In this document: positions 1 to 64,000 of the stretch, piece by piece
Layout: each line of letters begins with the position of its first letter
Numbering within the stretch: the first letter of the stretch is position 1
NCBI GenBank assembly: GCA_019426215.1
Contig: CM033404.1
Span: 25,364,843 to 25,428,842 of the forward strand
Direction of reading: 5' to 3'
DNA length: 64,000 nt
From: Buddleja alternifolia
Lineage: Eukaryota > Streptophyta > Magnoliopsida > Lamiales > Scrophulariaceae
The notes under the pieces: generated by a model
Database searches by the model: none
What the model was told of the DNA's origin: nothing
What the model saw: only the letters and a program-made list of their open reading frames with translations
Position numbers and translations under genes: made by a program

Positions 1-883
1 TCCAATCAACCTTCACTTATCCACCCAACCTCCACAAATACCCCCACCCCGCCCCACCCGCCACTGTCATAAACCATCTTCTCTTCCGAAAAAACATGTG
101 CACCTTGGCATGCCCCGTTGCTGGCCAAATATCATCGCCGCCATCATGAACTTTTTCCCCCCAAAAAGAGAACACAAGTTAGAAAACTTAGTTTTGACGA
201 GGACAATTAGGTTAAATATTAATTTTTATTTTTTCTATAGAAAATATGCTTAGGACTATTTTCTCAATCGACTTTGAAGATCAAGACATCAAGAAGTCAC
301 CAACTTTGATCATTTGACCTGAAGAATTAAGAAGCCAACACCGAGAGGATTCCATGAAAGGAAGAAATCAATAACGTGTGAAATCCAAAGCAGATGGACT
401 CATAAGAGCTAAATTTTTAGAGCTAATGGAATTGGAGCTGAAGATTGCTACACTAGGGAGCCAAGAAGAAATTATTGCTCGATATTTTCTAACGTACATC
501 TAAGTCAAATTATGAGTGATCTAGGTCGAATATAAACTCGCACTATTTCAGTTAAGATGACTTCGGATACAAATCGAATGACGCACTCTCAAGAATATAG
601 ACTGCATTTGGGTATAACCAAGCTGCCTACGTACTCCCAAGGGATCAAGTCTAAACGTAGTTCAAATGATTTTGTTATATCGATGATTCGTATTCTTAAA
701 GTATCTAGTATTTTTAATATAGGATCGTACTCTCTAGTCTGTGGACTATCGTGAATAATACGAAGTATGCCTCATAATATTTATTGCTCAGATTATTTGT
801 CCGTGAAACTCAATAAATGGCGGTATTTATAGAGTTTCTACTCTGTACTGTAGAGTGAATGACAGATGGGACATCTCATACTG
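1..883. other. Non-coding stretch, no gene recognised
   Basis: No reading frame here has a recognisable domain; the longest (557-754, 65 codons) looks like chance. The sequence is AT-rich and unique within the window as far as I can read it. It is probably old intergenic or retrotransposon-derived DNA. Confidence 0.5.
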
Positions 884-1119
884 GATGTCTTACACGTGTA
901 TTTAGCAAACAGTCTTGATTGAATGTCATAGGGTCGGGTCACGGGTCAACCCTACCCAAATCAGTAAAAACACGCGAATCTTGGAATGTAATGCAAATAT
1001 CATTGTAGTAGGGACCTTTATGTGAATCTTGTCTCGTATCATCGTATACGAGGCCTTCAAAGGTCTTACGGCGTATTAAATACGAAGTATCAAAAGACTT
1101 TTACATATTTGGCATATCA
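884..1119 (+). repeat. Dispersed repeat, copy 1 (partner at 13769-14005)
   Basis: About 236 bases starting GATGTCTTACACGTGTA recur at 13769-14005 in the same orientation at roughly 90% identity by eye. Shared landmarks are the GGGTCACGGGTC block, the segment TCTTGTCTCGTATCATC, and the ending GGCATATCA. It has no coding capacity. The family is unknown, but it is likely part of a transposable element, possibly an LTR or UTR. Confidence 0.75.
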
Positions 1120-1752
1120 TTAGTCCCCCACTTCGTTAGTTGTGAATAAATTAATTTCAATTCGTTTATTGATAACTGATGAAGTATAATAATTCATATA
1201 TGAAGCATTTAAGGCATTCGTTTCTTTGTCTTTATTAAAACTTTCATCTGTCTTTGTAATCATTACTCTGCAGCTGTTTTTGGTCATAACTTCTGACACG
1301 CCTATTCCCGAGAATCATAAGTTTGATCCGATACGTTATCAGCTCGAATTCCAAGGGACTCTAGTTGAATCCGAAACGTCACGTCTCCTCACCGTTAGAT
1401 CTAAGTTTTCACCATCAAATCTGCACCGTTGATCTTTGCCTCTCCTATATATACCCATTTTTCACCTCTCATTTGAGTTTTTTACTTTCGCTGATTTTAC
1501 TCCCCATACAAAAAGATTTCTTGAGAGGAATGCGAGTTAGCTGCTTCGTTGGTGTCTGTGCTGTTGCAATTTTCTTCTCATTTCCTTCCCGAGTTTATCT
1601 TCGTTCTAGGTATGGACTTATCTCTTCTACTTGTCCAATTTCCATTTTTTTATCTTTTATATTTGCATCACGCAATGAGTAATAATAGTGTAAATCCCAA
1701 GTCACCTCGTGCTTCTGATGAGGAAAGTGAGGCTAGCTTGTCTCATCGTATA
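1120..1752. other. Non-coding stretch with a TATA-like motif
   Basis: Contains CTATATATAC near 1446 followed by pyrimidine-rich sequence, the look of a promoter plus 5' leader. Short overlapping frames (1226-1432, 1365-1682, 1549-1755) show no domain. It may be the 3' part of the element that carries the 884-1119 repeat. Confidence 0.35.
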
Positions 1753-3702
1753 TGATAGTGTTAGGTGTCAGGCGAGCCAATTGTTTTGGGCTCTGCCATA
1801 TAAAATGTAAAACACTGTGACAGTCTTGTTTTAAATATATTGAAATTTTATTTATGGTATGCTTCTTTATTGTTATAACTAGTGTTAGTATAGATAAAGA
1901 TCTCATGGATTACATATGGTTAGGGGAGTGGTCGGGATACATATGGAATGCTCTCAAAGACCATAATCCTAAACATTATTCCAAGTCATAGAGGCTGTGA
2001 GATGCGGGATTTCATTGGCCTCGTCAAGACTTGTTCATGCATGTAACTCTTCCAAGAGGTTGACGCATTCCATTGTCGATGGCTTGTATGGTAATACATG
2101 TATGAAGATTCATACTGGATTATGGAATTGAACGGCCCTGCCAAAGGACTCCTATTTGGTGCTGTCGAACATGGAGTCCTTGGGTTTCGTAGTGTGTTAT
2201 TAATCCTTAGACCCAAGATGTCATTTGGAAAGGGTGCTACCCACTCTGCTTTGATATGCACGTGCACTCGAGGAGAGTCATACAGCGTGTATGTTGGGTA
2301 TAGTCTGGTAGTGCAGCGAAACAAATGGCAGTCGGAGAGGGATTCATCCAGGGTCACGAGTACCCAGTATTTCCTATGTTGTTGCGAGAATCTAAATGAT
2401 CGTTAAAAGCCTTTGATCAAAGCGATTGTCTTCTGAGAGGGATTTGTGATCCCGGATTAGAAGACTGGATCATTAGATGTCACAACACAGTCATAGTTTC
2501 TAAGGTTATTAGGGTTCGACCGTCGTCATACCCTAGACCATGGACGGGAAAATGATGAAGGGATTCTACTCACACGACGTTCGTAACTCGGATAGGTTTT
2601 TGCTTTTCATCGTTGACATCTAGGAAGTCGTGGCCACGTTGCTAGACATCGAACCATGACTAATAGGTGCCTTGGATTAATTTGGTGAAATTAATTCAAA
2701 GTCTAGTTCATTATTTAGAATAATTAATCTAGCCTACGGGGACTTATTGCTAGCTTGACAACGAGCCTGAGGGGTCACACACATAACTTAGTGTAATACC
2801 TATTGGTTAATTAATTCTTTGTGAATTAATGGTGGGATTAATTAATTGGATTTAATTATTCAAGGAAAATGAATTAATTTAACTAGTTAATTAATGGTCC
2901 TATAATTTAATATTAGAATATTAAATTGGGAAGGACTAATTAATTAATGAGAAGAAAGAAAATAAAATAATATATATATACATACACATGTGCACGTGTG
3001 GCGTGTGTAATTGTGTATGCGGATTTGGTGGAAAGATTTATCTTGCTCACCAAGTTTGTAAAATATATATATTAATTAATATCCTATAAATATATTTGGT
3101 AGAGTCCTTAATTAATTAAAGTAACTAATTAATGGATATGGAAGGATTCTATTTGATATATGTTAGGACATTATTAAATATGGTAATATCTAGTTAGTTA
3201 GAAAGAGTCCAACTAATCAAGGAGAGAGAATAAAAGAAAAAGGAAATATATATATATATCAGTACACGCCTCCTCCCTATTTTTTAGGGAGAGACAGGCG
3301 TGTATGGTGTAGGGTTTTTAACCCTAGGTGGACTCTATATATATGTGTGTTCCACCTCTTTTAAAATAACTAATGGATTTTTGGTTTAGAACACATGAGA
3401 AAATAAGTTTTCAAAGAAATACTTTTTCTATTATTCTCTCCCAAATTTTCTTTCATACTATTTTCTTCAAACTCATGTGTTGAGTGTGAAGAACACTTAA
3501 ATAATTCCAAACCCTTTTTTCTAAAAAGTCAAGATTCGATATTCTCCTTGCTAGCATTGGTGGAGATAATTGAGGGTACGAACTAGGGTGTGGATACATC
3601 TCAGAGGCACAATGCTTGGGGCGCTAGGGCAAATCAATTCGAAGACTGCAACAGGGAGTAGCTTAAAAAGACATTGTTGTTTTAAGGTCTACGAGAGGTA
3701 AA

Positions 3703-5075
3703 TGATAGGAGTCATTTTTACATAAGTTTTTAGGTCCTTTCAATGACAATTCAGGCCCATATATCGTTTATTTTGTGCCACTCGTGCGTTTAATATGTGT
3801 GTAAAGTGCTTTCAGGTAGTAAGCGATGATGGACGAAGAAAAGGGCAAAAAGACGACTCATTTACCCAACGCTGCTCAAGGCTTCGCACTGAGGCGCCTA
3901 GGTGCCATTTTTCTCGCGCCCAGGCGCGACCCAGCAAACAACAATCAAAGCTTCGCACTTCCGCGCCTAGGCGCCTGAACCGCCACGCCTAGGTGCCACA
4001 TATCGCGCGCCTGGGCGCCCCGGAACTTTTGCCCCAAGAAAGACACGCCACATAGGCGGCGCCTAGGCGTCGATCAACGCGCGCCCAGGCGCCGCGATAA
4101 CAGAATTTTGGAACTATAAATAGGATTTTTCAATTCATTTTGTGGGTTCGGAATCTTGGGAATTGGGAGCATTTTCTGGGGTTTTGGGCCATTATCACTG
4201 ATCTTGAAGAGCAAGAAGAGGATAAGAGCCAAGGATTGAAGCTACATTAAAAGATCTATTGCCATTCAATCTTATAGGGAGTTTCTTTCATTGTTCATTG
4301 CATTTGATGTTTACATTTATGTATAAGAACATGTTGAATTCTTCTATGTTGATAGTTATGGGCTAAATTCATATGGCTAGGGCCTTGTAAGAATTGATTT
4401 GTTATTTATTCGAATTATTGATAATTGTTGAATTAATTCCTTTGTTGCTATGTGTTATGAATTTGTGCTTATACTCCTTACATGTGATTGATCACCATAT
4501 GTTTTATCAATTGCCTAGCTTAGTATCTTGAGAAAGAGTTAAGTTAGGGTGCAAGAAATTCATAGCATCACCGATCAAATAGGAGTTGCCCTAGACATAG
4601 GTAAAGACTCCCGGGTGAAGTCGTTCGATTCTAATCGAGTAAACTCTCGTTCCTTAATGCATGCTTAGAGGTTAGATTTCCGGGTAGACATACTTAGGAA
4701 ACCACCGCTTAAGTGTAGGAGTATATTGCGAGACATCGAGTATTCTTTACCTTAGGAGTTTTCACCATAGCAACTAGGTCTAATAATTCAACAAGAGTCT
4801 TTGAGCGAATAAGGATCAAATCAAGTCTTGCATGTGCCTTAGTCTATCTCTCACACTTGAGTTTCAATCCGTTGCTTGTTCTTATTTCTTTTGTTCTTTG
4901 TTTGCTTACTTGTTTTACTCTTAATTTCCGTTAATTTGTCTTTACGTTTATTCGAAAATCATAAGCTAAAAATCCAAGTCTCCGTGGTTTGACAACCCGG
5001 ACTTATTTTGTCCATTTTTTATTACTACACGACTAGTATACTTGCTACCAAAGCACGTTAGCTTCTAGCGTGTCA
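3703..5075 (+). mobile_element. Nested solo LTR of a Ty3/gypsy-type element, TSD GTAAA
   Basis: Begins TGATAGGAGTCATT and ends CGTGTCA, and is flanked by a perfect 5-bp direct repeat GTAAA (3698-3702 and 5076-5080). The interior has features of plant Athila/Tat-type LTRs: a very GC-rich early part, ACTATAAATAG as a possible TATA box near 4113, and a long AT-rich tail ending in the 'cactacacgactag' style segment. No primer site or internal domain follows. It therefore arose by LTR-LTR recombination after insertion into the older LTR 1753-5224. Confidence 0.8.
3886..4100. repeat. GC-rich cluster of palindromic GCGCCTAGGCGCC-like motifs
   Basis: At least seven close variants of GGCGCCTAGGCGCC or GCGCCCAGGCGC occur within about 215 bases of an otherwise AT-rich region. 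They lie upstream of the presumed TATA box of the nested LTR, so they belong to its U3 region. Confidence 0.7.
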
Positions 5076-5268
5076 GTAAACATGAGTAAACTTTCTCCTA
5101 GGATAGCTTTGAATCCGATGGTACCATGTCGACCTAGCCCTAATTTCACGGATTCCTCTTTAATTTTTAAAATTATATATTTTTCACTACGCCTGTATCC
5201 CTGGGAGTTGTACCGATCCCAACAGTATCACCTCTGGAAGTAGCTCAAGTAGCACTGCCTCTTCTCAC

Positions 5269-6433
5269 TGTTAGGTATATGCCCTAGATGCCAATGACGA
5301 GAAATAGATTGTATAGGGTATCTGATTATGTTGTACGAACATATCATTAATAAAAAGGCATTTATTCTTATGTTCATATAAAACTTCATGGCATTAATAA
5401 GTATTGAACAAGCAGTCCTTGTGAATCAAAGTTGACTCTTCGCCCTTTATGGAATAAAGAAGTGGCACGGGGAGAGTCTGACACCTGATCACTTAAAAGG
5501 GTTCGCAAGTCAATGAATCTTAATTGGGCATTAAGATTTGACTTGTATGACGCATGCTCTGACAAAGAGTGCCAGTCTAACACTATGGGATAGTGAGAGC
5601 ACATGTCATAAATATACCAATGGAATTGATATATTCGAACACAACTCGTAGTAATCCGATCACATGGATATTTATTCAATGACTGTCAATGATCAAGATT
5701 ACCGGTCATAATAGTATGCGTGAGCCTTAGACCTGAGGGGTCATGATCAATGTACTTGTACTGTTGAATTTATTACTAAAGTAGTTAGGCCCAAATCACC
5801 CTTTCGTGGGGCAGACCTCGAAGTGCGGTCTCATTGAGTCAAGTAGCACTTGTGAAGTGATCATCAAGATGGGATTCACTGTCTTGATAGTAAACGAGAA
5901 AGTATCATGTGCAATCATAGGCAAATGAACTTATAAGCTTTTGGCCACAACAATGAAACTAACTCGTGTAAGACATGGAGGGTAGTTTGATAATTTTATT
6001 ATGCTATGATTTGATGCACAATATCAAGTATTGTGAGTTTGACATAAACCACGACTCTCACTTGATTGAGATACGTCAGTAAAGGACTTATACTCATATG
6101 GTATTTATGATCCAAAGGTTTGTAAATGATGCAATCATTTCGTACTCGATTAGGTTACGATGTGAGTCCACGGGACTGTCTAGGTGACACTCACATCCTT
6201 TGGTATCCTCCCATTACCAATCGAGACGAACCTAAATAGTCGCGCTATAAGAAATAAGCAGGATATCTTTTTGTGTAAATAATTTATCTTTTAGAAAGAC
6301 AAATTAAATAGGACGGATTGATTTAATTGGTAAATCAATAATTCAAATATTTAATTAGATTAAATTATTTGAATTTAATTAATTAATTGGAATGAATTAA
6401 TTTTATATATATTTATTTGAATTGAATTTGTAT

Positions 6434-6477
<44 letters not shown>

Positions 6478-6878
6478 GATGGACTAAGTTGACTGGGCCA
6501 ACTTAGCGCATAATAGGCATGCACTAAGGGCCTAGGAGGCGCCCCACTTAGGTTTAGGGTTTGAAGATTATTTAATCCTCAAACTGACAAGCTAAACCTA
6601 ACCCTAGAAGACAATACACAAAAAGAAAAGGAAAATCCTCTCCCCCTCACTCTTGCTAGCCGTCCACCATCGATCAAAGGAGAGAGTCCCGGGGAGCTTT
6701 TGAAGACTTGTTTCGCGTGAAGTTTTAGAGACAGGAATTCGACAAGAGTTGTTATTACGCGATTTGCAGATTAACGAATCCTTGAAACCTTGAAAAGCAT
6801 CAAACCTACGTTAAAGTGATTCGATCCTAGGAATCCTTTTTATTTCCGTTGCATTTTTCATTCATAGGATTCCTAACA
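5269..6878 (+). mobile_element. LTR A of a copia-type element
   Basis: Starts TGTTAGGTATATGCCC and ends CCTAACA, giving a matching terminal inverted TGTTAGG/CCTAACA; length about 1610 bp. A tRNA-Met-type primer site follows directly. It shares many phrases with the LTRs at 7971, 28361 and 30329, such as 'gacctgagggGTCA', 'GACTGTCAATGA' and 'TTGGCCA'. A long AT dinucleotide run lies at 6439-6472. Upstream 5-bp flank CTCAC. Confidence 0.8.
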
Positions 6879-6879
6879 G

Positions 6880-6892
6880 TGGTATCATAGCC
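6880..6892 (+). other. Primer-binding site (tRNA-iMet type) of element A
   Basis: TGGTATCATAGCC, one base after the LTR end, is one mismatch from the usual plant initiator-Met primer site TGGTATCAGAGCC. Confidence 0.75.
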
Positions 6893-7970
6893 AATTTTAG
6901 CGCATTTGATGATTTTTTGCATTTGAAATTATGTTGGCTATTTTAATTTGGAATTAAGATCTGATTTTTTGCATGATTTATCTTTGATAATGAATCTGAA
7001 TTGTTGAAATCCATATTCGCCTCGAAAATCGCCGTCGTGCCACAGCTGTAGCACCGCCAGGCAAGCGACGCAGCTAACGGCGCTGACAGCAGCAGCGCGG
7101 CTACACGTTTGGAATGTGCAACAGCGCCGTTGCTATTTAGGTGAGGAAAAAAAAAAGGGAAAGAGGGAGCGCCGCGCTACCGCCGGGCGGCTTCGGGGAT
7201 GCAGTAGCGAACAGGTGCTGGGCTAAGCCCAGTGTGAATAGCGCTGGGCCTGGCCCAGCGCGATACCGAATGTGGGGGGCAGTTGGGCCGGGCCCAGTGA
7301 GCTGCGCGATTATTATATATATATATATATTTATATATTCATTATATTTATGTATATTAATAAATATTGGGTTTGACCCAATACACAAATTTGACCCAAA
7401 TTTGTTAGTTAATCCTTTCCCCTATTAAAATTGATTTTGTTTTTTTAACTTAAATTAGATTAATAATTAAATTGGATTTAATTATATCATAAATTAATTA
7501 GAGTTAGTTTATGATTCCACAAGGCGATTCAATGAATTAGATTTATTTTTCATTTATGGTAGAAATTGGGTTTTCACAATAATTAAGAATAAGTTAGACT
7601 TAGTTTTTAATAATAATTTAGATTTATTTATTTATTTTCAAATTTGAAATTAAATTCATTCTTTGTAATTAAATTGGATTTAATTAATTGTGAATTCTTT
7701 TTCAAATTTTTAATTAATGCCAACATAATTTTGAATAGTTTATTTACATGCTTTGATGTATGTTATGGTGGATGCATCCCATGGGCTTAGGGTTTTTACC
7801 GCATTGTGTTATCTGGGTTGTAATTGGCTGATTTATGCCCCCCCAGTTTGTATTTTATTTTCGGTAGAATCATGTATAGGGTGCTTCTAAATATGTAATT
7901 AGGAGTAGGACCCTCTAGAGCTTGGAGCCTGGAGCTTATCAAGATTAGATTTGATATAAAGGTTTTGATG
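6893..7970 (+). mobile_element. Untranslated leader of element A
   Basis: Non-coding. It is similar to the leader after LTR B (9561-11790): both have a GC-rich part with repeated GCTGGGC/GCCCAGC words (here 7215-7300), many 'aaattggattta' words, and a block ending in a run of C then CAGTTTGTAT. The overlapping frames at 7137-7428 on both strands come from the GC-rich part and have no domain. It stops where the truncated LTR B begins, before any gag. Confidence 0.65.
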
Positions 7971-9546
7971 TTGTTCATATAAATCTAATGGCATTTAAAT
8001 ATATTGAACAAATTAGTCCAGGAGATTTCAAGATAGACTTTCCACCTCTTATGGGCAAGAGGAGGCATTGGAACAGTCAAGTACTTAATCTCTAAAACTG
8101 GGAGTTCGTGAGTTAACGAATATTAATTGCGCATTAATATTCAACTCATATGACACCTTCTTTGACAAGGAAGTGCCATTCATACACTGATTAGATAGTT
8201 GGAGCTGGTGTCATGAATATGATTAATGGAATTAACATATTTGAACTCGACTCGCATTAATCCGACCACATGTGTATTTACTCTTTGACAGTCAATGATC
8301 GGGATTAAGATTGTGATAGTATGTGTGAACTTTAGACCTGAGGAGTCATTTATAACATGCTTGTAGTACTGGATATGTTATCAGAGTAGTTCCCGTATCA
8401 CCTGATAGGTGGGGTTGACCTCGAAGTACGATCCAATAGTGCATTTGATGTTATAAGATAACTTGCCAAAACGGGATTCACCGTCTCAACAGTAAACGAG
8501 TATGTGACCTGTACGATCGTAAGTAATTGAAATTATAACTCTTTGGCCAAAGCATATAAACTATCCTGTGATTGTCACTGAGGGTACTTTGGTAATTTCA
8601 CATTATTATGATTCTTAGTACAGTATCAAGTTCTATGAGTTTGACTAAACCATGACTCTTACTTGATCGGTCACGTCGGTGAAGAGTTTATACACATATG
8701 GTATTCGTATTCAAGGTTCGTGATGACATGATCATCTCGTTTTCAATTGGGTTACGATTTGGTTCCACGGTGTTGGCTAGGTGACAACCTTATCCTTTGG
8801 AATCCTCCCATTGTCAATTGAATCGAGCTTATGTGAAGAAAAGGAATATTTCTTCAAGCTAAGGGTATTTTGGTAGAATCACATTTGATATGAATTGTCT
8901 GACAAAATAGATGGCATGATTTAATTAAAGATATTTATTTTGATTAAATAAATTAATTAAATCATATTAATTCATAAGTTAAATTAATTGAAAATTAATT
9001 TATAAGTTGAATTATATTAATTGGATTAATGTAATTAATTAATTATCAATTTGATTGGACTTGGATTTAATTAATTACACATGGGCTAAGTAAAAACAAA
9101 GCCCGAAGCCCATTTGGAAAAGGCCATTTCGGCCGCCCCTCATTGTGTAACCCTGGGGAAGTCTTTTACTTGGTATAAGTAATCAGCCAGTGTCAAACTC
9201 CACACACATAAGTCATTGTTTTAGAATCTGACACTGAGCCAAAATAAACCTAAAGCATTAGGAAAGAAAAATCCCTCCCTCTCCATCCACTCTAGCCGAG
9301 TGCAATTGTTGCCGAGGAGGAGATCAAGCTTTTCTTAGAGAATTTTCCTTCCGCGTGATTATCTAGAGGTAGAAGTTTGGGGTTGCTGTTGATAATTCAA
9401 GATTCAATAGACAAAAAAGGTAATTCGATTACTCTTGACAATTCTCGTTAATTGGTCTATATGCTAATATCAGGAATATTCCCGAATAGGATTCTCGGGT
9501 GTGATTCGGATTAAATTTTTTTTATCCACTAAATTGAATCACAACA
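7971..9546 (+). mobile_element. LTR B of a copia-type element, 5' truncated
   Basis: Aligns with LTR A from TGTTCATATAAA onwards (5371 region against 7971), at about 70% by eye, and ends in CACAACA before a primer site. The first ~100 bases present in LTR A (the TGTTAGGTATATGCCC end) are missing, so the left end is a breakpoint and not a true terminus. Confidence 0.7.
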
Positions 9547-9547
9547 T

Positions 9548-9560
9548 TGGTATTAGAGCC
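9548..9560 (+). other. Primer-binding site (tRNA-iMet type) of element B
   Basis: TGGTATTAGAGCC directly after the end of LTR B; one mismatch from the plant initiator-Met primer site. Confidence 0.75.
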
Positions 9561-11790
9561 AAAATTCGGGAATATCATGATATTCGTTGTATGTTTATGT
9601 GTTTTAATTGTTATAATATCATAAACATGTATTTAAGTATGTATGTAAATTCGGGTAATTTATATTATGCATGCTTATCTATAAAATTAATTTTTCATGA
9701 GTTGAATTGGATTTACTGGGTAAGACGAAAAATTGAATTGGATTAGTGATTTAAATAAAAATTGGATTTTTTGAAAAAATCGCATCGCCACTCCGCCGCC
9801 AGAGCAGCAGCGGGCAACGGCGAAGCCGTCACCGACGCTGCTGGCTGCTATTGTACAGGGGCGGCGGTGGCTTAAATGGGGTGTTGGGATTTAGCCCAAC
9901 ACATTAGGGTTGTGTTGGGCTGAAGCCCAACACCGGTGTGCGGAGCGCTGGGCTTGGCCCAACGCATAAATAAGCGTTGGGCTCTTTAGCGCGCGTATAT
10001 GCTCTGGGCCGAGCCCAGCGCTAGATAAATAGGCCCAGCACAATTAATTAATAATGCTGGGCCAAGCCCAGCTGTCGTTTAGTTAATTGGGTGTTTTTGA
10101 ATTGGGCCTAATATAATTAATTATAGGGCTTGGCCCAAATGATTTAAGTGGATTGACCAATTATCAAGTAATTAATTATATGGGTTCAATCCAAATTGAG
10201 AAACTTAACTCAAATATTTATCAAGTAAACAACCCTAATTAAATTTGTTTCAACTTCTAAATTGGATTTAGTGAATAAATTTTAATTGGATTTAAATTTA
10301 TTCAAAAACCCTAAATTAGATTTGGGAATTTTAAATTAGTTTTAATTTTATTCTAATTTAGATTTAGTTACTTTATTCAAATTGGATTTAAAATTGAACT
10401 TAGAATTGTTCAAAGTCTTAAATTGGATTTATAACTCTTTTTCAAAGATGATTTATATTAAATTGGATTTATTAGATTAGTTTTAAATATATTTTTCCTT
10501 TTACATGATATTGCTATATGTTTAGATTAAATTACCCATTAGACTTTATTTGATGATAGTCAATCTTTAATTAGATTAAAGTATTCAAACTAAATTGGAT
10601 TTATTTTGATGATATTAAATTAGATTTAATTGAAGAATAAATTGGATTTAATCAAGAGATTGAATTGGATTCAATCATAGATTAAATTAGATTTAATCTT
10701 AGACTAAATTAGATTTAATCACACATTAAATTAGATTTAAAGGATAAATTCATGTATGTGTTTTAAATTGTTTATATGCTCCTTACATATGTGATGGTGA
10801 CACCATGTATGGACTTAGAGTTTTATTTAAGTTGTCTTACCTGGATTGTATAGGGTCGGTTTTGAGCCCCCCAGTTTGTATCTCCAATTCATAAAATTTT
10901 GTATATGTTATTTCTATGTAATTGTTTTAGAGATAGGCCCAAATGACGGTTCATGGTGGCACATGAAGTCTTGGAGAATCAAGAAGATTAGATCTTTGTA
11001 TAGGGCCCAACCCTTGTAATAGATAGGACCCCTCCCCGATCACTCGTTGGCTCGAGTTGATCTAGATAGTCCATACATGTGTGTGTTGTTAGAATCACTA
11101 GGCTTATTCTTATGCATTTTCAATTATTGCGCAATAAAGAAATTAATGTGCAAAGTGAGACCAACTAAATCATTATCGAATGTTATAATTCTCCCAAATT
11201 GAAAAACTGAATAAGTAAAGGGGCATTGGATGTCTTAACTCTCCATCAAACTTTAGAAGATGGGTTCATTTCTAGTGCATGACATCTTCTCGGAATAAGG
11301 GGGTCATGCATCAAGACATGGTACTCTATCTTCTCTAGTGCATTTGATGCTTTCATGTCGAAACAAATTTCACCCCATATATCATTCAAGGTTGCAAGGC
11401 GAGATTAAATTGTTAGACTGAAAGAAGTTGATGGAATAAATGACTCAGATGGATCACCACCTATATATCGAAAAAGTTTGCGGTTCAGTGATCCATGAGC
11501 TAAAGGAGATTGAATCATCGGTTGGACTGATTTATGTTTGACATCACCTCAATGATCTAATGAGCCATATATCGCTCCAGGTTGCAACTTGTTTAGATCA
11601 TTGGGGAAATCAATCACTCACTATGAAACCAATCTAACGAGGTTTCCGATTATTGCAGTGGGATTGCAATATTTCGAGAAAAATAGTGGGAGTCAAGTAA
11701 ATATTGAAATCCTTGATTTTACTTGAAAGTACATAATAACACATCTAATCAAAAATCTTAGTTAATTTTCTGCAGTTTATTTCCATCACA
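9561..11790 (+). mobile_element. Untranslated leader of element B
   Basis: No coding domain. Contains a GC-rich block (9780-10080) rich in TTGGGCT/AGCCCAA inverted words and a long stretch of repeated 'aaattggattta' words (10250-10740). It leads to the gag pseudogene at 11791. The phrase ending in a C run plus CAGTTTGTAT (10866-10880) matches 7840-7852 in leader A. Confidence 0.65.
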
Positions 11791-12629
11791 ATGACAAACC
11801 CTTTGACAATACTACTTGAGAAAAATGTCCTCACTGGACCAAATTTCATTGATTGGATACGAAATCTGAGGATTGCCCTCAGCCTTGAATCTTCGGGACA
11901 TGTGCTCGACGAAGAGATGCCTGAAGTCCCAAACCCTAGATCTTTTGAAGATCGGCTTGCCCGTGAAGAATAAAGCCGACACTCGTGTCAAGGGGAACAT
12001 ACTGGGATCGATGACCAATGAACTGCAACGATCTCATGAAAAGATGGGAACGGCTGCTGAAATCATGGTTCATCTAAAGGAACTCCACGGAGAGCACAAC
12101 AGGACTGCTCGTTATGAGACTTCATCTCAACTCTTTTGGGGCGAGAATGAAGAAAGGAGAGAAAGTTGGGAATCATGTTTTGAAGATGATCTCCATCTTC
12201 GAGAGATTGGAAGCCCTCGACTTCTCTATGGACTTCCAGCTTCAGACTGATCTCATCCTGCAGTCACTACCCAAGTTTTTTTTGCAATTCATAGTGAATT
12301 TCAATATGAATGACATTGAGTGTTCACTGTCGGGTCTTTTGAACAAACTCACATATGCTCAATCACAAATGGACCCCAAGATGAAAGAGACTGCTTTGGT
12401 CATTTCTACTGATTCTTCAAAGAATCAGAAGAAGAAACGAGGCAAGAAGCAAATAGGAGTGACAAATTCTTCTGGGAAGACCAAAGGCAAGGAAAACCAA
12501 AAGAAGAGGTTCAAGGGTAGGGCCCCAAAGAAGACAGACATCTGCCTCCACTGCAAAGAAGCAGGGCATTGGAAGCTTGACTGTCCGAAATTGAAAGCAG
12601 AAAATAAAGTAGGTATAGAGTGGGTGTAG
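11791..12629 (+). pseudogene. gag: Ty1/copia gag fragment, frameshifted
   Basis: The capsid-like part of a copia Gag protein. The opening frame (from 11791) carries the typical 'FIDWIRNLRIALS' segment near residues 19-31. Homology moves to a second frame around 11950-11970 and to a third near 12110-12150, where 'MKMISIFERLEALDF'-like capsid sequence continues. A zinc knuckle CLHCKEAGHWKLDC (CX2CX4HX4C) lies near 12543-12584. The fragment stops soon after; no protease, integrase or RT follows. It fits as the start of the coding region of the element with LTR B. Two frameshifts and the missing rest make it non-functional. Confidence 0.8.
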
Positions 12630-12639
12630 AAATCTCTCT

Positions 12640-13768
12640 TGTTTGCATTAAAAACTAGAATTTTTCCCGGATAAATCTAGATTTCCTCCAAATAAATCCG
12701 GCTAACAGCATCCAGAGTATGTAGCTATCCCTAGTATCAACTGACTTAGAAGATGTTTAATCCTTTTTGCACCTTAAATTACTTTATCCCGAACAGATAA
12801 TTTAAGCATAAAATCTTATATATGGTAGCTAATCATATGAACATGGAGAACAAGATTAAAACACAAAGCAACAAAAGAATTAATGTGAAAAACACAATTT
12901 ATAACTCAAATCTCATAAATTAGACTAAACATTGTCTTAGTTCTAAGAGTCTACTTCATCAACAAATATAAAAGATAGAAAAACAAAGAAAGATTCATAT
13001 TCATAGACAAATATATTTAGTCTAATCTAAGAAAACTCCCTATTAAATTTGATAGTTGAACTTCGATCTTTATCCCTTCCATGCTTCTTGATTTCTTCAC
13101 CTTCAAGTGTTTGTGTAGATCTTCATGAATATGTAAAATCTAAATCTAAACCCTAATAGGGCTCTAATCTATGTGTATTTTGTCTCTTATTTCATGTGCA
13201 AAACCCTACAGAACTGATCTAGTATGTATAACCAATGGGTGGAAGAATCCTCATTGATTTAGAAATGGAAATTTTCAAAACTGCTGTTCCCAACACCGAA
13301 GTCAGAACGTCGTGCTTCCCCACGTTCGTCCTTGAACCCCTCCTACGCACGGACGTAACTTTCCCTTAAGATCTGAATTTTTCTCGCCAAACTCACGTTC
13401 GGAAGTCAGGTAACCCGCGTTCAAACGTTGACCAAGTCAACATACGGACGTCGTCGTCTTCACTGTCGGACGTGTTGTATCTGTGCAGTGATCTTATTTC
13501 CTTCATAACTTTCTCTACAGATCTCCGATTTGGATGATTCAAGTTTCCACGTGAAGCCAAGACAGACATATACAACTTTGTAGAAGGATACTTTGTCAAA
13601 TTTGGAATCTAAGTACTCTAAAATTCTTTATTTCCGTTCAGTTTTACTCAATTACAATTATTTTCTACCTTTACTCAATAAGTACACAAATTACAAGCAT
13701 ATGTGGCATAAACCAATGTAAATAACATGAATATGAGCCTCTAAAATACGTGAATTCATAACCTATCA
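12640..13768 (-). mobile_element. Ty3/gypsy-type LTR, minus orientation, other end uncertain
   Basis: Read on the minus strand it begins TGATAGGTTATGAATTCA at 13768, a typical start for Athila-like LTRs. It continues with a promoter-like GC-richer part and then the long AT-rich tail with the style seen in the LTRs at 3703 and 33798. No coding frame is convincing (the frame at 13393-13599 is in the LTR). The distal end near 12640 is not resolved and I found no target duplication. The right end coincides exactly with the start of the dispersed repeat at 13769. Confidence 0.5.
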
Positions 13769-14005
13769 GATGTCTTACACGTGTACTTAGCGGACGGTCT
13801 TGATCGAATGTCATAGGGTCGGTCACGGGTCGACCCTACCCGTATCAGTAAAAACACACGGATCTTGGAGTGTATATGCAAATATCATTGTATTAGGGAC
13901 CTATATGTCAATCTTGTCTCGTATCATCATATACGAGGCCTTCAAACGTCTTACGACGTATTAAATACGAAGTATCGAAGGATTTTTACTTAATTTGGCA
14001 TATCA
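13769..14005 (+). repeat. Dispersed repeat, copy 2 (partner at 884-1119)
   Basis: Same family and orientation as 884-1119, about 90% identical by eye over some 236 bases, and bounded on the left by the minus-strand LTR. Confidence 0.75.
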
Positions 14006-14994
14006 ATGAGTAATTAATGGTTGCTATTTATGCTCAAGATTTTCGTACTAACTGATGCACCAACCTTATAGTGCAACAATCATGCTTGCGCAACAAATTT
14101 TTAGAGGAAATGACATCAAGTGAGAGACCCCTATTTGTGTTTACAATCTTTATGATTATGAGTATGTACGGGATAATTATATTTTTCGTCCCTAAACGTG
14201 ATCACTAACATAAATATGGTCCCCCATGTTTCAGTCGCGACAAATTTAGTCCATCAATTTGTTACTTTCAAACATATTGGATCCCTTTCGTCAAGTCCCC
14301 ATCTAAAACGAACAGAAATGCTCATGTGCCGTGCACATATGCTAAATTGGGGAAATGGCTCAATTTTGGCGCTGGAGTCCTTTAATTGCACGAACTACCT
14401 CGATTTTTACCATTTATGGTTCGAATATTTGGGGATTTCAGAAAAAGCCCGTGAATCCTTAGCATTTTTTTTAACAACAAATCAAATGATTTTGAGGTGG
14501 CATTGAAATATACGAACAAATTCGCGCCCCCCCTCCCTCCAACTTTCACTTCAAGTACTCATTCAGTCCTATAATAATTTTCCACATGAAATAAGGACAT
14601 AAAACACAAGCATATAAAATTACAAAACAAATCAGAAGCATGCTCATATTCTCAACTAAGTTAGGATTTAACTTCATTGGAGCATAACAAGATATTAATT
14701 ATTCCTTGGAACTCAGTTTTTCCAGCCAACAATCGATATATTTTTGTTTTCACTATATATTACTGTAGAAAGTTAGAGAATTAAGGATCTTAGGGTTCGA
14801 AGTTGGGGTATGAAGATTTCAAGATTCAACCGTGAATACTTATGTTTATTTACAACGAATCGAACGATTACTAACAATCAAGTCTATGAAGCAATTTTAC
14901 AGGGAAATGGCAAAAGAATAGAGGATTTTGGAGTTGGATGAAGGTTGTTTCGAAGAGTGTGGTTTGAGGGCATTTCTTTACACTAAAGAATTTT
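14006..14994. other. Non-coding stretch, MITE-like fragments
   Basis: No gene seen. The part 14165-14340 has phrases such as 'gtccctaaa', 'ggtccccc' and 'tttagtcc', common in plant non-autonomous elements, but I could not find a matching second arm. The frame at 14198-14506 has no domain. Confidence 0.4.
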
Positions 14995-15230
14995 GAGGAA
15001 ATTACATGTACAACCTCTCATTTTAGTGTAAAATTACCAAAAATTCCCTGACCTTTTTAAAATTACATAAAGTCCCCCTCATGTTAAGATATTCTAACAA
15101 TTATAACCCGTGTGTTTAATGTAAACTTTACAAATAGACCCCTTGATGGGGTCTCATTGTAATTTATCAAAAGTCAGGGGAAGTTTTAGTAATTAACATT
15201 AAAGTGAGGGGATGTGCATGTAATTCACCC
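14995..15230. mobile_element. MITE of Mutator type, 236 bp, 9-bp TSD AAGAATTTT
   Basis: The two ends are long imperfect inverted repeats: GAGGAAATTACATGTAC at the left and, on the opposite strand, GGGTGAATTACATGCAC at the right, with similarity continuing about 85 bases inwards. It is flanked by a perfect 9-bp direct repeat AAGAATTTT (14986-14994 and 15231-15239), the duplication length made by Mutator-type transposases. No coding capacity. Confidence 0.85.
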
Positions 15231-15239
15231 AAGAATTTT

Positions 15240-15789
15240 TGGCTGAAATAAGAATGAAGTATGGAACGAGACATTTCCCCGCAATTTGAGCCATTCAATA
15301 AGACCTTAATGTACAGTTTTTTTATGTTGGGGGTGGAGTGGGAAATAGGCATATACAACATGGGGTAGTTTGTATTTACCACAAAGTAATACTAAAATAA
15401 AGGACATTTTGTGAATTATTCCCCCCCGAAGGAGGGAAATGAAGTGAATAAGCCTAATTTGCACAAGAAAAAATACATAAGCCTCATCCCATTTTCACTA
15501 TTCAAACATAAGCTTATGTGGGACCCATTAGTTTTGAAAAGACCAAAATACCCTTACTAACATTAAAAATAGTGGCCCCCTACTTTATTACGATACTGAG
15601 ATATTGGAGATACTGGATTAATTCAAAATCATGTATGAGGTCCCTATGTTTTCAATTTATTTATCTTTAGTCCCCAAACTTTGAAAATGGTTTATTTTGG
15701 CCCCAAAAAACAACAAAAATATCAAAAAATCTTGCGAGAAATATCATACATTTTTAAACAAAAGGGAATCCCAACCCGCTTTTATAAAT
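15240..15789. other. Non-coding stretch left of the viral insert
   Basis: No gene seen. A block at 15519-15562 (GGGACCCATTAG then 'accaaaatacccttacta') resembles 24583-24620 on the far side of the viral insert. They could be two members of one small element family or a split host sequence. Confidence 0.4.
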
Positions 15790-15827
15790 CTGCATAAAAC
15801 TTTTTGTTGCACTTATAATTTATTTAC

Positions 15828-17160
15828 ATGCCTGTACCCGCTCATATTTTAAACTCTTTTATTGATTGTCTTAATATTTTAGGAAACTTAGACTATAATA
15901 ATCAGGAATTAATATTAGAATTACGAAACCAATTAATAATTAGGAGAGATAATTGGGTTAATACTTATCTTAACTTACCACCTAGATTACAAGATCACCA
16001 AAACTATATTAAATACCTTTTAATTTTGAATATATTAACAGCAGCCTTTTATTAAAATAAATCTTGCTAATTTTAAAAGATTAGATTATTTTGATCTTGA
16101 ATATAGTTTAGCTGATAGGTCAATAATCTCTTTAGATAAACATAAATTTATTTGTAGATTTAATTCAAGTTTTAAGCACAATTTACATTCGGAACATAAA
16201 CACTTAAATAGTTTAACGGATTTACTTATATCTTTAACGTCGAACTTAGAATTAGAAAACAAATTTTTTTATAAAACCTTAGAATCATTAAAAGAAGCAT
16301 TTTTAATAAATAGAGAAATAATAAAAAGAGGTGAAAGTAATAATTTAGATTATATTAAACAATAGTCTGAGGAAACTTTGAAAATAGTTAAAAATTATAA
16401 TAAGCTTTTCCCCGCTAAAGACGAAATAATAGAGTTAAAATATAGTTTGAAAAGTAATAAACTAAAATAAATAGAAATCGAAACAAAGAAAACCCTAAGT
16501 CAAGTAATAGAAAAATAGATAAATTTGAAGCCCAAATTTTAGAAACTAATAAAACTTTAAAGAATATAGAGCGAATAGTTAGAGAATGAATAATCTGAAA
16601 AATAGATTAGAATATAAAAAGAGCCATTGAACTAGCAAATAAATATTTAGATACAGAAGCGGGATTTACTATCTACCAAGGAAACAGTAATTCAGATAAA
16701 TTATATCCTAAACTTTGGAATATACAATTCGTTTTAATTTTACAAATATTTGAAAAGCTAGACAACTTAGAAAATAAAATAGAAATGTTAAGTACTAAAA
16801 TTGACACAATATCTCAAGTAATTAAAGGAGATTTACAAGATAGTATAGAAGAAAAATTAGCAAATTTAGTGCTAGAAGAATCTGAAAAACCTAAAAGGGA
16901 ACCCAAAAAATATATATATTGATAAAAATATTGTGATCATTCAGTGGTACTGTTAGAACTATAAGTGAATCAAATAGCAAAGAAAAAGAAAAGGGAAAAA
17001 TAAGTAACACTTTCACTAAAGAAATATTTTGAGGATCAGGAAGCCAAAGCTCAGCTAGAGAAGTAGAATTAGAAGAAATAATAGACGTAGAAGAAAATCT
17101 TAGTTTATACAATAATAAAGGAATAGAAAAGTTACAACCTAAAACATTATATAAAGTAGG
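15828..17160 (+). pseudogene. Caulimovirid first ORF, N-terminal part, broken
   Basis: An open stretch 15828-16055 (75 codons) begins MPVPAHILNSFIDCL. After its stop, related-looking Lys/Asn/Leu-rich sequence continues in other frames to about 17160, rich in helical and coiled-coil-like patterns. Stops (including TAG near 16363) and frame changes interrupt it. Its position before the movement protein suggests the N-terminal region of the first viral polyprotein or a virion-associated protein. No catalytic motif is visible. Confidence 0.5.
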
Positions 17161-17164
17161 AAAA

Positions 17165-18072
17165 ATGGATTTTAACACACATTTAATTAAAAAATTTAAA
17201 GAAAAAGAAGTAAAAGTTATGACAAGTGTTGAAAATATAAGTTTAGTTAGTCAAGAATGTATAAAGAAATTAAAGCAGTTAAAACAAAAATATATACATT
17301 TAGGACTAATTATTTTAGGAATAAAAGGATTAACTAGAAAAGGAACTGGTGGGAAAGTTTTAGTTTTATTATTAGATAAAAGTTGGTCTGATGCTAAGAG
17401 AGCAGTATTCGCTAGTATGGAAATAGAGATGAATAATAATGTAGGAATATTTTATGTAATTCCAAATATGATGAAAAGTATTAAAGATATTAGTAAAATC
17501 ACCATAGGATTACAAACTAGAGGATATGAAACATATGATGGTAAAATTTAGTAGTTTCTATAGCCTTTTTAGGAAGAATAACTAATAATAGTTTCCCTCA
17601 ATATAAAATTAATATAGATGGAATAATAGATGTATTAGCCTCAATAGGAGTAAAAATGATTAAACCCTTAAATATAGACAGTAGTGATTTAAATGGAAAA
17701 GAATGGGAATTAACCAAACACTTAGAAGAAAATAACACAGTTAAGGTTCCGGGAGAAAGTGTAATGTATACAAATAGTAGAGGTCAAATTTCTATTAGAT
17801 TTCTTAATTGCCAAAAGCAAGATCCCAAAGAAAAGTGGAATGCTCAAGAAGAATTTAAACAATATTATAATATTAATTTAGTAGATGATATATGCTCAGG
17901 AAAAGTGGAAATTGAAAAATTCTTTAAAAATAAGGAGAAGGATAGTAACGAAATTAAATTTATGGCAGATAGTCAAACTAGTACTAGTAGTAATCAAGGA
18001 AAAAGAAGTAGAGTAGAACCCGACTATAGTGAAGTTCCAGCTAAAAGTGTAGAAATAAATGGAAGACGATAA
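17165..18072 (+). pseudogene. Caulimovirid movement protein, frameshifted
   Basis: The first frame (17165-17551, 128 codons) carries the core of a 30K-superfamily movement protein, which lets viral particles or nucleic acid pass through plasmodesmata. This core includes an 'HLGLIILGIKGLTRKG' segment near residues 46-61 and the downstream D-containing strand typical of plant pararetroviruses. The reading frame breaks at about 17549-17552. The same protein continues in another frame through 17656-18072, where it becomes acidic and Ser-rich. One frameshift therefore inactivates it. It precedes the coat protein region, and was probably fused to it in one polyprotein. Confidence 0.7.
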
Positions 18073-18079
18073 TGAAAAA

Positions 18080-19431
18080 ACCCAGTATATGAATATGGAT
18101 CAACTTAACCAGGAAAATATGTAGGAATGAGGCAGCCCATAGGAAAAACCATGAGTGAAACCATGTTAGTGATTGAATTAGGAAGCCCTCAAATGTGGCC
18201 AGAAGAAGTAAATATATGGGAACAATGTGTAGTAAGACATTGAGAAATAAATAAAAAGACAGATATGGATATGTTTAACTTTTTAGAAACATGCTTAGGA
18301 CCTACATCTTTATCTATTTGGCAAAGTAAAAAAAAAAATGATCCAGCTAAAATTAATGAAATAAAAGCCTTAGGAAATAATCTTTACAATTTTACTAGTT
18401 TTATTAGAACCTTAATAATAGGGTTAGATCCAGGAAGAGAAAGTACATTCATACAAGATACTGCACTTAGAAACCTAGAGCAATTTACTATAACTGATAT
18501 GAAATATATTATACCTTTTAGTCAAGATTTCACAAGGTTAATAGCAGAAGCTAACAAAGCATTTGACGAAGAATTATGTAATAGATATTTTACAAAATTG
18601 CCACAAGATTTAGGAAAAAGAATACATGAATGGATAATTAGCAATGGTAATTTTACCGAATTAGGCATAGGACCTAGAGTACAATATACTTTCTTTAAAC
18701 TTCAAGAATGGTGTAAAGAAGAATTCATTAGAGAACAAATTAGAAAATAATCTTATGATTTTTGCAGAAAAGCTATATACACTCCACAACAATATGGACA
18801 AAGAAATTACTTTAAACCAAAACGCAAAATATTAAGAAAATCCAACAAACCAAAATCTAGTTTTAGACAATATAGACATGAAAGAAAACCCCATAATTAT
18901 GTTAGAAAACCATCAACTAGGAAATGCACTTATTATATCTGTGGAGATCCTAAACACTTAGCTAATAGATGCTCGAAAAGGCAATTTAATATGGAAAGAA
19001 CAGCTATAACAGAACAACTAGATGAAGATGTAGTAAGTATAGATGGTAATGAAAGTGATAATGAGAGTATATATAGTATAGTAAGTGAAGAAGGACCAGA
19101 AATTCCAAATATAATAGAATACAGTTATATGAATAGTTTATGTGATCATAAATATATAAATGGAAAAGGAACTATGAGTATAGCATGTAGTATTTGTAGA
19201 TTATATCCTGATATGCATCTAAGATATCAGTGTAATATATGTTTTGAGGAAATTTGTTTTATTTGTGCTAAAGATGTATATAATATAGAAATGATGTATC
19301 GCCTAAAAGGAACTATGAGTATAGCCTGTAGTATTTGTAGATTATATCCTGATATGCATCTAAGATATCAGTGTAATATATGTTTTGACGAAATTTGTTT
19401 TATTTGTGCGAAAGACGTATATAATATATAA
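18080..19431 (+). pseudogene. Caulimovirid coat protein region with zinc finger and Cys-rich tail, broken
   Basis: The 18265-18750 frame (161 codons) has the capsid-like helical core. An in-frame TGA lies just upstream at 18240-18242. After a TAA at 18748-18750 the same frame runs through a Lys/Arg-rich basic stretch to a zinc finger with spacing C-T-Y-Y-I-C then H and C near 18925-18972. The next part (18991-19431) is acidic and ends in two copies of a Cys-rich module (CSICRLYPDM...CNICF...CFICAKD). Such a basic region plus CCHC finger binds pregenomic RNA during packaging. Stops make this copy non-functional. Confidence 0.7.
19167..19430 (+). repeat. In-frame tandem duplication of a Cys-rich module, 141-bp unit
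   Basis: AACTATGAGTATAGC occurs at 19170 and again at 19311, a period of 141 bp or 47 codons. The two units are nearly identical and in frame; the second ends at a stop just before the next ATG. Each unit encodes four CxxC-like pairs. Confidence 0.9.
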
Positions 19432-19990
19432 ATGGAAAAGCTAGAAACGATAGAAGTCCTAAATCTCAAAATAGAAAATTTAGATTTAAGAATACAAATA
19501 TTAGAATTAAAATTAAAAAATAATGAAAACATAAGAAGTAATCAAACTAAAGGAAAAGGTGTAGTTATAGAAGAACTTGATGAAATTAACCAACAGTTAG
19601 AAGAAACTCATCTACAAAATACAGCGTATGAACCTCAAATACAAGTACCTTGTACTAGTAATTTAATACTTTTAGACTATCGAATATGATGTAATCAAGA
19701 AAAATATATTAAAACTAAAGTCATTTTAGATACAGGAAGTATAAAAAGTATGCTTAGTTCTAGTCTTGTATCAAAAGAATTCGAAGCACAATTAAGTTAC
19801 ACTGTTACTAGTAGAACTGCAGAAAATAGATTAATGAAAATAACAAAAGAATTAATTAACGTAGGAACACAATTTAAAGATTTTTCAGGAAATTATAGTA
19901 GCAAATATACCTTAGGACAAGTACTTATAGCACATGTTTAAATTTTATCTGTGCATTAAATGGAAGTATATTAGTAGGAAAAAATTATAT
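19432..19990 (+). pseudogene. Caulimovirid pol N-terminus and aspartic protease, broken
   Basis: Starts as an ORF at 19432 with a leucine-rich, probably coiled-coil N-terminus. It is cut by TGA at 19687-19689, and resumes in the same frame with the retroviral-type aspartic protease motif ILDTGSIKSML near 19724-19756. The open part 19750-19941 follows. The protease would cleave the viral polyproteins. It lies directly before the reverse transcriptase, as in other caulimovirids. Confidence 0.7.
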
Positions 19991-20099
19991 TACTATTAGC
20001 AAACATAATTATATATTCTCAACTAATAGATATATTAAAAAATCAGAGTTGACTGCGAAGCGTGGTGGACATGGTAGTCATGGTTTAGATTTTTTCAAA

Positions 20100-21692
20100 G
20101 AATTAGAACAAAACAATATAGAATCTGAAACCTTAGACATCTTATTAGATGAAGAAATTAGAGATATAGGAAAATGATTAGAAGTTCTAAATTTAAAAAA
20201 TGAAAGCATTCTGCACAAGTTAGAAATGTTAGGATTTATACGAGATGATTTGGCCAAAAATAAAGTAAAATATACCTTTAAACTAAATATTTTATACCCC
20301 GATATAGTAATAAGAACAACAACTATAGAATATACGTCTGAAGATACAAAGGAATTCAAAACACAAATAAAAGAAATGTTAGAAATCGGTATTATAAGAA
20401 GAAGTGATAGTCCTCATAGATCGGCAGCCTTTATAGTAAGAAATAATGCTGAAATAAAAAGAGAAAAACCTAGAATAGTCTATAATTATAAAAGACTTAA
20501 TGATAATACAGAAGATGGTGCTTATAGAATACGTAATAAAGATGAGTTAATTAATCTAATACAAAATAAAAAGATATTTTCAAAATTTGATTTAAAAATC
20601 GGATATAATCAGATTAAAATGGTAGAAGAAGACAAAAAATGGACATCATTCAGCTGTAGTGAAGGACTTTCGAGTGGAATGTTCTATCTTTTGGTTTAAA
20701 GAATGCTCCAACAATATTTCAAAGATTTATGAATAGTATATTTAAACATTTAGATTTCTGTTTAGTATATATAGATGAGATTTTAGTAGCTTCTCAAAAT
20801 ATTAAACAGTATCAAGACCATTTAAAACAAGTTTTTAATTTAATAGAAGAAAACGGAATAGTAGTGTCTAAAAGAAAAATAGAACTTTTTAAAAGAAAGA
20901 TAAGCTTTTTAGGTCTGGAAATAGGAAATAGACAGATTAAATTACAACCCCATATAGCTCAAAAGATTCTGGATTTCCCTGATAAACTAGAAAATTTAAA
21001 ACAAATACAATCATTTCTAGGAATATTGAATTATTCTAGAAAATTTATTCTCTAACTTAGTAAATTAGTTGGACCATTATATAAGAAAATAGAAAAATTT
21101 GGCCAGATACACTTTAATTAGGAAGATATTAACCTAGTTAGAAAAATTAAGAAAATCGTTAAAGACCTAAATCCTTTAGAATCACCTTTAAATAATGATT
21201 ATGTCATAATAGAAGTAGATAGCTCTATAGAAGGATGGGGAGCAATATTAAAATGTAACTACGAAATAGCAGGAATAGTTAAAGAAGCTTATTCCAGTGA
21301 AGAAAAGTGAAGAAAAGATAGCAGCTTATTCCAGTGGTAACTTTAATAAAACAAGAAGTAATTGGACCAGTCTAGACTACGAAATAGCAGGAATAGTTAA
21401 AGCAATAGACCATTTTAGATTATATTTAAATAAACCCTTTACCATTAGAACAGATTGTAAAGCTGTGGTTAGATTCATAAAAAATGAAAATTCTAGAAAA
21501 CAAAATAATAAAAGATGGTTAAATTTTAGAAATGCAATAGAAGGTAACGGATATAAAGTAGAATTTGAACATATTAAAGGAAAAAACAATAACATACCAT
21601 ATTTATTAAGCAGACAATTAACTTTAATTTTGGGTCACAGATCATGGTCTCCAACAACTAGGACAATCAACAAACACTACCTCCCTCTATAG
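20100..21692 (+). pseudogene. Caulimovirid reverse transcriptase and RNase H, broken
   Basis: RT homology begins before 20226 (a TGA lies at 20175-20177). It includes the 'RIVYNYKRLND' and 'FSKFDLKIGYNQIK' motifs in the frame 20226-20699. A frameshift at about 20670-20690 moves the protein to the frame of 20729-21055. There the catalytic motif reads YIDE instead of the usual YIDD (codons 20768-20779). Further stops at 21053-21055 and about 21120 precede the RNase H domain (21297-21692), which keeps 'WTSLDYEIAGIVKAI' and 'IRTDCKAVV'. It copied the pregenomic RNA into DNA in living relatives; this copy cannot. Confidence 0.85.
21258..21402 (+). repeat. Short local duplications inside the viral RNase H region
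   Basis: TACGAAATAGCAGGAATAGT occurs at about 21258 and again at about 21377; GCTTATTCCAGTG occurs near 21289 and 21325. The first copy of the longer word sits out of its proper place in the RNase H reading frame, so it is a rearrangement specific to this copy or its source. Confidence 0.75.
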
Positions 21693-21699
21693 CTCACAA

Positions 21700-23090
21700 C
21701 CAAATAGCCCGAAAACCAGCTTTCAGGCCTAACTTTCAACAAGTTATCCAGAATAGACCAGTCTTTGCAATTAAAACACGGTTTTTTAATCCAGCCACTC
21801 AGAATGTTTTTAAAACCTTTGGCAAAATAGCACTTCCAATTAGACATGCTTTCAAACCTCTAAGAGATACTCCCTATATAATAGAAGATCAAAGCATTCT
21901 ACTAAATGCTTTGTGGAAAGCTCATAATTCAGGTAGCAAACTAGCAGCACTCAATGCATTATGTTACTTTTTTGAAAAATAAAAATAAAAATTTTTCTAA
22001 CAAAAGGAGCAGCGGTTTATCTTGTTATTAGAGGACAGCCAGTCGGAATCTTTGAAGATTATCAGATGGCTTTAGAAAGCATTCAGAAGATTTTCAATGG
22101 TTATTTAGTACCTTTCAAGCAATTTCATGAAGCCATAGTAGCAGCAAGAAGACTTTTAGGCACAAACTTTTTCATACAGCCCAATGCAGAAAATGCAAAA
22201 CCCAAATTACCTTCAAAAGAAAAGCAACCTATAAGCCCAGATGTAGAACAACTCGAAAATGACCTTGAAACTATAACCAAACAGTTTATCAACCTTAACA
22301 AATTCTATCAAGACCTGTTAGTCCAACATCAAAATTTATCAGCCAATTTAATAAACCCTAAACATATAGAAATCCCCAAAGAAATTAAGAATAATTCTTT
22401 CCAATTTTTGTCTGTTCGAACCTTTTTTAACCCTTGCCAAACAATTCTAGCCTTACCTGAAGAAATTCAGACTATAGTTTGGAAGAAAGCAGAAGAAAGT
22501 TTTTATGCAAAAATGCTAAAGGTAGCTCAAATTATCATCAATCAGCAAATAGAAGGAATAAAGCCTCGGTCACATTTATTGCAATGAAAAGGAGAACCTA
22601 TTCGCCAGGAAGGAACACGAAAATTTTATACAGCCAAGTATTTTTCATGGCCTAATATGCACATAGACGCTTCAACTTTTAGAGAAGGATGGATAAATGA
22701 TTATTTTATCAGCATACGACAACTAATTAACTTCGATTTTGTATCAAAAATATTTGTATCAGATCCAGATCAAGTAGTACATTTAGGAAGACAAATATCA
22801 GATACGATCAAGTTTTCGGTCAACCAAGGAGCATTCAATCTTCGTTTAGATGTAGCATCTTTACCTTCAGTTTGGAACACTACTGGAGTGGAAATGGAAC
22901 ATTCCTTTATAACTGTAAATGAGAATTATGAAAGTTGAGAACCCGCTAAACAAGAAATGTTTACACTATGCCACGAAGCAATAGACCCCTTAGGAGACGC
23001 AGACGAACTCAAGCTAGCTCTAGAAATAAGAAGAAGGACACAGCGACAATATATGATACCATCTTTAGATTTATCACCAGATTTCTAGCT
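21700..23090 (+). pseudogene. Caulimovirid transactivator/inclusion-body-like ORF, broken
   Basis: Follows RNase H as the last viral ORF. After a poorly preserved start, the stretch 22010-22587 contains a 'VYLVIRGQPVGIF' segment resembling the small RNase H-like fold of caulimovirid transactivators. A coiled-coil-like middle follows. TGA codons at 22585-22587 and 22936-22938 interrupt one continuous frame that continues through 22657-22938. In related viruses this protein forms inclusion bodies and lets ribosomes reinitiate on the polycistronic RNA. Assignment rests on position and this one segment. Confidence 0.6.
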
Positions 23091-23525
23091 CATTTTCTAA
23101 GCACCTCATCAGAGTATTTTTATTCCAACAAGGGTCAGATGCCATTACAGGATTACAACACTGGGAAAGAAAGTAATGGCGAGCTTGGAATATCAACCAA
23201 AGTATGATCCAAACTTAGTAGGATCCTGCCGAGGTGCATACTAGAAGACAAAGCTTCAACCAAAGTAGAAGAGCAATAATTCAACTTCAAACAAAGCAAT
23301 ACATTCAGAGCAGCAATTATTGTACTTTTTTACTGTTTTGTTCTTTGCCATATGTGGCCATTAATTTTAGTTACTATTTACATCTGCCACCTATGTCCTT
23401 TTTTAGGCAGATGTTTTCTTTTTTACTGTATACAATAATAGTAGGTACTGTAACCTTTACTGGTAACCTGCTATGGATGTCAAGTTTCTTTTTAGTTTGG
23501 TTTGTAAAATTTGAAGTCCGGAGCC

Positions 23526-23533
23526 TATATAAG
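23526..23533 (+). promoter_or_regulatory. TATA box of the viral pregenomic RNA promoter
   Basis: TATATAAG in the context CCTATATAAGGACTCCTCC, in the intergenic region after the last viral ORF; very similar in layout to caulimovirus pregenomic promoters. An AATAAA follows about 90 bases downstream, which in these viruses lies in the terminal repeat. Confidence 0.75.
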
Positions 23534-23622
23534 GACTCCTCCCCTCATTGTAAAAACTCGCACCTTAACACTCTCCAACCCATACTTCTTGGTTGCTAGA
23601 GAGTCTCTCAACTTTTCTCTGT

Positions 23623-23628
23623 AATAAA
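23623..23628 (+). terminator. Polyadenylation signal of the viral RNA
   Basis: AATAAA about 95 bp after the TATA box. In caulimovirids the signal just after the cap site is skipped the first time and used after a full circle. Confidence 0.65.
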
Positions 23629-23957
23629 ATATCTCCTTTGTGTGCAAAATATCTAGTAAGTTTTATATGCTTTATAATTATGGTTAGTGACTAAACTACC
23701 CACAGGGACGAGATTCCCCTACTATTTAAAAATATTATAGTTCTCGCAAGCTCAAAAAACAAATAAAAAATAAAAAGCGATGATGAACTGCAGTAACCTT
23801 ATGCCCTTTCATCGTCCCAAAAATATGTTTCTGCTGTACAAATTCTTGTTTTCAATAATCTCTGATACTGCTTTGGGAAGATTTTGTTTACCTTTTTGAT
23901 GTATACCGGTCGGGAGACAATATGTATGGGATAATTACCCCCAGTGTGCAAGCAATC

Positions 23958-23969
23958 TGGTATCAGAGC
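23958..23969 (+). other. Viral tRNA-Met primer-binding site
   Basis: TGGTATCAGAGC, an exact match to the plant initiator-Met primer sequence. It lies downstream of the viral promoter and in a leader without LTR ends, so it marks the conventional zero point of the circular viral genome. Confidence 0.8.
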
Positions 23970-24170
23970 GGGGTTCCTGAGTTTAAATTTTTGAATGCAT
24001 TAAGTTTATATTTTAAATTTCAAAAGAGTAAGATAGGTACTTCACTTCTTTCCAACATAAGTCTTCGTCGATGAAGCAACCGGATTCTCGAAGCAACCCT
24101 CTTACTTGAGAATGATAAATTATGAGTTTTAATTCATAATCTAAGAGGAAAACAGTAACCCTGAATTTTT

Positions 24171-24810
24171 TTATGAAAGTAATTTATGTAATTATTCTTT
24201 TTAATTATGCTAATTACTTTTGTAATTATGTAATTAATTTATATCATTTTTCATATAGTTTTGGACTAAATAAACCAAACCTAAAAATTAAAGGACTAAA
24301 GGTGTCATTTTTAAGAAGCAGGGACTTGGTTTGTAAATTTTTAGGGAGCCATTCTTATCAAAGGGATATTTTGGACATTTCTTACCTATTTAGCCGCAAA
24401 AATTAAAAGAAAAAGAAAAGAAACATAAGAGGTCTATGGGTTTGCACCCCCCTGTGCAAATGGGGCTCTTTTTTGCCATCATCCCCCTCCCGAGTCCCGA
24501 CTGGGAATTTGGCAAATATAGTCCAAAATTGCATGAGGCTTTGCAAATTGCACAGGGCCTTGCATTGAATGTCCCAAATGGGACCCATTAGATGGAAAGT
24601 ACAAAAACACCTTTACTAAGGTATGTAATAAAACAAAATAAAAATTCAGCATTTGGGAAATTTCTTTTATACCCTTATTGAAAATATGTAATAAAAGAAA
24701 ATAAAAATCAGGACTTTGTAAATGTCTAAATTAACCTTTCATGACTTTCAATTAAAAAAAAACTCAATAAAATGCATTGCTGCCAAATCAGGTTCCCCCC
24801 AAAATGTTAA
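24171..24810. other. Non-coding stretch between viral insert and Mutator-like region
   Basis: No gene seen. It holds MITE-like phrases ('aaaggactaaaggtgtca', GGGACCCATTAG at 24583) and AT-rich DNA with repeated 'atgtaataaaa' (24613 and 24687). The left edge of the Mutator-like region probably lies here but I cannot place it. Confidence 0.4.
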
Positions 24811-25115
24811 AATTAGGATTCTTCAATTGATTCCAAATTCTTTACAATTGATTGATATTTCCCACAGAAGACTTGCGACATTGTTGTCCTATGTTGCGGA
24901 AGACTGCAATTTGACGATTCGAATTCGATTTTTTAGTTTTTGGAGGTGCAATTGGCAGGGTTTTTGAATTAGGGTTCTTCAATTGATTCCAAAGTCTCTA
25001 CAATTGATTGATATTTCCCATAGAAGACTAGCAACATTGTTGTCCTATTTTGTGGAAGACTTCAATTTGACGATTCCAACTCGATTTTTGTAGTTTTTGG
25101 AGGTTCAATCGGTAT
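24811..25115 (+). repeat. Tandem duplication, about 156-bp unit, two copies
   Basis: AATTAGGATTCTTCAATTG at 24811 recurs as AATTAGGGTTCTTCAATTG at 24967. The two units share 'ttacaattgattgatatttccca', 'gaagact' and 'tttttggagg' at the same spacing, with scattered substitutions. It lies 5' of the transposase pseudogene, so it may be part of the transposon's terminal or 5' region. Confidence 0.8.
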
Positions 25116-25398
25116 TCAATCGAGCCGAATAATAGGTAAATTTGTTCATGATTTCATCAAATTATTTGTTTAAAACAACATAATATGTGTTTCTCCGATA
25201 GTTTCTCCGACATGCCCATTAAAATGTTAAAAAAACCTCTGACATGCCCACTAAATGGAATGGAATGTTAAATTGAATGTGTTAAGAGTATTATATGTTA
25301 AATGGAATGTGTTTAGAGTTGAATAAATTATGAAATTGTTCTAACTGCAAGCATAAATTATGTGTTTTTTTTTCTTCATGTTCCAGTTTTGTAGGAAA

Positions 25399-27819
25399 AT
25401 GTCAGATAATCTGTTGTTCTATCGATACGATGGTAAGTGGCAGATGAAAGATAGAGACGTTGGTGGAGCATATGAATGGATTTCAAATAATAATTTTGCA
25501 TTGATTAACACAATAATTGAGGAGAGGACCATGATCTTAACACAATAACAATTTCCAATTTTCATGATTGTATATTTCAAAGGGCTTCCTTTTAAAAGGG
25601 AGGAGTATGAAATTAAAGTGAGTTATATCCCTTTGTCCTATAAATGTTTAACCCCTATATAAATAGTCGACGATTTTGATTTAAGGTGTTACCTTATGGA
25701 CCAATGTCGGCTATCTAAATGTAGAAGCATTCTCCACGTTGCGCTTATTAAAAAGACGGTTCCTGTTGGAAATAACGTTTTTTGCATTGATGATAAACAT
25801 TATTTTGTTGAATATGGTGATGATGGCTTCCCATATATGGACCATTCGGAATCCATTAATAAGGATTCAGATACTTATGTTGATGTCAATTTGGATGATG
25901 ACTATACATCTGCCCCTGGTCGGCTGGATGGTGTTTTAGAAAAGCCGACGTCCCCGCCCATATCGATAGATTCTGCCCCAACTCCTGTGTAACAAGCAGC
26001 TCCATCTTCTAAAAGATGTGACTCAACTCTAATTCTTCCATCTCTTAATCTTGAACCTACTCCTGTTGAGATTAGTGAAACCTTCAGTTTTGATGATGGT
26101 ATAGATTTTCCGATTAGACATGAATTCAGAAGCAAAGCTGAGGTGTTCGATTTGGTTGTGGCTGCTTCGGACAGTTAAGATAACAAAGGTCGCATATTGT
26201 TTTAAGTGTAGAGTCGAGGATTGTATCTGGAGTTTGTGTGCGGCAAAGACCAGAGGGTTAGATGTTTTCACCCTGCGCTCTCATAATAGAATCCACACAT
26301 GCTCACCTTCAGTGGATAATAAAGAGAAAAGAGTAGCGCAAGGATGGTTTGTAAGATGTTATTGGAGAATTATCCATCTCAATATGATACACCGCCGCCA
26401 AAGATATTAGTTGACCTTATGTTACATGATGGCGTTGATGTTTCTTACCATAAAGCTTTACGGGGTAAAGCATTAGCTTTAAGTACTCTCATGGGTGATC
26501 CGGGTTAGAGTTATGCTAAAATTTTGAGTTTTTTGCACGTGTTGAAGGAGATGAATCCTGGTACAGTTACTCACTGTGTTACAAATGCGGATAGCAAGTT
26601 TGTGTCTTTATTTTTTGCATTAGGAGCATGCATTGAGGGTTTCGAGTTCTTGAGGAAGGTTATTGTTATTGACGGCACACACTTAAAGACCAAATATAAG
26701 GGTGTGTTATTAGTTTGCACTGCACAAGATGACAACAAACATCAATATCCCCTTGCGTTTGGTGTAGTGAAAAATGAAAACGATTCGACTTGGAAATGGT
26801 TCTTGGAGAAGCTTATCGAGGTCATACCAGATTCTGAAGATCTGGTCATCATTTTAGACAGAAACGTAAGCATCTTAAAATTAGTTGAGACAGTTTTATC
26901 CAAGGGCTTCACATGTATATTGTTCTTATCATATCTCTCAAATATTAGGACTCGCGTTAATACAAGCAGGGGCAGTAAAAAAAGAAATGAACATTGGGAC
27001 AGTGTGATGTCAAAGTTCATGGCTTGCGCTGAAGCATATACTGTTCAAGAGTTCAATAAATATTTTGATGGCCTAACGAAAAGGTAACCTCCTACATGTG
27101 TCAAGTTTGAGTATATGCGAGAATTACTCCTTATAAATGAGTGTTGGGCCAGGTGCTTCTTTAAACATTCACGATATAATATTTTGACTTCCAACAGAGT
27201 TGAGTCCATTAATGCTGTATTGGTTAAAGCTAGAACTCTTCCAGTGGTAATTATGTTGGATGAGATTGTCAAGTTAATATCTAGGTGGTTCAATAACCAC
27301 CGCAACAAAGCATTAGAGGGTGGATCGTCACAAGTTCTTACTCCAGAAGTTGAAACAACATTGCATGCAAGGAAACACGATGCCAGTTTCTTTAGAGTCG
27401 ATGAAATAAATAAGATGACACGTGAATATGTTGTCAGACGCATGGGGACTTTGAATTCTGATCAATTCTATGTTGACCTCCGGAATAAAACATGTAGTTG
27501 CCGAGTTTTCGACATTGACCAGATCCCTTGTGCGCACGCGATTGCAGCATTTTCAAAATTTCCTGCTGACGGCAAAAAATTGGATTCTCTATGTTCGGAA
27601 TTCTACACGAAATTTTCGTGGGCAATGGCGTATGACAGAACCACATACCCTGTTTCTAGTATATCCAATTGGAACATTCCTGCTGAAATACAGGCCATTC
27701 GGGTGGTACATCTTGACTTTTTGAAAAGGCGTGGAAGAGTTCAAACAGTTAGAATGGAGTTTGGTGGACAGAAGGTTCGCAAAAAATCAAAGAGACAAAA
27801 AGATTCGAGAAGTTTCTAA
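25399..27819 (+). pseudogene. Mutator-like (MURA) transposase, broken
   Basis: Encodes the transposase that cuts and inserts Mutator-like elements. The N-terminal part (25399-25548, 25696-25992) is acidic. A Cys/His domain (FKCRVEDCIWSL..HTC, about 26200-26302) is followed by the MULE catalytic domain (26524-27087 and onward) with 'VIDGTHLK', 'IILDRNV' and 'NRVESINA' carrying the expected acidic residues. A SWIM zinc finger CSCRVFDIDQIPCAHA is near 27493-27540, and a basic tail ends at 27819. Inactivating changes include stops at 25546-25548, about 25990, about 26505 and 27085-27087 and frameshifts near 26165 and 26350. Homology to one long protein is otherwise continuous, so decay is moderate. 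Confidence 0.85.
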
Positions 27820-27934
27820 ATCTAATCAAACCCCATTGAACCATGGGGTTGCACAATTTTTTCATGTGTCATTAATTGTGGACTTGTAGTAATTTTATTG
27901 ATGGATTGATGTACAATTGCTATTGGGATTCCAG

Positions 27935-28353
27935 TTGCCTTGTATACCGCTTAACCAGATATTTATAATACCGGTATATGTATGTGTTTTTCAATTGTTT
28001 TTATTGCCTCAAACTATAATCTAATATATAAAACATGTCATTTTATTAGTTTCGCAATGGTTTTGTAGTATTCTATGTCACCTAATTAAATGTCAGTTGT
28101 TTATGTATCGATGTGCAGTTTTGTTTCGAGTATGCCTTGTTTACCGCTTAAACGGATGTTTATCATACCGATATAAGCTTGTGTTTTTTCAATCATAAAT
28201 CGTTCTGATTGGATCCAATTTGAGTTTATAATATATAAAACATGTCATTTTTATTAGTTTCAATGATTTTCGCTTTTCGAGTTTGGGTTTGGGGTTTAGG
28301 GTTTCGGTTTAGGATTTAGGGTTTATATACCGGATAAATATCCTTCCGTTAAG
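27935..28353 (+). repeat. ACCGG-type dispersed repeat array behind the transposase
   Basis: Two to three units of a repeat containing 'ttgtataccgcttaacc', 'agatatttat-ataccggtat', 'atataaaacatgtcattt' and 'tgtttatg-atcgat'. Clear unit starts are near 27945 and 28140. The same repeat lies at 42890-43310 (plus) and, inverted, at 45440-46060 and 49310-49560. It ends in a degenerate telomere-like stretch (28271-28326). Confidence 0.75.
28271..28326 (+). repeat. Degenerate telomere-like TTTAGGG stretch
   Basis: Within about 50 bases there are several GTTTAGGGT or close variants (GGGTTTGGGGTTTAGGGTTT, then 'cggtttaggatttaggg'). Too short and degenerate to be a functional telomere array. Confidence 0.7.
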
Positions 28354-28360
28354 TTGGCCA

Positions 28361-30174
28361 TGTTAGGATTATACCCTCAGATGCCGTAGAGGATAGAATG
28401 ATAGGGCATCTATCTTGTAGTTAACTTATTTCGATATTATTAATAAAGGCATTATTTAGTTTTTACTTAAATCTTATCTGCATCTATAAGAAGTGTAAAA
28501 TGTGTTGTCCATGTTTTCAATGCGATCCCTCTACTTTTTATGGGATAGGAAGAGTGGCACTAGAGAGATCGATCTTGATTACTAAAAACAAGTTCGCAAG
28601 TAAAATGAAGTCTTTAATAGACAAATAAAGACTTAGAACACTTGTACAATCTTATCTCTGACATGGGAGTGCCAGTTTAGTACCATGGGATGGTAAGAGC
28701 TTGAGATTGTAGGCACATCAGTGGAATTGATATGCTCGAATACGACTCGCATTGGTTCTGTCACATGGGTTTTCACTCTGTGACTGTCAATGACAGAACT
28801 GATTATGCGTAACAGGTATAAGTGAACCTTTGACCTGAAACATCATGCTGAAGATGCATTTGTGACGTCAAGTATTTCATTAAAGTAGTTAGACCCAATT
28901 CACCAGTTGGTGGGGTCGACCTCGAAATGCGGCTTGATGGGTAAATGGTAGTCTTAACTGATATCTAAATGGGATTTGTTCTCTCATAAGTGAGTGAGAA
29001 AGTACCTTATGTGATTATAGATAAATAGAGATCAAAGTCTTTGGCCAAAACAAAAAGAGACGATTGTGCTAGGCACTAAATCGATCTCAATGATCTCGTA
29101 TTATTATAATTAATACATATGGTCAAGTCCAATGAGTTTGACATAGCCATGACTCTTACTTGACTGAGGTACACGAACAAAGGGTTAATACTTATACGGT
29201 ATTTACAATTGGAAGGTTGTGGAAATGATCCAATTATTTGATTTTGTTTGGGCTACGAAGTGAGCCACGTGACTGGCTAGGTGTTACCCACTTCCTTTGG
29301 TTTTCTCTCATTGCCAAACGAAACGAACCTAAAGAGTCGCGCTAAAGGATTGATAAAGAAAAATGAAAAAGAAGTTTCTATTTTTCTTCTAGGAGTTTTT
29401 AATTTATTGGATAAATTAAATAATTAATTATTCATTAGATGAAATAATTAATTGTAAGGGTAAGATTAATTATTAATTATTTTCCTATGGAAATATATTA
29501 AAGAATTAATTTATCTAATTAATTTGATTATTTAATTAATTTATTTATTTATTGGATATAATAATATATTAATTGAATAAGAAATTAATCAAAACAAAAC
29601 AATTCCCAGACTTAAAGAAGGCGTCCAAATGGACGCCTACTAGGTCTTATTGGGCGTCCAAATGGACGCTTAGGTGATGCCCAATTTACCAGGGCTCTTT
29701 TGTTTTGTCTTGTTCAATAAATCATGAGGTATATAAGGACTCTTTGACCTAGAACAAGATAATGACTTTCATAACTCTCCTAGAAAGAAAGAAGAAAAAA
29801 TCCTCCTCCCTCTCTCTAATACTAGCCGTCGCCCCCTTAGAGAAATTAGTGGGAATTTTTCATCAATTAATCTGTGCGTGATAATTTATAGACAGTGTAA
29901 GTTCGTTGTTCGGATCAAATTCAAGAAATTCAAAAAATTCAAGAATTGAAGATGATACGTGGATTGAGGAAATCAAGAATTCATCAATTCAAGTTTCAAG
30001 TGAAGAATAAGATTTTTCAACCACTTCGCTTCAACGGGTAAGTATTTATTCGTTAAGCGGAGCTGCGGAATTGTCAATTTGAATATGCGATCATTGAAAT
30101 CAAAGTTTGGGTTTGTAAATTAAATTTTTGAAATCCTTTCATTGCGTTTATATTATTTTTCACGAAACCCAACA
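28361..30174 (+). mobile_element. Solo LTR, copia-type family, plus strand
   Basis: Starts TGTTAGGATTATACCCTC and ends ACCCAACA, 1814 bp. Same superfamily as LTR A, with shared blocks such as 'gacctgaaacatcatg', 'GACTGTCAATGA', 'TTTGGCCAAA' and 'cctaaagagtcgcgct'. No primer site or internal domain follows, so it is solo. The 5-bp flanks GGCCA and GGCTC match at only 3 of 5, so the target duplication is not clean. It lies in the Mutator-like region. Confidence 0.75.
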
Positions 30175-30328
30175 GGCTCAAATTGTGATCTAAACAATAA
30201 ACGTATCATTTCAATTAAGTTAAATGGTTTACTATTATTTTATTTCATCTAATTATAGGTCGAATTATGATGGATCGATATGTGTTGATCCTAAGTAAGT
30301 GAAGGTGTGCAATATTGTAACTAACTAT
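30175..30328 (+). other. Residue of the Mutator-like region between two solo LTRs
   Basis: The part 30185-30240 ('gatctaaacaataaacgtatcatttc') resembles 32163-32215 ('gatctaaaccataaacatgtcctttc'), part of the ACCGG-type repeat family, so both LTRs landed in the same repeated DNA. Confidence 0.55.
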
Positions 30329-31930
30329 TGTCGGGAATTATACGAATAAAACGCAGCGGAAAGTAAATTTAATTCCCAAAGCCCGAATCATCTCTAATCC
30401 TCGTGTTTAATTGTGTATAGAAAAATTACCGTTCTCGCGTATGTTGATTTCTGAACGTGATCCTTTTCTCTAACGCCGAATTTGCCAACGTCTCTAATTC
30501 GTCACGTCGGAATCAAAAGTGAAAAACTCCTCCTTTCTTCCTTGTCAAAGACGACTAGAGAGAGAGAGAGAGGTGGGAGACGTTTTCTTGGAGAGAAAGT
30601 TATGTAAATTGCCTTGTGTTATTTTTCACCTTGTGATATATTTATATCATTATGAAACAATAACACTAGCATGTAAGAGCCCTATTTGGGCGTCTATTTG
30701 GCCGCCCCTTAGTGGGCTCGGAAGCCTTCGGGCTTTCGTCTTGCTTGCTAATTAATTAATCGGATAATTTATTTATCCAATTAATAAATTGATAATCCAA
30801 TTAATTCAATTCCTAATTAATTTATAATTCAATTTCTCCAAGAAATTAATTAACTCATTAGTTTAATTAATTAATTAAATTATCCAATAATTAATTAATT
30901 AATTACGGCATCCAATGCCGTGAATTTCTCTCAAGTCTTTTTCTCATGTTTTTCCTTTTGCACTTCTTTTAAGCGCGACTCTTTAGGTTTGTCTCAAAAG
31001 GCAATTGGGATGAATCCAAAAGGGTGTGAGTGACACCTAGCCAGTCTCGTGGCTCACACCGTAACCCAATTGAGAACGAATGAATATGATCATTCCAAAC
31101 CTTTACGCCGTGAATACCGTACATGTATAAACCTTTTATTCTTATATCCCAGTCAAGTAAGAGTCATGGTTTAAAGTCAAACTCATATAACTTGACCATA
31201 TGCCTAAGCTCATAATAAGTCGAGGTATTTAAATGCTTTGGCCAAAGGTTTTCATCCTCACTTATTCATGATGCATATGATATTTTACTCATTCACTTAT
31301 GAGAGAATAAATTCCATATTGCAAATCAGTTAACAATGCTACTTGCCCATCAAGTCGCACTTCGAGGTCGATTCCACCAACAGGTGATTTGAATCTAACT
31401 ACTCTAATGACAGACTTGATGTCACAAGTACATCTTCAACTCGATTTCTCAGGTAAGAGGTTCACACGTACCTATCACTACTTATCAGTTTCATCATTGA
31501 CTGTCAATGAGTGAATACCCATGTGATGAACTGATGCGAGCTGTGTTCGAACATATCAGTCCAACTGACACGTCTATGATATAAGTTCCCACTACCATTT
31601 CCATAGTGTACGAATGACACTTTCTCTGTCAAAACTTACATCATACAAGTCTTTATTCACTATTGATGTCCAATCAATATTTCTTAGACTTGCGAACCCT
31701 TTTAGATGTCAAGGGTCAAACCATTCTAGTGCCTTTCCTCCTATCCCATAGGAGGTAGAAGGTTCGCTTTGTCATCAAGGACTTTACGTTGTTTATTCAC
31801 ACCTTATAAATGCCTATAAGAAAACAACAATCAACTGCCTTATATTAATAGAAAAATCATAGTTTAGTTACAATGTTTATGCCTTATAAATTTATCCTCT
31901 TTATGGCATTCGAGGGCATATACTCTAACA
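30329..31930 (-). mobile_element. Solo LTR, copia-type family, minus strand, TSD ACTAT
   Basis: On the minus strand it starts TGTTAGAGTATATGCCCTC and ends in CCCGACA; 1602 bp. It is flanked by a perfect 5-bp duplication ACTAT (30324-30328 and 31931-31935), and no internal domain is present. Its sequence near 30530-30760 matches the small solo LTR 61773-62332 inverted (CT-rich run, 'aagcccgaaggctt', 'gttattgtttca'). Confidence 0.9.
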
Positions 31931-31935
31931 ACTAT

Positions 31936-32962
31936 ATCATATCTTCTTCATGTGTCATATAATAATCATATGAATTAATTTGAACTTCTTAATGTTTGCG
32001 TTATAACAAGTCCCAATGTTTATATTTTCAATTACTACTATATGAAAATTCAATACGATTCCATATATTGGTATGAATGATTCGATATGACTACATACCA
32101 TCTATCTAGATGACTACGATACTCCACTTACCCGATAAATATCCATTCGTATACGCATATGTGATCTAAACCATAAACATGTCCTTTCAATTAAGTAAAT
32201 ATTTTAAAATGATTTTTATGTCAACCAATAATATGTTGATTCGTTAAGGATTAATCCCTAAATTTCATTCAAATATGGCCATTATACTGCCTATAGGGGA
32301 TACATATATCCCTCCGGGTATATGACTTTCCGCCCATCTTTTCATTTTCATTTTTTACAAGTATTTAAAATCCCATTACTTATGACTTCCCGCCCATGTT
32401 TTCATTTTTATTTTTTTTAACAATTCAAAAACTATATTCCTGCTTCTTCCTTTTCTCCCATTACTTTTCAGTTTCCCCCTTTCATTTCACAATTATTCAC
32501 CAAATTCAATCAATAGCTTCCCTCCTCCCATTAGTCACCAAATTCAATCAGCAGCTTCTCTTGCCCGAGCACCTTTTCCGCCCTTAGAAGTCTCTTTCAA
32601 CCGCAATTACCCCAAAAGCCGACAAGGTCTGTTTATTCACCAAATTCAATTAGCAGTTCTCCCATTATTCACCAAATTCAATCTGCAGCTTTTGACTTTA
32701 TGTGGAGAAGTTGGTTGTTGTGCGACGACTATCTGTAAAAAACCGGATTGCGAATCGTGCTTTTTCTAAACAAAATTAAAGTCCAAGGTGACTGAATTAT
32801 TGGCCTCTGTCGTGTTCTCAATCACGGCGGTGAGTCTTTTAGGACATTGGTATATGAAAAACAAGCTGATTGCATTTTTTTGCAACATAATATTGCCATG
32901 ACTGCTGTGTATAACCATGTAAAGAACCGTGTCGATGCGCGTCGTAGGTTGATGGTCCCAAG
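31936..32962. other. Non-coding part of the Mutator-like region
   Basis: No intact gene. ACCGG-type repeat remnants lie near 32130-32330. Four near copies of CACCAAATTCAATC occur at 32498, 32536, 32638 and 32670, in a C/T-rich stretch that looks like a 5' leader. Sequence at 32695-32950 may be remnants of coding exons but I cannot assign them. Confidence 0.45.
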
Positions 32963-33797
32963 TGGCATACGAAAGGGTCTAGAAGGGGGGGGGGGGGGTT
33001 GAATAGACCCTTAAGTCTTTTTCAACTTTTGAAATTCGTATCACTTTTGAAGATTTTGAATGCTTAGTTAGCTGAGTGCTAGGTCAGGCGCTTAAGGATT
33101 AGATAACTTAGACTTAGTGATTTCAACAATTATCAAAGTAGCTTAATGTTTTAATTGCTCAATCCGGGTTAGCACAGCGGAAAAGATTTTAAAGCTTAGC
33201 GTTCTCTTTTGCCAATTAGTCGCTTAACCGATTTCATGCCTTTTTCAAAGATATAATATGAAGATGTAAAGTAAAGCAATAAAGCAGTAAATAACACAAG
33301 AAATTGTAAGGTTCACTGGGTGATGTAATCCTAACTACGTCCTTCTTCTTCTTTGCACTTGGAAGAATTTCACTAGATTGATTATCGAAGGATCACACAA
33401 AGGCTTCTACAAAATAGATGAAAGGAAAGATGATCTTGATCTCCTTGATCACATAGACTTCAGCTCCAATGAAGACCTTCTTCAACAAGTTTCTCTCACA
33501 CAGAAATGTTGCTTGTAGAATCAACAACTTTCTCACTCAGATAAAAGAGGTTGAGGGTTTTGTCACGGGTTTGTTTGATTTTAGAAGTTCAAACAACTTG
33601 AGATATCTCAATAGGAGTTTAGAGTTCTTCTTTGAAGAGGTTTGAGATATCTTTGACTATCTTTGGAATGTGTATAAAAAGCTTGAGAGGGGTTTTTGCT
33701 ATGGAGTTTATAAGCTTTTCTCTCAAATAATTTCAGCAAAGTTTAGACCTTTTTCTTGTGAATGTACGTGTGTAATTAGGGTTTGCTGGAGGGTACT

Positions 33798-35281
33798 TGA
33801 TAAGTGCAATATTTATATATTTTATTACCTCTATCTTTAGCATTTTATTGTGATTATATGGCCATTGGAACTGATTTTATCTCATTTTGTGATTTGGGCA
33901 AGAGTTGAAGTGCAAAATATCAATTTCAATCAAAATGACAGATTTGGCGATGTTTCGGAAATATTAATATATCTGGAGATGCAGACATTAGTTTCTATTG
34001 AATTTTATCTAGTTGGAAAGCTAAGACAAAGGCCTATATTTCTTATGAAGAAGTCCAGACCCAGTTCGGAGGTTAAAGGGCTCGAAAGTGTTGAAGAATT
34101 TAATGAAGATTTCTGTTCTGGACTGGACTGGAATGCGCAGCTTTGGTGAAAGATTCATAACTAGAGTTATGTGTCTTGGATTCAGTCAAGACCAGTTGGA
34201 AATGAAAGCTAACACATAAAGCCACAAATGTCTAGAAGGAGTTAAAGTCAGATTCGATGAATTAGAGGTGACAAATCAGAATGTAAAGGGAAGAATATAT
34301 TCTCCATGCTTTGATGTTAAAGAGAAGAATATATTCTCCATGCTTTGATGTTAAAGGGAAGAATATATTCTCCATGTCTTGATAAAGGAAGAGAGAATAT
34401 ATTCTCTCTATGATTATGTCATCTTTTCATTGCCTATATATATGTCTTGCAAGAGTTGAAGAAGAACAACAAAAACAAGAAGAAAACAAAGAGAAGAGAG
34501 TTAGAAAAAATAGTATTTTCAAGTTTTATGCTTACAATTATGAGTAGCTAAGTTTTTATTTCGATTCAAGGGAGTTCATTTTGATTCACATGTTGTGAGA
34601 CACGGAGCTTCATCTATCTATCTACGGTTTGATTATCTTTTGTTTCTTATTCTTAATGTTCATGCTTGTTTAGATAATAATCTAAGGTGCACATTAGTTG
34701 ATTATCTATTACAATCTATTGCTAACAAATCTTCATAATCCGTAATTGTTATGTTTGATTTGTGCATGTAGCAATTAGGTTTTCATGATTAGGATCCCAA
34801 TTTTCGTTGATAACCTAAGGGAAACATTAGAGTAAATTAAATAGTTGGCGCTTGCTTAAACTATTGTTTATTCTTAGTCGCTTCTAATTCGTTATGCTAT
34901 TATTAACATGATTAGGATTGCTTAATACCGAGTCAGTTGATAATAAGAATTTAACCGGGTGCTGGGCTTTGGTTAATGATATACGGAAGTTAATAGGGAT
35001 ATAAATAGCTGGTTATTTATGTTCTTGGCTAAGTAATCAAAGAATAGATAGTATTTTAGGTGTCTATGATCAATTTGAATTGAAGAACGAACTATCCTTG
35101 AATCGATGCTTTACATTTATTGAACTTCCTATTTAATTCATGTCATTATTAATTCATCAAACAAACCTCCCCATTGAATATTATTTTGATCAACCAATCT
35201 CTAGGGTTCGACCTAGACTTACGAGTACTACAAATTCTTGTGAGAACAGTAATTATATTTTGGTGCATTCGACACGTACCA
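33798..35281 (+). repeat. 5' LTR of the Athila-like element
   Basis: 1484 bp, same length as the 3' LTR. Contains a small internal tandem repeat: 34-bp units starting near 34290, 34324 and 34358, each with AAGAATATATTCTCCATG. A TATA-like CCTATATATATG lies near 34434, followed by the probable start of the RNA. The 99-codon open frame at 33850-34149 has no domain. Confidence 0.95.
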
Positions 35282-35283
35282 AA

Positions 35284-35303
35284 TTTTGGCGCCGTTGCCG
35301 GGG
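35284..35303 (+). other. Primer-binding site of the Athila-like element
   Basis: TTTTGGCGCCGTTGCCGGGG directly follows the 5' LTR. This sequence is typical of Athila/Tat elements and pairs with a tRNA 3' end other than Met (tRNA-Asp is the usual reading). Confidence 0.85.
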
Positions 35304-35392
35304 AGTCAATACCTGAAGAGTCAATCCCTTCTCCAAAGGGAAGCACCGAATCTCTGCACCTGTTTTCAAGTGATTCAGACGAAGAGGAAGTC

Positions 35393-36586
35393 ATGGCAGC
35401 CAACAATAGGACTCTAAAGGAGTTGGCTGCTCCAAATTTTAATCAATAACCTTTATGCATTGAATACGCTACTTTAGATGTTGCTTTTGAATTGAAATCT
35501 GGATTGATTCACTTATTACCTAAATTTCGTGGTCTTGCAGGAGAGGATCCAAATAAACATCTGAAGGAGTTCCATGTTGTTTGTTCAAGCATGAGACCAA
35601 CTGGAGTGTCCGAGGAGCAGATTAAATTGAGAGCTTTTCCATTCTCCTTAGCTGATGATGCAAAGGATTGGCTCTATTATTTACCGTCGGGGACGATAAC
35701 AACATGGAATGAAGTGAAGAGGCTGTTTTTGGAAAAGTACTTCCCAGCTTCAAGGGCTGCCAACATAAGAAAAGAAATTTTTGGCATAAGGCAGTACAAT
35801 GAAGAGTCATTATACGAATACTGGGAGCGTTTTAAGAAGTTGTGTGCAAGCTGCCCCCACCACCAAATAAGTGAGCAATTGTTAATTCAATATTTTTATG
35901 AAGGCTTACTGTATATGAACAGGAGCATGATTGATGCAGCGAGTGGAGGAGCGTTAGTAGATAAAACCCCCACAGCTGCCAGAAATTTGATTTCCAATAT
36001 GGCGGCAAATTCACAGCAATTTGGCATAAGGTTGGACCACACACCTAAAGCAGTTAATGAGGTAAGTACATCTAACCTTGAGCATCAAATTTCTGAGTTA
36101 ACGTCATTAGTTCGTCAGATGGCGGTAGGAAATATGCAAGTAGCGAAGGTATGTGGTATTTGTTCAGTTACAGGACACCCCACTGATGCGTGTCCTACAT
36201 TGCAAGAAGAAACGAACCAGCAAGCCAATGCCATTGGAGGATTCCCAGGTCAGCAACAAAGAAAGTACGATCCTTATTCCAATTCATACAATCCAGGCTG
36301 GCGAGATCACCCCAATCTCAGTCATGGAAATCAAGTTGGACAAAATCGTTATCAAAATTCTTTCCAGCCTCGACAGCAACATCAAACGAATCAATCTTTG
36401 AATTCAGGTATGGCTTTAGATGAAATTGTTAAAGCTCTCGCTAACAATACCCAACAATTTCAACAGGAAACAAGAAACAGCATCCAAAATTTAGAGAAAC
36501 AGATAAGTCAGTTAGCAACTTCGATGAGCAAGATGGAAGCTCAAGGTTCGGGCAAAATTACCCTCCCAAACAATCATAAATCCTAG
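35393..36586 (+). pseudogene. gag: Athila-like gag, interrupted by one stop codon
   Basis: Capsid and nucleocapsid protein. The frame from ATG at 35393 reaches a TAA at 35447-35449. Directly after it the same frame continues through 'GLAGEDPNKHLKEFHVVCS', a conserved gag segment, to 36586. The retrotransposon gag domain covers roughly 35530-35930, a zinc knuckle CGICSVTGHPTDAC (CX2CX4HX4C) lies near 36151-36192, and the tail is Gln/Asn-rich. The run of A near 36555 appears to carry one extra base, since pol homology continues upstream of 36609 in another frame to this point. The gag ORF therefore ends early at 36584-36586. Confidence 0.85.
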
Positions 36587-36608
36587 AGAGAATGCCAGTG
36601 TAGTAACT

Positions 36609-39080
36609 TTGCGCAGTGGAAAAGAAATTCAGAGCCCAACTCAAAGTGTGTCGGAAGAAGAAAAACCCATAGAAGCTAAAATTAGTCTCGAAGCTCCTAA
36701 GGTAAGTTTTCCTTCAAACATGCATAATTCCACTAACACTGTTCCTATTTCCATCCCCTTTCCGAGCAGGTTAAGTAAATCCAAGAAACAAAATGAAGAG
36801 AAGGAGATATTGGAGACATTCAGAAAGGTAGCAGTAAACACTCCACTGCTTGATGCTATTAGTCAGATTCCGAGATATGCAAAATTCCTTAAGGAACTAT
36901 GCATCACGAAGAGGAAGCTACGAGGAGACGAAAAGATTAAAGTGGATGAAAATGTGTCTGCAATAATCCAGCGAAAACTGCCACCTAAGCGTAAGGATCC
37001 AGGTACGTTTACTATCCCTTGTGTGATTGGCAATAATAGATTTGAACGTGCCATGTTAGATTTAGGTGCATCAATTAACGTCATGCCTTATTCAATTTAT
37101 GCATCTCTTAATTTGGGTCCCTTGAAACAAACTGGTGTTATTATACAATTGGCGGATCGATCTAATGCATACCCTGAGGGGCTGCTTGAGGATGTGTTAG
37201 TGCAGGTGAATGAATTAATCTTTCCAGCTGATTTTTACATACTGAATATGGAAGATAATGGATCCCCAAATCCAGGCCCGATCCTCCTAGGACGCCCCTT
37301 CCTCAAAACAGCAAGAACAAAGATTGATGCTCATGATGGCACTTTATCAATGGAGTTCGATGGGCAGATTGTCAAATTTAGTATATTCGAATCCATGAGG
37401 TATCCCCCTGATCTGAATTCAGTTTATTCTATTGATATTATTGATGTGTTAGCCCAGGAGGTTTTTGAGAAAAATCAAGTGGATGCATTGGAAGTAGTAC
37501 TCAGTCATGGTTTATGGCAATTCGGGGAACATCTGAATTTTAGTGATGAAGTTGAAGAGATGATTATGGCTTTGCAGTCCTTACCACCAGCCCCTAGCAG
37601 GTATAATGTGTCAAAAATTGAGTTATCATTTAATCACACAAAATTGTTGCCATCTGTGTTGCAGGCACCGAGTTTAGAACTTAAGCCCTTACCCGAGCAT
37701 TTGAAGTATGTGTACTTAGGGGAAACCGAGACCTTGCCAGTAATAATTGCAAAGAATCTGACTACGGTGCAAGAGGAAAGATTCGTTAGGATGCTTCGAG
37801 ATCATAAGACAGCAATTGGATGGACTATAGCAGACATCAAGGGAATTAGTCCGTCCATGTGCATGCACCGGATTTTGTTAGAGGATGACTCAAAACCAAG
37901 CAGAGAGGCTCAAAGGAGGTTGAATCCATTGATGATGGATGTAGTAAAGAAAGAAATCCTGAAGTTGTTGGATGCAGGAGTTATTTACCCAATTTCAGAC
38001 AGCAAGTGGGTCAGTCCTGTTCAGGTTGTACCAAAAAAATCTGGAGTGACGGTAGTGCAGAACCAGAATAATGAGCTAGTTCCTACGAGGATTCAAAATG
38101 GGTGGCGTGTTTGCATTGATTACCGCAAGCTGAATGCAGCAACGAGAAAGGACCATTTTCCTTTACCTTTTATTGATCAAATGCTTGAACGATTAGCCGG
38201 TAAATCTCATTATTGTTTTCTTGATGGTTACTCAGGTTATAACCAGATTGTGATTGCTCCTGAAGATCAAGAGAAAACCACATTCACGTGTCCGTTTGGA
38301 ACATTTGCTTATCGGAGGATGCCGTTTGGACTTTGCAATGCACCAGCCACTTTTCAGCGCTGCATGATAAGTATTTTCTCCGATTTAATCGAAAAGTACA
38401 TTGAAGTTTTTATGGACGATTTTACTGTGCATAGGGATTCATTTGATTCTTGTCTTGAAAATTTATCTCTTGTGCTTGATCGTTGCATTGACACAAACCT
38501 TGTTTTGAATTTTGAAAAATGTCATTTTATGGTAGAACAAGGGATTGTATTAGGACATGTTATTTCATGTAGGGGTATTGAGGTAGATAAAGCTAAGGTA
38601 GATTTAATTGTGAACTTACCCTACCCCACATGTGTGAGGGATGTGCGATCTTTCCTTGGCCATGCAGGTTTTTATCGTAGATTCATCAAGGATTTTTCGA
38701 AGATTGCATTGCCTCTATCCAAGTTGCAACTACAAGAGTTAGAGGAGATTCGCCTTGATGCTTATGAGAATTCCCGAATTTACAAGGAGAAGACCAAGTG
38801 GTTTCATGACAAGATGATCTCTAGGAAAGAATTTGTGATTGGACAAAAAGTGTTGCTTTACAACTCAAGACTCAAATTAATGCCTGGTAAGTTACGTTCT
38901 CGTTGGGTTGGACCTTTTGTTGTGATTAATGTATTTTCTTATGGTGCAGTAGAGATTCAAAGCTTAGAAACTAACAAGTTGTTCAAGGTAAATGGACATA
39001 GACTTAAACCTTTCTATGAAGGTTTCCAAGAGCATACAATTGAAGAAGTTTCATTGATCAATCCAACTTACTTGGATTAA
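36609..39080 (+). CDS. pol: Athila-like pol: protease-RT joined to integrase C-terminus (internal deletion)
   Basis: An open frame of 823 codons. The aspartic protease motif is [12 protein letters not shown] near residue 150 (D-L-G in place of D-S/T-G, normal for this lineage). RT covers about residues 420-690 with '[11 protein letters not shown]', '[11 protein letters not shown]' and the catalytic FMDD near residue 600. After '[12 protein letters not shown]' (38715-38725) the protein jumps directly to the integrase C-terminal tail ('[14 protein letters not shown]', 'LRSRWVGPF'). RNase H and the integrase zinc finger and DDE core are missing. The frame stays open across the junction. The listed start is only the first ATG; the natural protein would be fused to gag. 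Confidence 0.9.
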
Positions 39081-40294
39081 AAGGCTGCAAAGTCGAGCCA
39101 ACGACTTTAAAAAAAGGCGCTGCTTGGGAGGCAACCCAAGAGTGGCTGAACGACCACCATCAGATTTGCTTTCTTTTTCACTATCTCTTTTAATTGCGTT
39201 TGTTCATTTTTTTTATTTATTTATTTTTATTCTGTGTTGCATTGAGGACAATGCAGATTTTAAGTGTGGGGGAAATGGTTAGTTATTTGTTTTATGAGTT
39301 AAAAAAAAATAATTCTTTATTGTGCAGCCAAGTAAGGTAGTGAAAAATTATTTTCCTTCATCAGTGGTTGATTGAAAAATAAACTAGATTCAATAGAGAA
39401 GTTAAGTAGTGTTTAAATTGTTATGATTGTTGAAGTACAGGCTTTTAGAGAAATTCGTGTGAATTCCTAATTTAGCATAACTTTGTATGTGACTTTTGAC
39501 TTGCTGAAATCCCTTCAAATTCCTCAAGGTTAATCTGGTTGATAGTGACTTAAAATAATAATGGATGAAATTCCTCGGTGTAAAGCTTGAGGCGTAAATT
39601 GCATAATGTTGAAGATATAGTATAGCGCCTGGGATTATCTACACTGAAGGGATTAAGCCTGAGGAGTTTTCAAGCTTGGTAACCTAAGACTATCTAGTCT
39701 GGGATCTATCGGCCCAAACCTGCTACTGTGTTGGAAATCTAATAGGGCTATTCAAAGTATGTCCAGAATGAAATGATCCGCTTGTTGAGTAACCGGGTGC
39801 ATTCATGAGTAATGTTTGTATTCGCGTCAAAAGACAAGTGTGTGCTTAATAATAAAATGTTGCTCGTTTTGATTTATTATTTATGATAGAGGAAATATAA
39901 AGGGATGATGTTAAGTTAGATGTTGCATTAATAGTATTGCGGTTACGAAATTAAGTGAATTCTTGAGAAGTTTGTGTGAATGCAAGAGTAATGGTGGAGA
40001 CATGATAGACCTTTCTATCGAATTTTGTTACGAATTGATGTTTGGAAAGAAAATTTCATGAATTTGCTTGTTTGTACATTGAGAGATTGATTTTGTGGGT
40101 ATATCTTCTGCAAACCCTCACGAGACTAAACTCGTCCACTAGGGGTAACCTAGGGGTTTAAAGGCTTGTTGCATATGCTAAATGCAACCGTGTTACCTAC
40201 GAAAATGGTTGGCTTTAGTTTTAGTTTTTTTTTTCTTTTCTAGTTTCTCTTTATCTTTGCCCGTGGACGTGCAAGAGCTAAGTGTGGGGGAATT
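39081..40294 (+). mobile_element. 3' untranslated region of the Athila-like element with two polypurine tracts
   Basis: No coding domain. A GCTTGGGAGGCAACCCAAG stem-like motif follows pol (39122-39140). An internal polypurine tract AGTGTGGGGGAAA occurs near 39263, and the terminal one AGTGTGGGGGAA is at 40281-40292, just before the 3' LTR. Duplicate tracts of this kind are common in Athila/Tat elements. Confidence 0.8.
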
Positions 40295-41778
40295 TGATAA
40301 GTGCAATATTTACATATTTTATTACCTCTATCTTTAGCATTTTATTGTGATTATATGGCCATTGGAACTGATTTTATCTCATTTTGTGATTTGGGCAAGA
40401 GTTGAAGTGCAAAATATCAATTTCAATCAAAATGACAGATTTGGCGATGTTTCGAAAATATTAATATATCTGGAGATGCAGACATTAGTTTCTATTGAAT
40501 TTTATCTAGTTGGAAAGCTAAGACAAAGGCCTATATTTCTTATGAAGAAGTCCAGACCCAGTTCGGAGGTTAAAGGGCTCGAAAGTGTTGAAGAATTTAA
40601 TGAAGATTTCTGTTCTGGACTGGACTGGAATGCGCAGCTTTGGTGAAAAATTCATAACTAGAGTTATGTGTCTTGGATTCAGTCAAGGCCAGTTGGAAAT
40701 GAAAGCTAACACATAAAGCCACAAATGTCTAGAAGGAGTCAAAGTCAGATTCGATGAATTAGAGGTGACAAATCAGAATGTAAAGGGAAGAATATATTCT
40801 CCATGCTTTGATGTTAAAGAGAAGAATATATTCTCCATGCTTTGATGTTAAAGGGAAGAATATATTCTCCATGTCTTGATAAAGGAAGAGAGAATATATT
40901 CTCTCTATGATTATGTCATCTTTTCATTGCCTATATATATGTCTTGCAAGAGTTGAAGAAGAACAACAAAAACAAGAAGAAAACAAAGAGAAGAGAGTTA
41001 GAAAAAATAGTATTTTCAAGTTTTATGCTTACAATTATGAGTAGCTAAGTTTTTATTTCGATTCAAGGGAGTTCATTTTGATTCACATGTTGTGAGACAC
41101 GGAGCTTCATCTATCTATCTACGGTTTGATTATCTTTTGTTTCTTATTCTTAATGTTCATGCTTGTTTAGATAATAATCTAAGGTGCACATTAGTTGATT
41201 ATCTATTACAATCTATTGCTAACAAATCTTCATAATCCGTAATTGTTATGTTTGATTTGTGCATGTAGCAATTAGGTTTTCATGATTAGGATCCCAATTT
41301 TCGTTGATAACCTAAGGGAAACATTAGAGTAAATTAAATAGTTGGCGCTTGCTTAAACTATTGTTTATTCTTAGTCGCTTCTAATTCGTTATGCTATTAT
41401 TAACATGATTAGGATTGCTTAATACCGAGTCAGTTGATAATAAGAATTTAACCGGGTGCTGGGCTTTGGTTAATGATATACGGAAGTTAATAGGGATATA
41501 AATAGCTGGTTATTTATGTTCTTGGCTAAGTAATCAAAGAATAGATAGTATTTTAGGTGTCTATGATCAACTTGAATTGAAGAACGAACTATCCTTGAAT
41601 CGATGCTTTACATTTATTGAACTTCCTATTTAATTCCTGTCATTATTAATTCATCAAACAAACCTCCCCACTGAATATTATTTTGATCAACCAATATCTA
41701 GGGTTCGACCTGGACTTACGAGTACTACAAATTCTTGTGAGAACAGTAATTATATTTTGGTGCATTCGACACGTACCA
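40295..41778 (+). repeat. 3' LTR of the Athila-like element
   Basis: 1484 bp, differing from the 5' LTR at 10 positions by eye, mostly transitions, with no length change. Confidence 0.95.
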
Positions 41779-42251
41779 GTACTATTTATAGAGGTTTCTT
41801 TGGATTTGTCTGTTGGACACATGTAGGCGCGTGTCTCTCACGCAGCGCGTTAAACAATCCATTTTCTGACATTCTTGAAATTCTGCTGGTCCGATTGGAC
41901 AGAAGCATGTTTTGAACTCTGATTTCTTACAGTCTAGTCAAAAGATGGCTTGTCCACAAGTCATAATAGATTATCACATTTAATGCACTTATCAGGCATT
42001 TAGTGTATTTGAACTTATTTCCCGTTGGAAATGAATGTCCGTTGATGATTGCATTTAAGTCCTCCATGACTTGAGAATTTATTTCAGATGAATCTGATAC
42101 TTGATCGCTTGAGTATTTTGAGCGCTTGATTCACAACCCTGAAACAGTCCTTTAGCATTTGACAGACGCTAAGAACAAATCTTCATCTTCACTTGACTTC
42201 AGACGCTGATCTTCAACTTCATCTTAGATAGACTCACCTAGAATTCTAACA

Positions 42252-42489
42252 GCGACTCTGTATCAAATACTTAGTCTAAAATCTATAAAGATAAAAATTA
42301 CAAGCCTAACAAACTTTCAAACGCTTATACAATATTTCTATGAAAGCATAAACTTACATTCTTTTTGGGGTCTTACATAAAGTCATATTCTTGTCATCAT
42401 CGAAACATCTAACATGAAATTTCCTAACATAGGTATGTGTTGAGTATTGTATCCAATTTTCATGTAATAAACTGAGGGTAATGTGCAGG
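42252..42489. other. Short non-coding link of the Mutator-like region
   Basis: AT-rich, intron-like; nothing recognised. Confidence 0.35.
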
Positions 42490-42861
42490 GATTTACCTCC
42501 AGGAAAACTGATTGGTAACTGTCCGGTGTTTACCAGAATTGAGACCCCTTCCAAAAACTTAGATGCGCACAAGGAGACAATTGTCGCAACCGATGATTCT
42601 TGCTTCTACTTCGACTTCAGATAGAATGTAAAAGAGTTAATAAAAAAGATGTTGGATCATGTGCATTCTTCCAATGATACTATAAAGCATATTGAGGAAC
42701 ACAACAATATTCACCTCTTGCATATTATCAGAAATGAGATATGGCATGAAGCTAGTGAAGCATTGAAGCGAGGAGTTGGCGATGATTTTGATGAATTTTT
42801 CGAATTCAGCTATCCTGAGAGCGAGGATGAGGCATTTGGTGTGGAGTGTGACTGCATTTAA
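42490..42861 (+). pseudogene. Unrecognised small gene fragment
   Basis: After a splice-acceptor-like GTGCAG (42483-42488) a frame reads 'DLPPGKLIGNCPVFTRIET' to a TAG at about 42619-42621. It then continues in the same frame from ATG 42649 through an acidic C-terminus (…FSYPESEDEAFG…) to 42861. I do not recognise the family. Its place next to the repeat array and F-box gene suggests it is part of the Mutator-like cargo. One in-frame stop suggests a dead gene, unless an intron removes it. Confidence 0.4.
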
Positions 42862-42889
42862 GGAAGGTATATATAGTTTAAATTCTTAA

Positions 42890-43310
42890 TTGGGTGTAAC
42901 CGGATATTTATCATATATAAAACATGTTATTTATGTCAATTTCAAGGGTTTTGCAATATTTATGTATCAATTAAATGACAATTGTTTATGGATCGATATG
43001 AAATTGTGTTTTGAGTATACCTATTATACTGCTTAACCGGATACTTATCATAGCGGATTAATCTTGTGTTTTCAAACATAAATAGTTCTAATTGGCTCAA
43101 ATTTGAGTTTTCTAATTTATATAAAACATATTATCTATGTTAATTTCAAGGGTTTTTTTAGTATTCTATGGCACCTAATTAAATGTGAATTGGTGATGGA
43201 TGGATATCAAATTGTGTTTTGAATATGCCTTGTATACCGCTTAACTGGATATTTATCATACCAGTATAACCGGATATTTATCATACTGGTATCAGATTGT
43301 GATTTTTCGA
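42890..43310 (+). repeat. ACCGG-type repeat array, plus orientation, left of the F-box gene
   Basis: Units near 42895, 43027 and 43228, each with AACCGGATATTTATCATA or a close variant, 'ataaaacatgttattta', 'atttcaagggtttt' and 'atggatcgatatgaaattgtg'. The last unit has the core doubled (43238-43295). The array on the other side of the F-box gene is inverted. Confidence 0.8.
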
Positions 43311-43438
43311 TCCAAAATTAAATTAATTGCATCAAACTGTTATCTACTATATAAAAACATGTACAAGTACAAAAGAGTACACATTCAGTACATGACCTTA
43401 GACTTATGAAGATACAAATTACCTAGGGTAAGCCCCTT

Positions 43439-44994
43439 TTATGAAACGAAACAACACATTTTTGAAGCGGTGCCTTCATACGCCCTAATTGATGGCCTCT
43501 TATGAACGTCAATTGGATCATCAAAAAAGCTCATAGTGCAGTAAATATTTAGTGTACCCAACTCAGTTGCGTGCGACAACACGTACCGAATGTAGTTTAG
43601 CTTGCAATCAGAACCCGAGAAGTTGAAGATAGTGACCTCATTCAATAACTCCAATCCCATCGCTTGCAACTTCCAGTCCTTTACGTAGTTGAATACACTA
43701 GTGCAATTGTTTTCCCATGGTGCATCCTACACAAGTTAAGTCAATTACAATTTTATTTTAGAAACCCAAACAAAGAACGTGTTAAATAAACCATGTAATA
43801 ATCGACAAATCATAAACTTAAAATTTTACCTCCAAATCGACTTTAAGCTCATTCAAGATTGTACATCTACTGATGAGCACCAATGTGACAGCAAGATTGT
43901 CTAGCTGCTTTGAACACCTAATCTCTAAGCGGTACATATTAATAAAAAAGTGCTTCGCCATAATGCAACGTAGAGACTCCACACGCACCAACATCTACCA
44001 AAGTTAAAAAAAAAAAATCAAAACAAATTCATAAAAGCATTTTCACTTATTCAAACAATGATAGATGTACCTTAACAAAATCAATCGGGACACGTGCTTG
44101 TTCGTTGTACAGTAATTCTTTCGTCATTTTGACAACCTCTTGAAGTAGTCGGTTTCTCGAGCAAAATGATCCGATGTAGTATCCATGACAGTGTACTATC
44201 CACTGTAAAGAACGAGGTAATGTCCCCACTACTTGTAAATGCCCCAGACCCTGTTGGTCTTGTTTCAATAACATAACTAGGACATCTACATCGGGAAAGT
44301 CTACTTTTATATTCACGTTTGCTTGGCCCCGATTGAATACCATTTTGAATATTTTTACACATGGCAAATATACCTCAAATTCTGTAAGTCCTCTAAAATC
44401 ATAGTTCAATAACTGCAAATCATTTAACTCGGGACACCATTTTCCAAGTCGGGAAGAAAATGTGTTATCATTCAACACAACGTGCTTCACTTTGAGTCTT
44501 TTCAAATTTGGTAAACTATATCTATCTTCCCACCTAACATTGTAGTTTAGTAGATATAATTTTAACTCAACAAGAGTTTTTGACAAAAACAGGCCGTTAG
44601 GGAGTGACATGGACAACCGGCAGACTAATTTCAGCTTTTGCACAGAACTAGCAACTCCAAACGACATCCATTCTTGCCTAATCTGTTGCAATGCCTCCGT
44701 CCCCATGGGTAATTCAAAGATCAAGGTTTCAACAACACTTTCATTATGTTGAAGTATAGTGCGATTAACAAAATTAATAAAATCTAAACCATGATAATCC
44801 CTTTGTTCGAAACGGTTAATATCGAACAAAAGAGTAGGGATGGAATACCAACAATGTTGAAAATACTTTGATACAAGACCCAATCGGGCTGCCTCCACAA
44901 TGCATGAATCCCTTGATAACTTTCCCATAACATGAAATATTAAATCCTCACAAAGGAAACTAAGTCCATTATCAGAAATTGTACCTCGTTGCAT
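43439..44994 (-). CDS. F-box/FBD protein, three exons, apparently intact
   Basis: Likely substrate adaptor of an SCF ubiquitin ligase. Exons by clean GT-AG sites, all phase 0: 44994-44071 (308 codons), 43994-43830 (55 codons), 43726-43439 (95 codons plus stop), giving 458 aa. The F-box is at about residues 12-50 (DLIFHVMGKLSRDSC...GLVSKYFQHCW), followed by irregular LRR-like strands (residues ~120-230). A C-terminal FBD-like domain in exon 3 contains 'VTIFNFSGSDCKLNYIRYVL'. No stop or frameshift is present. It lies between two oppositely oriented ACCGG-type repeat arrays and beside Ulp1-type genes, so it looks like transposon cargo and not an ordinary host locus. Expression is unknown. Confidence 0.8.
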
Positions 44995-45439
44995 GGTTGT
45001 TTATATGAAATATCCCCTATTTATACTGTGTTTCTCCCCTGCTCGTGCAAGATGATCTCGCTGAAGTGATATTTTCTGTCTCAATACTCTCCCTCCTTGG
45101 AACTCCTCTGAAAATCCTTTGAAAATTCTTTGTAGGGTTTGGTGGGGGAAGAGAATGTTTGATTTTTCAGTCAGTTTTGGCTTTTGGTTATAGTAAAGAG
45201 GAAGACAAATGAGAAGGATTTTCCAGTCCACAGTTTTGAGGGATTTTCCAAGGATTTTCAAATGTAAGTTGAGTATGTGAAAAGACTTTTACTTTTTTAC
45301 ATGTTAGAGAGTTAGTGTGTGGACGTGGTTAATTGGCGGTTACCTTAGTTGTATCTCATTCCCCATTAATTTGTAATTTGTAACTTGTAGTAGTTAGCAG
45401 CAGGTGTGGGTAGTTACTAGTGGGAAGTTTAAGGGACAC
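44995..45439. other. Upstream region of the F-box gene
   Basis: Probable promoter and leader of the minus-strand F-box gene; 'tatttatactg' near 45018 could be read as a TATA-like element on the minus strand (AGTATAAATA). The frame 45001-45261 shows no domain. Confidence 0.4.
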
Positions 45440-46060
45440 ATACCGGTTATATAGGTAACTGGTATAGGATGCAAAAAAATACCATTTTCCTTATCATTAC
45501 GTGAACATTAATAATTAGATGGGCTAATTATTTTTTAAAGCTTATACCGGTATGATAAATATCCGGTTAAGCATTATAATAGGCATACTCAAAAAACCAT
45601 TGAAACTAACATAAATAACATGTTTTATATATTATATTACAGTTTGAGGCAATTAGAACCATTTTTAGTGTTTGAAAAACCAAAACTTATACCGGTATGA
45701 TAAATATCCGGTTAAACGGTATAATAGGCATACTCAAAACACAATTTCATATCTATCCATAAACAATTGACATTTAATTGGTTGAAATAGAATACTAAAA
45801 AACTATTGAAACTAACATAAATAACATGTTTTATATATTATATTACAGTTTGAGGCAATTAGGCTTATACCGGTATGATAAATATCTGGTTAAACGGTAT
45901 AATAGGCATACTCAAAACACATTTCATGTCGATCCATTAACAATTGACGTTTAACCGGGTGACATAGAATACTAAAAAACCAATTTTATATATTAGAATA
46001 CAGTTGGAGGGAAATAACAATTGACATTTAATTAGGTTAAATAGAATACTACAACAATTA
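45440..46060 (-). repeat. ACCGG-type repeat array, minus orientation
   Basis: Three clear units with ACCGGTATGATAAATATC near 45543, 45683 and 45866, plus a weaker one near 45442. Spacing is 140-183 bp. Units share 'ggcatactcaaaacaca', 'caattgacatttaatt' and 'aaataacatgttttatatatta'. Inverted relative to 42890-43310; it ends at the Ulp1 stop codon side. Confidence 0.85.
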
Positions 46061-46093
46061 ACTATTTACAAGTTAACTATTTAACAATGTTCA

Positions 46094-46825
46094 TCAATCA
46101 ACTCTTAACCTCAAAATATCTCTAGCTACTCGTCTCCTGAAATACAGCATGTTGTGCTGCCCAAAACAAAGTCCAATATCGGCACGACTACTAGAAAAGT
46201 TAGCGTACTTCATCATAAACATTCCACAGTCGAACACATTATGCTGTTGGGGATGGTCTGTGGTGCGCTCATAATGCCAGTGACTCAAATCAATTGATTG
46301 TCCGTTATTGTGCCTCGCCTCATCAATATAATACCGAGCTAGAAAATCCAAAACTTTATGATCATATCCACCATATGAATCAAGATACTGCAACTTTTGG
46401 TCTTTTTTGTTGATAATAGCTAAACACCAATGTTGATCTTCTTTTCGGTGAATAGGCACAAACAGTTTGTCACACTCAACAAGGTGATATCCAATAGAGG
46501 TCACACCATTCCATTCCTTGAATGATTTGAAATCATACTGACCATCACGAACCAAACTCCCGTAAAAGAAAGAGCTAAAATAATGGCATCTCAAATATTT
46601 GGTTGGCTCCCTAATCTCTCTTTCTTTCAACAAATTAAAATACAAATCAACCAACTCATCATTAATCCAACCTTTTGACCGCAAACACTGAAACTTTTCG
46701 CCGTTTATGCAAATACCAGACAGATAGTGACTCACCAACGTTTTTGTAGTATTGCTTTTTGCAAGGCCAGCGACAATGTCTTTGTCTTCTGCCCGGGTAA
46801 GAGGGGAAAAATATTCCGTAGCCAT
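46094..46825 (-). CDS. Ulp1-type cysteine protease (C48), intact ORF
   Basis: A single-exon open frame of 243 codons. The catalytic set of SUMO-type (C48) proteases is all present: His132 in QHWCLAII, Asp149 in LQYLDSYGG, Gln193/194 and Cys200 in NVFDCGMF. An in-frame TAA lies a few codons upstream of the ATG, so this start is natural unless an exon is spliced in. In plants such Ulp1 domains are often carried by Mutator-like elements (the KAONASHI type) together with DUF1985 exons. Here those exons lie directly upstream (47043-49860) but are broken. It may be the last exon of that gene, or a stand-alone protease. SUMO cleavage is a family inference only. Confidence 0.8.
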   Translation of the reverse strand: MATEYFSPLTRAEDKDIVAGLAKSNTTKTLVSHYLSGICINGEKFQCLRSKGWINDELVDLYFNLLKEREIREPTKYLRCHYFSSFFYGSLVRDGQYDFKSFKEWNGVTSIGYHLVECDKLFVPIHRKEDQHWCLAIINKKDQKLQYLDSYGGYDHKVLDFLARYYIDEARHNNGQSIDLSHWHYERTTDHPQQHNVFDCGMFMMKYANFSSSRADIGLCFGQHNMLYFRRRVARDILRLRVD

Positions 46826-47042
46826 GGGATTTTATACAGATTGTGCAACAGTTTTTTTGCGGCGGCTTCCGCTGGGATACAAAGCAAATAACTTCATCTT
46901 GATAAGAGCACGACATTAAATAAAAAATTAAATACATTATCATCAAACTTAAACAAGTACTAAATTTCATAACATTGTTTACAAATATACATCACATGCA
47001 GACATCAAGATTTTCATCAAACAAAAAAGACATTATGCCATA

Positions 47043-49860
47043 TTAAGTCTTACACACTTTCTTCTTCTTCTTTCCATCAGGATCGGTAAATGGAGATCTT
47101 TGATACTTGGATAACATAGGCATCCTCTTCAAATTTTGCTCCACAACTGCATTCTCTACCTTTGTATCATCACCTACATCCAATCCACCATCACCTACAT
47201 TTACCTTCAAATCATCACCTGCAACAGAATCTTCATGAGGAAGAATAGCTAAATCATTCTTTTCAACAGCTTGATCCTCACCTCCAACAGCTTGATCCTC
47301 ACCACCACTTTTAGCCCTTCTACTCAATAACGATAACTCAAAACTCTGTGTAGATAACTCAGATTTGATAGAAGATAACTCAGATTTCACAGAACCTAAC
47401 TCACAAGTTAATGAGATTTAGCAGTTGACAACTCAGATTTCACAACAGACAACTCAAATTTCACAGAACCTAACTCACAAGTTAACTGGGATTTAGCAGT
47501 TGACAACTCAGATTTTACAGCAGACAACTCAGATTTCAAGGCAACATTGTTTTCTACTAACATATCAACCTTTTCCATCAACTCACCAAACATTTTAACA
47601 ACTGGATCATTGGTGTTAATGGGATTTGATGAAACAACTGGTTCAGAGGACTGTGGAGGTCTGGATGTACCACATTGAAAACTTCTAGTTTCAGGTCTTC
47701 TACCATCATCAATGTTGGCTGAAAGTTTAGTCACTGGAACAACGACACGTCGAGATTCCACATCTATATGGAAAATATCATCAAATGGGATTCTACCTCC
47801 TTTCTCCAGTATTTCAGTCCACAATTTGGTGGTGGTGTCAGTGATGTTGTTGGTTACATCATACAGAGCAAAACTTTGAATGTGGTCTGTTGCTTGTTCC
47901 TCCTGCGTGGGCTGAAGTATGCTTTTAATATTTTAGCAAACAAACTAAAAAAATAAATAAAATCATTAAAATAAAATACTACAAAACAACTGAAATTAAT
48001 ATAAATAACATTGAAATAAAATCTTTTACTTCTTAGTTAGTTTTACATAAAAGATTATTGACTATGGATAGTCAATGTGCTTTGTGGAAATGAAAAAAAA
48101 ACTATGAATCATTTGAATTTTGAATGTACATGGAGTCAAGAGTTATTGAGCCTGCTGTTAAAAAAAAAAAACACTAACCTTGTTGTTCCCAACTATCATA
48201 AGAACCTGAGATAAAGTGGGGTATTGTCTTTTCTGAACAAGTTTGGTAGTCCACTTGCACATTCTCTGCAACTTTCGGGTGATATTCTCCCTCAAACACC
48301 CAATAATTGGTGACAGTGCGGGAATACACCAAAAAGGAAAAAACTGGCATAGGAACAAAAAAGATATTATCAAATATTTACAGATAAAAGTAAGTCAGCA
48401 ATTAACAATGAAAGACAAAAACTAAATTTACCATAAGTGGGAGAATGAAACAATGGAAGTTGCATTGAAGATTTGCCGAAACCAATTTCTTCTTCAGGTC
48501 TAAAGTTTTCAAGTGATCTATCATAACAGAATAAGAAAACTTACGCCATGGATAGGTTTTCGCAAACTCAAGATCATCAACGATTGCAAGAAGACTTTCA
48601 TCTATTGCCAAATCATCACTTGCAGGGATAAACAAAGCAGAAACCAACAAGTATAATAGAGCAAGCTTCAACTTGTCTGATGGAAGGATCTCAATAACTT
48701 GGTCACTAGAACTAATTTGACGCTTCTTTTTCTTAGGCACTGGTTGAGTACGGATCACACACCGCATAAGTTGTTCCTTAAGAACTTTTACTGAGGCTTT
48801 AGAGCTAAGGTATTTATGACTAAAACTATCAACATCGTCCACACTTTTTTTTCAGTTGGATACGGGGAGCAATTTAATCCATTCATAACTGCATGCTCCA
48901 TCAAAGAGTAACGAATAGGTATGCCATTTAGAACAAACCAGATTTTGAATTTGTCGGGAGACTCCACTATTCGGGTTAGAAGCATCTAGAGAGGAGTTAA
49001 AACCATTTCCAATGAAGAATCCATGTCGAATAATGATCCGAACTGAGAATTCTTAAACCACATGATGCCATCTGGATGGTCACTCAAACAATCTTCAATA
49101 AATTTGATATTTGTGGCCAATTTGTAGTGGCATGATAGTTTACACTTCTTATTAAAGTCTTTCGGGGTCAGTGTAAAAGTGGGCCGAGAGATATCGTCTG
49201 CATCATTAACCTAAAAACAAAATTAAATTAGATTACTTATAAGTAGTAGAACATAAAATTATACAGTTTTAAGCAATTGGAACAATTTTGGATTGAAAAA
49301 CCACAATATGAAACTGGTATGATAAATATCCGGTTAAGCAGTGTAAGTACAATTGCATATCGATCCATCATCAATTCACATATACTTAGTTGACATAGAA
49401 TACTGCAAAACCATTGAAACCAATATAATTCCATGTTTTATATATTAGAAACTGAGATTTCAGCATATTATAACATTTTGGATTGAAAAACCACAATATG
49501 ATACCGGTATGATAAATATCCGGTTAAGCAGTGTATAAGGCATATACTTAAAACACAATGACATATCAATCCACAAGTCCACAACTGATCATGTCTTACA
49601 TTAAAAACTGATCATGTCTTAGACTAAAAGCTGATCATGTCATGTTTTACACCAAAAACCTTAACAAAGCTCACAACCCATAAAACTTTAACACATTAAA
49701 GAATTACATCACACCAAAACTGAAACAAATACATCTATAAATTTGGAACAAGATATATTAGTTTACTTACCGGGGGTGTGAAGGAAGTTGGAGGGTCAGC
49801 CATTGCTGCAACAACTGCATCTAGACGGCGGTGTTTGGTGGGAGAAGACGAATCCGCCAT
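47043..49860 (-). pseudogene. DUF1985/coiled-coil upstream gene of the Ulp1 unit, broken
   Basis: Exon 1 (49860-49771, 30 codons, MADSSSPTKHRRLDA, donor GTAAGT) is followed by a DUF1985-like exon (about 49210-48430). The latter includes 'WFVLNGIPIRYSLMEHAVMNGLNC'-like sequence near 48870-48960. It carries a TAG at 48988-48986 and a frameshift in an A8 run (complement of 48845-48852). A further exon lies at about 48345-48180. The next (about 47924-47043) is acidic and Lys/Ser-rich, with repeats of 'SVKSELS-KSELSTAKS' forming a coiled coil. It has a 1-base frameshift near 47409, and ends at a TAA at 47045-47043. Ulp1 follows. The damage shows this half is a pseudogene. Confidence 0.65.
49310..49565 (-). 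repeat. ACCGG-type repeat units inside an intron of the DUF1985 gene
   Basis: Two units with TATGATAAATATCCGG near 49319 and 49508 (189 bp apart), each followed by 'ttaagcagtgta' and 'cacaa-tgacatatc'-like sequence. Same orientation as 45440-46060. Confidence 0.75.
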
Positions 49861-50377
49861 TGCTTGAATATGGGACTAAACAAGATTAAAATTACAAAAT
49901 TAAACTGAATTCATATAAACCTTAAAATGCAAATATTGCTTACAAACTGAAATTTGGGGGAAATGAAGAAGAGGTGGGAGGAACCTGTTTATGACGAATT
50001 ACAGTGGATTTTCTCAGGAAATTTTTTGTTCATTTTGGACTTCTTGTCTCGTACGACTCTCTTCCTCAAAAACTTCCTGTTGGATTTTGATTTTTTCACC
50101 TAAGGCAAACAAGAAGAGTTGTTTATTGCTTTGAATGAATGAAGAATTGCTTATTTTTTTGAAGAATTGTAGATGCTTTTTTAGTATTAGGGCAAAAGGG
50201 TTAACATGTAATTGACCATTTATATTAACCGAAAAGAAAAACAAAAAGTAAAAGTCCAACTATCAGCTGTTTTATTAGGGGTATTATGGACAAATCCCTT
50301 TTATTTAAACGTCAAAAATTAAAGAAAAATTTAAAAAAAATTCAAACAAAAGGAGGTCTTGTTTTTGCAACACCCAT
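49861..50377. other. Right edge of the Mutator-like region and upstream region of the RRM gene
   Basis: Shared 5' side of two divergent genes (49860 minus, 50497 plus). No gene is present; the frame at 50014-50259 has no domain. The true transposon end probably lies between 49990 and 50310 but I could not find a convincing inverted repeat with 24.6-24.8 kb. Confidence 0.4.
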
Positions 50378-50385
50378 TATAAATA
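50378..50385 (+). promoter_or_regulatory. TATA box of the RRM gene
   Basis: TATAAATA, 119 bp before the ATG. It is followed by a C/T-rich leader containing a CTCAT pentamer run (50463-50487) right before the coding sequence. Confidence 0.7.
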
Positions 50386-50496
50386 GACTCTATTTGCCAA
50401 ATTCCCGTCCCCACTCCCTTATCCTCCACTCAGTACTCTGTAGTCATTCGGTACTCCCAATTTCATCTCATCTCATCTCATCTCATCGCTTCTACT

Positions 50497-51785
50497 ATGG
50501 CCGCCGCATTTCGTCTCGTCTATTTACCACGCGCCACCGCTCCCTTCTCCTACACCCACCACCAATTCCCTCTTTCGCCGCCGCCGCTCAATCCCCCCTG
50601 TCTTCTTTCTCTCACCACCAACCCCAACCCCAAACGCTTCAATCTTCAACTCTTCCATGCTCAATCCGACCCCACCATTCTATCTGAAACGGCACAACAG
50701 AATGTCGTCGTACAAGTAGACGAAGAAGAAGAAGAAGTTTCTAAGACGAGGCTGCTTGTTCAAAATGTTCCATGGACATGCACTGCAGATGATCTTCGCT
50801 CCCTCTTCCACAACTACGGTACTGTTGTTGATATTGAGGTGGGTTTCTTTATTCCTACTTAATTAATTATTCTATTATTATGGATTTTTGTTCTTATTTT
50901 TATTTGTGTTCATCATGTTCTGATTTTTTTTTTTTTTACTTTTCTTTTCTTTTGGGATTAAGTTTTCAATGTATAATAAAAGTAGAAATAGGGGTCTGGC
51001 GTTCGTATCAATGACTTCACATGAAGAAGCTCTTGCAGCTCTTAACAGTATTGATTCCACTGTAAGCCTTGCAATGATTCCTCTCCATACTAGAATATTT
51101 TATTACGGAAAATTGCAATATTAGCCACATAGGATACGGACTTGTTTCAATTTTGGTTTAATTGTTTACAAACTTGTAGAGTTAGTTCCGTACTCTAAAA
51201 TTTTGGTCCCAACCGTTGAAAATTGGACGGAATTCCGCCCAGTGTAATGCACACCTGTTAATTTTATTATTGATCACGTGCAAGGCACGTGACCAAACTA
51301 ACCGTTTCCATTCACTGTTTAAGGGTTGGGACTAAAAATGCAAAAAATACACATACTATGGGATTAATTTTGGAAGATTGTAAACAATGAGACTAATATC
51401 GCAATTCTCCTATCTTTATTATCCTTTCCAGTTTGGTAAGAATGTGTCTGTTATATCAAAACAATTAGGAATTTGAGGGTAGAGTTTTGAAGCTGAATTG
51501 GGCTAAGCCGAAGAAGGAGAAGCCTTCTATTTCTCCACAACCCAAGCCACTGCCAGTACACAATTTGTTCGTAGCGAATTTGCCGTTTCAGGCTAGGGCT
51601 AAAGACCTTAAGGATTTCTTCAATGCTGATAATCTAAATGTTGTTTCTGCTGAAGTGATATTTCAAGATAGTCCTAGGCGATCATTGGGCTATGGCTTTG
51701 TTTCCTTCAACACTAAGGCAGAGGCAGAGGCAGCACTTTCCACTTTTCAAGGAAAGGTAATAGTCAATTTGGTTTATTGGGGTTT

Positions 51786-51817
<32 letters not shown>

Positions 51818-52234
51818 TGAAGGGATAGTTACCTATGCACCCCTCACATATTGTGTAATTACCAAAATTCTCCTCAGATTATGCAAATTACCAACAGCCC
51901 CGTCTTCTGCTTTTATTGACGGGTGAATTGTAATCTGACAGTGTGAAATTGTACTACAATTTTATTTACATGGGAAGTTTTGGTTATTTCTCAAATTTTA
52001 GGTGTTTTTCGTAATTACGGTTTCATGAAGGGGTTGTTGATGTGATTTACCCTATTTTGAATTGTCTACTATGGTAGAGGAGTGAATGAGATCAAGTTTT
52101 GTGAAAGAACTTTTATGCGTTTCTTGTCTTTGCAGGAGTTTATGGGGAGGTCAATTCGTATAGCACGCAGTAAAAAATTTTTGAGAGCCGAGACAAAGGC
52201 TAGTATTGAATCAGAGAGTGCTAAAGTGACTTGA
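50497..52234 (+). CDS. Chloroplast-type ribonucleoprotein with two RRM domains
   Basis: An RNA-binding protein of the plastid 28-33 kDa RNP class, which stabilises and helps process chloroplast transcripts. Four exons with GT-AG borders, all phase 0: 50497-50838, 50963-51061, 51469-51756, 52136-52234; 275 aa. Residues 1-~60 are Ser/Pro/Arg-rich with almost no acid, like a transit peptide; an acidic linker (EEEEE near 76-80) follows. RRM1 is at residues ~84-160 (RNP2 LLVQNV 86-91, RNP1 RGLAFVSM 124-131). RRM2 is at ~178-262 (RNP2 LFVANL 180-185, RNP1 LGYGFVSF 220-227). Intron 2 and intron 3 each hold a MITE. It resembles the Arabidopsis At2g35410 type. Intact; the only clear host gene here. 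Confidence 0.92.
51107..51410. mobile_element. MITE in intron 2 of the RRM gene
   Basis: Ends are inverted repeats: GGAAAATTGCAATATTAG at the left and GGAGAATTGCGATATTAG on the other strand at the right; about 304 bp. The flanks (ATTTTATTA before, TCTTTATTA after, offset by one or two bases) match at 7 of 9, which fits a decayed 9-bp duplication. Confidence 0.7.
51822..52052. mobile_element. MITE in intron 3 of the RRM gene
   Basis: About 231 bp with imperfect inverted ends (GGGATAGTTACCTATGCACCCC and, on the opposite strand, GGGTAAATCACATCAACAACCCC). Flanks TATATTGAA (51813-51821) and TATTTTGAA (52053-52061) match at 8 of 9, pointing to a Mutator-type MITE. A TA microsatellite (51787-51811) abuts it. 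It resembles the MITE at 14995-15230 in its end sequence. Confidence 0.75.
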
Positions 52235-53846
52235 ACTTTGCTAAGCAGATGAGAAATCCGATTGGTTGTGGTTTAATCACTTGAGAACAGTGAGTTTCAT
52301 TTATCTATGCATATTTTGAATGTGCGCCTATGCTGTTCACTTTCAAACCGTATCTGATAGCTAATAAATGTTCAGCTCTCCTTTTGTTTCACTATTTTAT
52401 CTACGTTTATTGATTCTTTTCTATTTATTTGTTTATTTATTTGGCCACTCACTTTGTGATAGTATTGTAAATCGACAGATGAGCTAGAAGCCATACCTTT
52501 ATGTAATAGATGAGGAAGATTTTTACTTTTGAGCTTAAATGCTTCTTTTTCTTGGCAAAATCCACAAGAAAATACAATCTTGGACATCAAGGTGCAAGAG
52601 AGAATAGCTATTCCGACACGCCTTTGATATGAGGATCTATGATTTTCCTTTTTAACATTTAAAGTAGTATTTTAGTGGTTCTTGCTTCAAATCTCAAGAG
52701 CAGTAATTTGTCTCATGTAGAGATGTCAAGTTGAAGTAGCAATGACCGGTAGACTATATGTGCCCGCAAAACATAATTGACAGGAGAAATATTGAAGTAC
52801 AATCCAAAGAGCACTTCTACTATGATCTTTCCATATATGACGTAATGTTTGCTTACATTTTGTGGTCCAAACAACAGGTTTTCCGAATCAGTTTTTCATA
52901 TACATTCTTGTAAGATTCTAATTACCAAAAACTTCTAAAAATCATTATTTTGCATAATTTTGGACGACCCATGCATTGAAAATTTCCCATTTGTCACAGA
53001 CACTGATTATTAAATAATGAAAAGATGGTGTATATTGCAGACTGCAGTACTGATTTGTACTTCGTCATCTTGGCTTAATCCATTAATTCTTGATATGGGA
53101 CCTCTCAATATGTTTACCGAATAAAGGATTTATGTTACACTTCAATGTTGGCTGATTGGACTATGGAAAGCGAACATGGAGGACTCAATTATCAAAGCCG
53201 TATAAGTTTGAGATAAAACTGTGGAAGTTTGAGCTTTATTGTGCGTTTGGTCTGGTATTCAATGGTAATATTTTGATCCTTAATAGATATAGTCATTCGG
53301 CGATGTAAGTATAGTCTTCATATTGGTTGAATCGCAGTGAAATATTCATAATATGGGAATTGGTTTATGAGAAAAATTGGGGAAGAGACCGTGTAAAGAA
53401 AAGCAGATAAAAGTAAGACTTTTGTTCTTGGTTTTTCACTTATTAACTTTTCTGTTCTTGATCAGACGAAGAAGAAAATCATTTGGCAATTTGTAGAAAG
53501 CCGAGAAAATATTCCAGCAGAGGCAGAGTCGAGGAGATCACCAATTGCCAAAGGTTGTTTATATTAATGGAGAGAGGAATTCTGCAGAAGGCAGGCCCCT
53601 TAATCACCTGATGTTTTGTTCTAGTCTCTCGCTATTTAAGTTGCTTCCAATTGTCAGAATGTAGCATGAGAACCTCGTTTGTTTATATTAAATGATGATG
53701 ATGTATTATTACTACTTTTCTTCAGTTGAGATCTACGCTTCTGGGATTTTGGTACTTAAGGAATATAGGACTGAAGTTGTCAATCCTCCATGAGAGTCAA
53801 AGATGTTTTTGGAGAGTACCCTTTGCAACATCAACGCCACAAATTG
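52235..53846. other. 3' side of the RRM gene and non-coding DNA
   Basis: The 3' UTR probably ends around the AATAAA at 52362-52367. Beyond that no gene is recognised. The segment 53460-53570 ('gacgaagaagaaaatcatttgg') looks weakly coding but has no identifiable domain. Confidence 0.45.
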
Positions 53847-54386
53847 TAACACCCTGATTCAACTCACTCTGAGTTTTATAATCCTATTATTTATCTATTA
53901 GTTTCACTTTTGAAAGTTAAATTACCAAATTGGGCTATTTTATAATTTTCCAAAATTATAGGGGCTAATGTGCAAATTTTGTATTTTAAGAATTCGCCCC
54001 ACTCATTATAATTCATCAATTCGACATAAATATTACTTATTTCAACTATCATAAATTCATCAAAATACTTTTGACCTATGTACATATAGTTTTCTACTTT
54101 ACGTTTTGATGTGCCCGTAATCGAACCTCTTACGACTCGTTGTAAACTCTCATGTTCGGAATTTATTGGACTTATTTTACGCCTACATAGATCTTGCGAA
54201 CACCCATCCACTCGGTAGAATGAGAAAAGTGGGTTAATTGTGTCTATCATGTTTTTTTTTGTACTTAAGTAAAATTTAGCAATCTTTGAGGGCCTTTTTG
54301 CAAATACTTGGAAAGGTGGCATTTTACTTTTCACCACCAGCTGATCATTTGACATCTAAGTTGCCACTTGTACTTGGTATATTACA
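53847..54386 (-). mobile_element. LTR-like block of a gypsy element, minus strand
   Basis: On the minus strand the block ends in AGGGTGTTACA, a typical 3' end of chromovirus-type LTRs, and could start TGTAATATACC at 54386 (about 540 bp). The plus strand begins TGTAACACCCTGATTC. The 154-codon minus frame (54355-53891) falls entirely in this block and is probably not a gene. No target duplication was found and the next bases do not form a good primer site, so the limits are tentative. Confidence 0.4.
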
Positions 54387-54807
54387 CCTTCAAACAAGAT
54401 GAACATGTATCTAATACTTTATAACAAAAATTTTCACCACCACCGCTTGGAGTTTCTTGTCCCTTCTCTCTTGGGCATCCATGCATTTCACCTTTAGATT
54501 CTGCAGAATTGCATACCACCATCAATATAACAATAGAGGCTTGTTCTTCATTCATTATTTCATCACAAATACAACACCACTTCACGCTTTCTCTTGCAAA
54601 CTCATTATCCCACATCCAGATTGATTTGTGCAGTTTTGGTTGAGCTCCGATTTGGACAGCCAAATGACGTCCTAATTTGGATATCTTCACGTCATATTTA
54701 TCCTAAGAGGTCAAGGAATAACCCTGTGGAGTCACTATTTTCTAAGTAGTTCCATAGATGTCCAGAATCAGTCAACAAATCAACACGGTAGTCTCTAATT
54801 TTCAATT
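54387..54807 (-). other. Unassigned stretch, possible retroelement-derived minus-strand frames
   Basis: Open minus-strand frames 54690-54382 (102 codons, with a CCICDEIM Cys pair) and 54880-54698 are adjacent and could be parts of one old protein. I recognise no domain. Confidence 0.3.
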
Positions 54808-55345
54808 CCAGAAACTGTCCTTTCATTTCCCGTGCCCCGAGATGGCCCTTAACGCTATCGGATTGAACTCTAAAGACCACCGTCGGAAAGCCCCTTGTGT
54901 TTAAATACTATTTCAGGTTCGTTTTGTTGGAAACGATTAAAAAAACATTTAGTATTTTGCATTTAAAGTAACACTGGCAGTGTGAAGTTTCCATTTCCAG
55001 AAACTGTCTATCATTTTCGTTTTGCCTGAATCCAACCTTCCAGTGGTATATTTGTACATAAAAGAACACCTTTGGAAACTTGTATGAGTGTAGATGTTGC
55101 TACATGTGAGTTTTTCCGGAAAACATCATGTAAGCATTTCAGAATTTGCATCCAAAGAACCACTGCCACCACCCTGTTTTGAAATCCAGAAACTGTACTT
55201 CATTTTATGTTGCCCAGAAAACATCCTTATCGTCCTTGTATTTCATCTTTAAGACCAGAATTGGAAAGATCTTTGAGTGTAGATGTTCATAAGGGTATGG
55301 CTTGCTAAAATCCGTGTTGTATTGTGATCATAAAGTAGATGTCTT
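54808..55345. repeat. Diverged tandem repeat, 189-bp period, three units
   Basis: CCAGAAACTGT occurs at 54808, 54997 and 55186, spaced exactly 189 bp twice. Around it, 'ttgcat(tt/cc)aaag(t/a)a(a)ccactg', 'cattttcg-tttgcc' and 'gagtgtagatgtt' are conserved at matching offsets between units 2 and 3 and more weakly in unit 1. Confidence 0.75.
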
Positions 55346-55749
55346 TGAAGGCTGCCAGGACTCCCTGAAATTGATAGTCATGGGAACTCGACTTTGGAGG
55401 CTCGGCTTACCATCTCTAACATCATATGTTCGGATGAAGTTCGAATAGGGAGCAATATGCTTTGATAAAGAATTTATGGATGATTAATTTGATTGTTGAG
55501 TATGATATTTATGGACTGAGAAGTCGTGAAAGTGACAATGCATGGTGGTAGACAGAGGTGCACGGTGGTAGACGGAGGCACACGGTGGCGTTATTTCGAG
55601 TAACCTCATATGCAAATGAACACTGGAATTCGAGCTTCGTGATCTCAATTTCGTGATGATGGTGGGTAAGTCTTGGGTGCTTGCACTTGAGAGATGATTT
55701 CAGGAAACACATGATTGGACAAGTTGGTGAGGGTTTCTCTTTTCCTGGA
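55346..55749. other. Non-coding stretch
   Basis: No gene seen. A small tandem repeat 'gcacggtggtagac(g/a)gagg' occurs at about 55540-55585. The minus frame 55712-55509 has no domain. Confidence 0.4.
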
Positions 55750-56467
55750 AACTCTTTAATTGCTTTACCTAATTGTTATTCCCTTGTTTCGTTCTGCAAC
55801 TGTCTTGTCGATATCTTGATGATTGCTTATCGATGAATGTTATTCTTAAGCGTCCCGCTCTGGTCAATATCTCGTGATTCCCAACGTTATCCTTTTCACG
55901 TCTATGGTACATCTTTTGCCCCGAAATGGTCTTCAGTCTCATTCTTGTCGATTCCAGTGAGACTTATCGTGCGAATATCGAGTCAATATCTTTCTTAACA
56001 CATTGAGACCATTGTATTTCTTGGTTCTACTCCGTCGGCTAAAAGAGTTAAGTGCTATGCGGGACAAAGTGCCACATGACGGCGGGGGCCACCTCTTGAA
56101 CCCGTAGGAGCCACCACTAGAATCCTGATGTCCGGCATCCGTCCACGATATGTCCTTTTCTTGGTCTAAAGCTTTGACTCTCAAAGGTAGAGTGAAGGGA
56201 GCTAAGTGCTATACGGGACAAAGTGCCACGTGACGGCGGGTGCCACCTCTGGAACCTAATGTGCAATGATGTCCCATAACCATGTGTGATCCTTCGGGAC
56301 TTTATTCAAAGCCAAAGTAAAAACTAATTTAAGAATAAAGACATGCCACACATATAAAAAAGGTTAACTTTATTTATATGAAAACGATTGTTCAATTATA
56401 GAGTTACTATTACAAAGAATGGTGCCCAATAATTGGTGCCCCGGGCACTAACTCTAACACAAGCTCC
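55750..56467 (-). mobile_element. LTR fragment, minus strand, same family as 60262-63048
   Basis: Read on the minus strand from 56467 it begins TGTTAGAGTTAGTGCCCGG. It follows the start of the LTR at 60262: GTGCCCGG, a CCAATT block, GGGxACC/GGGTGCC, 'taataaactctat', 'aataaagt' and 'atcacacatg-ctatggga'. It contains a local duplication: 56047-56103 and 56201-56256 both read 'aagtgctat-cgggacaaagtgccac-tgacggcggg'. The distal end is unclear. Confidence 0.55.
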
Positions 56468-59400
56468 TCAATCTCCAAATCAGAATCAGAATCTCTCAAT
56501 GCTAATGGTTTCCAAAAGGTTAACATGAACAAAAGATGAGAATTAATCTTTGTTATAATTGCAGGAAACCAGGGCATTACCAGGTAAATTGCCCTTATCC
56601 AAATGTGTCTAAGCCCACAAGGCAAGATCATATGGATAAAAACCAATTCAGGAGCTACTTCATCAACAAGGTTTGCTAGCGGAATCTGAACCATTCTCCG
56701 CACCTGAAGAGGATTTTGAATCTTTTGATGAAAGCAGCGATGATGAGCCATTTAGTGACTCAGCGCTAATTTATCTCATGGTGAGAGATGAAGAAGTGTA
56801 TGAAGACTCACTACCTAAGGTATCCATTGAACTATCTCTTCCTTTTTCTTATGAAGAATTACTTGACAAAGTCAATGAATATTACAAAGATTGTCAAGGT
56901 GCCGCCAGACTATATCAAGAACACACTTAGAAGATCTCAGTGATTAAAAGTGAAAATGTGAAACTCAAAGCCGAGTTGCTAGTTCAGCAGCATTGCATTG
57001 AGAAGAACCAATCGCTTGAAACTGAGATCGCTCAGTTGAAAAGTGATCTTGATATGGTAGTGAAGAGAGAAGCTAAGCTGATCGCTAGACTTGGTAAATC
57101 GGAGCGGCTCTTCTCATCATTGTCAAAAGCTTCAAGAAGGCTAGATAATGTGGGTTGTGATAAATTCAGTAATAAATAAAAAACATTTAAGGTTACGGCA
57201 ACTAACAAAGGAAAAGGTGTAGCTTTTGTTGAGAAGTGTTCAAACAGCCAAACGCTGAATGAACCAAAGGGCAATGGTACGAGGCCAAATGAGAAAGCAA
57301 AGCTAACTCAGGCAAGGGAAAAACAAACGTAAATGATTCACAAAACAAGGTTTATCCAAATGCTCAAAAAGCTAAGGAGAAACCTTGCAAGTGTGAATCA
57401 AACGCTAATCATCAAATGCCCAAGGTGCACCCTAAGCCAGTGCCAAGGAAATACCAGCGTTAATATCCACAAAAATCAAGGTCAAATTATCAATACTATA
57501 ATTATGATTATGATTACTATTATGACCAAGGATATTATGATACACCTAAAAAGCACACACAACACAAACTGAAACCCAAAAAGGCCGATCTTCCCGCAAT
57601 GAAGATTAGGCAAATTTGGGTTCCGAAAGTTTTAATTCAGACTGATACTACTAATTTTAAAGGACCCAAGTCATATTGGGTACATAAAAAGAATTAGAAC
57701 TGCCCTTTGAATGCAGGTACCAAGAGCCAGCACCGATACATTAATTTGGTACATCGATAGTGGGTCGTCAAGGCACATGACAGGCTCAAAGGAACTCTTG
57801 ATCAACTCTCGTGCAACCAATGGTCCTCAAGTCATATTCGGTGATAACTCCAAAGGTATAGGTATCATGCATAGGGGGAACATCATGATAAATGATGAAT
57901 ATTATGTTGAGGGTCTTAAGCATAATTAATTGAGCATTGGTCAATTTTGTGATAAAGGCTTTAAAGTTAAATTCTCTAGTGACTATTGCTATATTAACGA
58001 CACTAGGGCTGGATCTACTAAATTGAAAGGAAAAAGAACACATAATGTTTATTTGGTAGATTGGGGTTCAACAATTGATAACAATCCTACATGTTTTGTC
58101 GCTAAAAGTCAAAATGAATTGGGTTGGTTATGACATAAAAAAATGAACCACCTCAACTTTAAGGAAATCTCTCAGTTAATATCGCTAAATCTTGTAGAGG
58201 GATTACCTAAGGGTTCCTTTCAAAAAAATCGCTTATATGATGCATGACAAATGGGTAAACAAGTTAAATCATCTTTTAAGAAGAAACCTCATCTATCTAC
58301 TTCTAGAATTCTTAAACTATTGCATATGGATTTGTTTGGTCCGATTCAAATCATGAGTATTAGTGGTAAAAAGTATTCGCTGGTGATAGTTGATGATTTC
58401 TCATGCTATACATGGGCATAATTTTTAGCGTCCAAAGATGAAACTAGTGTCAAGCTCACATCACTAATCCGTCAATTACAAACCTCAAAAGATCTAAAGG
58501 TGACAAGAATTAGAAGCGATAGAGGAACTGAATTTACTAGCCATATTGTTGAGAGGTTTTGTACATATTTTGGAATACTTCATGAGTATTCTGCGCCTAG
58601 AATGCCTCAATAGAATGGAGCTGCCGAGCGACGGAATAGAACGCTTAAAGAAGCCACTAGGACATTGTTCGCAGAGTCCAAGCTGCCTCAATGGTTTTGG
58701 GCCGAAGCAATCAATATCGCTTGCTGCACTCAGAATCGATGTACGATCAACAAGGAACATGGAAAGACGACATATGAGTTATGGAAGGGACGTAACCCTA
58801 ATGTTTCTTATTTTTATGTATTTGGTTCAAAATGTTTCATCCATAACAATGGATCCCCCAACCTAAAGACATTTGATCCTAAAGTGGATGAGGGAATCTT
58901 CTTGGCTGTGCCAAAAATGAAAGAGTTTTCGCATCCTAAATAAGATCAAATCAAAGGTTGAGGAATTTGTTCATGTTGTGTTTGATGATGCTAACCAAGA
59001 ACATAGTAAGGTTAATGTTGATGATGTAGGAATTGAAGGTCTTTCCCAACAAGCGTCACAAATCAATCTTGGTGATGATAGTGATGATGATGAGGATGAT
59101 GAGATCTTTGTGCCCAATCCTAAGGTTACTCGTGAGGTTATCAATGATGATACTGCAAGAGATGTTGATGATCATGAAGAGAATGATCATTAAGAGCTTT
59201 GGAATTGTGAATGATGAAGCGACTGCACAAGAGACAAATGAGGGTCAAGCAGTTGATAATCAGGAGTCTCTCAACCCGTTCCAACCAAATCGTAAATGGC
59301 TTAGAGATCATCCACCAAAGCTAGTAATTGGATATATTAGAGCTCCTGTAAGGACTAGGGCCGCTACATTCAATGAGGCCATGTTCGGAAGTTTTCTATC

Positions 59401-60261
59401 TCAAATGGAACCAAAGAAAGTGGATGAAGCGCTGAGTGATTCAAGTTGGGTAGAAGCGATGCAAGAGGAGCTTAACCAATTTGAGCGTAATAAGGTTTGG
59501 ATGCTAGTTCCCAGACCAACTCACCAAGGAGTTATTGGGACTAGATGGGTTTTCAGGAACAAAATGGACAAAGATGGTATTATTGTAAGAAACAAAGCCA
59601 GATTAGTCGCTCAGGGTTATTGTCAAGAGGAAGGTATTGACTTTGATGAACCTTATGCCCCAGTAGCCCATCTTGAAGTGATTCGGATGTTTCTAGAGTT
59701 TGCCGCATTAAAAAAATTCACAGTGTATCAAATGGATGTGAAGAGTGCTTTCCTGAATGGTAAACCCCAAGAAGAAGTGTATATAGAGCAACCCCCAGGA
59801 TTCATCAACAACCATGGCAAAAGTATAGTCTACAAATTGGATAAGGTACTCTACGGCCTTAAACAAGCACTAAGAGCCTGGTATGACACTCTCTCTATCT
59901 TCCTTATAGGTAAAGGCTTTTTAAAAGGTAGTGTTGACACAACATTATTTACAATTACCCATAATGAAGATATTCTCTTAGTCTAAATTTATATTGATGA
60001 TATTATTTTCGGATCTAATAATAAGCGATTTTGTGAGAACTCTTCGAAAATGATGTAAGATTAATTTGAAATAAGCATGATGGGTGAATTAACTTTCTTC
60101 TTAGGATTATGAGTTAAACAACTCCCCAATGACATATTTTTAAACCAAGCTAAATATACAAGAGATATGATTAAGAAATTTGGTATGGAAAATGCATCAT
60201 CTTCAAAAATTCCAATGAGCCAAATGCTTAAGTTAGATAAGGATGAAAATGGGAAGAAAAT
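56468..60261 (+). pseudogene. Ty1/copia internal region (gag-PR-INT-RT), decayed and truncated at both ends
   Basis: Order PR-INT-RT marks it as copia. A gag zinc knuckle CYNCRKPGHYQVNC is at about 56553-56594. An acidic and coiled-coil gag tail follows (56673-57179). Protease motif YIDSGSSRHMTG is near 57750-57785. GAG-pre-integrase region at 58080-58200. Integrase core at 58320-58650 (HMDLFG, RSDRGTEF, ERRN). RT at 59400-60261 with '[13 protein letters not shown]', '[11 protein letters not shown]' and the catalytic YIDD near 59992. Stops include TGA near 58131, TGA near 58246, TAG near 58614 and TAA near 59983, plus frameshifts. RNase H is missing: the frame meets an LTR start at 60262. Confidence 0.88.
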
Positions 60262-62257
60262 TGTGATAGAGTAGGTGCCCGGAGCGCCAATTTTGGGTGC
60301 CATTTACTGTGTAATAAACTCTATAGAGACAATCTTTTCTAATGAATAAAGTCAATTATATTATGACATTCTTTGTTCTTAAAATATTATATGGTTAGAA
60401 CGAAGTCCCTTGAATCACACATGACTATGGGAGATCATCGGACATCGGGAATGACGATGATGGAATATGTCTCCAAGGTCGTGATTCTTAAAAGGTTCCA
60501 AGTCCAAGCTGAGTCTATCAAGAAATAGGGATATTGACAACGACTCGAAGGACTTGCTTGTGTACATAGTTATTAGAGAACATTCCTCGTTCCATAGGCA
60601 TAGATGTGCACGAGGGTTTTCATTTGGATAATGAGTGAACTGAACAACCCCGCCAGGAAATTCAAAAAATGGTTATCGAATATGAAATTTTCTATAATCA
60701 CGTAGGCATAAGAGTAATCCTTTGGACCTGAGGTTCCATTGTCACTTTGAGCATAGTCGATTATACTTTGATTTATCTCATGATTCCATCGCGAGTCGTC
60801 ATATGGGATATCTTGGGTATAATGTGATCATGTGTCAAAGTACATGAGAGACCAAGATGGGATCCATCACTGATTTAGCAAATCAGACTTTTCCTATGTA
60901 ACTGCTTAAACGAATCGATTCAAGGAATCTTTGGCCAAATTAGGGCAATCCAAAGAGGCAGAGTGTTTCCTCGTTTAGATTGCATGAATCGATATCATGC
61001 AATAAGGGATACATAGTGATTGGGTCGTAAGAGTTTCGACTAAACCATTGCTCGAGATTCCAATTCGGGAAATATGATGGAAGGATCTTACTTATGCGAG
61101 GATCGTGTTTATGATAGGTTAAGGATCTTGAGTATCTTATCATCGTTTGTGTCTAGGTCTTTGGGGCCCGTTGCTAGATAGTAACCTCGATTTGTAAGTA
61201 CCATGATATTGTGGGAAATGATACATGGTCTAATTAAATCAAGGAGGATTTAATCTTGTACTTTCTAAATAAAGAAAGGTACAATGGCACTATTGGAAAG
61301 TGTACTTACTATTAGAACATAAACGAGCCTGAGGGGTCACACACTTACTCCTGATGTTCGGGCTTAAAGGATATGATTAACCAACTTTGGAAGTTGAGGT
61401 GAAATTAGGAAAGTCTAGTGCTTGCCTAAAGAGGAATATTAATTAATTGGTTGGAGATCAATTAATTAGACTATTTAATTAATCAAGTAGGATTAATTAA
61501 TTAATGGACTAAGTAAAGTCCAAGGGTTTTATTTAATTAGTAGAGGAAGTCAAAAATTAAATAAAATTAAATAAATAAATGAGAAATAATAATTAAGGTT
61601 GGACTTTAATTATTGTAGAATATTTAATTAAATGGGTAGACTATTTAGTTAAATAAGGAGTCAAAAATTAAATCAAGTTGGATAAAATTTTTGGACTCCA
61701 AGCCTATGAGGGGGGGGGGCAAGTGGACGAAAATGAGAGGGGATTTAATTCCTCTCCAAGTCTTAATCAAGTTGTTAGAGTGTATGCCCTCAAATGCCAT
61801 AAAAAGGATAGATTAACATGGATTTAATTGATTATTTATTTAATTAATTAATTAGATAAATAATATTAAATATTTAATTAATTAAATAGCATAATAGGCC
61901 TAAAGCCCGAAGGCTTTTAAAGCCTCAAAGTGGGCGTGTTTGGCCTATGTTATTGTTTCATTGTAGTATAAATATACTGCTTAGAGAAAATTAACCAAGT
62001 GATTAACATATAACTTTGTCTCCAAGTCAAAACACTCCATCCTCTCTCTCTCTCTCTCTCTCTCTCTAGCCGTCTCCCTCAAAAGAAAAGAAGAAGATTT
62101 TCGCTCTTGACTCGAGCGTGGCAATTTCGAGACAGCAACGGATTTGCTATTCAAGAAGGGATTGCAAAGCTAGTTCAGAATTCAACATACGCGAAGAACG
62201 GTAATTGAATTCGAAACCCAATTTAAATACGAGAAATAGAGATGAGCCACTGAGATT

Positions 62258-62292
<35 letters not shown>

Positions 62293-63048
62293 TTTCGCTG
62301 CGTTATTTGATTTTATGCAATTTTTCCCAACACAAGTTGGAATCAAGGTAATATTTAGGAGAGAGAAAGGGAACAAGTTAGCTTGAAAGTTAAGTTCCTT
62401 GTTTTTAGGAAACTCCTTAATTGAGTTTAACTAGGAATAGATGAAAGTCAAATATTGGAGATTTGATTTCATCTTGACTTCCAAGTAAACTAAACCAAGG
62501 AGTCTCTCTATAAATATGTGTGTTAAGAGAAACACACACACACACTTTAATTTTAGGTGAAATTTTCTTCTCTTCTTGTTCTGCCATAAAACTCGCCCCT
62601 CACCATTATTTCTTGACAAGGTTTTGCTCATGTGTTGAGATTAACCTTTCACATATATTTCTACCTTCATATATTAAGCCTAGATTAGGTCTAGAATAAT
62701 TATATAGGCTAGCACCAAATATACTTATTGGGAACTATACGGAGGTGTGGATACATCTTAGAGGCGAGACAATTGGATCGCTTGAAGATACAAAGGAACA
62801 AATCGACACATGGAATTTTCGAGGAGGCCGACGGTTTCTTGGAGATTAGATCAAGGGAGTATTTATTCGGGTTCAAAAGATCAGAAACATGTACGAGGGA
62901 AAAAGCTCGAAAGATATTTCGCGTAGTTAGTTTTTCTCGTTATTATTAGTTTGATTAAACCGGCCATTAATCCTGTTTCGGGGTAGTGTTTATTAAATTT
63001 TTTAAATTCCGCTGTGCTAACCTACCCCGGGGATTACCCAACCCAACA
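60262..63048 (+). mobile_element. 5' LTR of an element that runs off the window, with a nested solo LTR
   Basis: Begins TGTGATAGAGTAGGTGCCC directly against the copia RT coding remnant, and ends CCCAACCCAACA one base before a primer site. Without the nested LTR and its duplication it is about 2.2 kb. It matches 1753-5224 along its length and 55750-56467 in inverse orientation. A G-run lies at about 61712-61720. Since a primer site and leader follow, this is a 5' LTR and its partner should lie beyond 64000. Confidence 0.75.
61773..62332 (+). mobile_element. Nested 560-bp solo LTR, TSD CAAGT
   Basis: Starts TGTTAGAGTGTATGCCCTC and ends TTTCCCAACA, with a perfect CAAGT duplication (61768-61772 and 62333-62337). 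Both ends and a middle block ('aaagcccgaaggctt', 'gttattgtttcattg', CT run) match the 1602-bp solo LTR at 30329-31930. Roughly a kilobase present there is absent here, so it is an internally shortened family member. It also holds a long AT run (62261-62290). Confidence 0.9.
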
Positions 63049-63049
63049 G

Positions 63050-63062
63050 TGGTATCAGAGCC
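63050..63062 (+). other. Primer-binding site (tRNA-iMet type)
   Basis: TGGTATCAGAGCC, exact plant initiator-Met primer sequence, one base after the LTR end at 63048. Confidence 0.9.
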
Positions 63063-64000
63063 TGGTTAGTTTAATCGAACTAATTTATGTGATTTATTAT
63101 GCTTTATTTATTTTTGTTTGAATAAATTGAAAGCATGTTTAAATCAAGATGCCTTGAGTTATTATGAATTGAATTTAGTTTGGGATCTAATTGTATAAAA
63201 ATTTAGAATTTTTATGACAAATTTGGTTTTGCGAAAAACTATGTAATTGGGTAATTTTGGTTGGAAGTAATTTTTGGATTTGAAAAACCACCGGTGGTAG
63301 GAAGTAGCGAAATGGACGAATCGGAAGATTTGAAAGTGGAGTAACAACCGGGCCCGAGGTAGGTTTTTTGAGCCCAAAAATTACTGTCCAGCCCGAATTG
63401 GCTAGACAAATTGGGCCAAAAGCACGCGCAGTTTCGGGCCTGTGCGTGTCCAGCTGGGCCCTCGGGTTGGGCCGCCCATGCCCGACCCAATTTTTCGGAG
63501 TGATTAATATTTTAATATTTATTAATTTTGAAAAATTAGATTTTTGGAAATTAAAGTTATTTTTGGAAAATTATAATTTTGGAAATCATTATTTTTCCTT
63601 GGAAAATAATTTTGTGAAAAATCCAAATTATCCCAAATAAATTGCAATTTATTTTGAACAAGAGGTAGGTAAATTTTGGATATCGCATATTATATGGCTT
63701 GGCATGATTTTATGTGATAGGATGAACCACGAGCCTAGTCTAATCTTTGGTTTTCGTTGTATGTAATTTCCATGGGTTGTAAAAATAGTCGGTTTAGCTT
63801 TTATTTTTCTGTCATTAGATTAGAAGAATGTAATTAGATTATAGTCTATGTAATTGAAGACGAAGAGGGAAGACAAATGCCAAATCGAAGACTTGTATGC
63901 AGTGGCGATCCATTGTAATAGTTATGTTATTTTTATTTCCTAGAAGTCCAACCCACTTTGGCTCAGTGGGTTGATTATGTTAGGGCTCGAGGTGGTTCAT
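63063..64000 (+). mobile_element. Leader of the right-hand element, continuing past the window
   Basis: Non-coding. It has the same style as leaders A and B: a GC-rich block with GGGCC words (63340-63495), then AT-rich sequence. Frames 63239-63490 and 63368-63640 fall in the GC-rich block and have no domain. Gag would be expected beyond 64000. Confidence 0.65.

Follow-up and report, generated by a model that had tools for sequence, protein, structure and literature searches.

A probable VANDAL-type Mutator-like element with Ulp1 and F-box-type cargo in Buddleja alternifolia

Pack-MULEs hold host-derived gene sequence between Mutator-like ends, and VANC systems are reportedly present across eudicots. 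In Arabidopsis, VANDAL21/Hiun and VANDAL6 are described as combining a Mutator-type transposase with VANC, a protein with DUF1985 and DUF287 domains whose variable part also carries tandem repeats; VANC21 is described as targeting tandem repeats that lie in the introns of VANC and VANB and ahead of VANA (PMC5735166). Outside Arabidopsis, some Brassicaceae elements that are classed with VANDAL are described as having terminal inverted repeats (TIRs; PMC6446971). Kaonashi elements (KI-MULE/KIU) are described as non-TIR elements whose ULP domain runs opposite to mudrA (PMC2528002), and their ULPs as farther from ULPs than DEN1 (PMC6117577); one review treats KIU as VANC genes with an Ulp1 domain (PMC13317346). 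In grapevine and melon MULEs, some of them with TIRs, a ULP likewise lies downstream of the transposase and may point either way (PMC2528002).

Here we analysed a 64-kb stretch of the B. alternifolia genome (the window), in which transposase remains, a VANC-like gene, confined repeats, an Ulp1 ORF and an F-box-type gene between inverted arrays lie within one pair of ends (Table 1). We consider it probable that these are the parts of one decayed, ~13-kb element of VANDAL (VANA/VANC) type with Ulp1 and F-box cargo, later interrupted. The original prediction had placed transposase, F-box, Ulp1 and DUF1985 genes in a single element at 25399-49860, with about 13 kb remaining once later insertions were removed. 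The single region, shared ends and remaining size were borne out, and no inner ends were found around the F-box block; the element extends farther, to 24503-50406.

The short TIRs at these ends are alike in 20 of 21 bases and are flanked by a 9-bp target-site duplication (TSD) matching at eight positions; target duplications of 8-11 bp, usually 9, are characteristic of the Mutator superfamily, as is the MULE-type transposase domain. The pair was the only one to pass among ~25 million position pairs, and dinucleotide shuffling yielded a comparable TIR and TSD in none of 1000 sequences. Ten control region pairs gave one weaker, AT-rich match (3+2 mismatches), and an all-against-all scan of the window under a strict setting returned 24503/50406 and one pair within a single 5-kb block. 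With up to 5 of 21 mismatches allowed, the 21-bp ends occur twice in the window. Self-BLAST detected no inverted match of greater length between the ends, the TIRs diverging past 21 bp. The region is best read, from its sequence, as one Mutator-like insertion with one pair of ends, situated upstream of an RRM gene at a distance of 90 bp from its start codon.

Table 1 Features of the element and its interruptions, with positions in the window.
Feature	Position	Strand	Remarks
Left TSD, GTCCCGACT	24494..24502	.	8/9 vs right copy
Left TIR, GGGAATTTGGCAAATATAGTC	24503..24523	+	20/21 vs right end
Tandem duplication, ~146 bp, upstream of transposase gene	24811..25112	+	90.4% identity
MURA/VANA-type transposase pseudogene (Plant_all_beta, MULE, SWIM)	25399..27819	+	Pfam
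Repeat array, two units	27896..28268	-	Strand relative to 45.6-kb unit
Insertion A, solo-LTR-like (TG...CA)	28361..30174	.	No clear target duplication
Repeat fragment between insertions A and B	30233..30283	-	204-bp unit search
Insertion B, solo-LTR-like	30329..31930	.	Target duplication ACTAT
Repeat fragment	32214..32324	-	204-bp unit search
Gene X, left fragment, bounds approximate	32800..32975	+	No Pfam match
Insertion C, bounds by eye; holds nested D	32976..42427	.	No clear target duplication
Nested LTR retrotransposon D	33798..41778	+	LTRs 99.2% identical; target duplication GTACT; Gypsy-type by eye
Gene X, right fragment	42487..42861	+	One internal stop; no Pfam match above cut-off
Repeat array left of F-box gene	42885..43362	-	204-bp unit search
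F-box/LRR/FBD-type gene	43439..44994	-	Exons 44994-44071, 43994-43830, 43726-43439; 458 codons, open
Repeat array between F-box and Ulp1 genes	45538..46054	+	Inverted vs 42885-43362
ESD4-type Ulp1 (peptidase C48) ORF	46094..46825	-	Uninterrupted; catalytic residues aligned
VANC-like DUF1985 gene, broken	47043..49860	-	Pfam and Ficus relative
Intron 1 of VANC-like gene, GT-AG	49211..49770	-	Gene model
Repeat array within intron 1 of VANC-like gene	49258..49578	+	204-bp unit search
Right TIR	50386..50406	-	Pairs with left end
Right TSD, GTCCCCACT	50407..50415	.	Pairs with left copy

Both genes that had been predicted as broken proved to be so. The MURA pseudogene matches MULE (PF10551; 57.6 bits, cut-off 27.6), SWIM (38.7 bits) and, in its N-terminal part, Plant_all_beta (33.7 bits), and its lesions, counted by eye, amount to five or more in-frame stops and at least two frame changes. 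DUF1985 (PF09331; cut-off 35.1) scored 27.5 bits on a single ORF and 67.3 bits on an X read-through of the VANC-like gene, which, by eye, has one or more stops and at least two frame changes. Across 380 aligned positions, the VANC-like protein shares 38% identity with a Ficus protein that carries both DUF1985 and DUF287. Pfam made no DUF287 call in the window's protein; its alignment with the relative P0030 runs through the DUF287 region of the latter. Tandem repeats also lie in the variable coding part of the gene (47329-47560). We regard the DUF1985 gene as similar to VANC, which acts against silencing in the VANDAL elements of Arabidopsis. We recognised no VANB equivalent in the element; for gene X, Pfam gave chance-level matches only and no family.

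A search with the 204-bp repeat unit returned 15 matches at E≤0.1 across the window, all within 27896-49578. All 15 fall inside the element's ends and outside modelled exons; the VANC-like gene has two of them in its intron 1. They cover every position at which the repeat family had been predicted (27.9, 28.1, 42.9-43.3, 45.4-46.1 and 49.3-49.6 kb) and add two fragments between 30 and 33 kb. The proposed repeat core, ACCGGTATGATAAATATCCGG, is present but is not the most conserved part of the unit, since 34 of the 179 windows, each 21 columns wide, show higher conservation; the palindromic core was rejected as a single conserved binding site because other blocks of the unit are equally or better conserved. 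Judged by eye only, the repeat resembles the recorded motif YAGTATTAY at eight of nine positions. Since they are also found behind MURA and within the intron of the VANC-like gene, the repeats look like the element's own spacer, and the resemblance of the DUF1985 gene to VANC gives them a plausible role. As in VANDAL elements, these are noncoding tandem repeats with a shared motif that extend to the VANC intron, and the spacer and first-intron arrays resemble the published VANC target arrays, making them candidate targets.

The Ulp1 ORF adjoins the VANC-like gene, with a stop and 217 bp between it and the DUF1985 frame. As predicted, it is intact, scoring 118.4 bits for Peptidase_C48, and it is 56% identical over 245 positions to a Henckelia ESD4. 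Of 867 candidates, 355 matched; the best 120 of these 355 all carry C48 at 49-56% identity, ESD4 being the name of many of the 120 listed, and on this comparison we regard the ORF as ESD4-type. We take His, Asp, Gln and Cys to have catalytic roles in SENP2. All four align in the ORF (entry 1tgz), which thus has the catalytic residues of an active SUMO protease, an activity that is predicted; the structure model had a mean pLDDT of 34.6. In a tree of 57 rows (the window and 56 relatives picked for spread from 124 usable domains), the window's domain stood beside Henckelia (95/92) within Lamiales (98/80), but its branch was very long and the bootstrap of the tree had yet to stabilise. An AU test did not reject placement outside Lamiales (p 0.39); the domain may have been captured within Lamiales.

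The F-box-type gene was likewise predicted to be intact, and its three exons, chosen by hand and joined by GT-AG introns, indeed read through 458 codons without a stop. Exon 1 matches LRR_At5g56370 (30.0 bits, cut-off 27), a match lost in the joined 458-aa protein, and F-box (14.6 vs 20.5) and FBD (15.8 vs 22) matches fall below the Pfam cut-offs; the three stand in the right order. A chance hit from a different family outranked the F-box match (E=0.031). One of 3974 candidate proteins was a relative (E=2.4e-6), carrying PF00646 and PF08387, and the structure model of exon 1 was poor (mean pLDDT 46.4). We interpret the gene as an open but very divergent frame.

Compared with the described systems, the locus shares with VANDAL21/Hiun and VANDAL6 (PMC5735166) the Mutator-type transposase, the DUF1985 gene with repeats in its variable part and the noncoding arrays, and differs in its clear short TIRs—absent or degenerate TIRs are a VANDAL trait, if not one of every element classed with VANDAL—and in its separate ESD4-type Ulp1 ORF and F-box/LRR/FBD-type cargo. 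Kaonashi, the label first proposed for it, is not supported: the Ulp1 ORF (-) does run opposite to MURA (+), but the element has 21-bp TIRs, F-box cargo, an Ulp1 ORF apart from the DUF1985 frame and a domain close to an ESD4, which sets it apart from Kaonashi ULPs as the published descriptions give them. The word F-box is absent from the main text of PMC2528002, on the grapevine and melon MULEs. Unlike in Pack-MULEs, transposase and VANC-like remains accompany the cargo, and the open frame of the F-box-type gene is complete.

It is possible, if doubtful, that the locus is simply one more MULE with a ULP, Kaonashi-like if the term is used broadly, which acquired the F-box gene by chance, with nothing functional in the pair. 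This account overlaps with that of a VANDAL-type element with cargo and differs solely in denying the cargo a role. It accommodates the ULP reverse to the transposase, as in Kaonashi (PMC2528002), whereas the ESD4-type domain is unlike the Kaonashi ULPs as described, and a chance pick-up sits poorly with a complete three-exon frame rather than a fragment. Moreover, the cargo frames (~2.1 kb) are open, against at least ten lesions by eye in the transposase and VANC-like genes (~4.3 kb); a rough Poisson estimate, on hand-chosen gene models, is 0.008.

Unlikely, in our judgement, is a composite of two or three Mutator-like elements, neighbouring or nested, with an F-box-bearing element (42.9-46.05 kb) inserted at a later time into a VANC/Ulp1 element. 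The inverted arrays are here treated as long terminal repeats of the F-box-bearing element. MULEs typically have such repeats, usually of 100-500 bp (PMC6305189), and the arrays flanking the F-box gene do face each other, at most 87% alike over 116 nt; yet their unit registers differ at the outer edges, the element's own ends occur just twice in the window, and the repeats recur behind MURA and within the intron of the VANC-like gene. Nine boundary combinations around the F-box block (inverted pairs with ≤2/14 mismatches, duplication with ≤1 mismatch) yielded no TIR and TSD pair at 9 bp. Two matches at 8 bp and another two at 10 bp were the only ones to pass, and these lie within the arrays; a nested F-box element was rejected. 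Alternatively, the block may be a late insertion whose ends have since decayed. Least tenable is a coincidental terminal match in a patchwork of older insertions without common boundary, which the short, soon diverging TIRs with one differing base and the mismatch in the TSD would allow but which the shuffles and control regions render very improbable.

Under the preferred reading of one VANDAL-type element, it would have inserted upstream of the RRM gene, and LTR and other insertions would have interrupted it later. Its VANC-like protein may have bound array motifs and taken silencing marks off its own element, which would have let transposase be made. An ESD4 catalytic domain and an F-box gene may have been picked up as cargo between the arrays and would then have moved together with the element; the cargo proteins could conceivably act on SUMO or ubiquitin targets. 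That the three form a counter-silencing kit—a VANC-like array finder, an ESD4-type protease that takes SUMO off silencing proteins at the arrays and an SCF adaptor marking a silencing component for degradation—seems improbable. Such a kit would have all its parts within a single pair of ends, and they would have stayed open as the remainder of the element decayed.

Among the matches listed (titles, abstract starts and open-licence literature), no MULE with both an F-box and an Ulp1 gene is described, and the nearest relatives found for the element's proteins, again among the matches listed, are from Henckelia, Ficus and Bauhinia. By sequence comparison, the ULP domain looks to have been captured independently of Kaonashi. 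The locus would represent a transposon of VANC type outside Arabidopsis, with candidate target arrays in its noncoding DNA and with an SCF-type gene as an addition to ULP cargo. If other copies share both genes, they would offer a direct system in which to study transposon recruitment of SUMO and ubiquitin functions against host silencing.

Inverted ends flanked by direct 9-mers were searched for between 22-27 kb and 48-53 kb, and the single pair returned leads us to take 24503-50406 as one Mutator-like insertion. In 1000 dinucleotide shuffles of both end regions, no pair reached ≤1 mismatch in 20 together with ≤1 in 9; when the real window was scanned all-against-all in 5-kb blocks, only this pair and one other, lying within a single block, passed. 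A looser setting applied to 10 control region pairs produced one match, weaker and AT-rich. Self-BLAST of the window detected no inverted similarity of greater length between the ends, so the terminal inverted repeats are short; no further occurrence of this family's ends (≤5/21 mismatches) was found in the window, which has a G+C content of 35% and plant-like genes. The element measures 25904 bp, of which ~13.0 kb is left after subtraction of the later insertions A, B and C, bearing out the ~13 kb of the original prediction.

Features of the Mutator-like element (positions from window start)
Feature	Position	Strand	Remarks
Left end	from 24503	+	GGGAATTTGGCAAATATAGTC; end search
Right end	up to 50406	-	reverse complement of GGGAATTTGGCAAATAGAGTC; end search
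Target duplication			direct 9-mers, GTCCCGACT (left flank), GTCCCCACT (right flank); end search
Transposase gene	25399-27819	+	Plant_all_beta, MULE, SWIM domains
Insertion A	28361-30174		TG...CA termini; flanks without duplication
Insertion B	30329-31930		ACTAT at either side
Gene X fragments	32800-32975, 42487-42861	+	split by insertion C
Insertion C	~32976-42427		bounds by eye; clear duplication absent
LTR retrotransposon D	33798-41778		nested in C; GTACT at either side; LTRs 99.2% identical; Gypsy-type by eye
F-box-type gene	44994-43439	-	458 codons, three exons
Ulp1 ORF	46825-46094	-	
DUF1985 (VANC-like) gene	49860-47043	-	first intron 49770-49211, GT-AG

Self-BLAST placed insertions A and B in a four-member LTR-like family with 5371-6253 and 7972-8821 (65-71% identity, both orientations); two pieces of B (30388-30810) also resemble, inverted and at ~70-73%, 61818-62245 near the window's right end. 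An RRM-type gene with a matched RRM domain starts at an ATG 90 bp downstream of the element (50497, plus strand). As TATAAATAG lies in the element's right end, ~110-120 bp upstream of this ATG (50376-50500), the transposon may supply the gene's core promoter.

By eye, the transposase gene is interrupted by five or more stops and two or more frame changes. The DUF1985 gene is likewise broken (one or more stops and two or more frame changes, by eye). It encodes a product 38% identical over 380 positions to a Ficus protein with DUF1985 (89.1 bits) and DUF287 (28.5 bits), a domain pair also shown in VANC proteins of Arabidopsis VANDAL elements (PMC5735166). Its coding stretch 47329-47560 is tandemly repeated, like the variable part of VANC proteins as described. 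Gene X, for whose fragments Pfam returned no recognised family, may, at a guess, be VANB-like; an acidic stretch lies near its C-terminus.

A repeat profile built from the unit at 45.6 kb matched 15 times in the 64-kb window, always within 27896-49578 and never in exons as modelled (0/15), two matches falling within the VANC-like gene's first intron. The repeats run in one orientation left of the F-box-type gene and in the opposite one to its right. In Arabidopsis VANDAL21, the VANC21 binding motif is reported from tandem repeats that change rapidly and are located in the introns of VANC and VANB and upstream of VANA; VANC brings about methylation loss at these sites (PMC5735166; PMC10398659). 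Given this similar placement, including the VANC intron, the 204-bp units are interpreted here as candidate target arrays. The palindromic core earlier singled out in the repeat proved not exceptionally conserved within the unit. Elsewhere, self-BLAST picked up a 238-bp direct repeat pair (884-1119 and 13769-14005, 90% identical) and a ~130-bp tandem duplication (19164-19434, 96%).

Alignment firmly indicates that the Ulp1 ORF is ESD4-type: it is 56% identical to Henckelia ESD4 over 245 positions, extending to the common C-terminus, and its His, Asp, Gln and Cys line up with SENP2. Matches at E≤0.001 numbered 355 of 867 candidates; the 120 listed were all C48 at 49-56% identity, many named ESD4/Ulp1 and others hypothetical or unnamed. 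The tree places the ORF by Henckelia (support 95/92), on a very long branch with unsettled bootstrap, and an AU test did not reject placements outside Lamiales; capture within Lamiales is therefore not firm. The interval separating the stop of DUF1985 from the ATG of Ulp1 (46826-47042) contains a basic stretch, GSRRKKTVAQSV, followed by a stop; this stretch is in frame with Ulp1, and thus DUF1985 and Ulp1 may once have formed one spliced gene. With the whole read-through as query, a word-limited search matched 37 of 7991 scored candidates, 35 with C48 alone, two with DUF1985 plus DUF287 and none with both C48 and DUF1985.

In the F-box-type gene, the LRR part alone exceeds its Pfam cut-off. 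The F-box and FBD hits are weak though in order, the F-box one being no better than the scan's chance hits to other families, and the joined 458-codon protein retains FBD only (13 bits). Among 3974 candidates drawn from a 5.8-billion-protein collection, one passed, a Bauhinia protein (E=2.4e-6) with its own F-box and FBD. A structure model (two sequences) has three N-terminal helices followed by alternating strands and helices, at a confidence too low to count.

The refutation test that came with the original prediction, applied locally, favours a single element: the F-box block showed no 9-bp-flanked inverted pair of its own in any of nine boundary combinations; two 8-bp and two 10-bp matches all fall inside the arrays. 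These flanking arrays are unlike true terminal repeats, since their outer registers differ. Taken with the uniqueness of the element's ends in the window, this suggests that the F-box-type gene most likely entered the element's spacer, at a point between the oppositely oriented arrays, before the element reached its present site. Possibly the F-box block is instead a later insertion with decayed ends. By eye, at least 10 lesions interrupt the transposase and VANC-like coding sequences (~4.3 kb together), whereas those of the F-box-type and Ulp1 genes (~2.1 kb) have none (rough Poisson estimate 0.008); as this rests on hand-chosen gene models, it only hints at later arrival of, or constraint on, the F-box and Ulp1 frames.

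MULEs with ULP domains are documented in Arabidopsis, melon, rice and grapevine; the domain occurs in either orientation, and its carriers include TIR as well as non-TIR elements (PMC2528002). A review describes KIU genes as VANC genes that contain a Ulp1 domain and act on their own type of element (PMC13317346). Parts of the silencing machinery can be F-box protein targets, as AGO1 is of FBW2 (PMC9035678). Among listed titles and abstract openings from the open-licence literature, none mentions a MULE that combines an F-box gene with a Ulp1 gene; against that literature, ULP carriage by MULEs is already known, and its combination with an F-box gene in one element appears to be a new variant.
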